Shown: piece by piece, positions 1-53,661 of the stretch | Numbering within the stretch: the first letter of the stretch is position 1 | Layout of the letters: the number at the start of each line of letters is the position of its first letter | IMG/VR virus record: IMGVR_UViG_3300018428_000028 | Span: 1 to 53,661 of that record | Origin: a virus | Direction: 5' to 3' (one strand) | DNA length: 53,661 nt | Notes under the pieces: model-generated | Databases searched by the model: none | What the model was told of the DNA's origin: nothing | The model's input: only the letters and a program-made list of their open reading frames with translations | Position numbers and translations under genes: made by a program

Positions 1-222
1 ATCGTATCTGGTCATATGAGTGACCGGAATAAGTATCAAATCTGGTCTGTCACCAACAGACAAAGTTTCTATTAAGTTTTTGATTTGGGTATCAAACGAA
101 GCACCTGTTTTGCTTATATTAACTATGTTACTTGCTCCAAACTTTTCATTGAAAAAAGGCTTTATCAAATGATGGCTAAAAATTAAACCATAACTACAAC
201 CATCAATTAAAATTGTTTTCAT
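1..222 (-). CDS. SGNH-like hydrolase, partial (C-terminus outside window)
   Basis: An open frame starts at the ATG at 222 and runs off the left edge, giving 74 visible residues. They begin MKTILIDGCSYG, where GCS fits the block I serine of SGNH/GDSL esterases. A later NISKTGASFDTQ stretch resembles block II, and DLILIPVTHMTRYD resembles the strand that follows. It overlaps the end of uvsW by 20 bases on the same strand, so the two are probably co-transcribed. A second SGNH-like gene lies at 12593. The likely role is acyl-ester transfer or removal on a sugar, but the catalytic Asp-His pair lies beyond the window. Confidence 0.6.
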   Translation of the reverse strand, partial: MKTILIDGCSYGLIFSHHLIKPFFNEKFGASNIVNISKTGASFDTQIKNLIETLSVGDRPDLILIPVTHMTRYD

Positions 223-1666
223 AATTTATCTTTTCTATCTTGTATGGATAATTGGCTTCTTTGTAAAACTTTTTCCTCGCCCCCAGGTGTCTTTTTGCAA
301 ACTTGCAACTGCTGGTAATGTCCCAGATCTGCACACTGTCCTTGTCCTCTGCTTTTCTGATCCCACGACCTATGCTCTGTATCACCCTCACAAATGACTT
401 ACCTGGCTCTATTAGGACAAGATTAAAAATCCTAGGAATATTAATGCCAACAGCGGCAACTCCATATGTGGCAATAATAATTTTATTTTGGCTAGTAGAT
501 ACTTCATCGTACTGCTCCTTTCTATCTGTGTTTTTTGTTGACCCAGACACAAACACTGAGTCCTTTAATTTCTTCTCTAGTATTTCACCTGCACTTATTC
601 TATCTACTAGTATCAAAGTATTCCCTGATGTTGAGATACTTTGTATTGTCTGTGCTACCCAAGTCATTCTTGTTTGGTCTGTGGTTAACCATTTCAATTC
701 TTCTCCATATGTTTTGAACTGTGGATGGTCCTGTGTCTGCAACACATTCACGTGGCAGTTTGCCAACACACCTTTCTCCTGTAGTTCACTGGCCTGTATT
801 TTATTTGCAACCTCACCGATGCTACATTTCAGGCCCATGAATTCATAATCTGCCTTTGGTACAGTACCTGTGAGACCCCAACGTATGCCACAGTGTGCAA
901 ATGGACCAGTCAATAATCTCTTCAACACGTCTGCTTTTGCCATGTGCACCTCATCAATTATTATTGTGTTGATGCCTTGTATTGCTTCAAGGAACTCTGT
1001 TGTGTGTTCGTCTTTGGCTTTCTTTTCCAGAACGTTCAAGCTCTGCCATGTCGCGATTGTATTGTACCTACCAAGTTCCTTCCTGTCACCATAGTACACG
1101 CCAGTATCTAAATTACAGGTGAGAAAGTCTTCCTCTGTCTGAGTCACTAAACTTTTGTTTGGAACAATAGTCAATGTACGTCCGTATGGTTCAACCAATT
1201 GACACAATGCCGCTGTGATTATAGTTTTACCTGCTCCCGTGGCAATCTCCTGTATGCACTGAGGATTCTCTATAAACTTGTTTATGGTTTCAACTTGGTA
1301 GTCACGAAGTTGTAATTTCTGTCCTGCACACGGATGATTGTCTGGCCACGTGATGTGCGACAAGTAGTCCTTGTCTACTTTTTTAAATTCATAATTGTGT
1401 TGTTGACGTCTGTCTTCGAAGTCCACATATACGCCGCCTTCTTCTAGTATAGGAAGTATTTGGTCAACTAGGTTGAGGTACGTGGTGCCTCCCAATCCAA
1501 AGAAACTTACCTTACCATCCCATCTGCCCAATTTCACTGCTGGCAGATGCCTTGCATATGGTATCTCATATTTGAATTTGTTTGACAGTCTTTTGCGCCA
1601 TTCGAGAGATAGATTCTCAAACTTCACATTTACTTCGTCTTTTATTACTAATTTACAACTGCTCAT
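203..1666 (-). CDS. uvsW: UvsW-like DNA/RNA helicase
   Basis: Superfamily 2 helicase of 487 residues, close to the length of T4 UvsW, which remodels branched DNA and unwinds R-loops during recombination-dependent replication. Visible motifs are Walker A ATGAGKT at about 142-148, the DEVH box at 238-241, motif III LTGTVP near 266, and a motif VI QSIGRGIRK near 432. The first 110 residues form the usual N-terminal DNA-binding part before the QLRDYQ Q-motif-like segment. The ATG at 1666 directly follows the stop of the upstream gene. The uvsW-type helicase sits at the far side of the glycan cassette from uvsX and uvsY. Confidence 0.93.
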   Translation of the reverse strand: MSSCKLVIKDEVNVKFENLSLEWRKRLSNKFKYEIPYARHLPAVKLGRWDGKVSFFGLGGTTYLNLVDQILPILEEGGVYVDFEDRRQQHNYEFKKVDKDYLSHITWPDNHPCAGQKLQLRDYQVETINKFIENPQCIQEIATGAGKTIITAALCQLVEPYGRTLTIVPNKSLVTQTEEDFLTCNLDTGVYYGDRKELGRYNTIATWQSLNVLEKKAKDEHTTEFLEAIQGINTIIIDEVHMAKADVLKRLLTGPFAHCGIRWGLTGTVPKADYEFMGLKCSIGEVANKIQASELQEKGVLANCHVNVLQTQDHPQFKTYGEELKWLTTDQTRMTWVAQTIQSISTSGNTLILVDRISAGEILEKKLKDSVFVSGSTKNTDRKEQYDEVSTSQNKIIIATYGVAAVGINIPRIFNLVLIEPGKSFVRVIQSIGRGIRKAEDKDSVQIWDITSSCKFAKRHLGARKKFYKEANYPYKIEKINYENNFN

Positions 1667-2995
1667 TTAAATTTTTTGTATAATGCGATCATTCCAGTCC
1701 CAACTACTCGGTTGGTGATCACTATAATACAACTTTTTTGGAAGATTTTCAAGCAGTCTTTTCAGATTCTCTGTGCCACCAGCATAATAACCACCACCTA
1801 ACGCTATTAGAGATGTTTTTGGTTGTATCTTGCTCTTGATTAATGCACGTGGTATCCTGTTCCTTACAAAAAGTATTTTGGTTTTTTTATCGATAAATTT
1901 AAATTGTTTGCTCATCTGGTGCAGTTCATACAAGTTTTCGAAAAACTGTCTCGACTTTGTGCTGTCAATCAGATAAGTTCTTTCATTGTTCCTTTCCACA
2001 TCTTTCCTGTATATAGGTTCGCGGAGGTCAAATCCCCAAGAACAATCTTTGAGTATGTCGATCCCGTTTATTTTGAATACGTTAAGCCACTCCCAAAATT
2101 CTTCTACTTCATTTTCTTCCTGTAAATCACTATGGCAAGGCATTACCAAAGGAAAGGCATCCAATTCAAACAAACTCCTCACCACTTCTTGTTTGGAGTA
2201 TGTTTTCGAATCTATCCATAACTTATGGTGGTTGTTATTGGCAATTTTTAAGGCCAGTTGATTCTCAGCACTGCAAACAAGTTGTGTGGCATCAACTCGG
2301 ATATTTTTCAATGCATCTATTTGATGCAACAAAGGTTTGTCTTGCTGAGTATCTTGCCAGTAAGACAGCATGGATTCCGGAGCGTGGGACAAGCAAACTT
2401 GTTCGCCAACAATGGTGGCAGTAGGTATTTTATGATTTTTAATAGATTTATTGATGTTGTCGTAGTCTTTAATTATTTTTTTATCTAAAAATTCAAAATC
2501 ATATCGTGCCGCAATTAATGTAAGGTAGTATGTTGTCACATCTGTTTTTTTGAACAACCATTTTTTTGACTCACCATCATACGAGGAATAGCCTGCAGGA
2601 AGGTCTCTTTTATCCTTGAGGCATCGTATCAGTTGGATGACTTTTTTGTGATAAGGAAATCGTACTTCTATCAATTCTTCATCTTCTATTGAGATGTATT
2701 GTATTGTTTTTTTAAAATTGATTTCACGGAATTGTTCGTCATACTTGGGATCATCAAGCAGAGATTTTATATCCATGCCATGTGCTTGAAACTTCGTGAG
2801 ATATCTTTTCAGTATTACGAGTGCCAGCCTTGCCTGTTTTTCAGTCCACGCATATTGTGATTCTGCTAATGATGACACAGTTGCTCTGTCCTTAGGATGG
2901 GCATTTATTGCCTTTTTTGTGGGGTCACCCCATAGATAATCATTATATGCTAATATTTTAAGGGCTTCGTTAATTGTTTTTGGCATATCTGACAT
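1667..2995 (-). CDS. Unknown protein with HARP-like segment, upstream of uvsW
   Basis: A 442-residue protein with no clear family. Around residues 110-145 the stretch RFPYHKKVIQLIRCLKD..., with DGESKKWLF after it, resembles the HARP fold of SMARCAL1-type annealing helicases (aromatic/basic pattern, then a tyrosine-containing turn and KxWxF). The segment at 48-66 (AWTEKQARLALVILKRY) looks like a helical motif seen in phage helicase-associated proteins. No Walker A or DEAD box is present, so it is not itself a helicase. It abuts uvsW with no gap, suggesting a partner in branched-DNA processing. That role is inferred. Confidence 0.6.
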   Translation of the reverse strand: MSDMPKTINEALKILAYNDYLWGDPTKKAINAHPKDRATVSSLAESQYAWTEKQARLALVILKRYLTKFQAHGMDIKSLLDDPKYDEQFREINFKKTIQYISIEDEELIEVRFPYHKKVIQLIRCLKDKRDLPAGYSSYDGESKKWLFKKTDVTTYYLTLIAARYDFEFLDKKIIKDYDNINKSIKNHKIPTATIVGEQVCLSHAPESMLSYWQDTQQDKPLLHQIDALKNIRVDATQLVCSAENQLALKIANNNHHKLWIDSKTYSKQEVVRSLFELDAFPLVMPCHSDLQEENEVEEFWEWLNVFKINGIDILKDCSWGFDLREPIYRKDVERNNERTYLIDSTKSRQFFENLYELHQMSKQFKFIDKKTKILFVRNRIPRALIKSKIQPKTSLIALGGGYYAGGTENLKRLLENLPKKLYYSDHQPSSWDWNDRIIQKI

Positions 2996-3061
2996 TTTTA
3001 TAAACCTGGTAATTTAGATAATTATTAGTACATTATACAATAATTGGTAATTTTGTCAACC

Positions 3062-3529
3062 ATGCAAAGAAAGAAAACACATAGTAGAATAAAAAGTTTT
3101 AGAAAACAACTGCAACGGAACCTTGAGACCAGGGGCGACGTCCGAGAGTATAAACCTACAGGGATGGCAGTTGCACATTGGTTTACCAAATTAAACACAG
3201 TGCTTTTTGGTAATAGATTAGGGCGTGTTCATATTGAAATCAAAAAGTTACACAAGGACTGGGGCAGATGTGTGGCTCATTGGGATGGCAGACATGCACC
3301 AGCAGGAAGATTTAATCAACGCAAATTGCCACATCATATTGTTGAAGGATATTACATACAACTACATTGTAAATTTCCTACATGGAAAGACTTTATCGAA
3401 ACACTTGCTCATGAGATGGTGCATCTGTATCAGATGACTGTATTGAAGGATCCTTATTCAAATCACAATCAAAACTTCTATGCTTTTAGACCTAAGTTTC
3501 AGTCTGCTGGTTTAAAACTTTATCGTTAA
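3062..3529 (+). CDS. SprT-like zinc metalloprotease
   Basis: A 155-residue protein with the SprT/Spartan-type zinc site HEMVH at 117-121 and a probable third ligand at His135 in NHNQNFYAF. The family includes DNA-protein crosslink proteases, but phage members are untested. The ATG at 3062 is preferred over an in-frame TTG at 3044 because the family sequence begins after it. It is a lone plus-strand gene. Its 3' end overlaps the convergent gene by 38 bases. AT-rich DNA upstream holds a weak -10-like TATACA (about 3033) but no late octamer. Confidence 0.8.
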   Translation: MQRKKTHSRIKSFRKQLQRNLETRGDVREYKPTGMAVAHWFTKLNTVLFGNRLGRVHIEIKKLHKDWGRCVAHWDGRHAPAGRFNQRKLPHHIVEGYYIQLHCKFPTWKDFIETLAHEMVHLYQMTVLKDPYSNHNQNFYAFRPKFQSAGLKLYR

Positions 3530-4253
3530 ATTCCTTGTAAGTCATTAGACTGGAATTTCCAAGATCTGTTCCTGTCTGCAAGTAGTTAAGGAAATCCGGT
3601 GGGTTGTCGTGAACAATAGTAAAATGGCAGTAAGGTCTCATCTTCAGGTGATCCCTAAATTGTTTCAACCACTGTTCAAATATGGCATCACTATGCCTCT
3701 CGCCGTAGTTTTCCGTGTCCTGGTAGATATTGTTCAGTTCGCCCTTGCCGTATTCTCTGAAATCAAAACCTATTAGGTAAATGTTTCTGTGCCCATGCAC
3801 ACATGCAGTCCAGAACGCGGCGTTGCCTGATATCCAGTGAGGATTGTGTGGTATGAGGTGTAGCATGCCTTTTGATTGTTTCCTGTTGACTTCGAGAGCA
3901 GGTGCATAATGATTTGTCTTGAGACCCACCTCGTCCTCTACCATTTTCATTGTGATTTTTGTATCCACGCTAAAGATAAAATCTGGCAAGAAGTCTCTGT
4001 ACAGGGCATTGCATCCGTAAGTTTGTCCTGTGGCTTTGAGTGTGTTGAGGTCGAAACCTTTCCTCGATGGACCGTTACCTATCACGTAGGCATTGCCTCT
4101 CGGCTTGTTTTTGACTTTGTCTTCGTAGTATCCTGTTTCCTGTATTTTTTTACCGCCCCTTATGATTGTCTTAACAACAATGGTCTCGCCTTTGTACGTT
4201 TCAAATTCTATCGGTAGTATTTCATTCATTTTTCCTAAGTTTATTATTGTCAT
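3492..4253 (-). CDS. DUF115-like / Rossmann-type glycan protein
   Basis: A 253-residue protein starting at the ATG at 4253, which overlaps the upstream TGA as ATGA. A longer frame to 4295 exists but is less likely. The core AYVIGNGPSRKGFDL, then YGCNALYRDFLPDFIFSVD, then RNIYLIGFDF, matches the pattern of DUF115/MptE-like proteins, which include flagellin and cell-surface glycan modifiers. No GT DxD motif is obvious. As the last gene of the minus-strand cassette it is probably involved in the same glycan. Its exact reaction cannot be read. Confidence 0.6.
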   Translation of the reverse strand: MTIINLGKMNEILPIEFETYKGETIVVKTIIRGGKKIQETGYYEDKVKNKPRGNAYVIGNGPSRKGFDLNTLKATGQTYGCNALYRDFLPDFIFSVDTKITMKMVEDEVGLKTNHYAPALEVNRKQSKGMLHLIPHNPHWISGNAAFWTACVHGHRNIYLIGFDFREYGKGELNNIYQDTENYGERHSDAIFEQWLKQFRDHLKMRPYCHFTIVHDNPPDFLNYLQTGTDLGNSSLMTYKEFNDKVLNQQTET

Positions 4254-5122
4254 TTGAGGTATTTCTCCTGCAGTCGTTTTTTGATTCTTTGCCATGGCAA
4301 TCCCTGTCTAATCTCGTCTTCGAACCATTCAGTGTAGGCAAGCCTGTTGGCCCACTGCATTCTATTTGGCATAGCAGGTGTGTTTATGTCTGAAATTGAT
4401 AAGTTACCCACATCATGGCATAAACTAGATTGCGATACAAACACCGGAACTCCGTTTATCACTGACTCTATGGCAGGATTAGAACTATGGTTGATGATTG
4501 CCCACGCACGGCCTAGCACAGCCTTGAAGTCTGTGTCGTCGTATGTTTTGTAGTCTCGCCTCGGCAGACGTACTTTGACGTTCTTGAAATCACTTTCCTT
4601 AAATGGGATCTGATTTCGTGGATGTGGCCTCACTAGTATTGGACGAGATGTGTATTTTCTGATTTCTGCAATTTGGTTTTTGATCCAGGTGCCCATTCTA
4701 GGTAACCCCTTCCATTGTTCCGATTGATCATGTTGTCCACATATTACTATCATCTCTCCTGTTGGATTCCACGGCTTCAATTCGTGTCTAAACAATGGCC
4801 AACGTTTGTCATCAAACTCTTGATTGGCAAAATCTGCATCTCTGTTTATGCCATTGATTCCTATCTTGAAACTTTGATTGCGTCTTAGACCGCCCACTTC
4901 TATGACAACGACCGGTTTGCCTTCTGTCCTGTACTTTTCCCAGATTGGTCTGTAAGATTGCATCCTGCCTCGCCATAAAACGCTCCATATTACAGCCACG
5001 TCGGCGTTGGTCGACCTATTTTCGTAAACTTGGTCTCCGGCGTCACGAACGCTTTGGATGAATGCGTGAAAAATTGGTTTTGAATTCAATGGACCGTAGT
5101 CCGTCCATATTTCTAGTTTCAT
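4250..5122 (-). CDS. Capsule-type glycosyltransferase, paralogue A
   Basis: A 290-residue protein resembling GT-B-like capsule or CDP-glycerol-type transferases. Visible signatures are ILVRPHPRNQ near 158, NHSSNPAIESVINGVPVF near 213-230, and a C-terminal NRMQWANRLAYTEWFEDEIRQGLPW block. The same three-part pattern recurs in the genes at 8955, 9928 and 13239, so these form one paralogous group. Its ATG overlaps the upstream stop as ATGA. The donor and acceptor are unknown. Confidence 0.7.
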   Translation of the reverse strand: MKLEIWTDYGPLNSKPIFHAFIQSVRDAGDQVYENRSTNADVAVIWSVLWRGRMQSYRPIWEKYRTEGKPVVVIEVGGLRRNQSFKIGINGINRDADFANQEFDDKRWPLFRHELKPWNPTGEMIVICGQHDQSEQWKGLPRMGTWIKNQIAEIRKYTSRPILVRPHPRNQIPFKESDFKNVKVRLPRRDYKTYDDTDFKAVLGRAWAIINHSSNPAIESVINGVPVFVSQSSLCHDVGNLSISDINTPAMPNRMQWANRLAYTEWFEDEIRQGLPWQRIKKRLQEKYLK

Positions 5123-6060
5123 TTTACTACTGTCTGTACGTATTCGTATGTTTTTTTCAGTCCTTCTAGGAGTGGATAGTTTGGCTTCCAGCCTGTCAAT
5201 TTTTTAATTTTCGTATTGTCAGAATTTCTTCGCATACAACCAGCCGGTCCGGATGGAAGGTATGTCTTTTTTATTTTTTTCCCTGATATGTCGATCAGCA
5301 TGTCTGCTAATTGGTTCATGGTGATCGCTTCATCTGATCCCATGTTGATTGGTATTTGCACGTCATTTTCAATTAATTTGTCAAGCCCTATCATCAAGTC
5401 ATCAATGTAGCAGAAGGATCTAATTTGCGTTCCGTCACCCCAAATTTCAATTTCTCCAGGATCATTGGCTTTGATTATTTTTAGGCAAGTTGCCGCTACA
5501 ACTTTAGAATTTTCAAGCACATCACAGTGTGGACCGTACATGGCGTGGAATATAGGTAACGAAATTTTCATGCCATAACTTTTTGCGTATTCTTGTGCCA
5601 ATTGCATGTTGTATAATTTTTCCATTCCGTATATATTGCCAGCCGGCTGTGCAGGCCATATGTGTTCATCTTCATTAAGGTCAGGTCCGTTATGACCTTG
5701 AAAACTAGTGTTGTATATCATGGCAGACACAGCATATATAAAATGTGATTTATTTTTAGCCGCAAAATCCATTGCTTGTATTGTCTGAATAGGGTTACTT
5801 CTGCCAGTGCCAAGTTGAGCTGATCCAACATTTTTTGAATTTGGCACGTCAGCACTCAGGTGATATATCCTGTCAAAGTCGTTGTCTATTGTAATTCTTG
5901 ACTCCATGTCGTGTCCTACAAAATCATCAACAAAAACAGGATCACCCACTTTTAGTTTTTTATCGATTCCAGTGACATGATGTCCTTGTTTTTTTAGATG
6001 CTGTGCTAGATTTTTGCCTATGAAACCTTGGCAACCTGTTATAAGTGATCTCATAGCCAT
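5119..6060 (-). CDS. GDP-mannose epimerase-like SDR enzyme
   Basis: An extended short-chain dehydrogenase of 313 residues with the NAD motif GCQGFIG at 9-15 and the catalytic YGMEK. The second half closely follows GDP-mannose 3,5-epimerase (GME): WPAQPAGNIYGMEKL, WGDGTQIRSFCYIDD, NMGSDEAITMNQLA and NSDNTKIKKLTGW. At the position of the GME epimerising cysteine (SACIYP in known enzymes) this protein has SAMIYN, while the partner lysine (NSKVVAA region) seems kept. It may be a GME-fold enzyme with altered chemistry. An AGG sequence sits nine bases before the ATG at 6060; an ATG at 6054 is an alternative start. Confidence 0.75.
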   Translation of the reverse strand: MAMRSLITGCQGFIGKNLAQHLKKQGHHVTGIDKKLKVGDPVFVDDFVGHDMESRITIDNDFDRIYHLSADVPNSKNVGSAQLGTGRSNPIQTIQAMDFAAKNKSHFIYAVSAMIYNTSFQGHNGPDLNEDEHIWPAQPAGNIYGMEKLYNMQLAQEYAKSYGMKISLPIFHAMYGPHCDVLENSKVVAATCLKIIKANDPGEIEIWGDGTQIRSFCYIDDLMIGLDKLIENDVQIPINMGSDEAITMNQLADMLIDISGKKIKKTYLPSGPAGCMRRNSDNTKIKKLTGWKPNYPLLEGLKKTYEYVQTVVK

Positions 6061-6070
6061 ATTTACTAAC

Positions 6071-6943
6071 CTAATCTTTTAGTGTTTGCCAATATGGATG
6101 TGTCTGTTTAGTGGTAAGGTCTCTTTTTTTAGAGCTCATTGCAGACTTTCTTGTGTAACCTTTCATGTGGTCCATGTACTGTCCCAATTCTGAATTGATA
6201 AATGGATGCCTGGCCTTTCTTTCGCCCGCCCACCTGCCGTCATTTAGGTCTTCATTTTTTATTTTACCAGCCTGTTCCATTTCGATCCTGACAGCATCAA
6301 ACGTGAACGAGTCTGTGTACCCTGATATTGGAAAATGGTTTAGAAAACCCTTTTGTATGTTAAAAAATAAATCTTCTGTGTAGTACTGTTCCCATCTCTC
6401 AAAAAATTCGCCTGTGTATTTGTGTGCGGTGTTAAATGCGTAGTATCCAGTCTCAGAAAAACCTTTTTTTGGTCGGCCCAGATAAGACGTGAACGCTGTA
6501 TCTGGCATTATGTGTTCTAGCCAAGACATTGGGATCTTTTCAAATGTCAGTAGATCAGCATCCAAGAACCATAGCATGTCAGGTTTGGTCCTTTGCCAAG
6601 CGTCTATACACGCAAAAACTTTATAACTAAAACGCACTGCATCGTACACATATATCGAGGTGTCTTTGTCGAATCCTTTTTGCTCCTGTGTATTTTGTCG
6701 TATTCGAGGATTCAACATCGGGTCGTCTTTATGCCTGTTAATGAATTCTTGCAGTTTTGGTTGTGCCTGTAACAGATCTATGTTTTGCACACGAGGTGAT
6801 TTTATAGATTGGTTCATGTCGTCTGGATATAAAAGTATCTTGGCATGTTCGGGCCAGTTTTTGATAGTGCTTTCTACACACGGAACCACAGGGTTAGGAT
6901 GGTATTTCGTGCCCCAGGTTGTTGCGATTGTTAAACTTTTCAT
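6071..6943 (-). CDS. GT-A fold glycosyltransferase, paralogue 1
   Basis: A 290-residue protein starting SLTIATTWGTKY. It has the nucleotide-sugar DxD motif in MLWFLDADLLTF (DAD at 128-130) and DAVRFSYKVFACIDA before it, typical of GT-A transferases. The C-terminus ELGQYMDHMKGYTRKSAMSSKKRDL, then PYWQTLKD, is nearly repeated in the gene at 8098-8958. The two paralogues flank the ColD-like gene. It overlaps its upstream neighbour as ATGA. Sugar specificity is unknown. Confidence 0.75.
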   Translation of the reverse strand: MKSLTIATTWGTKYHPNPVVPCVESTIKNWPEHAKILLYPDDMNQSIKSPRVQNIDLLQAQPKLQEFINRHKDDPMLNPRIRQNTQEQKGFDKDTSIYVYDAVRFSYKVFACIDAWQRTKPDMLWFLDADLLTFEKIPMSWLEHIMPDTAFTSYLGRPKKGFSETGYYAFNTAHKYTGEFFERWEQYYTEDLFFNIQKGFLNHFPISGYTDSFTFDAVRIEMEQAGKIKNEDLNDGRWAGERKARHPFINSELGQYMDHMKGYTRKSAMSSKKRDLTTKQTHPYWQTLKD

Positions 6944-8097
6944 TTTGCAATACCACTGATTATTTCATACATCTGGCTGATCTCTTCTTGTATACCAACA
7001 CTTCCGTTGCCAACAAAAAATCCGTTTTCGTGTATGTCATCAGCCGACTCCGTTGTACCAGACACCATGTAGTCTAAGTTTGGCATAACTGGTTGTTTAA
7101 GAAAATTCCTCGATGCCAACGGTCTGTTCTGTATGCCTGCCTTAGACAATGCGTCTATCACTTCTGGCCGCCTTCCTTTTAGTTTTCCATCAAGCACTAT
7201 CCCAAATGTGAACCAACTGCTTTTACCGGTCTCCTGTTGTATCCTGCACCACGATTTGTTTGAGAACAAATTTAAAAAATGTTTGGCGTTGGCCAATCTA
7301 GTGGACATGATTGAATCCCATTTTGTAAGTTGGACAGAGCCAATCGCTCCACTCATTTCTAGAGGACGTAGATTGTATCCCGGAGTGGCAAATATAAAAT
7401 TATCATCAAATGCATTTCCTGTTTTTTGATACAATGAAGAATTGTCAGGCAATTCTCTTACCCAACCGTGTGCCCTCATACTCCTTAGGTAGTCCGCGTC
7501 TTCCTTGTCTCGGCACAATATCATACCGCCTTCCATTGTTTGTATGTGATGACTAAAGAAGAAACTGAATGAGCCGGCCAGGCCAAAGGTGCCCGTGTGT
7601 TGCTCGTTGAATTTAGCACCCATCGACTCGCAGTTGTCTTCTATAAGAACAAGGTTATGTTTATCGCAAATGCTTTTGATTGCTTGGTAGTCACAACTAT
7701 TGCCCAACAAATTTACTGGCATAATTGCACAGGTGTTTGGTGTAATCGCCTGTTCTATTTTGTTAACATCTATGTTCCATGTGTTTGGATCTACATCAAC
7801 AAAGTTTATCTTAAAGCCATTTTGTGCTATTGGGAAATAGGTAGTTGCCCAACCTACAACAGGAACAATTATGTCACCTGTCAGTTTGTATTTCCATTTT
7901 AAAAGGCTGAGCATCAAAAGGTTTGCGCTCGAACCAGAATTTACCATGATGGCATTGGGAGAGTGGAAAAGTTCTGCAAATTCATTCTCAAATTGTTTTA
8001 CATGTTTGCCCATGGTGTACATGTCCGTGTCAATCACTTTTTGTATTGCATCTAATTCTTCTTTGCCCCAAGTGGAGTATGCTAGTGGGTATTTCAT
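6940..8097 (-). CDS. ColD-like GDP-4-keto-6-deoxymannose 3-dehydratase
   Basis: A 385-residue PLP enzyme of the DegT/AHBA fold. The usual Schiff-base lysine is replaced by histidine: the motif reads SFFFSHHIQTMEGG, with His183-His184 where aminotransferases have Lys. This is the hallmark of ColD, the dehydratase that removes the C3 hydroxyl in colitose synthesis. Other matching stretches are the N-terminus YPLAYSTW, LIEDNCESMGA at 151-161 (Asp154 for the PLP pyridine), and PGYNLRPLEMSGAIG. Length fits ColD (about 388). It lacks the extra cysteines of iron-sulfur E1-type dehydratases. I read it as a deoxysugar 3-dehydratase rather than a transaminase. The exact nucleotide (GDP expected) is inferred. 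Confidence 0.85.
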   Translation of the reverse strand: MKYPLAYSTWGKEELDAIQKVIDTDMYTMGKHVKQFENEFAELFHSPNAIMVNSGSSANLLMLSLLKWKYKLTGDIIVPVVGWATTYFPIAQNGFKINFVDVDPNTWNIDVNKIEQAITPNTCAIMPVNLLGNSCDYQAIKSICDKHNLVLIEDNCESMGAKFNEQHTGTFGLAGSFSFFFSHHIQTMEGGMILCRDKEDADYLRSMRAHGWVRELPDNSSLYQKTGNAFDDNFIFATPGYNLRPLEMSGAIGSVQLTKWDSIMSTRLANAKHFLNLFSNKSWCRIQQETGKSSWFTFGIVLDGKLKGRRPEVIDALSKAGIQNRPLASRNFLKQPVMPNLDYMVSGTTESADDIHENGFFVGNGSVGIQEEISQMYEIISGIAK

Positions 8098-8958
8098 TTA
8101 TTTTTTGTCTCCTTGTTTTGCAAACGGGTTGTAGTCTTCAACCGTCTGCCAATATTGTTGGTCTCTTTTTACTCTAAGGTCTGATTTTGAACTTTTGCCC
8201 TTCAATTTCCTTTTTCCTTTCATGTGATCGACATATTCTCCTAGAACACTGTTCACGAAAACATGCAGTCCTTGTACTCCCGCACCGTGTCCTATGTCCA
8301 CGCCTTGGTCAGGAGCCACTCGCTGTAATACCTGCCAAAACAGATAACTGTCGTGCCATTCCAGCTCGTTGAATATTGTGTCATTAGTATATAGTTTTGT
8401 CCATTGGTGGATAAACTCTTTTATTTTTGGATGTCTCCTATTGTAGCATACCCAACCACACTCGGGATATGTTGGCCTCCCTAGGTAGTTTACAAGTTTG
8501 TCGTTCGGCAATAGATCCGTCACAAACTTTTTTGTTATCGGACGGAACGTGTAGGTGTCAGCATCAAGCCAAAGCAAGTAGTCGTTGTCGATGTTTTCAA
8601 TGGCGTGTGCAACACAAAAGACTTTGTGAGAAAACCTTACCGCGTCCCAAAGAAAGGAACCTTTGCCTCTGTCTAGGTCTCCTGCATTTGGCAATCTTCT
8701 TACTCCCCCAGGTATGGGTGTGGTCTCACCATTCGCCACAGGATCATTTTTATGGCGATTTTTGAATCTTACAAGTTCAGGGTTCACCGCTTCTGTGTCT
8801 ACGTATTTGACTTTTGGGTGTTCGAGTGTTGGCTTGTTTTTTTCGTAGTAGGCATAAAGTGTCACGTCATCGGGCCAATTGTCGATATGACTTTGAATCA
8901 TCCTATCAGCGTAGTTGTTTTTTGGTGGAAAAGTTGTAATTACTGCAAGACTCGTCAT
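8098..8958 (-). CDS. GT-A fold glycosyltransferase, paralogue 2
   Basis: A 286-residue protein starting at the ATG at 8958, which overlaps the upstream stop as ATGA. A longer frame to 9021 is unlikely. It carries LAVITTFPPKNNYADRM at the N-terminus, SFLWDAVRFSHKVFCVAHA, and the DxD motif in YLLWLDADTYTF (DAD at 132-134). The C-terminus VLGEYVDHMKGKRK, then QYWQTVEDYNPF, matches the paralogue at 6071-6943, indicating duplication within the cassette. It abuts the ColD-like gene directly. Donor sugar unknown. Confidence 0.75.
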   Translation of the reverse strand: MTSLAVITTFPPKNNYADRMIQSHIDNWPDDVTLYAYYEKNKPTLEHPKVKYVDTEAVNPELVRFKNRHKNDPVANGETTPIPGGVRRLPNAGDLDRGKGSFLWDAVRFSHKVFCVAHAIENIDNDYLLWLDADTYTFRPITKKFVTDLLPNDKLVNYLGRPTYPECGWVCYNRRHPKIKEFIHQWTKLYTNDTIFNELEWHDSYLFWQVLQRVAPDQGVDIGHGAGVQGLHVFVNSVLGEYVDHMKGKRKLKGKSSKSDLRVKRDQQYWQTVEDYNPFAKQGDKK

Positions 8959-9938
8959 AGTCCTAGTTTTTCTTTGAACCTTTTGTATACTGTGCCGTCT
9001 CTGATTTCTTTGATGCTCCACATCTTATAGCCAAGGTCATGCAACCATTGTGTCCTGTCCGGATATTCGGGCGTTTCGATCCTGTTTAGATCTTTGTTTG
9101 CTACAGGCCAACAAAGCGCAAGATCTGAGGTACAAAAGGTAGGTATCCCACGAACGCAAGAGTCGACGCTGGCAGTAGAATTGTGAGTAACAACAGCATG
9201 ACAATTAGTTATAGTATCTTGGAAATTGAATCTATAGTGCTTTTTTTCATCTCCGGCAAAATGTTTTTGTGTGAATTGTAGTTCTATATCGTCAGGAAAT
9301 TCTTTTCGCCTGTCGTCAATTGATGCCACATTATTTGGATGTGGCCTGACTATAAATTTTCTGTCTGTTATCGGTCTAAGTTTTTCATATACGCCGTTGA
9401 ACCATTCGATAGGGTCTAGCTCGTTCATGCTCCAGTTGTCTTTTGGCTGTAATACGAATATTATAGGGTCTTCTTGATTGGATTTACGCCATGGTTCATA
9501 TTTTACTTTGAATTTCTTACGCATCATTTCCCAACGATCACCTGGACTGTTGTCAGACAGGAAGTTCCCGTCATTCATCGGGGTGTACAAGGATACCCTG
9601 AAATGATGATCTGGTGACGTTGACACGTTACCAAAACTCGATAAAACACCACCGTCAAAAGTTATGAGAGGAATCTTCTTTGCCCTACAGTTGTCTGCAA
9701 GTTCTCTACGTCTGCCTTTGGTGTGGTGCATTTGTCGGTCACCGCCATAACCAAACATGGCCGCCATGGGTGCAGTCGGTGTCATTTCTCCTGGAACTGT
9801 TGGTCCAGTCCTGTGTTCATTGACTATAACTGCTTCATCTCCCGCGGCTTCTATGCCTTCCTTTAGGTGATACAACAAGTCCCAACTGTTGCCTTTTCTC
9901 CTATCTTTTACCGTTCTTCTAAAAATTTCAACTTTCAT
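8955..9938 (-). CDS. Capsule-type glycosyltransferase, paralogue B
   Basis: A 327-residue protein of the RPHP group. It has FIVRPHPNNVAS near 197, VTHNSTASVDSCVRGIPTF near 250-268, and the C-terminal block YPDRTQWLHDLGYKMWSIKEIRDGTVYKRF. These match the genes at 4250, 9928 and 13239. The N-terminal half contains PMAAMFGYGGDRQMHHTKG, possibly part of the acceptor side. It overlaps the next gene upstream by 11 bases. Function is inferred from the shared GT-B-like C-terminal fold; no substrate can be named. Confidence 0.65.
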   Translation of the reverse strand: MKVEIFRRTVKDRRKGNSWDLLYHLKEGIEAAGDEAVIVNEHRTGPTVPGEMTPTAPMAAMFGYGGDRQMHHTKGRRRELADNCRAKKIPLITFDGGVLSSFGNVSTSPDHHFRVSLYTPMNDGNFLSDNSPGDRWEMMRKKFKVKYEPWRKSNQEDPIIFVLQPKDNWSMNELDPIEWFNGVYEKLRPITDRKFIVRPHPNNVASIDDRRKEFPDDIELQFTQKHFAGDEKKHYRFNFQDTITNCHAVVTHNSTASVDSCVRGIPTFCTSDLALCWPVANKDLNRIETPEYPDRTQWLHDLGYKMWSIKEIRDGTVYKRFKEKLGL

Positions 9939-10743
9939 TAATCATTCTCCATGCTGTACCATTAGCCATTTCTTCCATGTTCCAATTGTTGTAGGCCAAA
10001 TTTGAAAATAAGGCAACTCTGTCACCGTATTTAGGCGATTCTATTTTACTGAAATCAGTTTCTGATATTGGTGCCGCCGCACAGTTGACCGGATCGCACA
10101 GAACGGGGACTCCGTTGGTAAGGCTCTCCACCATGGTGTTGGAATTGTACGTGACAGTGGCGAAATACTTGCTCCATTCTATTTTGCCTTGGTGATTTGT
10201 TGGCCTGTCCACTTTGACAGTGGCCCCGACATGATCTACTTCTATAGTTGGATTGTAGGGTTTCTCTCGCACTTCTATGGGTCTGTCTGTGTTGTTCTTC
10301 AAGGTGGCCATTGTTTTGTCAAGCCAGTCCGTGACCTGGAAGAAATTGCTTATAGCATTTGTTGGCGGGAGTACCAGTATGCTCTTTCCATTTTTGTTCC
10401 ATGGCTTAATATCTTTCTTGAAATATTTCTCATACCTGTCTGTCTTTGTTGTCGTGATCTTGTTTTGACAGTGTGCGTTTCGTGTGATGCGTAGCCAATG
10501 AGGTTCATCATGGCAGTTTTTGAAGTATCCATGGTCCATGAAATAGAAATCTTTTTGTTCTCTCTGGCACCACTTGTACACCTCTCCGGATCCTGCCAGT
10601 ATGCCATACATTGTGAGCTTTTCTTCAGGTAACCTAGTCAGGTCCCTGAACTGGTATATCGTGTTGGGTCCTGGCGTGCCTCTAACGAATGCGTCAACAT
10701 ATCTCTGGGTTCGCGGTTTGGTGGTGTGTATGCCTGCTATCAT
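9928..10743 (-). CDS. Capsule-type glycosyltransferase, paralogue C
   Basis: A 271-residue protein of the same group. It shows VTYNSNTMVESLTNGVPVLCD near 205-225 and YGDRVALFSNLAYNNWNMEEMANGTAWRMI at the end. The RPHP box is changed to VREKPYNP, so the sugar-nucleotide site may differ from paralogues A and B. It overlaps the gene upstream as ATGA and the one downstream by 11 bases. Probably one step in building the glycan. Confidence 0.62.
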   Translation of the reverse strand: MIAGIHTTKPRTQRYVDAFVRGTPGPNTIYQFRDLTRLPEEKLTMYGILAGSGEVYKWCQREQKDFYFMDHGYFKNCHDEPHWLRITRNAHCQNKITTTKTDRYEKYFKKDIKPWNKNGKSILVLPPTNAISNFFQVTDWLDKTMATLKNNTDRPIEVREKPYNPTIEVDHVGATVKVDRPTNHQGKIEWSKYFATVTYNSNTMVESLTNGVPVLCDPVNCAAAPISETDFSKIESPKYGDRVALFSNLAYNNWNMEEMANGTAWRMINES

Positions 10744-11483
10744 TTCAATTCTGTCACTTTATACATAGACTTGCCACTCTGTCTGCTGTACTCACCTATT
10801 ATGTTTACACTGCGCCTGTGTAGTTGCGGATGAATACGCGGTGTAACACTGTGTATTGCGTTTGGGGTAGAATTACAAAACATCACGAAAGTGTTTGGTT
10901 TGTAGGGAACAGTAGTGACAACGTCACCTAGGTCCTCGTCATATATTTGTCTACCTTTAGATTTGTCTACCTTTGTTATGTCGTTGATTGCTTTGTGTAT
11001 CTGGAATTCACCTCCTAAACTTTTATCATCAGGGTATGGCATGTAAAGCAATCCAGCGTACATCTCCATCGGGTTGTCGATGTGGGCGGTTCTGGACGTA
11101 TAGGTGATAGGCTTATGCATCACAGTCTGGCAGTCAGTCCAAACCTCTGCATCATTTTCTGCCCAACCCCGAGCTCCCAGTTTGCCTTGTAATGGTTCTA
11201 TGTAATCTTTGAATATATTTCTAACCTCATCAAAGAATTCAACCGATGTGTGATACTCACAGAAATTTCTCCATGTCTCAGACACTTCACCTTGTTTCAG
11301 CATAACGTCCGCTTTCAACCTGTAGCATACACCATTATCATAGGGTTTGGTAGATAGCATCTGTTCAGCAGGCCATTCATGTTCCAGTGTAGAGTAAAGA
11401 TCCCAAGGTAATGCGTCTTCTATTATAAAATGTGGATATGGATCAGTTACAACTGCCTTGAAATTTTTAAGTATGGAGTGCAT
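10740..11483 (-). CDS. 2OG-Fe(II) oxygenase family protein
   Basis: A 247-residue protein with the double-stranded beta-helix iron site of 2-oxoglutarate dioxygenases: His134-x-Asp136 in RTAHIDNPME, His211 in NAIHSV, and Arg224 in HRRSVNI as the 2OG-binding arginine. The ATG at 11483 shares one base with the upstream TGA; an in-frame TTG just before is less likely. Phage members of this family hydroxylate proteins, nucleotides or lipids. Its place inside a glycan operon suggests a sugar or peptide substrate, which is inference only. Confidence 0.78.
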   Translation of the reverse strand: MHSILKNFKAVVTDPYPHFIIEDALPWDLYSTLEHEWPAEQMLSTKPYDNGVCYRLKADVMLKQGEVSETWRNFCEYHTSVEFFDEVRNIFKDYIEPLQGKLGARGWAENDAEVWTDCQTVMHKPITYTSRTAHIDNPMEMYAGLLYMPYPDDKSLGGEFQIHKAINDITKVDKSKGRQIYDEDLGDVVTTVPYKPNTFVMFCNSTPNAIHSVTPRIHPQLHRRSVNIIGEYSRQSGKSMYKVTELK

Positions 11484-12571
11484 CAATCTAATATCTCCAT
11501 TATTTCCGGTATGTTGATTTTGAAGTCGATCATGTCACTAAATCTTTTTATGCCCTTAGGCCTCTTTCCGCCCTGCAAATGAATCCGTTCACTGTCTGCT
11601 ATATACAATTCATGTTTCAGACCCAGGTGGTAAGACAACAACGGGTATACCTTTTTGTGTAACATGTTCCTGTCCTGTATCTCTATGACCTTGGTTCCAG
11701 GATTACACCACAGAAGATTTGTTAGTCCTGCACCGTGTGCCGCTAGTACATGAGTCGATTCCGCAAACACACGCATTTGGTCTTCTATGGACATTGTTTC
11801 TAAACTTACTGTGTGCCATCCTTTTAATTTCAATAGTAGTTCGTCCGAATTAGTGATTCTTCTAGACGTTGCGCCCGGCCTCAGAACAACAATCTTTTTG
11901 TCGGGTTTGATTTCTTTTAGTTTAGGGAGTCCTTTGAAATGCCTTAGCCATTGAGCCAATGGTGGAACAATTACACCATCATCAGAATTGCTGAGGCTAG
12001 GAACAATTAGGTGTTTGAAATGCCAAGTTTCACCCTTTGGCATGACAACAATCTTCACATCTGGAAACAACGCTTTGCAAATTTTTTCAAGATAAGGACT
12101 TTTGTTTGCAAGTATAAAACAGTAATTGGCAAAATTAGTTGACCAACGCTTTTCAACTAGCCTGAACTTTGAAATCACATCTATCCAAATGTGCCATGGA
12201 TTGCCAACGCAGTATTCGTCAACTGGTAACCAAACATACAAGTTTGACTCGTTGAAGTTTTCGGTCACCTGTGGCAGTTTTATATCGACCGACTCGCCCC
12301 AGAATGACCATAGTTTATGTGTCTTACTGGGTTTGTGCTTGGTATTAGATCTTAGCCCCCAGATAAAGTCAGAGACCAGTTGATTGTCTCTGGTCAGCAA
12401 CACGGGACAACTATTGACTTTACAATCATAAAACTCCGAAACAAAAGTTGGTAAAGATTTAAATTTTGAGGGCACAGATGGATGATAGTTTACATCATAT
12501 TCGTAAGTTCGGTCTATTGTTTCCCAACGATCTGTAAAAAATCGTATGTCATTTATGTTTTTTGCTGGCAT
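11483..12571 (-). CDS. GT61-family (DUF563) glycosyltransferase
   Basis: A 362-residue protein ending in the GT61 signature: VVLRPGATSRRITN, then MSIEDQMRVFAESTHVLAAHGAGLTNLLWCNPGTKVIEI at about 256-297. GT61 enzymes transfer sugars such as xylose or those in capsule and LPS. It is the first gene of the minus-strand cassette. Its ATG lies only 21 bases from the start of the divergent plus-strand gene. A TATAGCATAAT-type sequence in that gap may serve as its promoter. Confidence 0.8.
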   Translation of the reverse strand: MPAKNINDIRFFTDRWETIDRTYEYDVNYHPSVPSKFKSLPTFVSEFYDCKVNSCPVLLTRDNQLVSDFIWGLRSNTKHKPSKTHKLWSFWGESVDIKLPQVTENFNESNLYVWLPVDEYCVGNPWHIWIDVISKFRLVEKRWSTNFANYCFILANKSPYLEKICKALFPDVKIVVMPKGETWHFKHLIVPSLSNSDDGVIVPPLAQWLRHFKGLPKLKEIKPDKKIVVLRPGATSRRITNSDELLLKLKGWHTVSLETMSIEDQMRVFAESTHVLAAHGAGLTNLLWCNPGTKVIEIQDRNMLHKKVYPLLSYHLGLKHELYIADSERIHLQGGKRPKGIKRFSDMIDFKINIPEIMEILD

Positions 12572-12592
12572 TCAAATAATAATTATGCTATA

Positions 12593-13264
12593 ATGACACA
12601 CATGACAATATTCTCAAACGGTTGCAGTTTTTTGACTGATCGACCAAAAGATGGAGTAGAAACCCACACCGCAAAAATTTTAGCCAAAGAGTATCAAACA
12701 GACTTGGTCAACCTGGCCATGGGTGGTAGGGGTAACGATCGTATTAGTTTCAGCACAAAGGTTTGGTTCGAGCAGAATGATACAAAAGATAAATTTGCAG
12801 TCATTGGTTGGTCTAGTTCTCATAGAAATGATTACGTGACAAATGATGGTTGGAAAAAAGACAGGATTCCCGGTACAGATTTGACTTGGAGAACATGGAA
12901 AACCCTAGACAACGTAAGTTTTCTAAGATCCAACAGAGGATGGGACATCGAAAACAACCTAATTATGAATTTTCTTGACAATGTGTTTGATTTACAGAAT
13001 TATTTTGAGCGCAAACGTATTCCGTACGTGATGTACAACAGCCTGCCAAATGATTTCGAAAGTGGTGTGTCGGATTTTGACGTGATAAAGAAAGCGATAA
13101 ACATGCAGAGATTTTTTAATCCAGGAATAAGTCAAATGGAATTTATCGCAGAAAAGAACTTGATTGTCAGTCCCAATGATCCACATCCATCCACGGAAGG
13201 GCATAGACAATGGGCAAACTTACTGAAAGAATTTATAGATGCTAACAATTTACGCTCCATTTAA
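12593..13264 (+). CDS. SGNH-like esterase or acyltransferase
   Basis: A 223-residue protein with SGNH blocks: nucleophile Ser12 in SNGCSFL, GGRGNDR at 44-50 supplying Gly and Asn, and DPHPSTEGH at 196-204 with the catalytic Asp-x-His. Such enzymes add or remove acyl groups on sugars. ATGs at 12593 and 12602 are both possible. A TATAAT box at 12589-12594 would start RNA near 12601, favouring 12602 for a leaderless message. It begins a three-gene plus-strand unit with a transferase and a methyltransferase. Confidence 0.75.
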   Translation: MTHMTIFSNGCSFLTDRPKDGVETHTAKILAKEYQTDLVNLAMGGRGNDRISFSTKVWFEQNDTKDKFAVIGWSSSHRNDYVTNDGWKKDRIPGTDLTWRTWKTLDNVSFLRSNRGWDIENNLIMNFLDNVFDLQNYFERKRIPYVMYNSLPNDFESGVSDFDVIKKAINMQRFFNPGISQMEFIAEKNLIVSPNDPHPSTEGHRQWANLLKEFIDANNLRSI

Positions 13265-14051
13265 AAATAAAAAAAGCAAGGCATGGGAAGTTTTTGAAGG
13301 AGTTCAAAAGTCCTGGCCCGACCAGGTGACGGTTTTAGACAACGCAAAACAATCACAAGCCGCTGACAATTCTATGTTTTGGGGATTTGTTGCAAACAAC
13401 TTACAAATGGTTAAAAGACTTGAGGCAAGAAGACAAAACTTTTGGTTTACTGATACCCCCTATTTTGGTAGGTTTGACAACAGCAACCTTAGGCCAGATA
13501 ATCATTTCTGGAGGATATGTAAAAACACTATACATGCAAGGTTTATCAAAGATTGCAGGTCAGATAGATTTGATCAATTCAAAATCAAAATTGCCGCTCC
13601 CACACTTAAAGGCAAACACATTTTAGTGTGCCCTAGCTCGGCAGGAATTCATAATTATTTGGACCAGGTCAATTGGACAACCAATACCATAGAATCACTG
13701 AAAAGATATACAGACAGACCGATCAGACTTCGACACAAGCCTAGGGGCAGGGGCACATCAGGACCAAGTGAGGCCAAGGTGCCCCTATCCGAGGATTTGA
13801 AGGACGCTTGGGCGTGTGTGACTAGTTGTAGTATCAGTGCAGTGGAGGCAGTATGTATGGGCGTGCCTGTTTTTTGCCATAGAAAAAGTTTCGCTGAACC
13901 CATGGGCAACGTGCACCTCGAGGATATTGAAGAACCATATTATGCTGACCCAGAGCCATGGTTGTACAGCCTTGCATATCAACAATTCACGCCCGAAGAG
14001 TTTGAAAATGGCACTGCTGTTGAGATATTGATGGACAAAGGAATTTTATAA
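13239..14051 (+). CDS. Capsule-type glycosyltransferase, paralogue D
   Basis: A 270-residue protein of the RPHP-type paralogue group. It shows VTSCSISAVEAVCMGVPVFCH near 194-214 and the C-terminal block YYADPEPWLYSLAYQQFTPEEFENGTAVEIL. The RPHP box appears as RLRHKPRGRG. Its ATG overlaps the upstream SGNH gene by 26 bases, so translation is probably coupled. It is the only member of the group on the plus strand, implying that the duplication was followed by an inversion or a separate insertion. Confidence 0.65.
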   Translation: MLTIYAPFKNKKSKAWEVFEGVQKSWPDQVTVLDNAKQSQAADNSMFWGFVANNLQMVKRLEARRQNFWFTDTPYFGRFDNSNLRPDNHFWRICKNTIHARFIKDCRSDRFDQFKIKIAAPTLKGKHILVCPSSAGIHNYLDQVNWTTNTIESLKRYTDRPIRLRHKPRGRGTSGPSEAKVPLSEDLKDAWACVTSCSISAVEAVCMGVPVFCHRKSFAEPMGNVHLEDIEEPYYADPEPWLYSLAYQQFTPEEFENGTAVEILMDKGIL

Positions 14052-14054
14052 AGA

Positions 14055-14660
14055 ATGATGTACGATTACCTAAGAAATTTAAAAATAAAAGAAAATTTCA
14101 CACCATCCAAGATTCTAGACATAGGAGCATGGAATGGTTTCTGGACCAAGAATGTAAAAAGCATTTGGCCGGATGCTCATTACACTTGCATAGAAGCAGG
14201 ACAAAAACACGAAGGAAGATTAAAAATGCTAACGGAAGACGTACATATCGCTGTGCTAGGAGACCAAGAGAAAGAAGTAAAAATTTATCTACGAGAGATC
14301 GACAAAGGAAATAGGAAAAAAATAACCTATACAAAAGGTTCCACGTTGTTTGGAATATTCAAAGACTATGAGACACGCCAGATGAAGACACTTGGACAGG
14401 TAATCGGCGAAGATGCGGATTACGATCTAATCAAGCAAGATGTACAAGGAGCAGAAATAATGATAATGCAAGGTGCTCCAAAAATTTTCCAGAGGGCAAC
14501 CTATGTTATTCAAGAAGTTAACATCCATCCCAACAAACAATTTCCAGACATGCCACACGAAAAACAAATGGATGATTTTATGACGAACTTGGGTTTCAAG
14601 AACTCACAAGTAATTGACACTCACGACGGAATAAACCAAATTGATAAAATTTACTTTTGA
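14055..14660 (+). CDS. FkbM-type SAM methyltransferase
   Basis: A 201-residue Rossmann methyltransferase. The SAM site is ILDIGAWNGFWTKNV near 19-33, followed by acidic IEAG. The FkbM hallmark DLIKQDVQGAEIMIMQGA lies near 131-148. FkbM proteins O-methylate sugars and polyketides, fitting the cassette. It starts three bases after the upstream transferase stop and overlaps the convergent gene by 10 bases. Confidence 0.8.
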   Translation: MMYDYLRNLKIKENFTPSKILDIGAWNGFWTKNVKSIWPDAHYTCIEAGQKHEGRLKMLTEDVHIAVLGDQEKEVKIYLREIDKGNRKKITYTKGSTLFGIFKDYETRQMKTLGQVIGEDADYDLIKQDVQGAEIMIMQGAPKIFQRATYVIQEVNIHPNKQFPDMPHEKQMDDFMTNLGFKNSQVIDTHDGINQIDKIYF

Positions 14661-15085
14661 AACTTACTTGTGATGCTGTTGTATGTGTCTAATGGCATAT
14701 CCAGTTGCACAACAGGTCTCCGTATGTATGGCTCTTGTTTTTCTTCGAACTTGATTTTTTTACTAGTCGTGATTAGGAAAGCGTTTGGAAAATACGTAAT
14801 AAGTTTGCCATCCAGATTTATCATTGTGCTCACGCCTCTGTCGCTTCGTTCTTTGAAAAACCATAAACACAGCACGTCGTTGTTTAGAGATATGTCGTTG
14901 ACGTCCTCAAAAAATGTGAAACCGGTCCTGTATTGTTTGTCAAAATCTTGCCAATGTTGGTGATTTAGGTTATTTTGATTTTCATACAACCTGTCATATT
15001 CTTTAGAGTCAAAGATAGAACTTGTATAGATGTGTTCTACAGGTTCCTTGAAGTAGTGTTGAGTTTTTATTTTTTCCCAGTTCAT
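14651..15085 (-). CDS. Unknown protein, possibly a degenerate 2OG-oxygenase fold
   Basis: A 144-residue protein of unknown family. Its last third, YFPNAFLITTSKKIKFEEKQ followed by RRPVVQLDM, lines up with the end of the oxygenase at 10740 (YKPNTFVMFCN..., HRRSVNII). No HxD iron motif is visible and the distal histidine is absent, so any such fold would be non-catalytic or divergent. The ATG at 15085 overlaps the upstream TAA as TAATG. Treat as hypothetical. Confidence 0.55.
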   Translation of the reverse strand: MNWEKIKTQHYFKEPVEHIYTSSIFDSKEYDRLYENQNNLNHQHWQDFDKQYRTGFTFFEDVNDISLNNDVLCLWFFKERSDRGVSTMINLDGKLITYFPNAFLITTSKKIKFEEKQEPYIRRPVVQLDMPLDTYNSITSKFQK

Positions 15086-15759
15086 TACGCACTGAATAGA
15101 TTGATTGCTTCCTTCTTCCAGTCGTCCGAGTACTCACAGTTTCTATATCCGTCGAACCACGGGCCACCTTCCGTGTAGTGCAGTATCTTGGGAGTGCCCT
15201 GTTCAGGCTCCCTGTACCATCCCACAAGCCAGTTGTAGTTGTGCGGCAGTGACCCTATATCGGAATCCTCGAGCCATGAGAACCTGTGTAGAAACTTGGG
15301 TGTCTGTTCATTCAGGAATTCGGGGGTAAGCATTTTGTTTTTTGGGTGTTCACAATTCCACAGAACCATGCTACTCCAATTCTTACGTGGGTACACGGAT
15401 TGTACCTGTCCGTCCATCTTTGTAGTCTCTTTTGGTGTGTAATCATGCTGAACACAAACAACTGCTTTGCTGGGATCCATAAACTTAACAAGATTGTGTG
15501 CAGGAACTTTCCATAAGAAGTCACAGTCACAAAAAACTGCCCATCCTTTGTAATCATTGAGGTAAGGTACAAAAAATCTTGTGAAAGTAAATTCGGTTGA
15601 TGCAAGTTTGTCTTTTTCTCGTGTGTATATTCCTTGCGCCCTCATGTCGTTCTGTTTGAGTGGTATCACTTCCGCTGAGGGGTCTCTGCGCTTGATGGAG
15701 TGTTCACACACTTGATATGCTATGTCTTCTCTGCTGTCCCAACCTACGTAAATTTTCAT
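15085..15759 (-). CDS. GT8-like glycosyltransferase
   Basis: A 224-residue protein starting at the ATG at 15759, which overlaps the HAD gene stop as ATGA; a longer frame to 15795 is rejected. The N-terminus KIYVGWDSREDIAYQVCEHSI is typical of GT8-like nucleotide-sugar transferases. A CDCDF motif supplies the metal-binding DxD, and ILHYTEGGPWFDGY supplies the late His-containing motif (HxxxGxxPW-like). Probably a retaining transferase on the same glycan. Confidence 0.75.
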   Translation of the reverse strand: MKIYVGWDSREDIAYQVCEHSIKRRDPSAEVIPLKQNDMRAQGIYTREKDKLASTEFTFTRFFVPYLNDYKGWAVFCDCDFLWKVPAHNLVKFMDPSKAVVCVQHDYTPKETTKMDGQVQSVYPRKNWSSMVLWNCEHPKNKMLTPEFLNEQTPKFLHRFSWLEDSDIGSLPHNYNWLVGWYREPEQGTPKILHYTEGGPWFDGYRNCEYSDDWKKEAINLFSA

Positions 15760-16385
15760 TTTCTTCCTGACACAAGTTTGTGAATGTCTTGCCAATTATT
15801 TACACGCACTATGTCTGGATGTTCGAAGTCACGGTTGTATTGATGGTCGATTAATATGGGGTTTAAACCGTAATTGAGCCCTGCTAAGGCGTTGTGAGGT
15901 TTATCCTCGACCCAATACAGCCCGGTTCCGTGGAATTCGGCTAAAGCACTGTCTTTGTCGGCTCCGGTGCCTAGTATATGGTAATTCACGAACACGTGGT
16001 CGCCAAACAGTTCTCCCAATCGTTTTTTACGCAATTCCTGTGCTGGCTTGTCTGATGTCTGAGATGTAATAGGTATGAATGTCCAACCTTCGGCGGCCAA
16101 CAGTTTGACCCATGTCTGTGACTCCGGCATTGGACGTTGTGTGCCCATCCATGCACTCCTATTGAATTCGCGTATTAATTTACGGATTTCTGTCTTAGAC
16201 AATCCAAAACGTTCGGCCATTTCATAGGTGTTTTCTTTGTCGGGTAGTAGCCTGTATGGATGATATCTTGCTCCTCGGGCGTCAAAAAGTGTTCTTTGCA
16301 ACATCCATTTGGTGAAATGATGTTCCCATTCTAGTAAAACCCCATCAACGTCCGTTAATATGATTCTGTTATTTGATGTCGGCAT
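15756..16385 (-). CDS. HAD-superfamily phosphatase
   Basis: A 209-residue HAD hydrolase. Motif I is DVDGV at 12-16, with Asp12 the nucleophile and Asp14 the general acid. PITSQTSDKP gives motif II, KDSALAEF is the lysine region, and YWVEDKPHNALAG is the acidic motif IV. A cap is inserted after motif I. Its substrate could be a sugar phosphate or a nucleotide. It overlaps uvsY by 17 bases and the downstream transferase by 4, joining the recombination genes to the glycan cassette. Confidence 0.8.
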   Translation of the reverse strand: MPTSNNRIILTDVDGVLLEWEHHFTKWMLQRTLFDARGARYHPYRLLPDKENTYEMAERFGLSKTEIRKLIREFNRSAWMGTQRPMPESQTWVKLLAAEGWTFIPITSQTSDKPAQELRKKRLGELFGDHVFVNYHILGTGADKDSALAEFHGTGLYWVEDKPHNALAGLNYGLNPILIDHQYNRDFEHPDIVRVNNWQDIHKLVSGRK

Positions 16386-16830
16386 CTTCCATTCCCGCGA
16401 CTCTCAGTTTTACAATGTTTGTGATCTGCCATTGCTTCTGATCAAGTCCTTTGGTTATGCCCAGCCATTGGTTACGTAGTAAAGCAAAATCGTTGACAAT
16501 CTTTGTTAGGTCCACAACGTCGTCCTCGCCGTCAACATATTTTTCTGCGTCTCTGCTTGACAGTGCCCGGTTGTAGTTCTCTAAGAATTTTTTAAAAGTT
16601 TTTGACCTCAATCTTCTAAGTTCTATATTTAGGTATTCAAGTATAGCCTCTAGTTGTTGAAGTTGTCCAAAACGTTCTTCTACTATACCTGGCAATGCCG
16701 CTGATGCTTTTTCAAGATTTCCGTATATTCTGCATTGTTTCTTTGCTTCGATTAATTCTTTGTCAAAGTATGCTGTGCAATCTGGAATCTTATCTAGTGA
16801 TCTGCTTACTTCAAAATACCAATTAGTCAT
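16369..16830 (-). CDS. uvsY: UvsY-like recombination mediator
   Basis: A 153-residue helical protein. The ending RNQWLGITKGLDQKQWQITNIVKLRVAGMEDA follows T4 UvsY (YWGILLDFCSGALDAIKSRSF region) in pattern. UvsY loads UvsX on gp32-coated single strands. I chose the ATG at 16830, giving an 8-base overlap with the upstream gene; the frame extends to 16857. Its place just after uvsX supports the call. Confidence 0.75.
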   Translation of the reverse strand: MTNWYFEVSRSLDKIPDCTAYFDKELIEAKKQCRIYGNLEKASAALPGIVEERFGQLQQLEAILEYLNIELRRLRSKTFKKFLENYNRALSSRDAEKYVDGEDDVVDLTKIVNDFALLRNQWLGITKGLDQKQWQITNIVKLRVAGMEDADIK

Positions 16831-17059
16831 CTTCACCGTATCCGTCTGACTCTTCATCGTCTTCTACAAACACGGTCCTAATCGCTTCTTCAAGTTTAGG
16901 GTCGTATTCTGCTGATGCTTTGATTTCGTCGTGCTCAACACCGATGTCTTCTAAACTTTTTATGAAGTCAATTGCCATATCTGATTTTTGTCTTTCCGGT
17001 ACGTAGTGTATAATCGATGTCCATAGACGTTCAATATCTTCGTGTGTAAAATCAATCAT
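16823..17059 (-). CDS. Small acidic protein between uvsX and uvsY
   Basis: A 78-residue protein starting at the ATG at 17059, overlapping the uvsX stop by 8 bases. It begins MIDFTHEDIERLW and ends in an acidic tail, DDEESDGYGEDD. I do not recognise a family. Tight overlaps with uvsX and uvsY suggest a job in recombination or in regulating that complex. An acidic tail might mimic DNA or contact UvsX, which is speculation. Confidence 0.7.
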   Translation of the reverse strand: MIDFTHEDIERLWTSIIHYVPERQKSDMAIDFIKSLEDIGVEHDEIKASAEYDPKLEEAIRTVFVEDDEESDGYGEDD

Positions 17060-18113
17060 TGCTCTTTTCTTCTGTTTTTGTATCTGGCTCTCCAGCAATT
17101 TTTGTGAAGTCTGCCATAAGCATATCTAATTTATCACCTGTCCATGCTTTCCTAAAATCTAAGTGCTCTTTGCCATTCGAATCGATGTATTTTAACCTGT
17201 TTCCTTGTTGTGTCAGCACACCTTTTTTCTCAAAAAGATCCACGAGTCCACTGTAAGGATCCATGCCTGTGTCATATGGAATCTTCACTTGCACACTTTC
17301 GAAAGGCTTGGCATACCTGGTCTTCATGACTTTACATGCCGCTCTTATACCCCTCACATCTGATATCTTGTTGCCTTTTTCGTCTTCTTTAAGTTTAAGT
17401 TTTTTCATTGCAATCACAATGGAACTTGCATATATGAAGCCTTGACCTCCTGATATCTTGTCGTCTGGATCAAACATGTCCTGTGATGCATATGTGTGGT
17501 TGGTTGCTATAAGTCCAACGTTCCAACTACCAAACATGTTCACACAGTTCCTAACTAGTGCTGTAAGTGCCTTAGGCTTCCTACCTAGGTCGCCTTTCAT
17601 CTCACCTTTCTCGAACTGGTCCACATCAGTTGGTGTCAACAGCATACCCAACGAGTCTATCACAAATAAAACTTTTGGAGCGCCTTCCTTGTTGTCTGCG
17701 TGTTCGTCTTTGTATGATTTCATAAATTCTGAAACTGTTTTCGCTACGTCATCTATCATAGATAAACTTAATTTTAGTAATTTGTCTTCTGATGTGTCAA
17801 CGTTCAGCGCCTGTAACCAGGTTTCATCTAGTGCGTTCTCTGAATCTATTAGGATTACAAAAATACCTTGTTCCTGTGCGTTCCTTATGATGTTACCCGA
17901 TGCAATGTATGACTTTCCTGCGCCCGATTCTCCTGCTAGTACAGAGACCTTGCCCAGTGGGACGCCTCTGTTGAAATCTCCTGATATTAGGTAGTTCAGT
18001 GCATAGTTGCCTGTCGATATCCAGTCTGTTGGATCACTGAACCCTATGCCTAGTCCTTGAATTGATTTCGTAATGCTTTTTCTAAATTTTGTCGCGTCAA
18101 ACACTTTTGTCAT
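17052..18113 (-). CDS. uvsX: UvsX recombinase (RecA-like)
   Basis: A 353-residue RecA/UvsX family strand-exchange ATPase. Walker A GESGAGKS is at 61-68, Walker B VLFVIDSLG near 148-157, and the L2-like region follows ATNHTYAS. T4 UvsX (391 residues) drives homologous pairing during replication restart. The ATG at 18113 is preceded by AGGA in an AGGAAATAAATT context that overlaps the stop of the 34-residue peptide, so the two are probably coupled. Confidence 0.95.
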   Translation of the reverse strand: MTKVFDATKFRKSITKSIQGLGIGFSDPTDWISTGNYALNYLISGDFNRGVPLGKVSVLAGESGAGKSYIASGNIIRNAQEQGIFVILIDSENALDETWLQALNVDTSEDKLLKLSLSMIDDVAKTVSEFMKSYKDEHADNKEGAPKVLFVIDSLGMLLTPTDVDQFEKGEMKGDLGRKPKALTALVRNCVNMFGSWNVGLIATNHTYASQDMFDPDDKISGGQGFIYASSIVIAMKKLKLKEDEKGNKISDVRGIRAACKVMKTRYAKPFESVQVKIPYDTGMDPYSGLVDLFEKKGVLTQQGNRLKYIDSNGKEHLDFRKAWTGDKLDMLMADFTKIAGEPDTKTEEKSND

Positions 18114-18123
18114 AATTTATTTC

Positions 18124-18228
18124 CTACAGCAGTATCCAAAGGATGATTGCCACTATCAATACCCATGCAGGTATCTGTTTAATCAATATCCATTCCACTG
18201 CTTTTACAATTTTTCTTTTTATATCCAT
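18124..18228 (-). CDS. 34-residue single-span membrane peptide
   Basis: A short frame from the ATG at 18228 to the TAG at 18126-18124. The N-terminus MDIKRKIVKAVEWILIK is basic and amphipathic, and the C-terminus is an unbroken hydrophobic run (WVLIVAIILWILL), so one membrane span is expected, with the basic end inside. It lies between gp32 and uvsX, 10 bases before uvsX, and its stop overlaps the uvsX ribosome site region. A GC-rich hairpin precedes it. Function unknown. Confidence 0.6.
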   Translation of the reverse strand: MDIKRKIVKAVEWILIKQIPAWVLIVAIILWILL

Positions 18229-18244
18229 ACTCTATATTACTACA

Positions 18245-18275
18245 CAAGGCCCAAATGGTCAATATCTGGGCCTTG
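18245..18275 (-). other. Hairpin between gp32 and the membrane peptide
   Basis: A perfect 9-base stem (18245-18253 with 18267-18275, CAAGGCCCA/TGGGCCTTG) lies just past the gp32 stop. On the minus strand no U-tract follows, so it is not a standard terminator. It may stabilise the gp32 mRNA end or mark a processing site. Confidence 0.6.
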
Positions 18276-18287
18276 GTAAATGTCAGA

Positions 18288-19262
18288 TTATTTTGCTTGT
18301 CTTGATCTGATCAGTTTCAGTATGTCCTCTGCCCTCTTGGCACTGTCGCCTGCAGGAGCCGTAGTCGCCGCTGGTTGTGGTGCTGGTGCAGATTCCGTCA
18401 CTGGTGCTGGTGCAGGTTCAGACGCTGGTGCTGTTGTAGCCGCTGGTGCTTCCGCTTTTGGTGTTTGCGGTGCATTGTAGGCCATCCCTGCAGGTCTGAA
18501 GTACTGTCCGTACTGTTCAAGATCATAAGCCTCACCTTCAACAGATTTCTCAAATAATTCCTTGATTATTTTCACCTCTGCCTCGGTTGGCTCTTTTGGT
18601 CTGAAGTCACCTAGGTTGTGTAACCCATGTGTGTCGATCGCGGCTCTCTCCGCCTCGTCCAACGCTCTTTCTCTTCTCGACCATTTTGAAGTTGAGTAGT
18701 CAGCATAACCACCCTTTGTGGTTTTAGTTATTCTGAAGTCCACGCCCTTCACGTAGTCAGTTGGCATTTCTTCCATCTCTGGATCCATCAATGCACTTCT
18801 GATTATGTTGAAGATCTGAGGTCCAATAATAAATCTTCTGATTGGATTCTCAGGTGTTGAGTCTTCCGCTAGTGGATTCGTTGTGACAAATCCCTGGAAG
18901 ATGTAACTCTTCTTCTTCCAGTATTTTCTGCCCATGTCTTCCATGCTCTTGTCTTTGAACCACGGTCTCACCTCTGTGAGCACTGGACAAGTCTTCCCAT
19001 ACATCTCCATGCATGGTACTTGCACTGTCACCGGTCTTGAATCAGTCTGACCTTTGATACCTGCGAACGGTAACTTGATCATGTTCCTTTCGGTCCAGAA
19101 AAATGTGTTATTCGTATCCTTATCTGGTAAAAATCTAACGACTGCCTCAGAACCTTCCGATATGTTCCAGTGTGGGTAGATGGCGTTGTCTCCGCCTGAT
19201 GAAGTGGAGCGATTCACTTCTTGAGATTTTAACTTCGCTCTTATTTCAGCCAATGATGCCAT
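18288..19262 (-). CDS. 32: gp32-like single-strand DNA-binding protein
   Basis: A 324-residue gp32-type protein: basic N-terminal self-assembly region (about 1-20), an OB-fold core with conserved PCMEMYGKTCPVL, and KYWKKKSYIFQGFV. The C-terminal 60 residues are rich in Ala and Pro, then end in AEDILKLIRSRQAK, which is basic. This differs from the acidic tail of T4 gp32 that recruits partner proteins. A near-perfect AAAGGAGG Shine-Dalgarno lies before the ATG at 19262, and a late-type octamer lies at 19340-19347. Confidence 0.88.
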   Translation of the reverse strand: MASLAEIRAKLKSQEVNRSTSSGGDNAIYPHWNISEGSEAVVRFLPDKDTNNTFFWTERNMIKLPFAGIKGQTDSRPVTVQVPCMEMYGKTCPVLTEVRPWFKDKSMEDMGRKYWKKKSYIFQGFVTTNPLAEDSTPENPIRRFIIGPQIFNIIRSALMDPEMEEMPTDYVKGVDFRITKTTKGGYADYSTSKWSRRERALDEAERAAIDTHGLHNLGDFRPKEPTEAEVKIIKELFEKSVEGEAYDLEQYGQYFRPAGMAYNAPQTPKAEAPAATTAPASEPAPAPVTESAPAPQPAATTAPAGDSAKRAEDILKLIRSRQAK

Positions 19263-19339
19263 AATGTAAGCCTCCTTTATTGTGCCTATGTTTGTTTGTG
19301 CCTAAATGTATATTAGACATATAGCGTAATATACAACTA

Positions 19340-19347
19340 TATTTATC
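19340..19347 (-). promoter_or_regulatory. Late-type octamer upstream of gp32
   Basis: GATAAATA on the minus strand, about 77 bases before the gp32 ATG. Leader and Shine-Dalgarno follow. gp32 probably also has early or middle promoters, which I could not define. Confidence 0.5.
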
Positions 19348-19362
19348 TAAAGTCTACTACTA

Positions 19363-21792
19363 TTATTGGTAAAATGCTAGGTTTTTGATACGAGCCAACT
19401 CGGGATCTTCTGAGACTGGAGTTCCATAGTCCGGCCCTTCGCCAGCGATGTTGATAAGACGGTCCATCCATGATGTCTTATCTAATTTTTCCAACCATGG
19501 AAACTTCTTGAACCATTCCCGCTGATTCTCCTCCATACCGTCTCCGGGTGTCAAGCCATGGTCTTTCATTAGTTCCGGTCCGCTGTCAGTGCCTAATTGG
19601 GCATAATCGTGGATCACTCTTGCTTTCTCTTTGCCATATCTTTCAGCAACTGCGTTCATAAGTTTTGTCCAATCGTCGCTTTCTTCTTCTGAGAAGAATT
19701 CTTCCAACTGTAGGCCTGCTAACTCTATAGCATCTTTCAGTGTGTACTCTTGGTCACCAACTTTGAACTTGTCTCCCGCCTTCATGCCCGCCGCTTTGGC
19801 TTTCTGTACTGCCTGTGCGAATTGATTACCTTCAAATTTACCTGCGTGTGCACCACCCTGCATCTTCTCGTAGTGTTCCGCGGCTTCTTCTGGTGTGAGT
19901 CCTAGTTCGTCTGCTTTACTCATGAATTCATCTTTGCTCATGCTCTGTGCCATGTCTGCTATTTTGTCGCCCATGCCCTCGGTCTTGTCTGCGTATCTGT
20001 CATCTCCCGCCTTCATTTTTTGGTATGCAGGATTGTTTAAATTTTTGTCTGCTTTCGTCACGGCCATTCTACCCATCAACTCGTCGTAGTTCTTACGTAG
20101 GAAGTTGGTTGAAAGTTCTTCGTCGGATGATTTGAACGCTGACTTGCCGTCTTTGTCCAGTACGTCATACACCATCTTGCCGTTGTCGTCTCTGTACATT
20201 GACACGTAGGGTTTCTGTTCTGTTATGTTTTCGGCCCATGACTCAAACGCTTCAGTTTCTTTTGCCTTGCCTTTTAGATCTTTCTTGGGATTGAATTCAC
20301 CTGGTTCCATCCTAACCTGTTTTTCGTATTCTGGATCTTTCTCCATCTTCTTGTAGTCGTCGATGTATCTCTTTGCGAGTTGTATTGCTATCTTTTTGTT
20401 CTTCATGTAGTCCGGAGTTGGCTTGAAGTTTGCACTGTTCTCCTGTTCCATCTCATCCGCAACCCTTGAAGCGAAGTTGGCCACCCTGTCTTCCTCGCCT
20501 GACTTGGTCAGCATCCTGCTGGCGATGTCGCCCAGTATCGAGCTCAGCATCGTGTTCTTGTTCGTGAATTTTGTGTTCCTCAGCATCTTGTCAGCCGCCG
20601 CGTCCTTCCTTAGGATCATCTTGCTGTCTGGATCTGTGAGGAATGATTGCACTATCGCGCCATGGTCAACTGGTGGTTGCACCGGTGCGTCGATTGGCTC
20701 AACATCTTTGCCTAGCACTGTCGGCTGTGTGTCTTTGACTTTTGGTGCCTCGCCTGGGTCAAGTTCGTTCACTTGTTCTTCTTTGCCTGCGTTTTCTAAT
20801 TCTGCCATTACTTTGTTGATAAGTGGGAAAGCGTCTTCCACTCTCTTGTCTAGGTTGGTCATTGTGAACTTCTCTCTCAGTTTGTTTACGGTCTCGTCAT
20901 CTAATACTTGGTCTTCTGCTTTCTTGTAGCTCTTGCAACTTGATTCATAGTGACCTTGTTTTGACAAATTTCTCATGTACTCTCTTAAATTCTCTAATTG
21001 TAGTTTCGTGTTTTCGATAATGTCACCTGCGTTGTCGTTCAGTTGATCCTTGTTCGAAACGTATCTTGAAAAAGATTGTAGTTTCGCTATGTCTTCTGAA
21101 GTCTGTATGATGTGTTCACCGAACTCGTCGTGTGGTCTTCCACCGTTGGCCACGTGTCTCATCATCGCCCTCGCACCTGCTAGGTGTGTCAGTGGGTACT
21201 TGAACCTCTCACCGTCCTCGTTCTCGATGTACAGTGATTGTATCTGTCTTGATCTCGCACCTGGCACAGTCTCGTCAACCTTGCCTTTGTGTCTGATTAT
21301 TAATTTTGTCTTGTCTAGGTTCTCGTATGAACGTTTTGCTGTGCCTGTGAGGCCTTCGTTCACACCCGCTAGTTTAGTGATTCTTGCTAGTTCTTCTGAC
21401 ATCTCGTCAGTATTTACCGTTTTGTTCGTATCTGCAAGATTTTGATAATCCTGCTTCGTTAGGTTCGATTTCGTGATATCTCTAACGTCAAACCCTAGTT
21501 GGTGCTCTACTGCGTAGTCCTTTAGTTCCTTGAGAAATGCGTACCATTCGTCCCTGCTATCTTCGTCAATTTTGTTGACAAGATCTCTGTTATAGTAAAC
21601 TTTCATGTTCTCACCATCTGCTAGACTGATGCTTACTGAACCAAAAGTGTCCGCATCCTCCTGGAATTCAAACTCAAAAAATACAGCGGTTTTTGGATCA
21701 GCCGTTGCCGCGCCATTTCCGTCGCCCAAACGGACATTAGTGAACTGTGATCTAATCTTGTTGAATAGGTCTACTGAGTTTTTTGGATTCAT
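19363..21792 (-). CDS. Large hydrophilic protein, probably virion-associated
   Basis: An 809-residue protein of unknown family. The N-terminal 110 residues look globular. Then come charged helical stretches (EELARITKLAGVNEG, a P-rich linker near 350-380), DEFMSKADELGLTPEEAAEHYEKM near 650, and a C-terminal region with EESDDWTKLMNAVAERYGKEK. Similar long charged proteins sit next to the terminase in marine T4-like phages. Its late octamer ends six bases from the ATG, so it is a late gene. Enzymatic motifs are absent. Confidence 0.7.
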   Translation of the reverse strand: MNPKNSVDLFNKIRSQFTNVRLGDGNGAATADPKTAVFFEFEFQEDADTFGSVSISLADGENMKVYYNRDLVNKIDEDSRDEWYAFLKELKDYAVEHQLGFDVRDITKSNLTKQDYQNLADTNKTVNTDEMSEELARITKLAGVNEGLTGTAKRSYENLDKTKLIIRHKGKVDETVPGARSRQIQSLYIENEDGERFKYPLTHLAGARAMMRHVANGGRPHDEFGEHIIQTSEDIAKLQSFSRYVSNKDQLNDNAGDIIENTKLQLENLREYMRNLSKQGHYESSCKSYKKAEDQVLDDETVNKLREKFTMTNLDKRVEDAFPLINKVMAELENAGKEEQVNELDPGEAPKVKDTQPTVLGKDVEPIDAPVQPPVDHGAIVQSFLTDPDSKMILRKDAAADKMLRNTKFTNKNTMLSSILGDIASRMLTKSGEEDRVANFASRVADEMEQENSANFKPTPDYMKNKKIAIQLAKRYIDDYKKMEKDPEYEKQVRMEPGEFNPKKDLKGKAKETEAFESWAENITEQKPYVSMYRDDNGKMVYDVLDKDGKSAFKSSDEELSTNFLRKNYDELMGRMAVTKADKNLNNPAYQKMKAGDDRYADKTEGMGDKIADMAQSMSKDEFMSKADELGLTPEEAAEHYEKMQGGAHAGKFEGNQFAQAVQKAKAAGMKAGDKFKVGDQEYTLKDAIELAGLQLEEFFSEEESDDWTKLMNAVAERYGKEKARVIHDYAQLGTDSGPELMKDHGLTPGDGMEENQREWFKKFPWLEKLDKTSWMDRLINIAGEGPDYGTPVSEDPELARIKNLAFYQ

Positions 21793-21798
21793 ATAGCG

Positions 21799-21806
21799 TA
21801 TTTATT
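21799..21806 (-). promoter_or_regulatory. Late promoter, gene 19363-21792
   Basis: AATAAATA on the minus strand, six bases from the ATG at 21792. Predicted start is at or one base before the ATG. Confidence 0.75.
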
Positions 21807-23397
21807 ATCCTGTGAACGATCCAAATATTGGCATTGGTGTGATCTCACTGGTCCTGTCAGTCCATTTTTCAAATATTTTTGGATCAAAATCTGCCAAAAC
21901 CTTCATCATACGTGTCATTAAAAGGCAGGCACTCACTAGGTCGTCGTGCTGTCCGGGTTTGGCCTTGTAACTCAATCCACTTGCAACGAAATCCTTTAGT
22001 TCGGATACAAGCAGTTGTGAGTTTATTTTCATCTTTCCACTCTCAATGAGCTCTTTGAATTTTGTACAAGCGTCTATTTTAAACTTTGCAGTTGTGTTGA
22101 ATCCTCTTCTAAATTTCCTCCTGTGTCCTTTTCTAATTGGTTCAGATAAGAACATTCCTTGTATGTTTTCTTCACCTATGTCCATAACTCTCATGAGCGC
22201 GGCTTCACCTATGGTGTTGTTTTCCATTGAATAAAATATTTGTGGAGTTGCTGTGGAGTCCTTTTCTAAAATTGTGTCGTGTATGTGCTTGTTGATGCCC
22301 TGTAAAATCCTAACTTGTTGATTCATGGGAGTGGTGTTGTGTTGCCATTCTCCCACTTGCTCAAATGTGGGCAGTTCGAACACCTGTATAGCGGCAAAGT
22401 CTCCACCCGTCCCCATGCTAGGGTCTAAGGAAACCATGTAGGTGTGTCCCGGAGTTGGCCTTTTGAACCAACGCACTTGCCCCGTGGTCTCCACTGGTGG
22501 CATGCCCTCCATGTCGGCCAAAGTTATACTGTTGATTAATGTCTCGTCAAAAATCAAGAACTCACATTCGTGTTCCCGTCTAAATCTTTCTTCACCGATC
22601 CTGGCTCTTTCTGCTTCTGCCCATGCCTCGTCTCTGTCTGGGTGTTCGTTCCAGTGCGCCTTCATGGCATAGAAGCCGTTGGTGCCCACTATCTTGTCGT
22701 TTCCATATTCATCAAATCGTTTGTTGGCCTCTTTCCATATCATGGCGAACTGGTCTTCGTCTGAGTTGGGAGTGCTTGTGATCATGCACTTACCACCTGT
22801 ACTCAAAGTTGGCGACAGTGAAGTCCAAAACTCTTTGGCTTTCTCGGGTGGTTGCACGAACGCGAACTCATCACAATAGATCATTGTCAAGGACATACCC
22901 CGTCCTGTGTTCTCTGTTGTTGTGGTTGCCATTATCTTTGATCCGTTGTCGAACTCTATCGAGTTCCTGTTGTATTGGTTGACTCCGGCTTTGATCCAAG
23001 CCGGCAACATCTCATATGCATAACGCACCCTAGACATGATGTCTGATGCTCCTGCGTATTTGTGTGCGGCAATTAGTATCTGTGAATCTGGCTTGAACAT
23101 GGCGTACCATATAAGATAGCCCGAGGCACAGGTTGTCTTGCCTGTCTGTCTGGGCAACATCGAAATACTGAATCTATGTGAATTGTATGCTTCGATCAAT
23201 CTCTCCTGGTACGGATAAGGTTCAAAAGGCATTTCGCCTTTGGTAGGATGCTGGATCTTCATGAACTGTTTCATGAAATACAAAGGGCCTGTCTTCTCGT
23301 CCATGCACTTCTCAAGTTGTTCTACTTGTTCCTTTGAGTATTTGTGCCTTTTATTGGCCTTCTTAATTTGGTCTGAATCTAAACTTACGTATGCCAT
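21805..23397 (-). CDS. 17: gp17 large terminase subunit
   Basis: A 530-residue DNA packaging motor. ATPase: Walker A LPRQTGKT at 81-88, Walker B TMIYCDEF with Asp176-Glu177, and coupling motif STPNS near 205. Nuclease: YMVSLDPSMGTGGDFAAIQ near 322-340, then a later DDLVSA acid patch near 486. Length is shorter than T4 gp17 (610) but typical of marine relatives. gp17 cuts and pumps concatemeric DNA into proheads. Confidence 0.95.
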   Translation of the reverse strand: MAYVSLDSDQIKKANKRHKYSKEQVEQLEKCMDEKTGPLYFMKQFMKIQHPTKGEMPFEPYPYQERLIEAYNSHRFSISMLPRQTGKTTCASGYLIWYAMFKPDSQILIAAHKYAGASDIMSRVRYAYEMLPAWIKAGVNQYNRNSIEFDNGSKIMATTTTENTGRGMSLTMIYCDEFAFVQPPEKAKEFWTSLSPTLSTGGKCMITSTPNSDEDQFAMIWKEANKRFDEYGNDKIVGTNGFYAMKAHWNEHPDRDEAWAEAERARIGEERFRREHECEFLIFDETLINSITLADMEGMPPVETTGQVRWFKRPTPGHTYMVSLDPSMGTGGDFAAIQVFELPTFEQVGEWQHNTTPMNQQVRILQGINKHIHDTILEKDSTATPQIFYSMENNTIGEAALMRVMDIGEENIQGMFLSEPIRKGHRRKFRRGFNTTAKFKIDACTKFKELIESGKMKINSQLLVSELKDFVASGLSYKAKPGQHDDLVSACLLMTRMMKVLADFDPKIFEKWTDRTSEITPMPIFGSFTG

Positions 23398-23404
23398 AAC
23401 GTAG

Positions 23405-23412
23405 TATTTAAT
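23405..23412 (-). promoter_or_regulatory. Late promoter, gp17
   Basis: ATTAAATA on the minus strand, seven bases from the gp17 ATG. The upstream gene ends at 23439. Confidence 0.65.
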
Positions 23413-23438
23413 GTCGTAGAGTGTGGTAGAAAACTAAC

Positions 23439-24257
23439 TTATTTTTTCTCTTTAGCCTCTTTGTCCTTGACGGCCTTCTTCATTGGCTCTTTCTTGTCAC
23501 CATCTTTGTCCATGTCAAGGAAATCAGGTTTGGCGGCTTCTTGGTAAGCCTTCTTGAAATTTTGGTATTGTTCTCTCAGGCTGTTTGCTAGATCCTGTTC
23601 TGTGATCTGGTCTTCCTTGGCAACTGCCATTGGGTTGTCACCCGGATACTCTTTTCTGTGTTGAGATTTCTGTCTGTTCAGTCCACCTGAGTGTACATTT
23701 ACAAGAGTGTCAACGTCATGAGTTTCTGGCTCACCTTTGTAACCATCAGGTGCGTTGGCAAATGTTTCTTCTGCTTTTTCATCCTCTGGTTTCTTTACGA
23801 TGTCTCTCATTCTGGCCATGTCCATCGAACCTGTTGCGTCGTCATGGTCATGCTCTGGCTCGTCGTCCTGCGCACCGATCATTTTAGCGTCAACTGGTTT
23901 AACACCTGCAAGTTTAAGAATCTGCATCATCATGCCTGCTTCTTCTGGCGTGTCTGTTGAAATTTGTATTGCTTCTTTAACTGTTTCTTTCTTCATTTCT
24001 TTTTTGCCTTCCATTGGCTTTTCATTGTCTTCTGGGTCACCATTTATTGCATCGTAGAAACCTGCTAGGCTACTTCCGTGCTTTTCTAAAAATTCTTTTC
24101 TTGAAAGTTTTTCGGCCTCATCATGTAGGTAGTCTTTCATTCTGCTTTCGTCAACTTTGGGATTTGTTTTCTCCACGTTCTCCACAGCATCTTTAACTAA
24201 TTCTGGTTTGGTCTCTGCGATTTCTTGTAACTTCTTTAATACGTCGATCATTTCCAT
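23439..24257 (-). CDS. Charged hypothetical protein, structural-type
   Basis: A 272-residue highly charged protein. It has QISTDTPEEAGMMMQILKLAGV near 97-118 and ends KPDFLDMDKDGDKKEPMKKAVKDKEAKEKK, a lysine-rich tail seen in marine phage virion proteins. Much of it is predicted disordered from composition. It sits between gp16-side genes and gp17. No enzymatic motif. A scaffold, packaged or internal protein is possible. Confidence 0.6.
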   Translation of the reverse strand: MEMIDVLKKLQEIAETKPELVKDAVENVEKTNPKVDESRMKDYLHDEAEKLSRKEFLEKHGSSLAGFYDAINGDPEDNEKPMEGKKEMKKETVKEAIQISTDTPEEAGMMMQILKLAGVKPVDAKMIGAQDDEPEHDHDDATGSMDMARMRDIVKKPEDEKAEETFANAPDGYKGEPETHDVDTLVNVHSGGLNRQKSQHRKEYPGDNPMAVAKEDQITEQDLANSLREQYQNFKKAYQEAAKPDFLDMDKDGDKKEPMKKAVKDKEAKEKK

Positions 24258-24260
24258 AAC

Positions 24261-24857
24261 TTATTTCCTCTTTGGATCTGGGTGTGGATTTGTTGATTTA
24301 GAAAGCGGACTGGGAGTACCCTGCTCTTCGTTGCTTTGAATGTTTGCTTTTTCTTTTGGTTGGTCTTTGTTCTCTTCTCTGTCTTTAAGTAATTCTTTTA
24401 GTAGGCTCATGTTGGCCTTGGCTGAATGGAAGTCTTCTGCATTAATTTTAGCCGAATCTGTGTATTCTAAATCCAATAATTTATTTTTGTATTCTGAATT
24501 TTTTGCTACCTGCATGTTATCTTGGTATTCCTCTGTTGGCTCGCCTGGTTTCCTGACAACGATGTGTGTCTGTGGCAAGTTCATATACACCCCTAAATAT
24601 TCTTTTAATTCTCTTACTGATACTGGATAGTTTGTAGTCACATCAAAGATAGTAACTTCTTCGTTGCTCAGTTGTGGGAAATCAAGAGGCACAGTCATTA
24701 TAGGTGTTTTCTTCCCTGATGACATGTTAGCAACGTCAAATTTTTGAAGTGCAGTTTCCATCTTGTTAGCGAAACCTTCTGGCAGTGCGCCCGCAACCTT
24801 TATTTTATAGTCATATGACTTTGTTGATTCCGTAAGGTATTGTGAGAATGTGCTCAT
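24261..24857 (-). CDS. Hypothetical protein, virion-type
   Basis: A 198-residue protein from the ATG at 24857 (a TTG at 24863 is in frame). The first 110 residues are globular: YDYKIKVAGALPEGF, then LPQTHIVVRKPGEPTEEY. The last 50 are charged and proline-rich. I do not recognise a named family. A late octamer six bases upstream marks it as late. It lies between gp16 and the 272-residue protein. Confidence 0.65.
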   Translation of the reverse strand: MSTFSQYLTESTKSYDYKIKVAGALPEGFANKMETALQKFDVANMSSGKKTPIMTVPLDFPQLSNEEVTIFDVTTNYPVSVRELKEYLGVYMNLPQTHIVVRKPGEPTEEYQDNMQVAKNSEYKNKLLDLEYTDSAKINAEDFHSAKANMSLLKELLKDREENKDQPKEKANIQSNEEQGTPSPLSKSTNPHPDPKRK

Positions 24858-24863
24858 ATGCAA

Positions 24864-24871
24864 TATTTAGT
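24864..24871 (-). promoter_or_regulatory. Late promoter, gene 24261-24857
   Basis: ACTAAATA on the minus strand, six bases before the ATG at 24857. It overlaps the end of the gp16 gene. Confidence 0.65.
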
Positions 24872-25391
24872 CTTTTTTCAGCAGTTTCTTCATCAATTCG
24901 TTTCGATCAGATATGACAAAACCCTCTGATTCTTCCACTGCTGTACCGTCTTTGTCGTTTTGATCTAGTTTTTGCTTTTTAAGTTGTAGTTCAATCATTT
25001 TGAGTTTTTTGTCAATTTTACCACTTTTTGCATCTATGGCGTTTCTAAGCATAGTGCTGGCAACTTCAAAGATTCGGCCTGAATAACGTGAGTCCACATT
25101 CATCCCCAAATCCATAAGATTCTTATAACTTTCTTCTGCCTCTATGGCCAGTTTGTCTAGTTCCAGATCACTTAATTCTCCAAGTCCTTTGACCTGTGGC
25201 AGTGCGGCCGCAACTTTGTCAAACTCTTTATAACTTTTTTCCAGATTTGCTTTTGTTTGTGGATCTAAATTTTTGTTTGCGGACGAACCGTTAGTTTCAT
25301 TTAATGCTCTGTGTTTTTCTTTTTTATCAACTTCCTTGAATGCTTCTTTGACGTTTGGTAAATTAAGAATATCTTCTAGTTTTTTTGTCAT
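24867..25391 (-). CDS. 16: gp16-like small terminase subunit
   Basis: A 174-residue helical protein. The central DSRYSGRIFEVASTMLRNAIDAKSGKIDKKLKMIELQLKKQ aligns in pattern with the T4 gp16 core (DSPRHMEVFATLMGQ...), the coiled-coil part that forms the ring recognising phage DNA. The N-terminal LEDILNLPNVKE fits the gp16 start. gp16 normally touches gp17; here two genes come between them. Confidence 0.65.
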   Translation of the reverse strand: MTKKLEDILNLPNVKEAFKEVDKKEKHRALNETNGSSANKNLDPQTKANLEKSYKEFDKVAAALPQVKGLGELSDLELDKLAIEAEESYKNLMDLGMNVDSRYSGRIFEVASTMLRNAIDAKSGKIDKKLKMIELQLKKQKLDQNDKDGTAVEESEGFVISDRNELMKKLLKKD

Positions 25392-25396
25392 GTGTA

Positions 25397-25404
25397 TATT
25401 TACT
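25397..25404 (-). promoter_or_regulatory. Late promoter, gp16
   Basis: AGTAAATA on the minus strand, five bases before the ATG at 25391 and overlapping the gp4 stop. Confidence 0.65.
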
Positions 25405-25840
25405 TACGTTTGCCTTGATGGAACAACTGCTCTTCTGACACCACTCTGAAACCTATTCTTCTCTGCTTTGCATACGCCGACGCGGCCTCCCATTTGGCCT
25501 GATTAATCACGACTTGTTTCTTTTTACCCATGCTCCGTCCTGCCGATTCCATGTTTGTTTGCGACATTGGTTTTACTTCTATCATCTCGGCGTGTTTCTT
25601 TCCCGTCTTGTCAATGTACACGACAAAGAAGTCGGGCACGTAAACTGTGTACTTGCCTGTGAATGGATGCCTGTAAGGAATCTTGATTGACTCTGATGCC
25701 CATTGATAAACATTTGGATGTTCATCGCATAGGCGCATGAAAGCGTGTTCCCAACTGCTTCTATATGTTGGAGTCTTGATGCCAACATATTTTTCACCGT
25801 TCTTAGGTGAGAACTTTCCATTTGCGAATCTAGGAATCAT
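25400..25840 (-). CDS. 4: gp4-like head completion nuclease
   Basis: A 146-residue protein of the T4 gp4 (gp50) head-completion family. The start IPRFANGKFSPKNGEKYVG, then YRSSWEHAFMRLCD, matches. PD at 69-70, then Glu88-x-Lys90 in IEVKP, forms a PD-(D/E)xK nuclease site. The family finishes DNA-filled heads before tail joining. Its start codon shares a base with the upstream stop at 25840. Confidence 0.8.
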   Translation of the reverse strand: MIPRFANGKFSPKNGEKYVGIKTPTYRSSWEHAFMRLCDEHPNVYQWASESIKIPYRHPFTGKYTVYVPDFFVVYIDKTGKKHAEMIEVKPMSQTNMESAGRSMGKKKQVVINQAKWEAASAYAKQRRIGFRVVSEEQLFHQGKRK

Positions 25841-26217
25841 TAATCTATTATATTTCTAGATACTGTTCCTGTTGTGTTGAGGGTCTGTCTTACTCCCAGC
25901 CTACTGGATTTGTACCTGTTGGCATTTAAAATTATTGTGATAAGTTCACTGAGCTTTGCAGGTGAGGCGTAGGTCAATTTGTCTAAAATTTCCTGAGGTT
26001 TTACACTATCAATCTTTGCCTGTGATAATATCACGTATGCTGTTGACTCTGCTGAAGTTCTTGTGAAACCTCTCTTAACGAAGAAGGCCACAGTGCTGTC
26101 GTACTCACCAACGTTGAACTGGTACTCTGTTTGGTAGTTTGTTGTCGTTAGTTTTTCGATTGTTTTGTCTAACTCGTTTTGTTGTTTTGGCGGTAAGTTT
26201 GTGTAAAATTCTGCCAT
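25840..26217 (-). CDS. Small conserved structural-type protein
   Basis: A 125-residue protein starting MAEFYTNLPPKQQNEL with FFVKRGFTRTSAESTAYVILSQAKID, and ending RYKSSRLGVRQTLNTTGTVSRNIID. This pattern is familiar from marine T4-like phages as a virion protein beside gp4. I cannot map it to a T4 gene with certainty; gp53 is a positional guess only. It overlaps both neighbours by one base, so it is co-transcribed with the tail-tube-like gene. Confidence 0.6.
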   Translation of the reverse strand: MAEFYTNLPPKQQNELDKTIEKLTTTNYQTEYQFNVGEYDSTVAFFVKRGFTRTSAESTAYVILSQAKIDSVKPQEILDKLTYASPAKLSELITIILNANRYKSSRLGVRQTLNTTGTVSRNIID

Positions 26218-27611
26218 TATAATCCTGCTTTCTCGACTGCGATCTCTACGTCTTGTGATGATCTTTCAATTTTTATGTATCCTTCGGTCACTAACTTTCT
26301 TACGTCTGTGATTGCCTTGTTTTCATACACTGTCTTGACGGTGTTTGAACTGCCGGCGTATTCCAGATCCGATTCTGCCACAGATAAGTCTTTTCGAGAT
26401 CCTATGTCTTTGAAGTATATACTTGCGGCGATTTCATCTTTAACTTCTTGGTTGTTCGAAATTAGGTTAAAGGCCTCGTCCGCTGTCAAGAAGTTAACTG
26501 TGTCTAATGTTGGCGTAGTCACCACACTGTTGTTGCTGTTGTTTGTGTTGTCTGTGGTTCCTTTTGCTGAGGCCACTAGTGCAACAGTCGCCGCCGCGGC
26601 CGCAGTGCCCACTGCGAATCTGCCTACAGGATTCGTTATAGTGCCTGCCTGTTTTCCAACCTCCAGCACTCCTTTCTTGGCCAGCCCTTTTAGTTCCTCT
26701 TTTGCATCTTTCTTTTTAATTTTTTTGGCGTTTCTATATGTGTTTGATGCTGTGAGAATTGCTCCAAGCACATTTCCTTCACTTACATTTCTGATTACAG
26801 ATCCAACACCGTCCACGATACCTCCAGGACCAAAAATACTGTTTGTACCTCCGCCTAACACTGTCAAAGGTGACGGTTCCTTGTCATAGTGTATGGTCGC
26901 GAATCCTGGAATTTCTCCTTTACCTATAGTGCCTGTCTGGTATATGACTGTTTCATAAAGTATTTGCATAGTGTTTGCTAAAACACCCTGTCCGTCAGCG
27001 GCATCCAGATTGTCGTGACTGAATGAGCCTATCTTTGGATTGACCAACGACATTGATGTGAAACGTTGTTTGTGTAACACAAAAATCTCAATGCCCCTCA
27101 GGTAAGGTTTTTTCCTTTGAGCCGGAGTATCCATACCAAATTTGTTTGTCCTTCTGGCACTTCCATATAGATAATAATCGTCTTTGGTCGCATCGATGCT
27201 CAGATCTGAATTCATTGACACAGAGTCTGCTATGTGGTACTCATAATATTTTTTCCAAAATGCATTGACTGTGTCTGCATGGTCGTCATGGAACGTGATG
27301 TTCACAGGTTCGTACGCTATCCTCGTTGCCAGGTACATCTTCTTGTTGTACTGCGTTTTCTCCTCCACGCTCATGTCGAACTTTGGTAGGTCACAGGCCT
27401 TTACCAGCATGTTGAGTTCAAACTTTTCACTCTGGCTGAATGCTGTCGCAAACAGGCTCTCATCTGTGTCGAAAACCACGTGGAACAGGAACTTTTGCTT
27501 CGGCATCAATTTATGATTGTTATCAATGTACAATCTTGATGCGTGCCTGTAGTCCTTCATTCCGGGAAGGTTGTCTTGGAAGCCCTGTAAAAAATTATTG
27601 ATGCTTGGCAT
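26217..27611 (-). CDS. Tail-tube-like (gp19/gp54-fold) protein
   Basis: A 464-residue protein from the ATG at 27611; a GTG at 27629 is in frame but lies inside the late octamer. The first 220 residues follow the gp19 tube fold (KFLFHVVFDT, VKACDLPKFDMSVEEKTQYN, PVNITFHDD, YLRGIEIFVLHKQRF, MQILYETVIYQ). The rest is a separate region with an Ala-rich hydrophobic run (GTAAAAATVALVAS) near 343-357. A tail-tube initiator (gp54-like) or second tube protein is likely. Confidence 0.6.
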   Translation of the reverse strand: MPSINNFLQGFQDNLPGMKDYRHASRLYIDNNHKLMPKQKFLFHVVFDTDESLFATAFSQSEKFELNMLVKACDLPKFDMSVEEKTQYNKKMYLATRIAYEPVNITFHDDHADTVNAFWKKYYEYHIADSVSMNSDLSIDATKDDYYLYGSARRTNKFGMDTPAQRKKPYLRGIEIFVLHKQRFTSMSLVNPKIGSFSHDNLDAADGQGVLANTMQILYETVIYQTGTIGKGEIPGFATIHYDKEPSPLTVLGGGTNSIFGPGGIVDGVGSVIRNVSEGNVLGAILTASNTYRNAKKIKKKDAKEELKGLAKKGVLEVGKQAGTITNPVGRFAVGTAAAAATVALVASAKGTTDNTNNSNNSVVTTPTLDTVNFLTADEAFNLISNNQEVKDEIAASIYFKDIGSRKDLSVAESDLEYAGSSNTVKTVYENKAITDVRKLVTEGYIKIERSSQDVEIAVEKAGL

Positions 27612-27616
27612 ATGGA

Positions 27617-27624
27617 TATTTATG
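27617..27624 (-). promoter_or_regulatory. Late promoter, tail-tube-like gene
   Basis: CATAAATA on the minus strand, five bases before the ATG at 27611 and just after a terminator hairpin. Confidence 0.75.
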
Positions 27625-27629
27625 GCCAC

Positions 27630-27655
27630 AAAAAAAGCGCCTTTAAAGACGCTTT
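27630..27655 (-). terminator. Rho-independent terminator after gp19
   Basis: On the minus strand an AAAGCG...CGCTTT stem with an inner CTTT/AAAG pairing is followed by seven Us. It lies about 30 bases beyond the gp19 stop. Confidence 0.8.
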
Positions 27656-27685
27656 CTTTGTTTATAATTGCTGATCTAAATTGTA

Positions 27686-28306
27686 TTAACCACCAGTACT
27701 CAATGTACCCACAGTTCTCGCCACCGCTGAACCTATACCAGTACCTTGAGGAGTTTGGATACAGTTGTCGTATCTTACTGACATCGTGATAGTTGCTGGA
27801 TCTGAAGTTGCGTATGCTAGTGTGTTGTAGTTAACGTTCTCTACGTATGCACCGTATAACTCAAATGTTTCTAACACATTTGGTGCACTTGCGCCGTTAC
27901 CACCGTCTAGCATTTCAATTCTAGCAGTAAATTTGTAATCAATACCTGATGCCGCCGAACTTTGCTCGAAGAAATCAAATTGTTTCTGGATCTGTTCGCC
28001 AACCAATTTAGTTACTGAATTGTTTACATCATCTCTTAAATTAATTGTAATTGGTTCCCAAGTATGTTTACCTGCAACATATACTTTAGAGTTGTAAACA
28101 TCTAATGTAACGTTGTCAAAAGTAAGATTTGGTCTTGTAATATCAATTACTTGTTTTGTAAGTTCTGATCTTGGTGTTGATACTCCAAAATTCTCCAGGA
28201 TCGCTCTGAAACGATACTGTAGTTTTGGCATCAATAAGCCTTGTGATGCTGAACTCTGATCGTTTGCTAAAGGTACTGTGAATTTTGATAAAGTTGATAT
28301 TGCCAT
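27686..28306 (-). CDS. 19: gp19 tail tube protein
   Basis: A 206-residue tail tube subunit, versus 163 in T4. Key segments are KLQYRFRAILENFGV, VIDITRPNLTFDNVTLDVYNSKVYVAGKHTWEPITINLRDD, and NTLAYATSDPATITMSVRYDNC, which match the gp19 fold. It lies right behind the sheath gene, as in T4. A late octamer at 28317-28324 overlaps an AGGAG Shine-Dalgarno, so it can be read from its own RNA or from gp18 read-through. Confidence 0.9.
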   Translation of the reverse strand: MAISTLSKFTVPLANDQSSASQGLLMPKLQYRFRAILENFGVSTPRSELTKQVIDITRPNLTFDNVTLDVYNSKVYVAGKHTWEPITINLRDDVNNSVTKLVGEQIQKQFDFFEQSSAASGIDYKFTARIEMLDGGNGASAPNVLETFELYGAYVENVNYNTLAYATSDPATITMSVRYDNCIQTPQGTGIGSAVARTVGTLSTGG

Positions 28307-28316
28307 CTGTTTCTCC

Positions 28317-28324
28317 TATTTATT
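28317..28324 (-). promoter_or_regulatory. Late promoter, gp19
   Basis: AATAAATA on the minus strand, ten bases before the gp19 ATG. AGGAG follows at once, so RNA from here would start within or after the Shine-Dalgarno. Confidence 0.7.
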
Positions 28325-28330
28325 CCAAAA

Positions 28331-31300
28331 TTAGTTCCCTAAATTTGCAATCTCCCCTGTGTTTTTGATTCTTAATGGTATGTAGATAAATTCAACCGAT
28401 TTCACAGGTTCAATCGCTATGTCCACATAAAGTTCATTTCTGTCTATCCTTGTAGGTGTGTTGTTTGTGTCATCACAAACTACTAGGAAGTCATACAACG
28501 CTCTTTGTCCAACTAGTTCTAACAAGAATGACTCGATCGATTGTTTGATCTCGTTCCTTGTCAACTCATCATTTGGTTCGAAAATAAACGGTTTAGCAAT
28601 TGAATCCAATTGTGTTCTTAGATACACTGCTAGTCTTGATACGTTGATTCTGTCTAAGGCAGAACTAGCCGATGTTTTAGTCAAGTTTCCAAAGTTCACA
28701 ATACCTGCTCCTGAGAAGAAAGTTATTGGATTGATCTTCACTTCGTGCATTGAATCTCTTACAGATTCAGTCACAGAGATCGTTTCGAACTCTCCACTTG
28801 CTGAGTCAATGTAACCAACTGAAGTTGCGTTGTCCACAACACCTCTTCTTGTACCTGCTGGTGCAAACCATGGGAAAGCAACGTTGTCGTTGTTTGCCAG
28901 TGTTCTCATCATCATGTGTGATGCCGGAACAACAATTGATTTACCTGTATTGTCTGTTGTCAGACCCGATGGATAAAATACTCCAAGGTAATCACTTGCG
29001 CTTACTAGTCCGTCCTCACCGTTGTCTGTGGCACCCGCTGTGTTGTTGGCCCAGCTCTGTATAGACGTCGCTGTGCCTTCTAGTCTTAAAGGTGTGTCAC
29101 CAACAACAAACGCTGTGTTGTTTCTGTCTGTGTTTAGGTTAATCATGTTTGAAATCGCTTCTGGGTAACCAGGACAAGCAATCACGTTGAAACCTCTTTG
29201 GTCTTCCCTTATCGCTTGGTTTGTGTCGATCTCAGATTTAATTTGTTCAACTATGACTTTTCGCTGAGACTTTCTACCAAATGATCCTGATCCGTCGGCA
29301 TTGTTGTTCGATTTTGTTATCCATCTGTCTGGGTAGTAACTAGATACGCTCTCGTTGTTGTATCTTGGGTTACCCAAACCAGAAGAACCTGATCCAGGAT
29401 ATTTGCTTGTTGTGATGTAACTGTTTTTGTATTCTTTAACATTGTAACCACTTCTTCTAGTGTTCCATAGCAAGATACCTTGAGGGTATAAAGCCGGATT
29501 TGGTGCATCTGGATCTAGGAAGTCATCACTCAAAAGATTTTTGATTGAACTGAAAGCACCTGCTCCTGTGTTTCCTTCTGCCCGCTTCTCGCTTGAAGTG
29601 TGTGATCTTGCGTCGGCAAAAACAACACCATCTTCTGTTGTTTGGTCTGCCTTGTCAACAAGTTCCCAAGCCGCTCCTGACGTAGTCACTGCAACTTGGT
29701 TGGCTGTGTTTGTAGAGCTCAATGTTGCAGAAGTGTTGTATTTGTAAAGTTTTGGATAGTTTTCCAAGTCACTTGTATCAATCCATAAGTCGTTGTTCAC
29801 AAGTGCTGTTCCATCTGACTGGGTAGTTGGTGCTGTTGCACTGAACTGTGGTCCATTTGGATCGGTTGTAGCGTAAACTTCTCTGTAACCTTTCCAAGTT
29901 GTTCCGTTGTGCGTCATGATGTCTGCTTCGTCTATTGTGGTGCTGTACCATAATGTACCGTCTGCTGGCTCATTAGTTGGTGCACTTGAAGATGCAGTGT
30001 AGCTCAAACGTTTCCAGTTGGAAGCAACAACTTCATTTCCTGTTGTTGAATCTTCAGAGTCGCCTGTTGGTGCAACGTACAAGTTGTCGATCTTTGTAGT
30101 GCTGTTAGTCTCGTATCCACCGTAATCGTGTGCTTGTGATACACCCAAACCAGCATCTCCCAAAGGATCTCCCGATATGTTGTTCATTCTGAATTCACCA
30201 CCCAATTTGTGTTTTATCTGGATTGCACCTTTGTACTCTCCTGATGAAACAATAGATGCTTCAAGATTCGTGAAACCTGCGGCTGTGAATGCAGTGACGA
30301 AGTCCTCGTTGTCAGCCAAGGTAGATCCATCACCTGATTGTATTGTAACTCTTTTCGCCGTCGCTAACGATGAACTGTTCTTAACTGATTCTTGAACATC
30401 AAAAGTCTCGTTATGAGTGAAACTTGGTTGTGTAGTTTTGGACTGGATTACTGTTTCTCCGCCCTCGTATCTGAAAAGTTGGAAGTCACCCTGCTCTCTT
30501 GTGTCATCCTGAGCACTTACAGGGTCATTGTTTTCAGTCACGTTGAATTGTGTGTACACTGTACCCACTGTGATTGCTGTACCACCTGTTGAAGGATCTA
30601 GGTTGTAGATCGCAGTCTGATGGTTTGCGTAAAGTGGCGCACTTACAGTTGAAAAACTTGCATTTGCCGAGCTGTAAAGTTTAGCAACAATGTTTGCACC
30701 TGAGTTGGCGCTTGTTGTCTTGAACCAAACTGAACCGTTGGGTCTGTCCTCGTCTGCTGTTTTCCAAGTTGGTCTTGACGTGTGAGCCGCTTGAAAAAAT
30801 TTAGCACCGTTGTATGTGCCTGCTGTGATTCCTAGTTCAGCAAGTACACCGTTGCCCTCTTCGAACCTGATAGTGTTGTTGCCTGCTGTAGAGTCACCAG
30901 TCCTTACACCATTGTGGAAGATTTCTAAAGCACTTGTTGTGCTGTTGATCGATGCTGTAACTCCCGGAGAGTTTGCAGTGTTGATAGCATCTCTCACGTC
31001 TGTTAGAGCGACACCGCCAGGTGTCACTGTGGTCCCGTTGATTGTGAAAGTGTTACCACTAGTTACTGTAGTGCCTGACGCAACCGAAACGATAGGATGA
31101 GAACTGTGCCATCCCGGAGTTCCGAGTTGTTTCCATTCGTTGCTGGCGTTTTTGTAATAGATTTTGTTTGTTACATGAGTTGTGTTGATGGCGTAGTCTC
31201 CTATTGATCCCACTGATGTCTTTGGAGCACCAGTCGTTGCGTTACCTACCAGGTCAGTACGTGATGTGATCAAGATTGGAGTTTTTGCCGTGAATTTCTG

Positions 31301-31759
31301 ATCTGTCTGAGACCACTCAAAGATGCCATAATTGCTTGATGCAAGGTCAAACCAGTATGTGCCATCTGTTGGGTTCGCTGTTGGAGCCGTTGCACTTCCG
31401 ATCAATTCCGACGTGTCAACATTTGTTCTTAACACGTATGCTCTGTTGGCAACGCCCAAGAAACTGTATGCCGCTTGTAGTCCCCACTCATTTAATTCAT
31501 ATCCATGTAATGGGTTGCCTGAAGCGTCTGTGTAGAATTTTGGATCTCCAAAAGTCTCTGTCAATTCTCTCTGTGATGAAATCAGGTATGCTGTATTGGC
31601 GTTAGCAGATTGTGTTCCTGCCGCTGTGCCGTCTCCTGCACCGTTTGCCTTGTCCTTTGATGATGCTACTATGAATAGTGGTGTAGTACCCGCATCTGAT
31701 GGTACGTAGAAACTTTCGTTTATTACTGAAACTTCTACTCCTGGTGATGTTAAAGCCAT
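28331..31759 (-). CDS. 18: gp18 tail sheath protein with large insertion
   Basis: An 1142-residue tail sheath protein, far longer than T4 gp18 (659). The N-terminal 115 residues (MALTSPGVEVSVINESFY, LTETFGDPKF) and the C-terminal 370 (VIACPGYPEAISNMI, SHMMMRTLANNDN, ITFFSGAGIVNFG, SFLLELVGQRALYDFLVVCDD, VEFIYIPLRI) are sheath-like. Between them is a long insertion of short beta-type modules (DGTYWFDL, NGSVWFKTT, DGTLWYSTT, NNDLWIDTS) probably displayed outside the contractile tail. A strong Shine-Dalgarno (AAGGAGAA) and a late octamer at 31801 precede the ATG. Confidence 0.92.
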   Translation of the reverse strand: MALTSPGVEVSVINESFYVPSDAGTTPLFIVASSKDKANGAGDGTAAGTQSANANTAYLISSQRELTETFGDPKFYTDASGNPLHGYELNEWGLQAAYSFLGVANRAYVLRTNVDTSELIGSATAPTANPTDGTYWFDLASSNYGIFEWSQTDQKFTAKTPILITSRTDLVGNATTGAPKTSVGSIGDYAINTTHVTNKIYYKNASNEWKQLGTPGWHSSHPIVSVASGTTVTSGNTFTINGTTVTPGGVALTDVRDAINTANSPGVTASINSTTSALEIFHNGVRTGDSTAGNNTIRFEEGNGVLAELGITAGTYNGAKFFQAAHTSRPTWKTADEDRPNGSVWFKTTSANSGANIVAKLYSSANASFSTVSAPLYANHQTAIYNLDPSTGGTAITVGTVYTQFNVTENNDPVSAQDDTREQGDFQLFRYEGGETVIQSKTTQPSFTHNETFDVQESVKNSSSLATAKRVTIQSGDGSTLADNEDFVTAFTAAGFTNLEASIVSSGEYKGAIQIKHKLGGEFRMNNISGDPLGDAGLGVSQAHDYGGYETNSTTKIDNLYVAPTGDSEDSTTGNEVVASNWKRLSYTASSSAPTNEPADGTLWYSTTIDEADIMTHNGTTWKGYREVYATTDPNGPQFSATAPTTQSDGTALVNNDLWIDTSDLENYPKLYKYNTSATLSSTNTANQVAVTTSGAAWELVDKADQTTEDGVVFADARSHTSSEKRAEGNTGAGAFSSIKNLLSDDFLDPDAPNPALYPQGILLWNTRRSGYNVKEYKNSYITTSKYPGSGSSGLGNPRYNNESVSSYYPDRWITKSNNNADGSGSFGRKSQRKVIVEQIKSEIDTNQAIREDQRGFNVIACPGYPEAISNMINLNTDRNNTAFVVGDTPLRLEGTATSIQSWANNTAGATDNGEDGLVSASDYLGVFYPSGLTTDNTGKSIVVPASHMMMRTLANNDNVAFPWFAPAGTRRGVVDNATSVGYIDSASGEFETISVTESVRDSMHEVKINPITFFSGAGIVNFGNLTKTSASSALDRINVSRLAVYLRTQLDSIAKPFIFEPNDELTRNEIKQSIESFLLELVGQRALYDFLVVCDDTNNTPTRIDRNELYVDIAIEPVKSVEFIYIPLRIKNTGEIANLGN

Positions 31760-31800
31760 TTTTCGTATTCTCCTTGCAAGTGTTACGTATATACTAGAGT

Positions 31801-31808
31801 TATTTATT
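31801..31808 (-). promoter_or_regulatory. Late promoter, gp18
   Basis: AATAAATA on the minus strand, about 41 bases before the gp18 ATG. The leader holds AAGGAGAA at about 31768-31775, the conventional arrangement. Confidence 0.75.
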
Positions 31809-31850
31809 CAATCATACGGTTTTTACGACAAAATTTACCATTTAACAGGT

Positions 31851-31862
31851 GCCTATATAGGC
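31851..31862. repeat. 12-base perfect palindrome between gp18 and zinc-ribbon gene
   Basis: GCCTATATAGGC lies in the divergent gap, 3 bases before the plus-strand late octamer. It could be an operator or a chance inverted repeat. Confidence 0.4.
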
Positions 31863-31864
31863 GA

Positions 31865-31872
31865 CGTAAATA
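31865..31872 (+). promoter_or_regulatory. Late promoter, zinc-ribbon gene
   Basis: CGTAAATA on the plus strand, six bases before the ATG at 31879. Confidence 0.6.
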
Positions 31873-31878
31873 TAGCAT

Positions 31879-32238
31879 ATGAGCGATAACCTTAGACCGT
31901 TGTGTGAACAGTGCAAGTCCAAACCTAAAGCATATGCGTACCGTCGTTATGGTAAAGTTTATTGGAGGAGACTATGTGATTCGTGCAATCGTAAAAAGGC
32001 AGGCAAGAGGATTGGTGGCATCACAGCACTGCAAAGGTCTGGTTACAAAAAAGCCAGGAAATGTGAGTTGTGTGGTTTCAGGGCCACAGAATCAACCCAG
32101 TTGGATGTGTTGTTTATTGATGGGAATCTGCGTAATACCAACGCTTCTAACTTAAAAACAGTTTGTGCCAATTGCCAAAGGTTGAGTGGAACCCGAAGGC
32201 TTGGATGGCGCATGGGTGATCTTGTTGCTGACGATTAG
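31879..32238 (+). CDS. Zinc-ribbon / degenerate HNH-like protein
   Basis: A 119-residue protein with four CxxC pairs: Cys9/12, 33/36, 62/65 and 96/99. Residues 62-99 follow the HNH endonuclease layout (CELCG, LDVLFIDGNLRNTN, NLKTVCANCQ). The first catalytic-site histidines of HNH (VHHIDGN) are replaced by Leu-Phe, so cleavage is unlikely. The first half is a separate zinc ribbon with basic residues. Nucleic-acid binding is probable. Its last 87 bases overlap the end of the convergent dNMP kinase gene. Confidence 0.75.
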   Translation: MSDNLRPLCEQCKSKPKAYAYRRYGKVYWRRLCDSCNRKKAGKRIGGITALQRSGYKKARKCELCGFRATESTQLDVLFIDGNLRNTNASNLKTVCANCQRLSGTRRLGWRMGDLVADD

Positions 32239-32805
32239 GTCATCTACTTTTTTGTATAGTTCTTCTAATGATCCGTTATTTTCAATGGTGAAATCAAAAT
32301 CAGACCTTGCCCAAACATACTCAGATGAATGCACACCCTGTGGTACTATATTGCCTTCCACGTAATTTGTGAACCATTCTGGATCGTTACCTTTCTTTAC
32401 ACGTATTATCTTGCCGCCACGTGCTCTGATCTGATCAATCTCATTAGGAAATCTTGTGTCAGATATCACAGTGGGTTTGCCGTCATATCTGCCCAGGCAA
32501 CTGTCCACCCATATTGCGTCATACATCTGACCTCTCATGACTTCTGTGCCAAAATGTTGCAGAACCCAGCGCGGAGTCACGTCCTTGCCAAACTGTTGGC
32601 TCCAAAAAGCATCAGGTTTTTCACGCCATTCTCTGCTTTCTTTTGTACTTCCTTCCAACATTTCTCTGTTCCAATTGAACATGGCCGCGACAGCGTCCTT
32701 GAGACTTTTCGCAAAACTGTCCCTTCTGTAGCCATGCTTGTCCACCAGCCTTTGTGCGGCGGTGTCTTTACCAGAACCAATTAGTCCTACAATTCCTATA
32801 AGCAT
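32152..32805 (-). CDS. 1: Deoxynucleoside monophosphate kinase (gp1-like)
   Basis: A 217-residue kinase of the T4 gene 1 type, which phosphorylates dNMPs to feed phage DNA synthesis. P-loop GLIGSGKD is at 7-14; SFAKSLKDAVAAMFNW, VLQHFGTEVMR and ISDTRFPNEIDQIRARGG are characteristic. The last 25 residues have no counterpart I recognise and overlap the convergent gene. A CTAAATA element overlaps its ATG but may be chance. Confidence 0.88.
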   Translation of the reverse strand: MLIGIVGLIGSGKDTAAQRLVDKHGYRRDSFAKSLKDAVAAMFNWNREMLEGSTKESREWREKPDAFWSQQFGKDVTPRWVLQHFGTEVMRGQMYDAIWVDSCLGRYDGKPTVISDTRFPNEIDQIRARGGKIIRVKKGNDPEWFTNYVEGNIVPQGVHSSEYVWARSDFDFTIENNGSLEELYKKVDDLIVSNKITHAPSKPSGSTQPLAIGTNCF

Positions 32806-32817
32806 ATTTAGATTATA

Positions 32818-33000
32818 CTATTTTTTTAGACGTCTTTCAATCTCTTTTTTGGCTTCCTGTACAGTGGCCAATATTGTTTTACGAAAATCTTTTTTACCTT
32901 TTTTGAGAGCGAGTAGGCTCATATTTTCAAGGTCTGTAACAACGACTTCCAGTTCGTCTATGCTGAGGTCAGAGTATCTTCTATATCTGGAATCTGTCAT
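32818..33000 (-). CDS. Small basic helical protein
   Basis: A 60-residue protein: SRYRRYSDLSIDELEVVVTDLENM, then a lysine/arginine-rich helix ending EIERRLKK. It is likely a short coiled coil. It sits between gp13 and dNMP kinase, and a late octamer ends eight bases before the ATG, which supports it being real. Function unknown. Confidence 0.6.
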   Translation of the reverse strand: MTDSRYRRYSDLSIDELEVVVTDLENMSLLALKKGKKDFRKTILATVQEAKKEIERRLKK

Positions 33001-33008
33001 TTCGCTAT

Positions 33009-33016
33009 TATTTAAT
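33009..33016 (-). promoter_or_regulatory. Late promoter, 60-residue gene
   Basis: ATTAAATA on the minus strand, eight bases before the ATG at 33000. Confidence 0.55.
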
Positions 33017-33032
33017 TTTAAGAATGTTGGTA

Positions 33033-33794
33033 TTAACCAATAACAAAACTGTGAGGTGTTCCGCCCTCTTGGAAGTTGCCTATCTCTTGGTCAAGTCTTT
33101 CCATTTCTGTCATGCCCTGCTGTTTAAGTTCAGCACCGTTCAGGGTGGTACCACCTTGTGGACCTGCTATGGTGTTGAACTTGCCTCTGGCCTCGCCTAG
33201 CATGGTTTTGCACACAGCAAGTGTGTAATCTCTGATCCAAGGCTTTGCGTATATGTCTTTGAACAATGTTATGTCTGGTCTGTAGTTGTCTGTGTGCATA
33301 AGCACAGTTTCGTTGTCTGCTCTTGGCCTTTGTGTGATAGTCAATTTTTTAGTGGCGTTGTCATAATGGAACTGTATGAAACTACCGAACAATTTTCCAA
33401 CAAGTTCTTGATAACTTGCAAAGGCATAATAAGTGGCAAGGCCTCCGGTGGCTCCTGCTCTCAGTAGATAGGTGTTTGTGTAGGCAAGGTTGAATGGCTC
33501 GAAAAGTGTGCCACCTTCACCGCCCTCTGTACGTGAACCAACAGTCCTACGATTCAAGTTTCTCACGTTGATTACTTCATCTGGTAGAATGTAGGAATTT
33601 TGGTTCTTTTTAAGTTCCAAGAAAGCATATGATTCTTCAACTGCGTTTGAAGATCTCTGTCTGTATCTGTTTGTGGCTCTTTCTAGGGCCGTCTGGTAGT
33701 GTTTTGGGTCTAATTCAACATCGATCATGCCCTCACCGAGGTTATTTTTCACATAATCAAATATCTCTTGTTGACCTGTTTGAAGTTCTGACAT
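33033..33794 (-). CDS. 13: gp13 neck protein
   Basis: A 253-residue neck protein (T4 gp13, 309). Diagnostic parts are QEIFDYVKNNLGEGMIDVELDPKHYQTALERA, SYILPDEVINVRNL, and KDIYAKPWIRDYTLAVCKTMLGEARGKF. gp13 and gp14 close the filled head and join the tail. ATGs at 33800 and 33794 are possible; the late octamer overlaps the first and lies five bases before the second, so I chose 33794. Confidence 0.88.
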   Translation of the reverse strand: MSELQTGQQEIFDYVKNNLGEGMIDVELDPKHYQTALERATNRYRQRSSNAVEESYAFLELKKNQNSYILPDEVINVRNLNRRTVGSRTEGGEGGTLFEPFNLAYTNTYLLRAGATGGLATYYAFASYQELVGKLFGSFIQFHYDNATKKLTITQRPRADNETVLMHTDNYRPDITLFKDIYAKPWIRDYTLAVCKTMLGEARGKFNTIAGPQGGTTLNGAELKQQGMTEMERLDQEIGNFQEGGTPHSFVIG

Positions 33795-33799
33795 ACTCA

Positions 33800-33807
33800 T
33801 ATTTATT
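33800..33807 (-). promoter_or_regulatory. Late promoter, gp13
   Basis: AATAAATA on the minus strand, five bases before the ATG at 33794. Back-to-back with the gp14 promoter. Confidence 0.7.
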
Positions 33808-33821
33808 GCCTTTGCCTGCAC

Positions 33822-33829
33822 AATAAATA
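33822..33829 (+). promoter_or_regulatory. Late promoter, gp14
   Basis: AATAAATA on the plus strand, eight bases before the ATG at 33838; predicted start about 33835. Confidence 0.75.
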
Positions 33830-33837
33830 TGTGTGAT

Positions 33838-35007
33838 ATGCCAAGATTATCCATTTTCAAGCCAGAAAAGGGCAACGACTACAAGTTCTTCGATCGTAAC
33901 ATCCGTGAGATGTTCACGGTGGGCGGAACAGACCTACACTTCCACAAATACCTGGGGCCGTACGATCAGGGGTCAACAAACAAGGATGGCCCAGCGACTC
34001 CAACTCAGCCACAGTATTCTGGTGATAGTCTCAATGAAAGAACAATACAGGATTTGTTGTTTTTAGAAAACAGAGACAGGAAATATGATGCTGACATTTA
34101 CACGATAAGAGGCATATACAATGTTCAAGATGTCGACTTTAACCTCAGCCAGTTTGGAATGTTCTTACAGAACGACACATTGTTCTTGACCGTGCATCTC
34201 AATGACAGTGTTGAGAGATTAGGCAGGAAACCAATGAGTGGAGATGTCATAGAGTTCCCTCACATGAAGGAAGATTATAGCCTAGACGAATCAATACCTA
34301 TTGCGTTGAAAAGGTATTACGTAATAGAAGACGTCAACAGGGCCGCGGAAGGATTTTCGCAGACATGGTGGCCTCATCTTTTGAGATTAAAATTGAAATC
34401 ATTAGTGGATTCACAAGAATACAGAGACATACTAGGTGATGCAACAGCCACGGGATCTTTGGCTAGTTATATGTCGACTTACAACAGAGAGAAAACAATA
34501 TCGGACCAAGTTCTGAAACAGGCAGAAGAGGATTCACCAAAAGCAGGTTTCAATTACAAACAGTACTATGTGGCACCTATAGATGAAAGAGGAAATATAC
34601 GAACAGACAATGTAAACACCGAAGAGGACAGAGCAAGTAGTGACCAGACTGTGAATGCTGTGATTGACACGCCCGCTAGTTCACACTACGGATTTTACCT
34701 GGACGGAGACGGAGTTGCACCAAACGGCAATCCTGCGGGTTTTGGTATAACATTTCCGACGTCGGGTGTGGACAAAGGAGATTATTTCTTGAGGACAGAT
34801 TATCTACCAAATAGGCTTTTTAGGTATGATGGCAACAGATGGGTAAAAATTGAAGATTCTGTGCGAATAACCACATCAAACACCGACACTAGATCAACGC
34901 AAAAAACTGGATTTGTAAACAACGCCGAGAGCGATACCATAAACGGCCTCACAGTGGATCAAAGGCAATCGCTTGAAGAAGCACTTAAACCAAAGGCTGA
35001 CAATTAA
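33838..35007 (+). CDS. 14: gp14 neck protein
   Basis: A 389-residue neck protein, longer than T4 gp14 (256). The N-terminal 160 residues match the gp14 pattern (LLFLENRDRKYDADIYTIRG, NLSQFGMFLQNDTLFLTVHLND, PMSGDVIEFPHM). The C-terminal third adds a beta module (GDYFLRTDYLPNRLFRYDGNRWVKIED) of the kind seen in gp18 and the fibres. An ATG at 33829 overlaps the octamer and is not used here. It overlaps gp15 as TAATG. Confidence 0.82.
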   Translation: MPRLSIFKPEKGNDYKFFDRNIREMFTVGGTDLHFHKYLGPYDQGSTNKDGPATPTQPQYSGDSLNERTIQDLLFLENRDRKYDADIYTIRGIYNVQDVDFNLSQFGMFLQNDTLFLTVHLNDSVERLGRKPMSGDVIEFPHMKEDYSLDESIPIALKRYYVIEDVNRAAEGFSQTWWPHLLRLKLKSLVDSQEYRDILGDATATGSLASYMSTYNREKTISDQVLKQAEEDSPKAGFNYKQYYVAPIDERGNIRTDNVNTEEDRASSDQTVNAVIDTPASSHYGFYLDGDGVAPNGNPAGFGITFPTSGVDKGDYFLRTDYLPNRLFRYDGNRWVKIEDSVRITTSNTDTRSTQKTGFVNNAESDTINGLTVDQRQSLEEALKPKADN

Positions 35008-36521
35008 TGTTACACTTTTATTCAGGACAGGTAAGAAGATTTTTGACACAATTCATGAGGGTGTTGAACAATTTCAGTGTTGAAACAGGAAAAGGGAGTG
35101 ACAATCGTGTTGCACTGAGGCCGGTTCCGGTTGTATACGGAGACCCTACAAGGCAAGTGGCTAATCTAATTAGAAATAACAGCGAGAACGCTCTGAACTA
35201 TGCACCAAAAATAGCGTGTTACATCAGAGAACTCAACTATGACAGAGAAAGGATGCAAAATCCATACCACGTGGAAAAACAGCACCTCAAAGAAAGAGAT
35301 GTTTTAGAAGACGGAACATACAGTAATAGATTGGGTGCTGGCTACACTGTCGAGAAAGTGATGCCATCACCATTCAGATTAGAGGTCACTGCTGACATCT
35401 ATAGTTCAAACACCGATCAAAAATTACAAATTTTGGAACAAATTCTGTACCTGTTCAATCCAGATTTCGAAATACAGAAATCGGACAACTACATCGATTG
35501 GACCAGTCTTAGTTACGTGGAATTGACGGGCATTACTTTTAGTTCGAGAACAATACCTGTAGGTGCTGACACAGAGATAGACGTAGCAACAATGACTTTC
35601 AGCATGCCAATTTGGTTGTCACCTCCTGTCAAAGTCAAAAAACTTGGTGTTGTGCAGAAAATAATCATGAGCATTTATGATGACGACGGTGGCATCAACA
35701 AAGGATTAATAAGTGGACCTCTCCTTTCACAAAGTTTTGTTACCCCTAACAATTTTGGGTTACTGGTCACAGGTAACCAGTTAAGGTTATTGGGCACAAC
35801 AGGTACTTCGGTCAAGTCTGGAGGCGATGGCTTCCACACCGGTGCGAATGCTGATACTTTTGCAGATCCATTCCAAACTTTTGGTCCACCGGTGAACTGG
35901 AAAGTTTTACTAGACCAGTATGGCAAGGTACGCAACGGAACTAGTCAAATAAGGTTAACTCAAGAAAACGGTAATGAGGTGATAGGTACAATAGCGACAT
36001 CATCTTTGGACGACACTATCTTGCTTTACACAATAGATTCAGACACTATACCATCAAACACTATAACTCCTTCTGTAACCAAAATAATTAATCCATTAAC
36101 ATTTGATCCAGGTGCAACACCAATAAACGGCACTAGGTATCTAATAACGGAAGACATAGGAGATCCATCAAAACGTGTTGGTAAGACGGCGGCGGAAACC
36201 ACTGAACAAGCATCTGATACAGACACAACCGCTGACGAATCCTACTTCTTTTCTGCAAGGTGGAAACATGCTCCAGCAAGTAAAAATGATATCATTGAGT
36301 ATGATTCTACCAATGATGAGTGGGACGTTGTATGGGACGCATCGAACCCTGACTCCACATTGGCCTATGTGACCAACCTTAACACAGGTATCCAGTACAA
36401 GTTTACAAATGGCACCTGGGTAAAAAGTTATGAAGGTATCTATACTGCTGGTAAATGGACCATCGTGCTTGACGGTGGTGCAACAGCGTATGATTCAGAC
36501 ACAGACGCAACTACTCCTTGA
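35007..36521 (+). CDS. 15: gp15 tail terminator with C-terminal extension
   Basis: A 504-residue tail completion protein (T4 gp15, 272). The first 225 residues carry the gp15 pattern: YSGQVRRFLTQFMRVLNNF, RVALRPVPVVYGDPTRQ, QKLQILEQILYLFNPDFEIQ, and TMTFSMPIWLSPP. gp15 caps the tube and sheath and joins the neck. The remaining 280 residues are an extension with display-like modules (ARWKHAPASKNDIIEYDSTNDEWDVV, then WTIVLDGG). Start TAATG-coupled to gp14. Confidence 0.85.
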   Translation: MLHFYSGQVRRFLTQFMRVLNNFSVETGKGSDNRVALRPVPVVYGDPTRQVANLIRNNSENALNYAPKIACYIRELNYDRERMQNPYHVEKQHLKERDVLEDGTYSNRLGAGYTVEKVMPSPFRLEVTADIYSSNTDQKLQILEQILYLFNPDFEIQKSDNYIDWTSLSYVELTGITFSSRTIPVGADTEIDVATMTFSMPIWLSPPVKVKKLGVVQKIIMSIYDDDGGINKGLISGPLLSQSFVTPNNFGLLVTGNQLRLLGTTGTSVKSGGDGFHTGANADTFADPFQTFGPPVNWKVLLDQYGKVRNGTSQIRLTQENGNEVIGTIATSSLDDTILLYTIDSDTIPSNTITPSVTKIINPLTFDPGATPINGTRYLITEDIGDPSKRVGKTAAETTEQASDTDTTADESYFFSARWKHAPASKNDIIEYDSTNDEWDVVWDASNPDSTLAYVTNLNTGIQYKFTNGTWVKSYEGIYTAGKWTIVLDGGATAYDSDTDATTP

Positions 36522-36551
36522 TAATTCCAAACATAAGTGTTATAATAAATT

Positions 36552-36980
36552 ATGAAAGAAAACATTGTTTGCTCTGGAGCACTTTTCTATAGCACTGCTA
36601 CCAAGCGTTTTTTGTTCCTACAGAGAACTGACAAGAAGACACAGGGCACTTGGGGACTAGTGGGCGGACAAGCAAGGTATACAGAATCCGCGTTTGAAGG
36701 GTTGAAGCGGGAGATAGCGGAAGAAGTGGGCGACACACCCAGATTTAAAAAGATAATCCCTCTAGAAATGTTCACATCTAACGATCAGAAATTTTTCTTC
36801 CACACATACTTGATTGCCATAGAATCAGAATTCATACCAAAACTTAATGCGGAACACTCCGGCTACTGCTGGTGTGCGTTTGAATGTTGGCCCAAGAACC
36901 TGCACATGGGTCTAAAAAATACACTCAACAATAAAAGTATAAAAGGTAAGTTGCAGACTATACTAGATCTTATAGTTTAA
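36552..36980 (+). CDS. Nudix hydrolase
   Basis: A 142-residue Nudix protein with the box GGQARYTE...LKREIAEEVGD (Gly39, Glu45, REIAEEVG at 53-60), complete for metal binding. GDP-mannose hydrolases of the Nudix family have a similar early WGLVGGQ layout, but substrate cannot be set. TTATAATAA about 12-20 bases upstream resembles a host -10 box rather than the late octamer. It overlaps the convergent fibre gene by four bases. Confidence 0.85.
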   Translation: MKENIVCSGALFYSTATKRFLFLQRTDKKTQGTWGLVGGQARYTESAFEGLKREIAEEVGDTPRFKKIIPLEMFTSNDQKFFFHTYLIAIESEFIPKLNAEHSGYCWCAFECWPKNLHMGLKNTLNNKSIKGKLQTILDLIV

Positions 36981-39900
36981 CCAGCACTAATTTTCAAGGT
37001 ACCTGAACTGTTCCAAAGTTGCCCTGCAACCCCCGGATCACTTGTAGGTAGGTTGGTCATTTTCACAACAGTATTTGAAAAAGTTTTGGCGCCCGAAATG
37101 GTCTGTGTGGTAGACACTAGAACTTGTTCGCTTGTTGACGCACCCGCCGATGCCCTTAATAAATTGACTCTGTATGCATTGACAGTTGTACTTGCACCTG
37201 ACGTGCTTGCCGACGACACTGTGACAGTTGATCCGGTCAAAGATGCTGTGAATGTCAGTTGGTCTGAGCCTTTTGTGGACACGATGGGTCCTGATGATAC
37301 ATATGCGTCAGAACCGTCTGACACCACAAATACTTCTGAGATACTTGCCGCACTTTCTGAAGAACTGTTTCCTACAACAACATAGTGAGCACCATTGGCA
37401 CTGTCTGTGGAGAAAGTGTCCATTGTGGTAGCACTGCTTGAAGTAGTGGTCTGTCCAACAGTCTTCGTGTTTGTACTGGAAGCATCAGATTCTGAATCTC
37501 CAAGCAACACCCTGTACATCTTGACTGCAGTGTTTGGTTCATTGGCACTTGCCCTCAATCTCACATTAGAACCACTGATGTCTGCTGTTAAACTTATCAG
37601 TTCATTGCTTCCTGTGAAGTTACTGTTGTATGTTGTGATGAATGCATCACTGCCGTTGTGTACGACCAAACACTCTATGTTGTGCAATTCTGTCTTGCCA
37701 GTGTTATTGGCACTTATGTAGTATTTCGCACCTCTGTACGTTCCGTGTGCCCAAGTGTCCAAATTTTCAACAGCACTGTCAACATCTGTGTTGATGATGG
37801 TAGCAGTGTTTCCTGAGCTTGATGCAGATGTATTGTCTCCTAACCCTATCTTGAAAAATTTAATAGAGTTTACTGCCGCTGTACCTGTACCTTTTAATCT
37901 TACAGTGCCTGAATTGATATCTGCAGTGAACGTCAGTTGATCGTTTGTGCCTTGTTGTACTCCGCCACCCGCCGAAACGAATGCGTCTGAGTCGTTGTGG
38001 ACTAAACTTATTTGCACTGTTGCAAGTTCATCGTTAATTTCATCTTTCATCACACCAAGATAGAACGCACTATCAAAAGTACCTGTGGTGAATGTGTCGA
38101 TGTTGGTTGCCGAAGTTCCTATTGATGTTTGCTCTCCTGTGCTGGTATCACTTGATTCTGATACCGAAGCCTGCGTGGCTATGTTTGTCCAGCCTGTTGT
38201 GTCGTATCTCTCGTATGTGTCCGTTGATGTGTTGTACCTTATCATACCAGTGACACTACTGCTAGGTCTTGCCGCTGTTGTACCTTTAGGTAGTGTTATA
38301 GCACCCGGTTCCAGTTTAAGATTGTTGTGCGTGATGTAGAGATCATCTGAAGTCTGTCCGCTGGCCCTGTAGATGTTGTCGGCCTCCATCGCCAGTCTTG
38401 CGAAATATATTTTGGTGTTTGGGTTACAACTCGCACGCAGTCTCGCCTTGCCGCTTGATACATCGGCTGTGAATGTTGCCAAATTGTTGTTTGCTGTCAA
38501 CACGAAACTTTCAGATATTGTGGCATCCGTGCCGGCATCGTTCACGGTCATCGTGACCTCTGAGTTCTGATACTCTGATCCAGACTCCATCGCGATGAAA
38601 TATCTGGCCGCCTTGTATTTGAATACGTCAAAAGAGTCAACTGTTTCAACAGTTGAATCTATATCACCCTTGACACCGTACAGGAAGTTGTCAAACTCTC
38701 CAAGTTTTGTTTTAGATCCGAGATCCTGTCTGTACAGTATCGCTGTACCTGTTGTGTTACCACCTGACGCTGAACTTAATGTTACAGTCGCTCCTGATAT
38801 CGATGCACTCAGTGTGTGTAACGGCGTACCCCTGCTGGACACAAGAGCATAGTCATCATGATAAACTGTTGTGCCGTCGTGTGTTAGACTGGCCTCACTT
38901 ATCTGGTAGTCGCCTGCCGTGTCATCCTTGATCAGGATCACGTACTTGGCACCTCTGATATCTGTCTTGGTGAATTGGTCTAATGTCGTTGCGCTAGAAG
39001 TGATGCTTGTTGTTGTGCTTATTATTTTTGAATTTGTGTTGGCAACAGTCTCGTGGTGATCACCCAATGCTATCCTGTATATCCTCAGGTTGGTGTGTGA
39101 TGATGTGTTCGTAGCCGCCGACAGTTGAACCATGTCTCCGGATATGGCCACCGTGAAATCTGCTATGCGGGTTGAATCCTCATTGATGTTGTACGTGGAA
39201 ACGTAAGGAGTGGAATCATCATGCACTATCGAAACTTTAAGGTGTCCCACGAATCCGTTGTCTTGGTCCTCCATGACCACGTCATAGATGGCACCTCTGT
39301 ATTCCGTGATGTCGAATTCGTCTATCACAGCAGATGTTGTTCCGAGTTTGTAGTAGTTGAATTGTTTGACCGCTGTGTTGTTTCCGCCACCGCCACCTGA
39401 TGATTCAGAGAATGAAAGGTTGCCCGATCCGTCTGTTGTCAGCACCTGTCCGTTGCTTCCGTCTGCGGTCGGATAACTCAAGCCATCCGCTATAAGTGAT
39501 CCTGTGATTGTGGCATCGCCCGCAACTGTTAATGATGTGCTGTTTAGTAGTTGTAAGGAATCCGATCTCAGTCTCGCAGTGATAACATTTGACCCTGCCT
39601 TCCTGTTGGCGAATTCTATGATACCGTCTTCTGAGCCATCTGATGCGTCCTGTATCTTACCTGTGATCTTGGCATACACGACTTCCTGGTCCGCGTCATT
39701 CTCACCTTTAAATTTAAGTTGTCCCAGATAGTCGGCGTCCGCTGGTGATCCCGAATTCCTTTTAAGTGTTATAACAGGGCCTGCACTGCTTGACGCTTCT
39801 GTTGTAGTGATAAGGAAACTGTCATCGGTCGATGTGTTGGTTATGTCCAGTGACGCCAAACCTGTCAGGCCTGACGCTGTGATTGTGCCGTTTACGTGTA

Positions 39901-40045
39901 GTGCTGTTGATGGTTCTGAAGTACCAATACCCACGCGACTGTTTGTTACGTCGAGATACAGTAGGTTTGTTTCAAATGCAAGGTCGACTCCATTCCTAGT
40001 CAGATTGGACTTTAGGACCGACCCCGATATACGACCAATGGCCAT
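36977..40045 (-). CDS. Fibre/adhesin with six approx. 110-residue repeats
   Basis: A 1022-residue tail-fibre-like protein. Residues 1-55 carry the shared motif MAIGRISGSVLKSNL, LAFETNLLYLDVTNSRVGIGT. About 222-560 and 625-960 hold six copies of a beta repeat with consensus D.F....RGAKY.V, VHDGS.AY, F.ADISG..V.L.A, and K.YR..LGD. A linker (about 560-625) has TTAARPSSSVTGMIRYNTSTDTYERY. The C-terminus reads TISGAKTFSNTVVKM. A seventh copy ends the gene at 41335. Host-surface or carbohydrate binding is probable. Confidence 0.75.
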   Translation of the reverse strand: MAIGRISGSVLKSNLTRNGVDLAFETNLLYLDVTNSRVGIGTSEPSTALHVNGTITASGLTGLASLDITNTSTDDSFLITTTEASSSAGPVITLKRNSGSPADADYLGQLKFKGENDADQEVVYAKITGKIQDASDGSEDGIIEFANRKAGSNVITARLRSDSLQLLNSTSLTVAGDATITGSLIADGLSYPTADGSNGQVLTTDGSGNLSFSESSGGGGGNNTAVKQFNYYKLGTTSAVIDEFDITEYRGAIYDVVMEDQDNGFVGHLKVSIVHDDSTPYVSTYNINEDSTRIADFTVAISGDMVQLSAATNTSSHTNLRIYRIALGDHHETVANTNSKIISTTTSITSSATTLDQFTKTDIRGAKYVILIKDDTAGDYQISEASLTHDGTTVYHDDYALVSSRGTPLHTLSASISGATVTLSSASGGNTTGTAILYRQDLGSKTKLGEFDNFLYGVKGDIDSTVETVDSFDVFKYKAARYFIAMESGSEYQNSEVTMTVNDAGTDATISESFVLTANNNLATFTADVSSGKARLRASCNPNTKIYFARLAMEADNIYRASGQTSDDLYITHNNLKLEPGAITLPKGTTAARPSSSVTGMIRYNTSTDTYERYDTTGWTNIATQASVSESSDTSTGEQTSIGTSATNIDTFTTGTFDSAFYLGVMKDEINDELATVQISLVHNDSDAFVSAGGGVQQGTNDQLTFTADINSGTVRLKGTGTAAVNSIKFFKIGLGDNTSASSSGNTATIINTDVDSAVENLDTWAHGTYRGAKYYISANNTGKTELHNIECLVVHNGSDAFITTYNSNFTGSNELISLTADISGSNVRLRASANEPNTAVKMYRVLLGDSESDASSTNTKTVGQTTTSSSATTMDTFSTDSANGAHYVVVGNSSSESAASISEVFVVSDGSDAYVSSGPIVSTKGSDQLTFTASLTGSTVTVSSASTSGASTTVNAYRVNLLRASAGASTSEQVLVSTTQTISGAKTFSNTVVKMTNLPTSDPGVAGQLWNSSGTLKISAG

Positions 40046-40129
40046 ACTCGTGTACTCCTTCTATATAATGTTAGTAGAGCATATGCCCTACACAGCCTGA
40101 TATCATTGCCGGCTGAGCCACAGTAACAG

Positions 40130-40137
40130 TATTTATT
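40130..40137 (-). promoter_or_regulatory. Late promoter, fibre 36977-40045
   Basis: AATAAATA on the minus strand about 84 bases before the ATG. The leader includes GAAGGAG as Shine-Dalgarno. Confidence 0.7.
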
Positions 40138-40142
40138 CGTTC

Positions 40143-40174
40143 AAAAAAAAAGGGCGACCCGAAAGCCGCCCTTT
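40143..40174 (-). terminator. Terminator after gene 40203-41216
   Basis: On the minus strand an AAAGGGCG/CGCCCTTT stem is followed by a run of nine Us. It lies about 30 bases beyond the stop. Confidence 0.9.
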
Positions 40175-40202
40175 GTATTCTACTAAAAAGTATGAATATT
40201 TA

Positions 40203-41216
40203 TTAGTTGTTGGTTCTCACCGCACAGTTTACCAATTTGATACCTGCGTCTGTTGAACTTTCTAATGCTCTACCAATAACGTGGAAAGGAGAGATTGTCT
40301 CCCCTGCCGCTACTGCTCTAGCACAACCTTTTACGCTTGAAGTAACCAGTCTTTGACCTTTTGTCACAGCACCTGTAACTCTAACCGGAGTTCTACCAGT
40401 CATTGCCACATATGGGTGTGATTCGTTGTTACCTGCCGCCGCGTTCATGGCGTATGCTGGCATGTCAGAGATAACACCAAAAACGTTCTCAGATAGGTCT
40501 GATGTTGTTTCTGTGATTTCTGCTGTGCCGCCCACTTCCACAACTGCGCCTGCTGTCATTGGAGCGTCTGCTTCGAAACGCTCGGCAACGTCCGCGTACT
40601 GTGCCGAAGTTGATGTTGCGTGTATCACGTTGGCCCTGATGTCAACTAGTGAATCAGATCCAGGACCAGATTCATCACCTCTTGGTGCTTTGAATGCCGT
40701 CCAGGCACCGCCTGCGTTACCGTGGATAGTTGTACCGTCATCTGCGAAACTTTCATCCCATGCCCAATAAAGAGCCTGTTCTGTTGCATTTGAACCTTCA
40801 CCCCTACTAACTCTTACACCTGATATTGTAGGCATGCCTGCGTTTGATGATACGTTCCTGTTGACCTCTATGATGTTGTCTTCAACTGAAAGTGTTGCTG
40901 TGTTAACGATTGTTTCTGTACCGTCTACTGTTAAATTTCCGTGTACCCTCACACCCGCGTCTGTCACAGTCAATTCGGTGTTTCCCGATGCTGTTACAAC
41001 CAATGATGTTGAGTTTACCGTTGCGTTGGTCGTACCAGATGTTATAGCAGTTGTTGATACTGTCGCTATCTGGTCGTCTACATATTTTTTGTTTGCCGAG
41101 TCACCGTCACTTGATGGTGCATCGGTTGACATACCTGTGATCTTGTTGGTGGATGCACTAATTGTGATGTCACCTACAGATATACCGTTGTTTACTCTAA
41201 AGTTACGTGTTGTCAT
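40203..41216 (-). CDS. Fibre-like virion protein with C-terminal autoprocessing-like domain
   Basis: A 337-residue protein. The middle carries the shared module: NLTVDGTETIVNTATLSVEDNIIEVNRN, then ALYWAWDESF. The C-terminal 140 residues (SAQYADVAERFEADAPMTAGAVVEVGG, VFGVISDMPAYAMNA, VRVTGAVTKGQRLVTSS) resemble the tail-protein domain often followed by S74/G2-type processing, but no Ser-Lys pair can be proven. A leader with AAGGGAAA precedes the ATG, with the octamer inside a terminator loop. Confidence 0.7.
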   Translation of the reverse strand: MTTRNFRVNNGISVGDITISASTNKITGMSTDAPSSDGDSANKKYVDDQIATVSTTAITSGTTNATVNSTSLVVTASGNTELTVTDAGVRVHGNLTVDGTETIVNTATLSVEDNIIEVNRNVSSNAGMPTISGVRVSRGEGSNATEQALYWAWDESFADDGTTIHGNAGGAWTAFKAPRGDESGPGSDSLVDIRANVIHATSTSAQYADVAERFEADAPMTAGAVVEVGGTAEITETTSDLSENVFGVISDMPAYAMNAAAGNNESHPYVAMTGRTPVRVTGAVTKGQRLVTSSVKGCARAVAAGETISPFHVIGRALESSTDAGIKLVNCAVRTNN

Positions 41217-41266
41217 AGTTCCATGTTTCCCTTATGATTTGTTGTTTTAAAATTAAGTCGTAAAAA

Positions 41267-41303
41267 AAACGCCCTAACAGTTGTATTTACCATTAGGGCG
41301 TTT
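41267..41303 (-). terminator. Terminator after gene 41335-43110, with promoter in loop
   Basis: An 11-base stem (41267-41277 with 41293-41303, AAACGCCCTAA/TTAGGGCGTTT) plus U-tract on the minus strand (41262-41269). The 15-base loop contains the late octamer GGTAAATA. Confidence 0.85.
41284..41291 (-). promoter_or_regulatory. Late promoter inside terminator loop, gene 40203-41216
   Basis: GGTAAATA on the minus strand, about 67 bases before the ATG at 41216. Confidence 0.6.
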
Positions 41304-41334
41304 AGAATTATCGTTAGGGTCTTAGTTTTGCCTA

Positions 41335-43110
41335 TTACACCGCCATTAGTGAATACTGCACCTTGGCCGCTGTCTGACCACCTGTTGATGTGGCCTTGAC
41401 GTTCACTGTGTTCGAACCATCATGCTCGAAAGTGATTGTAGCCAGGTCAGTAGAACCTGTGTTTGTCACACCGTATACGTTACCATAAGCCGTTGAGCCG
41501 TCATGTACAACGTGGGCCTTGATAACCGCGTACTCTGTGTTCGCAGTGTCAGTCAGCCCTATGAATAACTCCGCACCTCTGTAAGAAGCGGCGTTGAAAC
41601 TCATGATAGTTGTCGCAGTCGATGTGAAGTTCACCGAACTTGTCTCGGTTCTAGCAATACCACCTGTCACTAGTGAAGTGCCGTCTGCACCTGTGATCGC
41701 AAATATTCTAGCACCGTTGTGTGGGGCAGAAGTAAATGTGATGTTAGTGCCTGACACTGAGTAGTTCTCAGTTGGTTCCTGGTACACGTTGTCGATGTAA
41801 ACGAAAACGTTGTTAGCACTCTCAGGTGCTGAACTGAAGAAACCTGAGAAAGTTGTAGTGGATCCGTCACCTGTGGTTGATTCCTTAGTGAATGTTGGAG
41901 TTGATCCAGCGATCGCGAACTCGACGAAAGTTGAACCATCTGAACATCCTTCGTATTTTCCTGTTGTTGTGTTGAACCTTATGATACCGTTTGCCGCCGT
42001 AGGTCTCTGAGCAGTTGTACCATTTGGTACCCTGATAGCGTCAGTTGACGAACCTGCGTCAAGGTCATATGCTGGAGACGATGTTCTGATACCCACGTGG
42101 TCCTCAGAACCGTCTACGAATAGTGCGTGTGTGTCGCCGTTTGATTCAACTCTGAAGTCAACACTTGCTGAACTCTCGTTGATCGTAACGTTACCACCGT
42201 CTAACTCAACGTTGCCTGATGCTGTCAAAGTTGTAACAGTCGCCGCCGCCGCTGTGTTTGATCCTAAGATACCGTCGATGTCCGTACAAGTTATGTCACC
42301 TGCTCTAATGTTCGCGTATGAATCAATTGTTACGTTACCTGCTGTTGTTCCATCCTCACCTGATGTCACTGCAAACGCGAATTGGTCTGCTGATTCATCC
42401 CATAAGAATGACACGTTGTCGTCTGATCCTCTGTTGAAGAATAGACCTTGGTCGAACGTGTTGGCCGCTCCACCTGAGTTGTTCTTCGCCAATGTTAAAA
42501 GCGGATCTTCAATCACTAATGTTTGTGAATCGATAGTTGTTGTCGTACCGTTTACAGTCAAGTTACCTGTCACTTCCATGTTTGAACTTACAGCAACTTT
42601 ACCTGTTCCATTTGGAGTTAAAGTGATGTCACCGTTTGTGACCAAACCTGTAATTGTTGATGCTGTGTTTGAAAGTTGTGTTACACCCAACTGAGTAGAA
42701 GCAGTCCTGAATATAGCAGTCTGGTTTCCTTCTGTTGTTAGGTGGATCTCGTCCACATCCGAACTTGGTTCTACGTTCACTGACGTATCCTCGTCAGCGT
42801 CTTTAAGCTCTGAACCTGATGCCAGGTTGGCCCAAGCACCACTGGCGTAACCTTCGATGGTTGCGGTAGTCGAGTTGTATCTTAAGTCACCGTTTGCCGG
42901 TGATCCCGGTCTCTGTGCTGTGTTTCCTGACGGTAATCTTAAAGCGTCTGTAGCCGAAACGTGTAAAGTCACTGCCGGTGAGGCTGTACCAACACCAACT
43001 CTTGAGTTACTAACGTCTAGGGCTAATAAATTTGTTTCGAACGTTAAGTCTGTACCCGATCTAGCCAGGTTGGCACTTAACATTTGTCCTGTTATACGTC
43101 CTATTGCCAT
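41335..43110 (-). CDS. Fibre-like virion protein, mosaic
   Basis: A 591-residue protein. Residues 1-50 carry the MAIGRITGQMLSANLARSG, FETNLLALDVSNSRVGVGT start shared with two other fibres. The middle carries NLTVNGTTTTIDSQTLVIEDPLLTLAKNN, then SFLWDESADQFAFAV. Near 395-480 is the GDGSTTTF, VFVYIDNVYQEPTENYSV, APHNGARIFAIT module. The C-terminal 110 residues are a copy of the repeat in the gene at 36977 (FNAASYRGAELFIGL, VVHDGSTAYGNVYG). Leader has AAGGGGAAA and a late octamer. Confidence 0.75.
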   Translation of the reverse strand: MAIGRITGQMLSANLARSGTDLTFETNLLALDVSNSRVGVGTASPAVTLHVSATDALRLPSGNTAQRPGSPANGDLRYNSTTATIEGYASGAWANLASGSELKDADEDTSVNVEPSSDVDEIHLTTEGNQTAIFRTASTQLGVTQLSNTASTITGLVTNGDITLTPNGTGKVAVSSNMEVTGNLTVNGTTTTIDSQTLVIEDPLLTLAKNNSGGAANTFDQGLFFNRGSDDNVSFLWDESADQFAFAVTSGEDGTTAGNVTIDSYANIRAGDITCTDIDGILGSNTAAAATVTTLTASGNVELDGGNVTINESSASVDFRVESNGDTHALFVDGSEDHVGIRTSSPAYDLDAGSSTDAIRVPNGTTAQRPTAANGIIRFNTTTGKYEGCSDGSTFVEFAIAGSTPTFTKESTTGDGSTTTFSGFFSSAPESANNVFVYIDNVYQEPTENYSVSGTNITFTSAPHNGARIFAITGADGTSLVTGGIARTETSSVNFTSTATTIMSFNAASYRGAELFIGLTDTANTEYAVIKAHVVHDGSTAYGNVYGVTNTGSTDLATITFEHDGSNTVNVKATSTGGQTAAKVQYSLMAV

Positions 43111-43155
43111 TTTGTTTTCCCCTTATCGATAATATTTGTTTTGCAAAACTATTGA

Positions 43156-43163
43156 TATTTACC
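43156..43163 (-). promoter_or_regulatory. Late promoter, fibre 41335-43110
   Basis: GGTAAATA on the minus strand, about 45 bases before the ATG at 43110. Confidence 0.65.
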
Positions 43164-43184
43164 GCATTACACTGTATAATGGGT

Positions 43185-43192
43185 GTTAAATA
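43185..43192 (+). promoter_or_regulatory. Late-type octamer, gene 43205-43735
   Basis: GTTAAATA on the plus strand, 12 bases before the ATG at 43205. A TATAAT box at 43175-43180 is an alternative. Confidence 0.5.
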
Positions 43193-43204
43193 CCGACAAT
43201 CACG

Positions 43205-43735
43205 ATGAAAAAACACGACTATATCACAATTTTGGGCACGAACTCCATAAAAATGTCACCACAGGAATTGCGCGAATACGGGCCGGTTATCAGTGTCACT
43301 AATAAAAAACTGAATTTTAAACACATCGACTACGTCTGGACCAGACAAGAACCAGATCTTCTTTGGTTTCTGCAACAGAGACCTTCACCGGTAGAATGTG
43401 TGACAACGCCAGATCTTTACAAAAAATATGTGTTTTATGACAAGGTGCACAGTTTTCCGCCAATATCACCGCAGTTTAATCTCACATTAGATGTAAACAC
43501 AGACGATCAAACACTGACGTTGCTGTCAGCGATCGGACTGGCTAACAAGAGCGTGATGTTAGTGGGTTACAACATCCAAAATCCCAAGGTGTTGAAAGAT
43601 CTTAGATCTATAATAATGTTACACCCAACGTTAAAATTTTACTTCCTGTGCAATCCACCAAAGACCAAGCAACTGGACTACTGTTCAAATGCAGAGTGTG
43701 TGCTGTTCAAGGACATGGAGCAATTGAAACAATGA
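43205..43735 (+). CDS. Unknown protein, first of a two-gene island
   Basis: A 176-residue protein with no recognised family. It begins ITILGTNSIKMSPQELREYGPVISVTNKK, then YVWTRQEPDLLWF, then SVMLVGYNIQNPKVLKDL. The order of short strand-turn motifs loosely recalls the DUF115-like protein at 3492 (VIGNGPS, then GCNALYRDF, then YLIGFDF), so a Rossmann-like fold is possible. It is inserted on the opposite strand among fibre genes. The stop overlaps the next start as ATGA. Confidence 0.6.
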   Translation: MKKHDYITILGTNSIKMSPQELREYGPVISVTNKKLNFKHIDYVWTRQEPDLLWFLQQRPSPVECVTTPDLYKKYVFYDKVHSFPPISPQFNLTLDVNTDDQTLTLLSAIGLANKSVMLVGYNIQNPKVLKDLRSIIMLHPTLKFYFLCNPPKTKQLDYCSNAECVLFKDMEQLKQ

Positions 43736-44088
43736 CGGATAACCTAAATTATATAGTCAAAGTAAAATGGCCACCTCACTGCAAGAACAGAGATTTGAAA
43801 ATACTCAAGGACAGGCCGGACATAGTGCAGACCATGAACGGATTGAGAAGCAAAATTGAAAACTTTTGTAAAGCGTCATGCAGTGATTTGTTTAAGATCA
43901 GCGACGAGTATGACATGCAAGGGTTTAACGTTGGCTTCACTTCGGGACCAGACGCCTACAATTTCATCCTTGAGCAGGCAACGATAGGATACGAAATTGA
44001 ACGTTCAATCGGCCGTTACAACATCTTCTCGCAAAAGTACATAAAGCATAGATTGTTGTACACACCCAAGGGTATAGTAGTAGATTAA
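43732..44088 (+). CDS. Unknown protein, second of a two-gene island
   Basis: A 118-residue protein from the ATG at 43732. It begins MTDNLNYIVKVKWPPHCKNRDLK and has SDLFKISDEYDMQGFNVGFTS, then YKHR-type basic residues near the end (YIKHRLLYTPKG). No family recognised. Translation is coupled to the upstream gene and it overlaps the convergent fibre gene by four bases. A fibre chaperone or assembly factor is a positional guess only. Confidence 0.6.
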   Translation: MTDNLNYIVKVKWPPHCKNRDLKILKDRPDIVQTMNGLRSKIENFCKASCSDLFKISDEYDMQGFNVGFTSGPDAYNFILEQATIGYEIERSIGRYNIFSQKYIKHRLLYTPKGIVVD

Positions 44089-45131
44089 TCAGCAAAGCCG
44101 TGCATGATAACGATACGTGCACCATCGTGTGGAGCCTCGATAGATGATCCATCACTACCACCAGTGAAGCTCATGGTGTCACCTGAGATGGTGTAGTTCT
44201 GCGTGGGCTCCTGCATCACGCCATCCACGTACACTATTATGTTGTTGGCCGCTGTGGGTGTGGTTGTCATTGTGAACTGCGTTGATGATCCATCACCAGT
44301 GAACACGTCTTTCGTTATGCTCGATGCCGCGGCCTCTGTACGCAACGCGGTATAGGTCGAACCGTCCAGGGAGACTTCATATTTGCCTGTTGTAGTATTA
44401 AAGCGTATGATACCTTCCTGCGCCGATGGTCTCTCCGCAGTTGTTCCTGTCGGAACGACCACACCCGTCGTCGTGTTGAAGTCGAACAATCCCGTCCCCT
44501 GTGTGGTGAACGTCATGTCCGCATTGGTCACTATGTTTCCTATATTGTTAGTGACGAATTCTGTGTTTCCTGTTGTAGTTGATAGGTTCTGTAGTCCTTT
44601 AGTGCCCGTGTATCTCGCACCTGATATGTACACCGACTTGCCCGTGAAGTCGATTCCATTAGGCAGATTAGTGCCTATGAAGTGTAGCACTCCAGACTGG
44701 TAGTCGAAGAACCATTCATCGTTGTTAGACGCACTTGAACCCACAGCAAAAACTTGTGAACCACCTGAAGCGGCATTGCCGGCATCACTGGCAGTGTGTA
44801 TGTAAACTTTTGCTTGATACGTGGATCCAATCTCGGGTGGTATCCAGTCCGTGACTCCAGTTTTCCATGTCCTGTTGGCCGCCGCCGTGTTATCGTTTGT
44901 GGTTTCAATTGGGTTCGTGGTTGGATAAACTGTAACAACTCCGGCACTGGATGCCGGCATCACTCCAGGAATGCTTGACGCTTGGTTCCATGTGTTGTCA
45001 CCCCTTAGCAGTAAAGGTGAAGCAATGGCTTCGTTGGGTGCTTTCTTGGCCGCATTCGTGTCCGTTTTTGATACACCATATCCAAGTTTCTTCCAAAGAT
45101 AATCTACTTTTTTTGCGTCTGTTATTGCCAT
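44085..45131 (-). CDS. Fibre-like virion protein
   Basis: A 348-residue protein. The N-terminus ITDAKKVDYLWKKLGYGVSKTDTNAAKKAP is a compact module often found at the start of marine phage fibre proteins. Then come YQAKVYIHTASDAGN..., GTTAERPSAQEGIIRFNTTTGKYEVSLDGS, and the GDGSSTQF, IIVYVDGVMQEPTQNYTI, APHDGARIVIMHG module. The start shares a base with the upstream stop at 45131. Confidence 0.7.
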   Translation of the reverse strand: MAITDAKKVDYLWKKLGYGVSKTDTNAAKKAPNEAIASPLLLRGDNTWNQASSIPGVMPASSAGVVTVYPTTNPIETTNDNTAAANRTWKTGVTDWIPPEIGSTYQAKVYIHTASDAGNAASGGSQVFAVGSSASNNDEWFFDYQSGVLHFIGTNLPNGIDFTGKSVYISGARYTGTKGLQNLSTTTGNTEFVTNNIGNIVTNADMTFTTQGTGLFDFNTTTGVVVPTGTTAERPSAQEGIIRFNTTTGKYEVSLDGSTYTALRTEAAASSITKDVFTGDGSSTQFTMTTTPTAANNIIVYVDGVMQEPTQNYTISGDTMSFTGGSDGSSIEAPHDGARIVIMHGFAD

Positions 45132-48100
45132 TATTCAATACTCAGTGCTGTAACACTATCCCCTGATTCTAATTTTATCCTGATCAATATATTGTTGCCT
45201 GTGGCATTTGAAGCGTTTTGTGTACCTAGGTTCATTTCGAAAGTTTGATTCGAATAAGTTGTGTTATCAACGATCCTATCACCAGGTGATGAAGCACAAC
45301 CATCGGAGCCATTACCGCCATTGCCTGTGTCCGAACCTGGGACTCCAGAACCTGCATAAGTTTCACTTGCAGTCAGCCAACCATTCAGTCCAGATGCAGA
45401 GTCTATATCAGTGCCTGGTGCGGCGATGAACACGCCTGACACTTTTCCAGATAGTCTTATTGTAAAGGTGTTCATTAAGGTTCTTCTGAAAGCAAAGTTG
45501 AAATACTGTGCACCTGACCTACCTGTGTTTAGGTCTGGTCCTGCAGGTAGGTAACCTGAGCTCAGGTCGGTTGTGAAGTGTTTTATCGTTCCAAATCTTG
45601 AAATCGCTTCATTGGTTCCTGCCACAGTGACTGCACCTGACCATGCGTGATCCGTGTAGTAGTTGGCATTTGAAGAATCATTTAGTGACGGTGTGTCACC
45701 TGACAGCGAACCAAATCCGCTTATCCTCACGGCGTCGTCATCGAAGCCGGCGCCTAAAGAATCTGATACAGTTATACCACCATCTTCTTTATCTAATAAA
45801 GTTGGTGTAGCGGTATACACTTGAATTTTTGTTGTGTCTTCGTCATAAGAACTTTCGTCCCCATTGGCGTTTCTACTTTTCGCACCAATTGTTTTGACTG
45901 TTTTTGTTGAACTTGGCCCAATTGGAAGCGTTAATGTACCTAACGTGTATGCTGAACTTACACCAACATCTGTGTTAGGTATTCCGCCCGTCAACATACT
46001 ACTTGCGCCATCAATCTGTGCATATGTAAATGTTGTTGGATCAGATACTAAAACCTCTCCTGTTGTTGATTCTTGGTTTGTACCACCACCGTACTCATGA
46101 GGCGAGGCAGTGTCTTGGTATGCCTGTCCTGTGAAGTCGCCAACTGTGGTGCCTGTGACTGTCACAGTTGGTGAACCTGTGTTATAGTACGGAACTCCAG
46201 ACACATATCGTTTACTTCCGCCTGTGCCTTCTGCTATTGTACCAATTGTGGTTGTAGGTGTTGCGGTGATGTCATCTTTGACCACGTGTACGTAGTTGGT
46301 GTTACCGCCAGCACTGCTTTCTAGTCTCTGTGCGTTGACTCCCACTGTGTAGTCTGCAAGTGCCTGTGTAATTTTGGCATCAGCAACCAGGTATAATCTC
46401 TGTGGGTATGAACTGTCTACTTCGTCATAGTCCTTGTGATCCGACGTCACAAGTTTGGTGAACGTGCCGTTGTTTGCGCCACCTTCCGTGGTTGTGAATG
46501 TCCTTGCACCACTGGCGCTGGCGTTGATTGATGCCGTCACTGTCTGGTTCACAGTTGCACCTGTTCCGTTTGAATCATTAACTAAAAAGCCATCTATGAC
46601 ATTTGTGTCTAGTGTAGTTGTAGTTGTGTATCTTCTTGCAGTTGTAGATTCTAGGCTTGCGCCCGCTGTCAGCGTGTCTGCTGTTGAGGTGTTGTCATCG
46701 AAACCCGCACACAGGTGTGGGTTAGTTCCCTGCGCGGCATCTGCCATTGTCAAACTGAAACTGCTGAGTCCATTTGGTGCGCTTGGTGTAGATTTCATAG
46801 CAAAAGTGATAGTTTCTTCATCATCTTGTGCTATTGTGTCTGGTGTGCCTGAGGCTCTAAATCTGAAATTGATGTTGCCGACGGATGTACCTGAGTAGTC
46901 CTTGTCAAGAGTTGCACCTATCGTTCCTGCTGTTGAACCATCTTCTGCCACTGTTGTTATAGAGCTGGAGTCATCGAAGAAATCATACTCATAACTTGAA
47001 GCATTTTGGGAAGTGTTCGTGAATCTTGCGATTGCTCTGTCATTGCCATCTAGGTCAGTGGCATCATACAATGACAGACTGTTGTCTCCAGAACCTGTTG
47101 AGACCGTGATTGCCGTGCCGGCAATGTTTGCTCTCACGTCTGGTTCAACAATTATATTGAGATTAGTAGAAAAAGTTGAATTTGTATGTCCATTTGCCAG
47201 TGTTAATGAGGTTGTAAATGTTCTTGTGGTACCGCCTGACTGTTGTCCCGACGTCAAATTAAAAGTGTTTGCAATAGTCTGTCCGGTGTCGCCAGATCCT
47301 CCTGAACCTATGTTTACGACCGTGTTCGAATCACCTTCGCCGAAGTTCCAGGTGTAAGTCTGCGTTGCAGAGAAGTCTGTATTGCTTCCTGGATTTGTCG
47401 CCGTGTTGTTAGTGAATGTCACAGGGAATCCGCTTGTGGCTTCTTCGTTGACTCCCCTTATGGTTGAGTCTGCGACCGAATATAGAGGAGTGTGTTCTGA
47501 GTACACCTCGAAATTGCTCGATGTAGTCGCAGGTATAACGGCAGGATCCGCAGTTGAGTGTGTCAACAGTCTCAACCTGATAGAATACTTGGTGTCACCC
47601 GCGCCTGTGCCTGCAACTGTACTCCCGTCATCTCCAGATGCGTTGGTGTAGGTGTGTGCCAGACGTGAACCACCATTGAGACTGGAGCCTCCCGCGACAC
47701 CATCACCGCTTATGGCGTTTTCCGAACCATCTCCCCAATCTACATCATAGGTTACTGTTGCTCCGCCAGTGTTTGTGGTATTATTCTGTAGGTACACAGT
47801 GTCGCCTGTGTCCGCAGTCGTTATAGGTGAACCACCTGATGCCGCGGCGTACATCGCGAACGATGGCACCGGTTCTGCCGTTGCCACAGTTATGTAATTC
47901 GATCTCGTTGATGTAGCGAAACTGCCAGCCGAATCTGTTGTGCCCGCGTCATTTTCGAACGCTTTCACCACCACTGTGTATGGTGATCCAGAATTTGCGT
48001 TGTATGTGTGGCTTGGTGTAGAGTCAGTTGTTGCCGTTGTCTCATCTCCGTCACCCCACGTGATCGTGTATCTTGTGTTGGCACCTGCGGTAGGCGTGGT

Positions 48101-48841
48101 TGTGATTGTGAGTGTGACAGTGTCTCCTAAACTGATTGATGTCGCGTCAGAAACGAATGAAACCGATTTGATATAGGTGCCCGCCTGCACATTTCCTATC
48201 ACTTCGTTTAGTTCATCTATGGCGTTGGTCACTGTGGTGTCTGATGCAAGTCCTAGGTATGCTCCGTCACCGAACGTTGAGTCTGTTGGCAGTCGCAGTT
48301 CAACGTTGTCCCCCGTAACACCGCCTGACGAAACAGAAGCAATCTCGTTGTCCACATATTGCTTTGTGGTGACGTCATCGTTGGCGACCGGTGATGCCGC
48401 CTGTATGTTTGCCAGTGTCACGTTTGTGAAATCTGTCTTTGTAGAACCATCCTCGGGCGTGGTACCGAATCTGAACTTGTCCAGCGTCTCGTCCCAGTAA
48501 AGTACCGCTTCGTCGGCGCCGGCACGTTGTATCATTATACCTGCGTCAGTGGCAGTGGAGTTGTTCTCGTTGATGGATATGATGTTGTCTTCGACGACTA
48601 AATTCTGTGAGTCTATGGTAGTGGTTGTGCCCTGTACAGTTAGGTCACCAGTGATGGTCTGGTTGCCCTGCACACGCATGTTGCCGTTGACATCAAGTTT
48701 AAAATTACCTGGACTGTTTGTGCTTACACCAATCCTGTCATTTACTACATCTATGTAGAGTAAATCTGTCTGAAATGCTATGTCTGTCGAACGCAAAAGG
48801 TTCGATTCTAATATATCACCACTGATTCTGTTTATTGCCAT
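45131..48841 (-). CDS. Giant fibre/adhesin with PKD-like domains
   Basis: A 1236-residue protein. It begins MAINRISGDILESNLLRSTDIAFQTDLLYIDVVNDRIGV, the shared fibre start, then TTTIDSQNLVVEDNIISINENN, YWDETLDKFRFG and KQYVDNEI. From about 225 on there are PKD-like beta domains with ITWGDGDETTATT, VDWGDGSEN and WNFGEGDSN. The rest is Ser/Thr/Gly-rich beta sequence, ending with a glycine-rich patch (GSGVPGSDTGNGGNGSDG) near 1180. It is the largest adhesin of the window. Confidence 0.75.
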   Translation of the reverse strand: MAINRISGDILESNLLRSTDIAFQTDLLYIDVVNDRIGVSTNSPGNFKLDVNGNMRVQGNQTITGDLTVQGTTTTIDSQNLVVEDNIISINENNSTATDAGIMIQRAGADEAVLYWDETLDKFRFGTTPEDGSTKTDFTNVTLANIQAASPVANDDVTTKQYVDNEIASVSSGGVTGDNVELRLPTDSTFGDGAYLGLASDTTVTNAIDELNEVIGNVQAGTYIKSVSFVSDATSISLGDTVTLTITTTPTAGANTRYTITWGDGDETTATTDSTPSHTYNANSGSPYTVVVKAFENDAGTTDSAGSFATSTRSNYITVATAEPVPSFAMYAAASGGSPITTADTGDTVYLQNNTTNTGGATVTYDVDWGDGSENAISGDGVAGGSSLNGGSRLAHTYTNASGDDGSTVAGTGAGDTKYSIRLRLLTHSTADPAVIPATTSSNFEVYSEHTPLYSVADSTIRGVNEEATSGFPVTFTNNTATNPGSNTDFSATQTYTWNFGEGDSNTVVNIGSGGSGDTGQTIANTFNLTSGQQSGGTTRTFTTSLTLANGHTNSTFSTNLNIIVEPDVRANIAGTAITVSTGSGDNSLSLYDATDLDGNDRAIARFTNTSQNASSYEYDFFDDSSSITTVAEDGSTAGTIGATLDKDYSGTSVGNINFRFRASGTPDTIAQDDEETITFAMKSTPSAPNGLSSFSLTMADAAQGTNPHLCAGFDDNTSTADTLTAGASLESTTARRYTTTTTLDTNVIDGFLVNDSNGTGATVNQTVTASINASASGARTFTTTEGGANNGTFTKLVTSDHKDYDEVDSSYPQRLYLVADAKITQALADYTVGVNAQRLESSAGGNTNYVHVVKDDITATPTTTIGTIAEGTGGSKRYVSGVPYYNTGSPTVTVTGTTVGDFTGQAYQDTASPHEYGGGTNQESTTGEVLVSDPTTFTYAQIDGASSMLTGGIPNTDVGVSSAYTLGTLTLPIGPSSTKTVKTIGAKSRNANGDESSYDEDTTKIQVYTATPTLLDKEDGGITVSDSLGAGFDDDAVRISGFGSLSGDTPSLNDSSNANYYTDHAWSGAVTVAGTNEAISRFGTIKHFTTDLSSGYLPAGPDLNTGRSGAQYFNFAFRRTLMNTFTIRLSGKVSGVFIAAPGTDIDSASGLNGWLTASETYAGSGVPGSDTGNGGNGSDGCASSPGDRIVDNTTYSNQTFEMNLGTQNASNATGNNILIRIKLESGDSVTALSIE

Positions 48842-48854
48842 AATACTACAATGG

Positions 48855-48862
48855 TATTTACC
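48855..48862 (-). promoter_or_regulatory. Late promoter, giant fibre
   Basis: GGTAAATA on the minus strand, 13 bases before the ATG at 48841. Confidence 0.6.
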
Positions 48863-48888
48863 AAATTATCATACGAGTCTCTTCCTAC

Positions 48889-48896
48889 CATAAATA
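48889..48896 (+). promoter_or_regulatory. Late promoter, gene 48905-49771
   Basis: CATAAATA on the plus strand, eight bases before the ATG at 48905; predicted start about 48902. Confidence 0.75.
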
Positions 48897-48904
48897 TTCT
48901 TAAT

Positions 48905-49771
48905 ATGGCACTATTACCTATCAGTAAAATAGAAAAAATTTCTGAAAAACGTGTTGATGTGCAACAGGTCGACGTGTATGAAAACTCTGTCAGCGGTGAT
49001 GCAATCCATGGTGGAAAAATTACGAATTTCAGCAGTGAAGGCATAAAGGACAAGGCAGATTCTGTACAAATCACAGTGAGAAATGACAAGGTAGAAATCG
49101 AAAAGGACCTAGTTGTCAAGGGCACAGTTACCGTAGAAAACCTCAAGTATGTTGAGGCGGAGGTTCCTAAACTGAATGTAAAAGATGCCATAATGATAGA
49201 TCATAACGAAGTGATTTGGAAGCATACACTAGGTAAAAGTGTGCAAAAAAGCAGTCTTACTGAGGTTGGAGTTTTAAAAAAATTACAGGTAGACAAGACA
49301 TTTTTTGCAAATCAACAGCGTGTAGGAATCAACACAGAGGCACCGTCTGCTGATTTTTCAGTCAACGTTGGAGGGTACGAAGTGATCACTAGAATGCAAG
49401 AGAGAAATGCATTCGTTGGCACTCATGCGCCTGTGCCGTTTGCAATAGGAACCGACGACACAGCAAGAATTGTTTGTAAATCAAACGGCGATGTGGCAAT
49501 CGGCAGTGAGGACGGACGCTACGTAAAGATGAATGTGTGGGGACAAGTGGGTATCGGAGTCAAGAACCCGCAAGAGAGCCTGCATGTGTCTGGTAACATT
49601 AGGTTTGGTGACAAGACATTCGCATCAGGAAAGAGCTATCCAGGCCAGGGAAGATGGGAAACTGGATCTGTTGTCTGGAACGACATGCCAGAAATAAACC
49701 AACCTGTTGGTTGGGTATGTATAAAAGGAGGAACGCCCGGTTCGTGGCGTCCGTTTGGACTAATATCCTAA
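48905..49771 (+). CDS. Fibre-like virion protein on plus strand
   Basis: A 288-residue protein from the ATG at 48905; an upstream in-frame ATG at 48851 lies inside the promoter gap. It has DLVVKGTVTVENLKYV, AIMIDHNEVIWKHTLG, RVGINTEAPSADFSVNVGG and VGIGVKNPQESLHVSGNIRFGDKTF, the beta-helix style phrases of tail fibres. The C-terminus reads VGWVCIKGGTPGSWRPFGLIS, a common virion-protein ending. It overlaps the next minus gene by 12 bases. Confidence 0.7.
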   Translation: MALLPISKIEKISEKRVDVQQVDVYENSVSGDAIHGGKITNFSSEGIKDKADSVQITVRNDKVEIEKDLVVKGTVTVENLKYVEAEVPKLNVKDAIMIDHNEVIWKHTLGKSVQKSSLTEVGVLKKLQVDKTFFANQQRVGINTEAPSADFSVNVGGYEVITRMQERNAFVGTHAPVPFAIGTDDTARIVCKSNGDVAIGSEDGRYVKMNVWGQVGIGVKNPQESLHVSGNIRFGDKTFASGKSYPGQGRWETGSVVWNDMPEINQPVGWVCIKGGTPGSWRPFGLIS

Positions 49772-49957
49772 TTCAAAACAACAACTGAATCTGGTCTGAA
49801 AGAAGTAATGGTATATGATTATACCAATTATTATGCCTTCTAGTAAAGCAATGATGGCGCAAGGGACAGGATATCTTTTGATTATCTTGATTTTGAATTT
49901 ATAGAATTTATTCGCCCAACTTGTGAAGGTTGTGAATAATTGCGATAATGTGGGCAC
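49760..49957 (-). CDS. Possible small membrane protein
   Basis: A 65-residue frame from a GTG at 49957, overlapping the previous gene by 50 bases. It has a basic segment (KFYKFKIKIIKRY) then a hydrophobic span (VPCAIIALLEGIIIGIIIYHYFF). One membrane span is expected. The non-ATG start and the overlaps make it uncertain; a holin-like or anchoring role is possible only by type. Confidence 0.4.
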   Translation of the reverse strand: MPTLSQLFTTFTSWANKFYKFKIKIIKRYPVPCAIIALLEGIIIGIIIYHYFFQTRFSCCFELGY

Positions 49958-50375
49958 TGTCTACTCCGTTATTGGCAGGTGGTGCAGAACCAAATGTCAC
50001 AGCGCCTCCCGAGTAAGTGTAGTTAGTGCCTGGCACTTGGTACACTCCGCCAATGAATATTGCCATGTCGGTGGCATCTGTTGGTGTTGTTGACAGTGTC
50101 GCCGCTGTCGATCCGTCAAGCGTGTTACCCGAACCATTGCCGAACACAGTCGTTGATCCGTCTCCCTGGAACTTGTCCACAGTCAAAGTCTTCTCTCCAG
50201 CCGCACTTGATATGTTGTACCATTGCGATCCAATGTAACCTTGATAAGTTGATGTGGTTGTGTTGAATATTATCTGACCGTCTTGGCCTGTGGGTCTGTT
50301 GGCAGTTGACACTTGTGGTATCTCTACCGAAGTAGCACCGTGTTCTAGTTCTCTGTTTTTAACGAACCTTCCCAT
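49908..50375 (-). CDS. Small fibre-like virion protein
   Basis: A 155-residue protein: GRFVKNRELEHGATSVEIPQ, then ANRPTGQDGQIIFNTTTSTYQGYIGSQWYN, then the GDGSTTVF, MAIFIGGVYQVPGTNYTY, HIIAIIHNL module found in the genes at 41335 and 44085. It is a stand-alone copy of fibre parts, perhaps a tip or collar protein. Confidence 0.65.
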   Translation of the reverse strand: MGRFVKNRELEHGATSVEIPQVSTANRPTGQDGQIIFNTTTSTYQGYIGSQWYNISSAAGEKTLTVDKFQGDGSTTVFGNGSGNTLDGSTAATLSTTPTDATDMAIFIGGVYQVPGTNYTYSGGAVTFGSAPPANNGVDSAHIIAIIHNLHKLGE

Positions 50376-50379
50376 GGTA

Positions 50380-50709
50380 TTACAATCCTATCGTTGATAC
50401 TGTTACTATTACTTGTCCTGTTGAGTCAGCGTTCTGCACATATATCTTGTCACCGTTTCCGAGTATCATTTTCTCAGTGTCGATGATGTAACTATCAGTC
50501 GCCTGTATTGTCAGTGAGTTGTAAATCTTGTTGTTCTCTGTTGGCACGGTTGTTGAACCGTCATTTGGCAAAAGATATACGTCGATTGTGGCATCTGAAC
50601 TTGTGATGTTGCAGAGATGTATTGACGTCACAGCCGTGTCAGCCGTGGCTTCAAATGCATGATCCAGTGGCGTAATAGTTGTTGGTGCTGTTCTTTGTGT
50701 AATTGCCAT
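50380..50709 (-). CDS. Small virion-type protein
   Basis: A 109-residue beta-rich protein: ITPLDHAFEATADTAVTSIHLCNITSSDATIDVYLLPND, and IIDTEKMILGNGDKIYVQNADSTGQVIVTVSTIGL. This single-domain type is common among marine phage structural genes. Four bases separate it from the next gene. No enzymatic motif. Confidence 0.65.
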   Translation of the reverse strand: MAITQRTAPTTITPLDHAFEATADTAVTSIHLCNITSSDATIDVYLLPNDGSTTVPTENNKIYNSLTIQATDSYIIDTEKMILGNGDKIYVQNADSTGQVIVTVSTIGL

Positions 50710-50712
50710 ATT

Positions 50713-51549
50713 TTATCCTAATGCAATGGCCAAAGCCGTTGCTTTCTTTTTACTTATCAGTTCTCCCTCTGTGCCTGAACTGATGTTTGAGTTGATGAAA
50801 TACAGGCCAGTGCCTCCACCGCCTGCTGTCTTGTTGTATAATTTTGTTACTGTGGATGCCGCTGGTGTGCTTGCCGCACCAGAAAAAGTTAATGTGTCAT
50901 TTATCACCACATCGCCTGTACCGTTCGTGATCAGGGTCAAATCGCCATTAGAGGAATCACTGGTAATAGATGTGATATTTGTCAAGTCTGGGTCCAGCGT
51001 CACTGTAACGGTGTCTGGTTCCGTGGCGGCTGTAGTAATACCGTTGGCGCCTGAAAATTGCAAAGTGTTACCTGTACCAACTGTTACCTGTGCAGAATCG
51101 TCACCTGCCACTTTAAGACTGAAACCACCACCAACTGTGTTGTCAACATAGTTTTTTGTCGCGACATCTGATGTGTTGCTTGGTTCCGCCGCCCTTATGT
51201 TGGCCAGTGCCGTATCTGTGATTGATGAGCCGGTGCCATCTGAAGTGGTAGTCACTGCCTTGAAAACGTCATCGCCTTCATTCCAATATATGGCCGCATT
51301 GTTGGCCGCACCCCTGTTCACTAATATACCTGCGTCTATGTCACTCGGTGTAGAGTTGTTTCTGCTGAGCACTATCACAGGATCCGAAACAGCAAGTGTG
51401 GTCGTGTCGATTACTGTCTGTGTGCCCTCAATATCCAGGTTTCCTTTGACCACTACCGCTCTCGAGTCGAGGATAATGTCGTTTGTACCACCCGCACCGG
51501 ACCCTGCCTTGATGTTGTAGTCCGCTGAAGTTCTAAGAGTTTTAGCCAT
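50713..51549 (-). CDS. Fibre-like virion protein
   Basis: A 278-residue protein: SADYNIKAGSGAGGTNDIILDSRAVVVKGNLDIEGTQTVIDTTTLAVSDPVIVLSRNNS, then AAIYWNEGDDVFKAV and ATKNYVDNTVGGG, the shared fibre module. The C-terminus GLYFINSNISSGTEGELISKKKATALAIALG is distinctive. A consensus late octamer ends seven bases before the ATG. Confidence 0.7.
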   Translation of the reverse strand: MAKTLRTSADYNIKAGSGAGGTNDIILDSRAVVVKGNLDIEGTQTVIDTTTLAVSDPVIVLSRNNSTPSDIDAGILVNRGAANNAAIYWNEGDDVFKAVTTTSDGTGSSITDTALANIRAAEPSNTSDVATKNYVDNTVGGGFSLKVAGDDSAQVTVGTGNTLQFSGANGITTAATEPDTVTVTLDPDLTNITSITSDSSNGDLTLITNGTGDVVINDTLTFSGAASTPAASTVTKLYNKTAGGGGTGLYFINSNISSGTEGELISKKKATALAIALG

Positions 51550-51556
51550 TTGTTAG

Positions 51557-51564
51557 TATTTATA
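51557..51564 (-). promoter_or_regulatory. Consensus late promoter TATAAATA
   Basis: Exact T4-type TATAAATA on the minus strand, seven bases before the ATG at 51549. It shares its first bases with the U-tract of the terminator at 51563-51597. Confidence 0.85.
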
Positions 51565-51597
51565 AAAGATTTGGGGGAGCGTGTAACTCCCCCAAAT
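51563..51597 (-). terminator. Terminator after gene 51617-52039
   Basis: An 11-base stem (ATTTGGGGGAG with CTCCCCCAAAT, 51569-51579 and 51587-51597) followed on the minus strand by a CUUUUA tract that runs into the late octamer. Confidence 0.85.
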
Positions 51598-51616
51598 AAG
51601 CACGTGATCGTTATGA

Positions 51617-52039
51617 TTATCTAACGTCAATGTTCGCTTTACCAGAATCTTGACCTTCGTCAGTACCTTCTGCTTTAAGCGTGTATGGTGCATTTCCTGT
51701 CACACCAGCGTCTGTCACATAGTGAATCGTTCTGTTGTAAAACTTTTCAACATATGCAACCGTTGAGTCATCTAATATAACTTGAACACAAAATTGGTTA
51801 GATGAGTTTGCTAATGAACCTGGAGCAACCGCTTTCAGTTCGTATACTGCTTCAGTAGAGTCTTCCAAGTGTATTTTGAACAACTTAGATCCTCTTGGAG
51901 AAACAATGTAAGCAGTAGTTGAATCAACTTTAGCACCACCTGATGGTCTGTAAGCCGTCACTGCTATTTTTCCTGAAAGGTCGCTACCGAAGTCATTCGC
52001 TCCGCTAACCATTTTGTCTTTTCTTATTGGTCTTCCCAT
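51617..52039 (-). CDS. Small virion-type protein with structured leader
   Basis: A 140-residue protein: GRPIRKDKMVSGANDFGSDLSGKIAVTAYRPSGGAK, YIVSPRGSKLFKIHLED, and CVQVILDDSTVAYVEKFYNRTIHYV. I do not assign a named family. Its leader holds four hairpins, its Shine-Dalgarno is in a palindrome, and it ends with its own terminator. Such single-gene control suggests a highly expressed late protein, perhaps a capsid decoration protein. Confidence 0.7.
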   Translation of the reverse strand: MGRPIRKDKMVSGANDFGSDLSGKIAVTAYRPSGGAKVDSTTAYIVSPRGSKLFKIHLEDSTEAVYELKAVAPGSLANSSNQFCVQVILDDSTVAYVEKFYNRTIHYVTDAGVTGNAPYTLKAEGTDEGQDSGKANIDVR

Positions 52040-52046
52040 TTTTTTT

Positions 52047-52124
52047 CTCCTTTAAAGGAGTCCAATGCCAGTTCTCCTGGCTACGCGGTGGTTATCCGCA
52101 TAAGTCTTTTGCTTTGTGCAAAAG
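52047..52124 (-). promoter_or_regulatory. Structured 5' leader: four tandem hairpins
   Basis: Stems at 52047-52060 (CTCCTTTAAAGGAG, includes Shine-Dalgarno), 52067-52081 (GCCAG/CTGGC), 52085-52099 (GCGG/CCGC), and 52106-52124 (CTTTTGC/GCAAAAG). All lie between the late octamer at 52142 and the ATG at 52039. Confidence 0.65.
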
Positions 52125-52141
52125 CACGTTTGAACTAGAGG

Positions 52142-52149
52142 TATTTACC
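52142..52149 (-). promoter_or_regulatory. Late promoter, gene 51617-52039
   Basis: GGTAAATA on the minus strand, upstream of the four-hairpin leader. Confidence 0.6.
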
Positions 52150-52175
52150 AAATTTTTTGAAGTAAAATCTGCGCT

Positions 52176-52221
52176 TAAAACGGAGTGGTGTGAAAAAAAG
52201 AATTCAGTCACACCACTCCGT
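52176..52221 (-). terminator. Strong hairpin after gene 52250-52483
   Basis: A perfect 14-base stem (52180-52193 with 52208-52221) followed on the minus strand by UUUU. The loop is A-rich on the plus strand. Probably a terminator, or an mRNA 3' cap. Confidence 0.75.
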
Positions 52222-52249
52222 GAGGTTACAGTATTTCTAGATTTTTATA

Positions 52250-52483
52250 TTATTTTCTGTTGTAGATATGATATAAAATCCAAACTGCCACAAGTCCGAT
52301 CAGACCTTGATCTGAGAACCCTTGCAGTACGCCCTGGACGTTTCCTATCACAGAAACGTTTGGCCAGAACGGAATACCTTGACCATTGAAAAGGATTTCT
52401 AAAACGATCCCCAACGCGATAAGACTAACTCCCACGTCAGCGATTCCTTTCGCCCATCCTTTTATTTTCATCATGATATCCAT
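52250..52483 (-). CDS. Small two-span membrane protein
   Basis: A 77-residue protein with spans near 16-33 (IADVGVSLIALGIVLEIL) and 59-73 (QGLIGLVAVWILYHI), an amphipathic basic start, and short loop. The type is familiar beside gp23 in marine T4-like phages. A strong AAGGGAGG Shine-Dalgarno precedes the ATG at 52483. A holin or membrane-assembly role is possible but unproven. Confidence 0.7.
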   Translation of the reverse strand: MDIMMKIKGWAKGIADVGVSLIALGIVLEILFNGQGIPFWPNVSVIGNVQGVLQGFSDQGLIGLVAVWILYHIYNRK

Positions 52484-52528
52484 GTTGGACCTCCCTTGAT
52501 GTTAAAAGATTCTAATGAACCTTCGAAT

Positions 52529-52536
52529 TATTTAGA
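52529..52536 (-). promoter_or_regulatory. Late-type octamer, small membrane gene
   Basis: TCTAAATA on the minus strand, about 45 bases before the ATG at 52483. Confidence 0.5.
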
Positions 52537-52631
52537 AGTGTGCAACAAGAGTAAAACTATAACATTTGGTCTGTGAACGGTATGAAGGTGGAAAAAAATT
52601 ATATGTGAGTGCTTATTGAAAGCACAGCCAC

Positions 52632-52661
52632 AAAAAAAGGGCGACATAAAGCCGCCCTTTC
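52632..52661 (-). terminator. Terminator after gp23
   Basis: On the minus strand an AAAGGGCGGC...GTCGCCCTTT stem is followed by seven Us, about 16 bases past the gp23 stop. Very similar in sequence to the terminator at 40143-40174. Confidence 0.9.
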
Positions 52662-52676
52662 TTGATAAAAATTCGA

Positions 52677-53661
52677 TTACGCGAATTTTAAGTTTCCGTT
52701 TGTTACACCTACTGTGTTTACGTAGTCAGCCGCGTTACCTAGTGAAGATGCAGTGTTTGTTAATTCAACATAACCGTATCTAGTTAGGAAACCTACAACT
52801 GGTTCGAAAGTAGCAGGATCTAGTACAACGCCTGAAGACATTAAAGGAATGTAAGGACAATAGAACGCTGGAGCGTCTGCCTCACTTGCACCTTTGTAAC
52901 CTACAAGTACGTCTGTACCGTCAGAAGCGTATGCGTCAACGTATACTCTCATAGCACCGTTTAAAGTACCAACGAATTTAGTGTTTGTTGGTGCTTCGAA
53001 TGTACCTTCAGTTGATCTTGCGAACGCTGAAGTTGTTGCTGATTGAAGTACAGTTAAAGCAGTTGGAGATACTACAGCGTAGTTTCCAGCGCCTCTTCTT
53101 GTTCTTGTTGCGATTTCATTCGCCGCTCTGTTGATCAACACAGCCAATGCCGCGTGTTCATCACCAACGAATGTAGCAGTACCAGATACAGCAGATTGAT
53201 CATACGTACCTGAACTTGCCGAACCGGCTAATGTTCTTAATGATCCGATGATCTCTTGGTCGATCTCAGCAGTAATCTCTTGAGCTAATGCCGCCATGAT
53301 TTCTGCTTCTACATCGATACCTTGCTGTGCTTGAGCATCTTGAGCCGCTTCAAAAGTCCATCTAGCAGAAAGTTTTCTAGATTTCGCTTCAACCGGTTGT
53401 TTCAAGATCTGGATTGATAATCTCTTACCAGGTGTACCCTCTAAAGAGGCAGTTGATGCACCTTTAGGTGTAGAGTTGTTCTGGTTACCAGAGTATGCTT
53501 TCGCGATTTTGAATGGAGATAATGCTTCTTCACCTGCTGTCGTGTTTGACGCAACTGTGTCTGCATATCTTATTCTTAATGTGTGGATTTGTCCTACAGG
53601 ACCAGTCATTGGTTGTACACCTACGATCTCGTTAGCGATCACAGTTGGCATAACCCTTCTG
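52677..53661 (-). CDS. 23: gp23 major capsid protein, partial
   Basis: The C-terminal 328 residues of the major capsid protein. The frame is open to the window end, with RRVMPTVIANEIVGVQPMTGPVGQIHTLRIRYA matching T4 gp23 RRAIPNLVAFEIVGVQPMTGP. The first ATG inside the window is not the true start. Other conserved parts are FEAAQDAQAQQGIDVEAEIMAALAQEITAEIDQEII, NYAVVSPTALTVLQ and FVGTLNGAMRVYVDAYA. In T4 the N-terminus is trimmed by gp21; that portion lies outside. Confidence 0.93.
   Translation of the reverse strand, partial: RRVMPTVIANEIVGVQPMTGPVGQIHTLRIRYADTVASNTTAGEEALSPFKIAKAYSGNQNNSTPKGASTASLEGTPGKRLSIQILKQPVEAKSRKLSARWTFEAAQDAQAQQGIDVEAEIMAALAQEITAEIDQEIIGSLRTLAGSASSGTYDQSAVSGTATFVGDEHAALAVLINRAANEIATRTRRGAGNYAVVSPTALTVLQSATTSAFARSTEGTFEAPTNTKFVGTLNGAMRVYVDAYASDGTDVLVGYKGASEADAPAFYCPYIPLMSSGVVLDPATFEPVVGFLTRYGYVELTNTASSLGNAADYVNTVGVTNGNLKFA

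Follow-up and report, generated by a model that had tools for sequence, protein, structure and literature searches.

Gene content of the uvsY-uvsW interval

The viral DNA analysed here (the window, 53,661 nucleotides) carries a dense block of genes at 3492-16385, near uvsW (203-1666, minus strand; 48-53% identity to its uvsW/helicase counterparts in five cultured jumbo phages) and uvsY (16369-16857, minus strand; phrog_231, E 1.4e-14). The block holds 16 ORFs, the HAD-type gene adjoining uvsY included, with 99.7% coverage. Counting through to uvsY, and with starts chosen for it and for g6, g11 and g15, neighbouring genes overlap by 1-46 bases at 12 of 16 junctions and lie 0-21 bases apart at the other four. 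The ORF map bore out the block coordinates of an earlier note on this DNA; the number of genes (given as 15) had to be corrected. The placement between uvsW and uvsY was right, but two genes separate the block from uvsW: p442 (1667-2995, minus strand), coding for a 442-aa unknown protein, and, at the block edge, an SprT-like metalloprotease gene (3062-3529, plus strand; PF10263, 28.7 bits vs. cut-off 25.6 for ORF 3044-3529), which lies opposite in strand to uvsW and p442. The source of the block is a large, probably marine phage.

The locus was compared across 30 uvsY-uvsW intervals (26 distinct), comprising the virus's own and 29 from other records. Ten genes, eight of them transferases, recur in the 30 intervals, and the remaining content varies. 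The SprT-like gene was present in 30/30 intervals, and p442 in 29/30 and in one further cut copy.

Nine glycosyltransferase candidates were recognized: one GT61, four related GT-B, two related GT-A-like, one GT8-like and one weakly CstII-like protein. This supports the earlier proposal that the cassette builds glycans and holds eight or more transferases. Profile searches, the check suggested at the time, gave sugar enzymes for most block genes, although curated cut-offs were passed only by the SDR, the DegT enzyme, GT61, FkbM and, barely, NT5C/HAD; the other transferase calls are based on fold, motif, homologue annotation or homology. The GT61 protein is g10 (11483-12571, minus strand, core in 30/30; PF04577, 83 bits vs. 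cut-off 27). The GT-B-type paralogues are g2 (4250-5122, minus strand, core in 30/30; blastp to g12, E 7e-17), g7 (8955-9938, minus strand, core in 30/30; blastp to g8, E 5e-19), g8 and g12. Core gene g8 (9928-10743, minus strand) was assigned by paralogy to g7 and interval recurrence; its alleles form two groups, with about 75% and 40% identity to the window copy. The AlphaFold2 model of g12 (13239-14051, plus strand, core; pLDDT 87) aligned with KpsC 6mgd at Z 11.9 and rmsd 4.3 over 225 residues (Foldseek E 3.1e-6; TM-score only about 0.5), and g12 is a KpsC/WbbB-type GT-B by predicted fold. Sequence identity to these beta-Kdo transferases is about 10%.

The GT-A-like g4 (6071-6943, minus strand, part of a rare mobile module) and g6 (8098-8958, minus strand, core) are paralogues (blastp E 4e-47) with a DAD motif. 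Otherwise g4 had weak GT2 matches only, and g6 was assigned by paralogy, motif and interval recurrence; its start was set at 8958, as a longer ORF to 9021 would overlap g7. Core gene g15 (15085-15759, minus strand) is GT8/GT24-like (phrog_28018, E 1e-57), 79-92% identical in other intervals, with a DCD motif invariant in 11/11; marine Alphaproteobacteria carry a chromosomal gene that shares about 50% identity with it. A probable glycosyltransferase, GT42/CstII-like or MptE-like, is encoded by g1 (3492-4295, minus strand, core in 30/30; PHROG alpha-2,3-sialyltransferase, E 0.0026). Its profile matches CstII weakly (E 0.01), its structure model (pLDDT 40) gave no usable fold, and its three matches among phage records, all in Pelagibacter phages, cover 23-49% of g1. 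For g1, g4/g6, g7 and g12, the best or only cultured-phage matches, all weak, are Pelagibacter phages.

Among the other genes, g13 (14055-14660, plus strand, 15/30 intervals) encodes an FkbM-type methyltransferase (PF05050, 37.7 bits vs. cut-off 22.7), and the core gene g16 (15756-16385, minus strand), adjoining uvsY, an HAD/NT5C-type phosphatase (PF06941, 25.3 bits vs. cut-off 24.8, and alignment). The 2OG-Fe(II) oxygenase-like g9 (10740-11483, minus strand, 13/30 intervals; PF13640, E 0.0026) and g11 (12593-13264, plus strand, 28/30 intervals; DUF6071, E 1e-4) remained below the cut-offs; g11 is presumably SGNH-like, a label based on its motifs. The longest g11 ORF begins at 12482, but its hydrophobic start is probably untranslated; in most relatives the ORFs are about 220-240 aa. 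Between g10 and g11 lies a divergent promoter gap (12572-12592) with an AT-rich element that, by eye, recurs in relatives. The 144-aa protein g14 (14651-15085, minus strand, 16/30 intervals), aligned as a 12-sequence family, had no match in Pfam and PHROG profile searches.

The ColD-like trio and its predicted sugar

The rare mobile module also includes g5 and g3. The g5 product (6940-8097, minus strand), the DegT enzyme of the block, is a ColD-like PLP enzyme, predicted to be a GDP-4-keto-6-deoxymannose 3-dehydratase. It matches ColD (PDB 2gms, E 1.6e-111) over nearly its full length, scoring 376 bits, vs. 156 for the E1-type enzyme 3bcx and 134 for the best aminotransferase. The diagnostic histidine that replaces the PLP lysine (His188 of ColD) is kept, and the SHH motif aligned to 2gms occurs in all seven loci, this virus's among them, that share 79% identity or more. 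PDB 3b8x and 2r0t, which we take to be ColD point mutants, differ at this position (N, K). As g5 is closest to ColD and retains the histidine, it quite probably serves the synthesis of a 3,6-dideoxyhexose.

The g3 product (5119-6060, minus strand; Pfam Epimerase, 108.8 bits) is an extended SDR nearest GDP-mannose 3,5-epimerase (GME), with Arabidopsis GME 2c59 as best PDB match (E 3.6e-49, full-length similarity). In 5/5 loci the GME motif SACIY is changed to SAMIY or SAMMY. Met thus replaces the catalytic Cys (Cys145 of Arabidopsis GME), and g3 was not classed as a GME.

In NCBIfam, g5 matched RfbH first (245 bits vs. cut-off 423; no ColD model listed) and g3 matched GDP-L-fucose synthase best (80 bits, far under the cut-off of 500). 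These distant names, neither ColD nor GME, speak against the sugar prediction.

The order g5-g4-g3 was found in 5/5 loci long enough to show the trio (L002-L006), at two genomic places. These loci represent three virus types, because L002 and the window's virus (L004) share 98.5% identity over the trio part, and L005 and L006 share 99.9%. The ColD-transferase-SDR trio is rare and moves as a unit.

The bacterial colitose pathway consists of GDP-mannose 4,6-dehydratase (GMD), ColD and ColC. In contrast, the ColD-like g5 has no GMD found beside it, its partner g3 is GME-like, and no O-antigen export genes were found. Neither the window nor the 91-kb record yielded a GMD; the gene occurs in 6/30 intervals, but in neither of the two ColD intervals, these records being fragments and supply by the host being possible. 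The GMD member from one interval scored 392 bits to PF16363 and 401.7 to NCBIfam gmd (cut-off 415). Among the literature search matches listed, there was no virus-coded 3,6-dideoxyhexose pathway. The trio provides a definite chemical prediction that can be checked with a small enzyme set.

Conservation, exchange and missing export functions

The synteny comparison proposed by the earlier note revealed a fixed frame in 30/30 intervals, with variable content outside it; the variable gene pool includes an asparagine-synthase-like amidotransferase, a sulfotransferase and GMD. A block forming universal core in all relatives had been named as an argument against that note. The frame is universal in near relatives, but the block was absent from the uvsY-uvsW site in 5/5 cultured jumbo relatives examined. 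The lineage carrying the block is common: at least 80 uvsY loci, the best of the scan, were all 87-99% identical to the window's uvsY.

The near-identical L002 shares 98.5% identity with the window over 216-14052, and then 69%, which marks an abrupt mosaic boundary between g12 and g13. Comparison of the two gave dN/dS of 0-0.26 in g1-g12 and both uvsW-side genes, with few changes in each, indicating that the block is under purifying selection. These values and the frame in 30/30 intervals exclude chance as the source of the block. The outer parts are swapped among relatives much as bacterial surface-sugar genes are.

The block had been compared in scale with a complete O-antigen or capsule locus, an idea the profile searches did not bear out. 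The initiating sugar-phosphate transferase PF02397 was found in 0/30 records vs. 9/14 control genomes (30 of 43 records searched, all fragments; this was the one initiating family covered), and the flippase PF01943 in 0/30 records vs. 13/14; the export-pathway searches covered these two families. None of the 593 ORFs of the 30 intervals exceeded a 19-residue hydropathy of 1.8 (highest 1.72), whereas two permeases and one binding protein reached 2.4-2.6. Instead, the 30 intervals contain several peripheral transferases without membrane proteins, the pattern of LOS-type outer cores. Campylobacter-type LOS outer-core loci are runs of peripheral transferases, a GT42-like one included, without polymerase or flippase. 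The present locus resembles them in its transferase run and lack of a flippase; however, it is viral, and the GT42 link of g1 is weak.

Acceptor and significance of the glycan locus

The block is almost certainly a glycan locus. In its best explanation, to which we give a probability of roughly 0.47, it is a phage-borne oligosaccharide locus that extends the host lipid A-core and yields a host-exported chain bearing a 3,6-dideoxyhexose. Eight soluble glycosyltransferases form its frame, always at the same genomic site, and exchangeable modules would supply and attach special sugars and other decorations. GMD, made by the host or encoded elsewhere in the phage, would convert GDP-mannose to GDP-4-keto-6-deoxymannose; g5 would then remove O-3, and g3 would finish the sugar, perhaps as a 4-ketoreductase without a C5 epimerase step, since its Cys is lost. 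The co-travelling g4 may transfer the resulting 3,6-dideoxyhexose. The chain would be built on lipid A-core at the inner membrane face, as in bacterial LOS loci, and leave via the host MsbA/Lpt route, so that the altered surface of the infected cell might exclude rival phages or keep progeny from re-adsorbing. Lipid A-core as the acceptor is a tentative choice, slightly short of an even chance. Several points count against the explanation as a whole: lytic infection leaves little time for exchanging the sugars of the surface, KpsC/WbbB, the nearest relatives of g12 in fold, belong to capsule and O-antigen pathways, and GMD is missing from the window, the 91-kb record and the two ColD intervals.

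Extension of lipid A-core by soluble enzymes is nevertheless favoured over glycosylation of the virus's own capsid or fibre proteins in the cytoplasm, which would shield or tune the particle and which we consider rather unlikely. The same absence of strongly hydrophobic proteins, PF02397 and PF01943 would suit that acceptor. Virion proteins are glycosylated in chlorella viruses and some actinobacteriophages, and reportedly in mycobacteriophages (Freeman et al. 2023). In Caulobacter phage C1, an FkbM gene and members of two of the same transferase families lie downstream of the tail fibre gene, with a 4.9-kb gene and one or two smaller unnamed genes in between; such a group, 5-6 kb from the fibre gene, speaks for a virion role. 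However, the present block sits among recombination genes and not among structural ones, and eight or nine transferases is a high number for a protein glycan, although not an excessive one, going by chlorella viruses. The late-promoter-like motif WATAAATA, of a class known from T4, occurs eight times in 19363-53661 and not in 1-19362 (four times across the 30 intervals together, 470 kb), and motifs of this type precede structural genes, not the block. These signals lean away from a virion role; they lose weight because intergenic DNA is almost lacking in the block and the motif variant was picked after the sequences had been seen.

Protection from restriction through hypermodification, a complex glycan being placed on the phage DNA, would fit the position beside uvsX/uvsY/uvsW, the early-type expression context and the 2OG oxygenase in 13/30 intervals, and transferases are said to place diverse glycans on viral DNA (Pyle et al. 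2024). It is improbable: PF00303 (thymidylate synthase/hydroxymethylase) and PF00145 (C5-cytosine methylase) were each found in 0/30 records, all fragments (controls 9/14 and 10/14 genomes), and the FkbM, sulfotransferase, SGNH and AsnB accessories are those usual for surface glycans. Furthermore, should the host be SAR11, the part of PMC7029224 consulted describes that group as having almost no restriction systems. Equally improbable is that the product, an exopolysaccharide or a metabolite either free or bound to lipid, aids the infected cell (by escape from grazing or by forming flocs or particles) and leaves receptor and virion unaltered. The amidotransferase, sulfotransferase and GMD accessories resemble exopolysaccharide decoration; however, the intervals code for no strongly hydrophobic polymerase or exporter, and PF02397 and PF01943 are absent. 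Mosaic boundaries and a variable gene pool would also be expected if the genes were recent, unselected acquisitions, carried for a time with no function in infection, a reading already strongly disfavoured by the conserved frame (30/30 intervals) and by the low dN/dS in 12 block genes.

Glycan islands of marine myophages are already known; the portions consulted of marine phage papers place sugar genes within a host-recognition island, group them in small clusters or describe them as spread through a single phage genome. Pelagimyophages have GT8-like genes, viewed in the part of PMC7029224 consulted as host-surface-altering tools and argued there to modify the O-chain. In Pelagibacter phage Mosig EXVC030M, a different, 141-kb phage, genes of the g6/g4, g15 and g12/g8 families are neighbours, with methyltransferase and sulfotransferase genes beside them. 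However, it has fewer transferases, located beside ribonucleotide reductase genes and not between uvsY and uvsW, and the 16.6-kb stretch compared gave no ColD match. In its cell-wall gene set, cyanophage S-SCSM1 likewise combines several transferases with GDP-mannose 4,6-dehydratase and GDP-mannose 3,5-epimerase, but the sections consulted of PMC9602691 describe a fucose/galactose-type route and no ColD; the S-SCSM1 epimerase shares only 29.8% identity with g3. Moraphages, a large aquatic phage lineage, include four transferase orthogroups among their conserved groups, but are Bacteroidota-linked, with no fixed cassette described in the text consulted (PMC12619734).

In the present lineage a large set keeps to a single site, its frame constant and its other parts interchangeable, which recalls the surface-polysaccharide loci of bacteria. 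It is conceivable, though doubtful, that the uvsY-uvsW site is a viral 'serotype locus', in which a lineage-wide eight-transferase frame and swapped modules (ColD trio, GMD, sulfation, amidation, methylation) would give a new antigenic type to the infected alphaproteobacterial, perhaps SAR11, host or to the virus's own particle, with a 3,6-dideoxyhexose in this virus. The fixed site, constant frame and interchangeable parts thus offer a testable system: which sugar is made, which acceptor receives it, and whether the swaps track the host or competitor phages.

Layout and enzyme families of the block

The earlier note described a glycan cassette of 15 mostly overlapping genes between uvsW and uvsY. 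The location within the 53,661-base virus record was borne out, with uvsW at 203-1666 on one flank and uvsY at 16369-16857 on the other. Overlaps were likewise found at 12 of the 16 ORF junctions up to uvsY; the gene count was not upheld, since the stretch at 3492-16385 holds 16 ORFs (g1-g16), which cover 99.7% of it. Thirteen of these are co-oriented with uvsX-uvsY-uvsW, and g11-g13 run in the opposite direction. A 21-base gap separates g10 from g11 at the change of direction; this divergent gap (12572-12592) keeps an AT-rich element across relatives, as judged by eye. A SprT-like gene and a gene for a 442-aa protein (p442, 1667-2995) lie between the block and uvsW. p442 was 62-69% identical in the uvsY-uvsW intervals of other records, in which uvsW was mostly 89-97% identical, and on this comparison p442 reads as a fast-changing protein at the block edge. 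Composition gives no sign of a foreign origin: the GC content of the block (0.414) is close to that of the rest of the window (uvsY-gp32, 0.422; uvsW-p442, 0.387; structural part, 0.440). Elsewhere in the window, at 26217-28306, two adjoining proteins (206 aa and 470 aa) matched tail tube families.

Pfam matches over the curated cut-offs were obtained for g3 (Epimerase, 108.8 bits), g5 (DegT/DnrJ/EryC1/StrS, 265.9 bits), g10 (GT61, 83.4 bits), g13 (FkbM, 37.7 bits) and, barely, g16 (NT5C, 25.3 bits; cut-off 24.8). Matches of g9 (2OG oxygenase, E 0.0026), g11 (DUF6071, E 1e-4) and g1 (MptE-like, E 0.0029) were under the cut-offs, and g14, a 144-aa protein, had no family match in Pfam or PHROG. 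g2, g7, g8 and g12 belong to one GT-B family (blastp E 7e-17 for g12-g2 and 5e-19 for g8-g7), for which the chief Pfam match was DUF6716, a putative-glycosyltransferase model hit weakly by 14 of 33 members. When a profile of these four paralogues was compared with solved structures, the only two matches were exodeoxyribonucleases (E 0.08-0.09). g12 was the only block model that yielded a fold: KpsC and WbbB, both Kdo transferases, came nearest to the model (pLDDT 87; Foldseek E 3.1e-6), and the structural alignment superposed 225 residues at rmsd 4.3, with Z 11.9 and a TM-score near 0.5; VIA-align covers only chains among the 1000 top-ranked by Foldseek, so other folds may also match g12. g4 and g6 are paralogues (blastp E 4e-47) with an invariant Asp pair, and 4 of 19 members of this GT-A-like family matched the GT2 model, weakly. 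Neither the profile of this family nor that of g15 matched a solved structure; g15 has an invariant DCD motif, and some of its phage homologues are annotated as glycosyltransferase. By profile, g1 resembles the sialyltransferase CstII at E 0.01. The link of g1 to GT42 comes from weak profiles, because the structure predicted from a 16-sequence alignment was not usable (pLDDT 39.6). The block contains nine transferase candidates, in agreement with the earlier estimate of at least eight: a curated cut-off supports one, fold and homology support four, and a motif, an annotation or a weak profile supports each of the remaining four.

A recurring frame and an exchanged sugar module

Scans of viral contigs yielded at least 80 loci with uvsY and at least 80 with uvsW. 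We took 42 records (uvsY in 32, uvsW in 38, both in 30), most of them selected by uvsY or uvsW and not by block content, and cut out 30 uvsY-uvsW intervals, that of the window's own virus included. Because four pairs were at least 98% identical, 26 of the 30 are distinct; uvsY is incomplete in two (L205 and L210). The uvsY-uvsW distance was 10.8-19.2 kb in 29 intervals, and the thirtieth (L188, record G005), which is cut before uvsW, spans ~20.1 kb as judged from coordinates. Clustering of the 593 ORFs of these intervals revealed that g16, g15, g12, g8, g10, g7, g6, g2, g1 and SprT are present in all 30. p442 was found in 29 intervals and as a cut copy in one more, and g11 in 28. A further FkbM-like family occurs in 23 (five best-matching g13, the others assigned by eye), g14 in 16 and g13 in 15, while g9 and an asparagine-synthase-like protein occur in 13 each. 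Less frequent were a GT2-type protein (10 intervals), another SDR (9), a second 2OG-like family (9, by eye), a sulfotransferase (7) and two radical-SAM-like families (5 and 4, by eye). ColD, a PLP-dependent 3-dehydratase, was found in 2 of 30, which is not an unbiased frequency, since both intervals were first met through a ColD scan. The AsnB, GT2, SDR, sulfotransferase and GDP-mannose 4,6-dehydratase (GMD) identities were confirmed by Pfam for one member each. The block of one relative also contains a FabI-like short-chain reductase (L214:1763-2551; family by eye).

g5 aligned with E. coli ColD over 2-380 (E 1.6e-111), compared with E 1.1e-44 for E1/RfbH-type enzymes and 5.3e-38 or worse for aminotransferases. 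It has a histidine at the position where the ColD entries 3b8x and 2r0t, which we take to be mutants, differ. A histidine at that position is the mark of a 3-dehydratase, not an aminotransferase; the possibility of an ordinary aminotransferase was rejected because the histidine stands in place of lysine. In NCBIfam, the first matches of g5 (RfbH, 245 bits; cut-off 423) and g3 (GDP-fucose synthase, 80 bits; cut-off 500) were both under cut-off. Among solved structures, plant GDP-mannose 3,5-epimerase (GME) was nearest to g3. A true GME was rejected because the catalytic Cys motif is altered, with Met replacing Cys in all five loci, and a 4,6-dehydratase was rejected on the motif expected of that enzyme. 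The route would start with conversion of GDP-mannose to GDP-4-keto-6-deoxymannose by GMD; g5 would then act, followed by g3, and g4 would act last as transferase. GMD was found neither in the window nor in G001, a 91-kb record of this virus; it is present in 6 of 30 uvsY-uvsW intervals and in neither of the two ColD intervals.

The order ColD-g4-g3 was kept in all five loci long enough to show it. The trio lies within the uvsY-uvsW block in L002, L003 and the window's own virus, and elsewhere in the genome in L005 and L006 (records G003 and G002); in G003, ~23 kb separate it from a uvsW that is truncated where the contig ends. Because L005 and L006 are 99.9% identical, the trio was seen in three virus types. 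Two other loci (L007 and L008) end inside ColD, and the DegT enzyme of L009 is only distantly related (31%). L002 was 98.5% identical to the window over 216-14052 and 69% identical from 14043, with ~620 extra bases at the joint near g12/g13. On sequence comparison, the g12/g13 edge is a clean mosaic boundary. dN/dS between L002 and the window was 0-0.26 in 14 genes, with few changes in each. In the more distant L187, dS was saturated in 9 of 16 genes, and dN/dS was 0.03-0.20 in the other seven. The mosaic edge and low dN/dS therefore indicate that the genes are both exchanged and selected.

G001 has a second island (L183, G001:72000-91411) with homologues of the block-type GT-B and GT-A proteins, an SDR and a nucleotide-sugar dehydrogenase. 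Assignment by eye adds FkbM-like and sulfotransferase-like genes, several of radical-SAM type, an SGNH-like gene and an FTR1-like membrane protein. Beyond uvsW, the same record encodes a five-gene ABC transporter of branched-chain amino acid/urea type (L182:11210-15813; a binding protein, two permeases and two ATPases; listed NCBIfam matches all under cut-offs), flanked by a DnaE-like polymerase gene on one side and by methyltransferase-like phage genes on the other. All five transporter genes occur in order, 77-91% identical, in another viral contig (L304), whose 13-kb locus gave no match to any of seven flanking genes compared.

Distribution, novelty and host

The distance between uvsY and uvsW is only 0.03-2.8 kb in four cultured phages (Sinorhizobium phage Phosso, Vibrio phage 2.275.O, Xanthomonas phage XbC2 and Pseudomonas phage Paride) and ~6 kb in a fifth, Agrobacterium phage Atu_ph07. 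Block proteins were undetected in all five stretches by tblastn (E 1e-3) and five family profiles; a HAD gene as part of this stretch in cultured jumbo relatives was rejected, with no match in the five regions. Contigs of more remote relatives (uvsX 75-76% identical) have transferases from these families next to uvsY, and in L230 and L231 they lie between uvsY and uvsW. L230 and L231 belong to a 335-kb and a 153-kb contig of the MAG Neomarinimicrobiota RS350; both contigs share one phage region that includes the locus, apparently from a binned and duplicated large phage.

Pelagimyophage transferases are proposed to alter the host O-chain (PMC7029224), cyanophage S-SCSM1 encodes GMD, fucose synthase and GME together with transferases (PMC9602691), and the conserved set of moraphages includes four transferase groups (PMC12619734). 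Among the publications listed by literature searches, no account of a ColD encoded by a phage or of a uvsY-uvsW sugar locus was found; a word search of PMC7892664 for four terms had no hit, and none of the titles listed for phage and colitose concerned a phage-coded pathway. g5 had 86 matches in the phage collection, all below 60% identity; the best among 30 of the 86 was 34%. Within the reach of these searches, three features are new: the site is fixed, modules are swapped around a constant frame, and ColD is present.

Homologues of g15 ~50% identical were present in many marine alphaproteobacterial single-cell genomes. Among the best 80 of 93 g15 loci, 73 (some of them betaproteobacterial or other) had g15 alone, outside any such block, and seven were phage contigs; in L257, titled Pelagibacteraceae, the g15 homologue has an ordinary chromosomal setting. 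Searches of 50,697 phage records gave three matches only for g1 (HTVC008M twice, Mosig), two each for g4 and g7 (Mosig and one uncultured), fourteen for g12 (Mosig best) and eighteen for g15 (Synechococcus phage best, Mosig second), all weak (best rows 26-50% identity). For g12 and g15 the matches came mostly from Caulobacter phages, and Mosig carries a run of genes of these families. The nearest uvsX relatives are phages infecting Sinorhizobium and Agrobacterium. The host is likely alphaproteobacterial; SAR11 is a guess that could fall either way. We infer a marine origin from the MAG titles of relatives' contigs and the Pelagibacter phage matches. Host assignment by binning was rejected because the MAG titles conflict: contigs with the locus or its edge were found in MAGs titled Pelagibacter, Rickettsiales, Verrucomicrobia, bacterium, Euryarchaeota and Neomarinimicrobiota.

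Expression timing and the acceptor

Neither the exact T4 late promoter TATAAATA (1 found, 1.46 expected) nor WTAAATAC (5 found, 4.14 expected) was enriched. WATAAATA occurred 8 times in the whole window against 3.86 expected, a count reached in 4 of 100 shuffles; the enrichment is partly selected, because this variant was chosen after the upstream sequences had been viewed. All eight copies lie in 19363-53661, close to where head, tail (tail tube and tail sheath among them) or unknown genes begin, and none in 1-19362; a second look found 4 copies in 470 kb of the 30 intervals. WATAAATA may be the late promoter of the phage, and the timing argument drawn from it is only suggestive because the block is without spacers. 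Promoter (64; shuffled, 47) and terminator (17; shuffled, 14.9) scans were near shuffled level. A perfect TTGACA-16-TATAAT box was observed at 3032-3059 on the minus strand, ahead of p442-uvsW, in a scan that as a whole was only somewhat above shuffles.

The block had been likened to a complete O-antigen or capsule locus. The evidence is against this comparison: PF02397 and PF01943 were absent from all 30 records searched (30 of 43, covering every interval record except G017, G024 and G030), and none of the 593 interval ORFs was above 1.8 hydropathy, two permeases and the binding protein of the 91-kb record reaching 2.4-2.6 as a reference. Seven of the 593 ORFs were between 1.6 and 1.8, including g11, whose start is doubtful, and members of soluble transferase and SDR families.

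Decoration of the virion would fit the analogy to Caulobacter phage C1, in which a tail fibre gene is followed, 5-6 kb further downstream, by such transferase genes. This C1 locus (L181) contains unannotated transferases of the same families and an FkbM gene behind a 4.9-kb unnamed gene. The neighbourhood of the block would be consistent with DNA as the target; however, PF00303 and PF00145 were found in none of 30 records. Soluble transferases can extend lipid A-core, as in LOS loci. We tentatively propose the lipid A-core of the host as the acceptor, with a probability of about 0.45; the host would export the extended lipid A-core.
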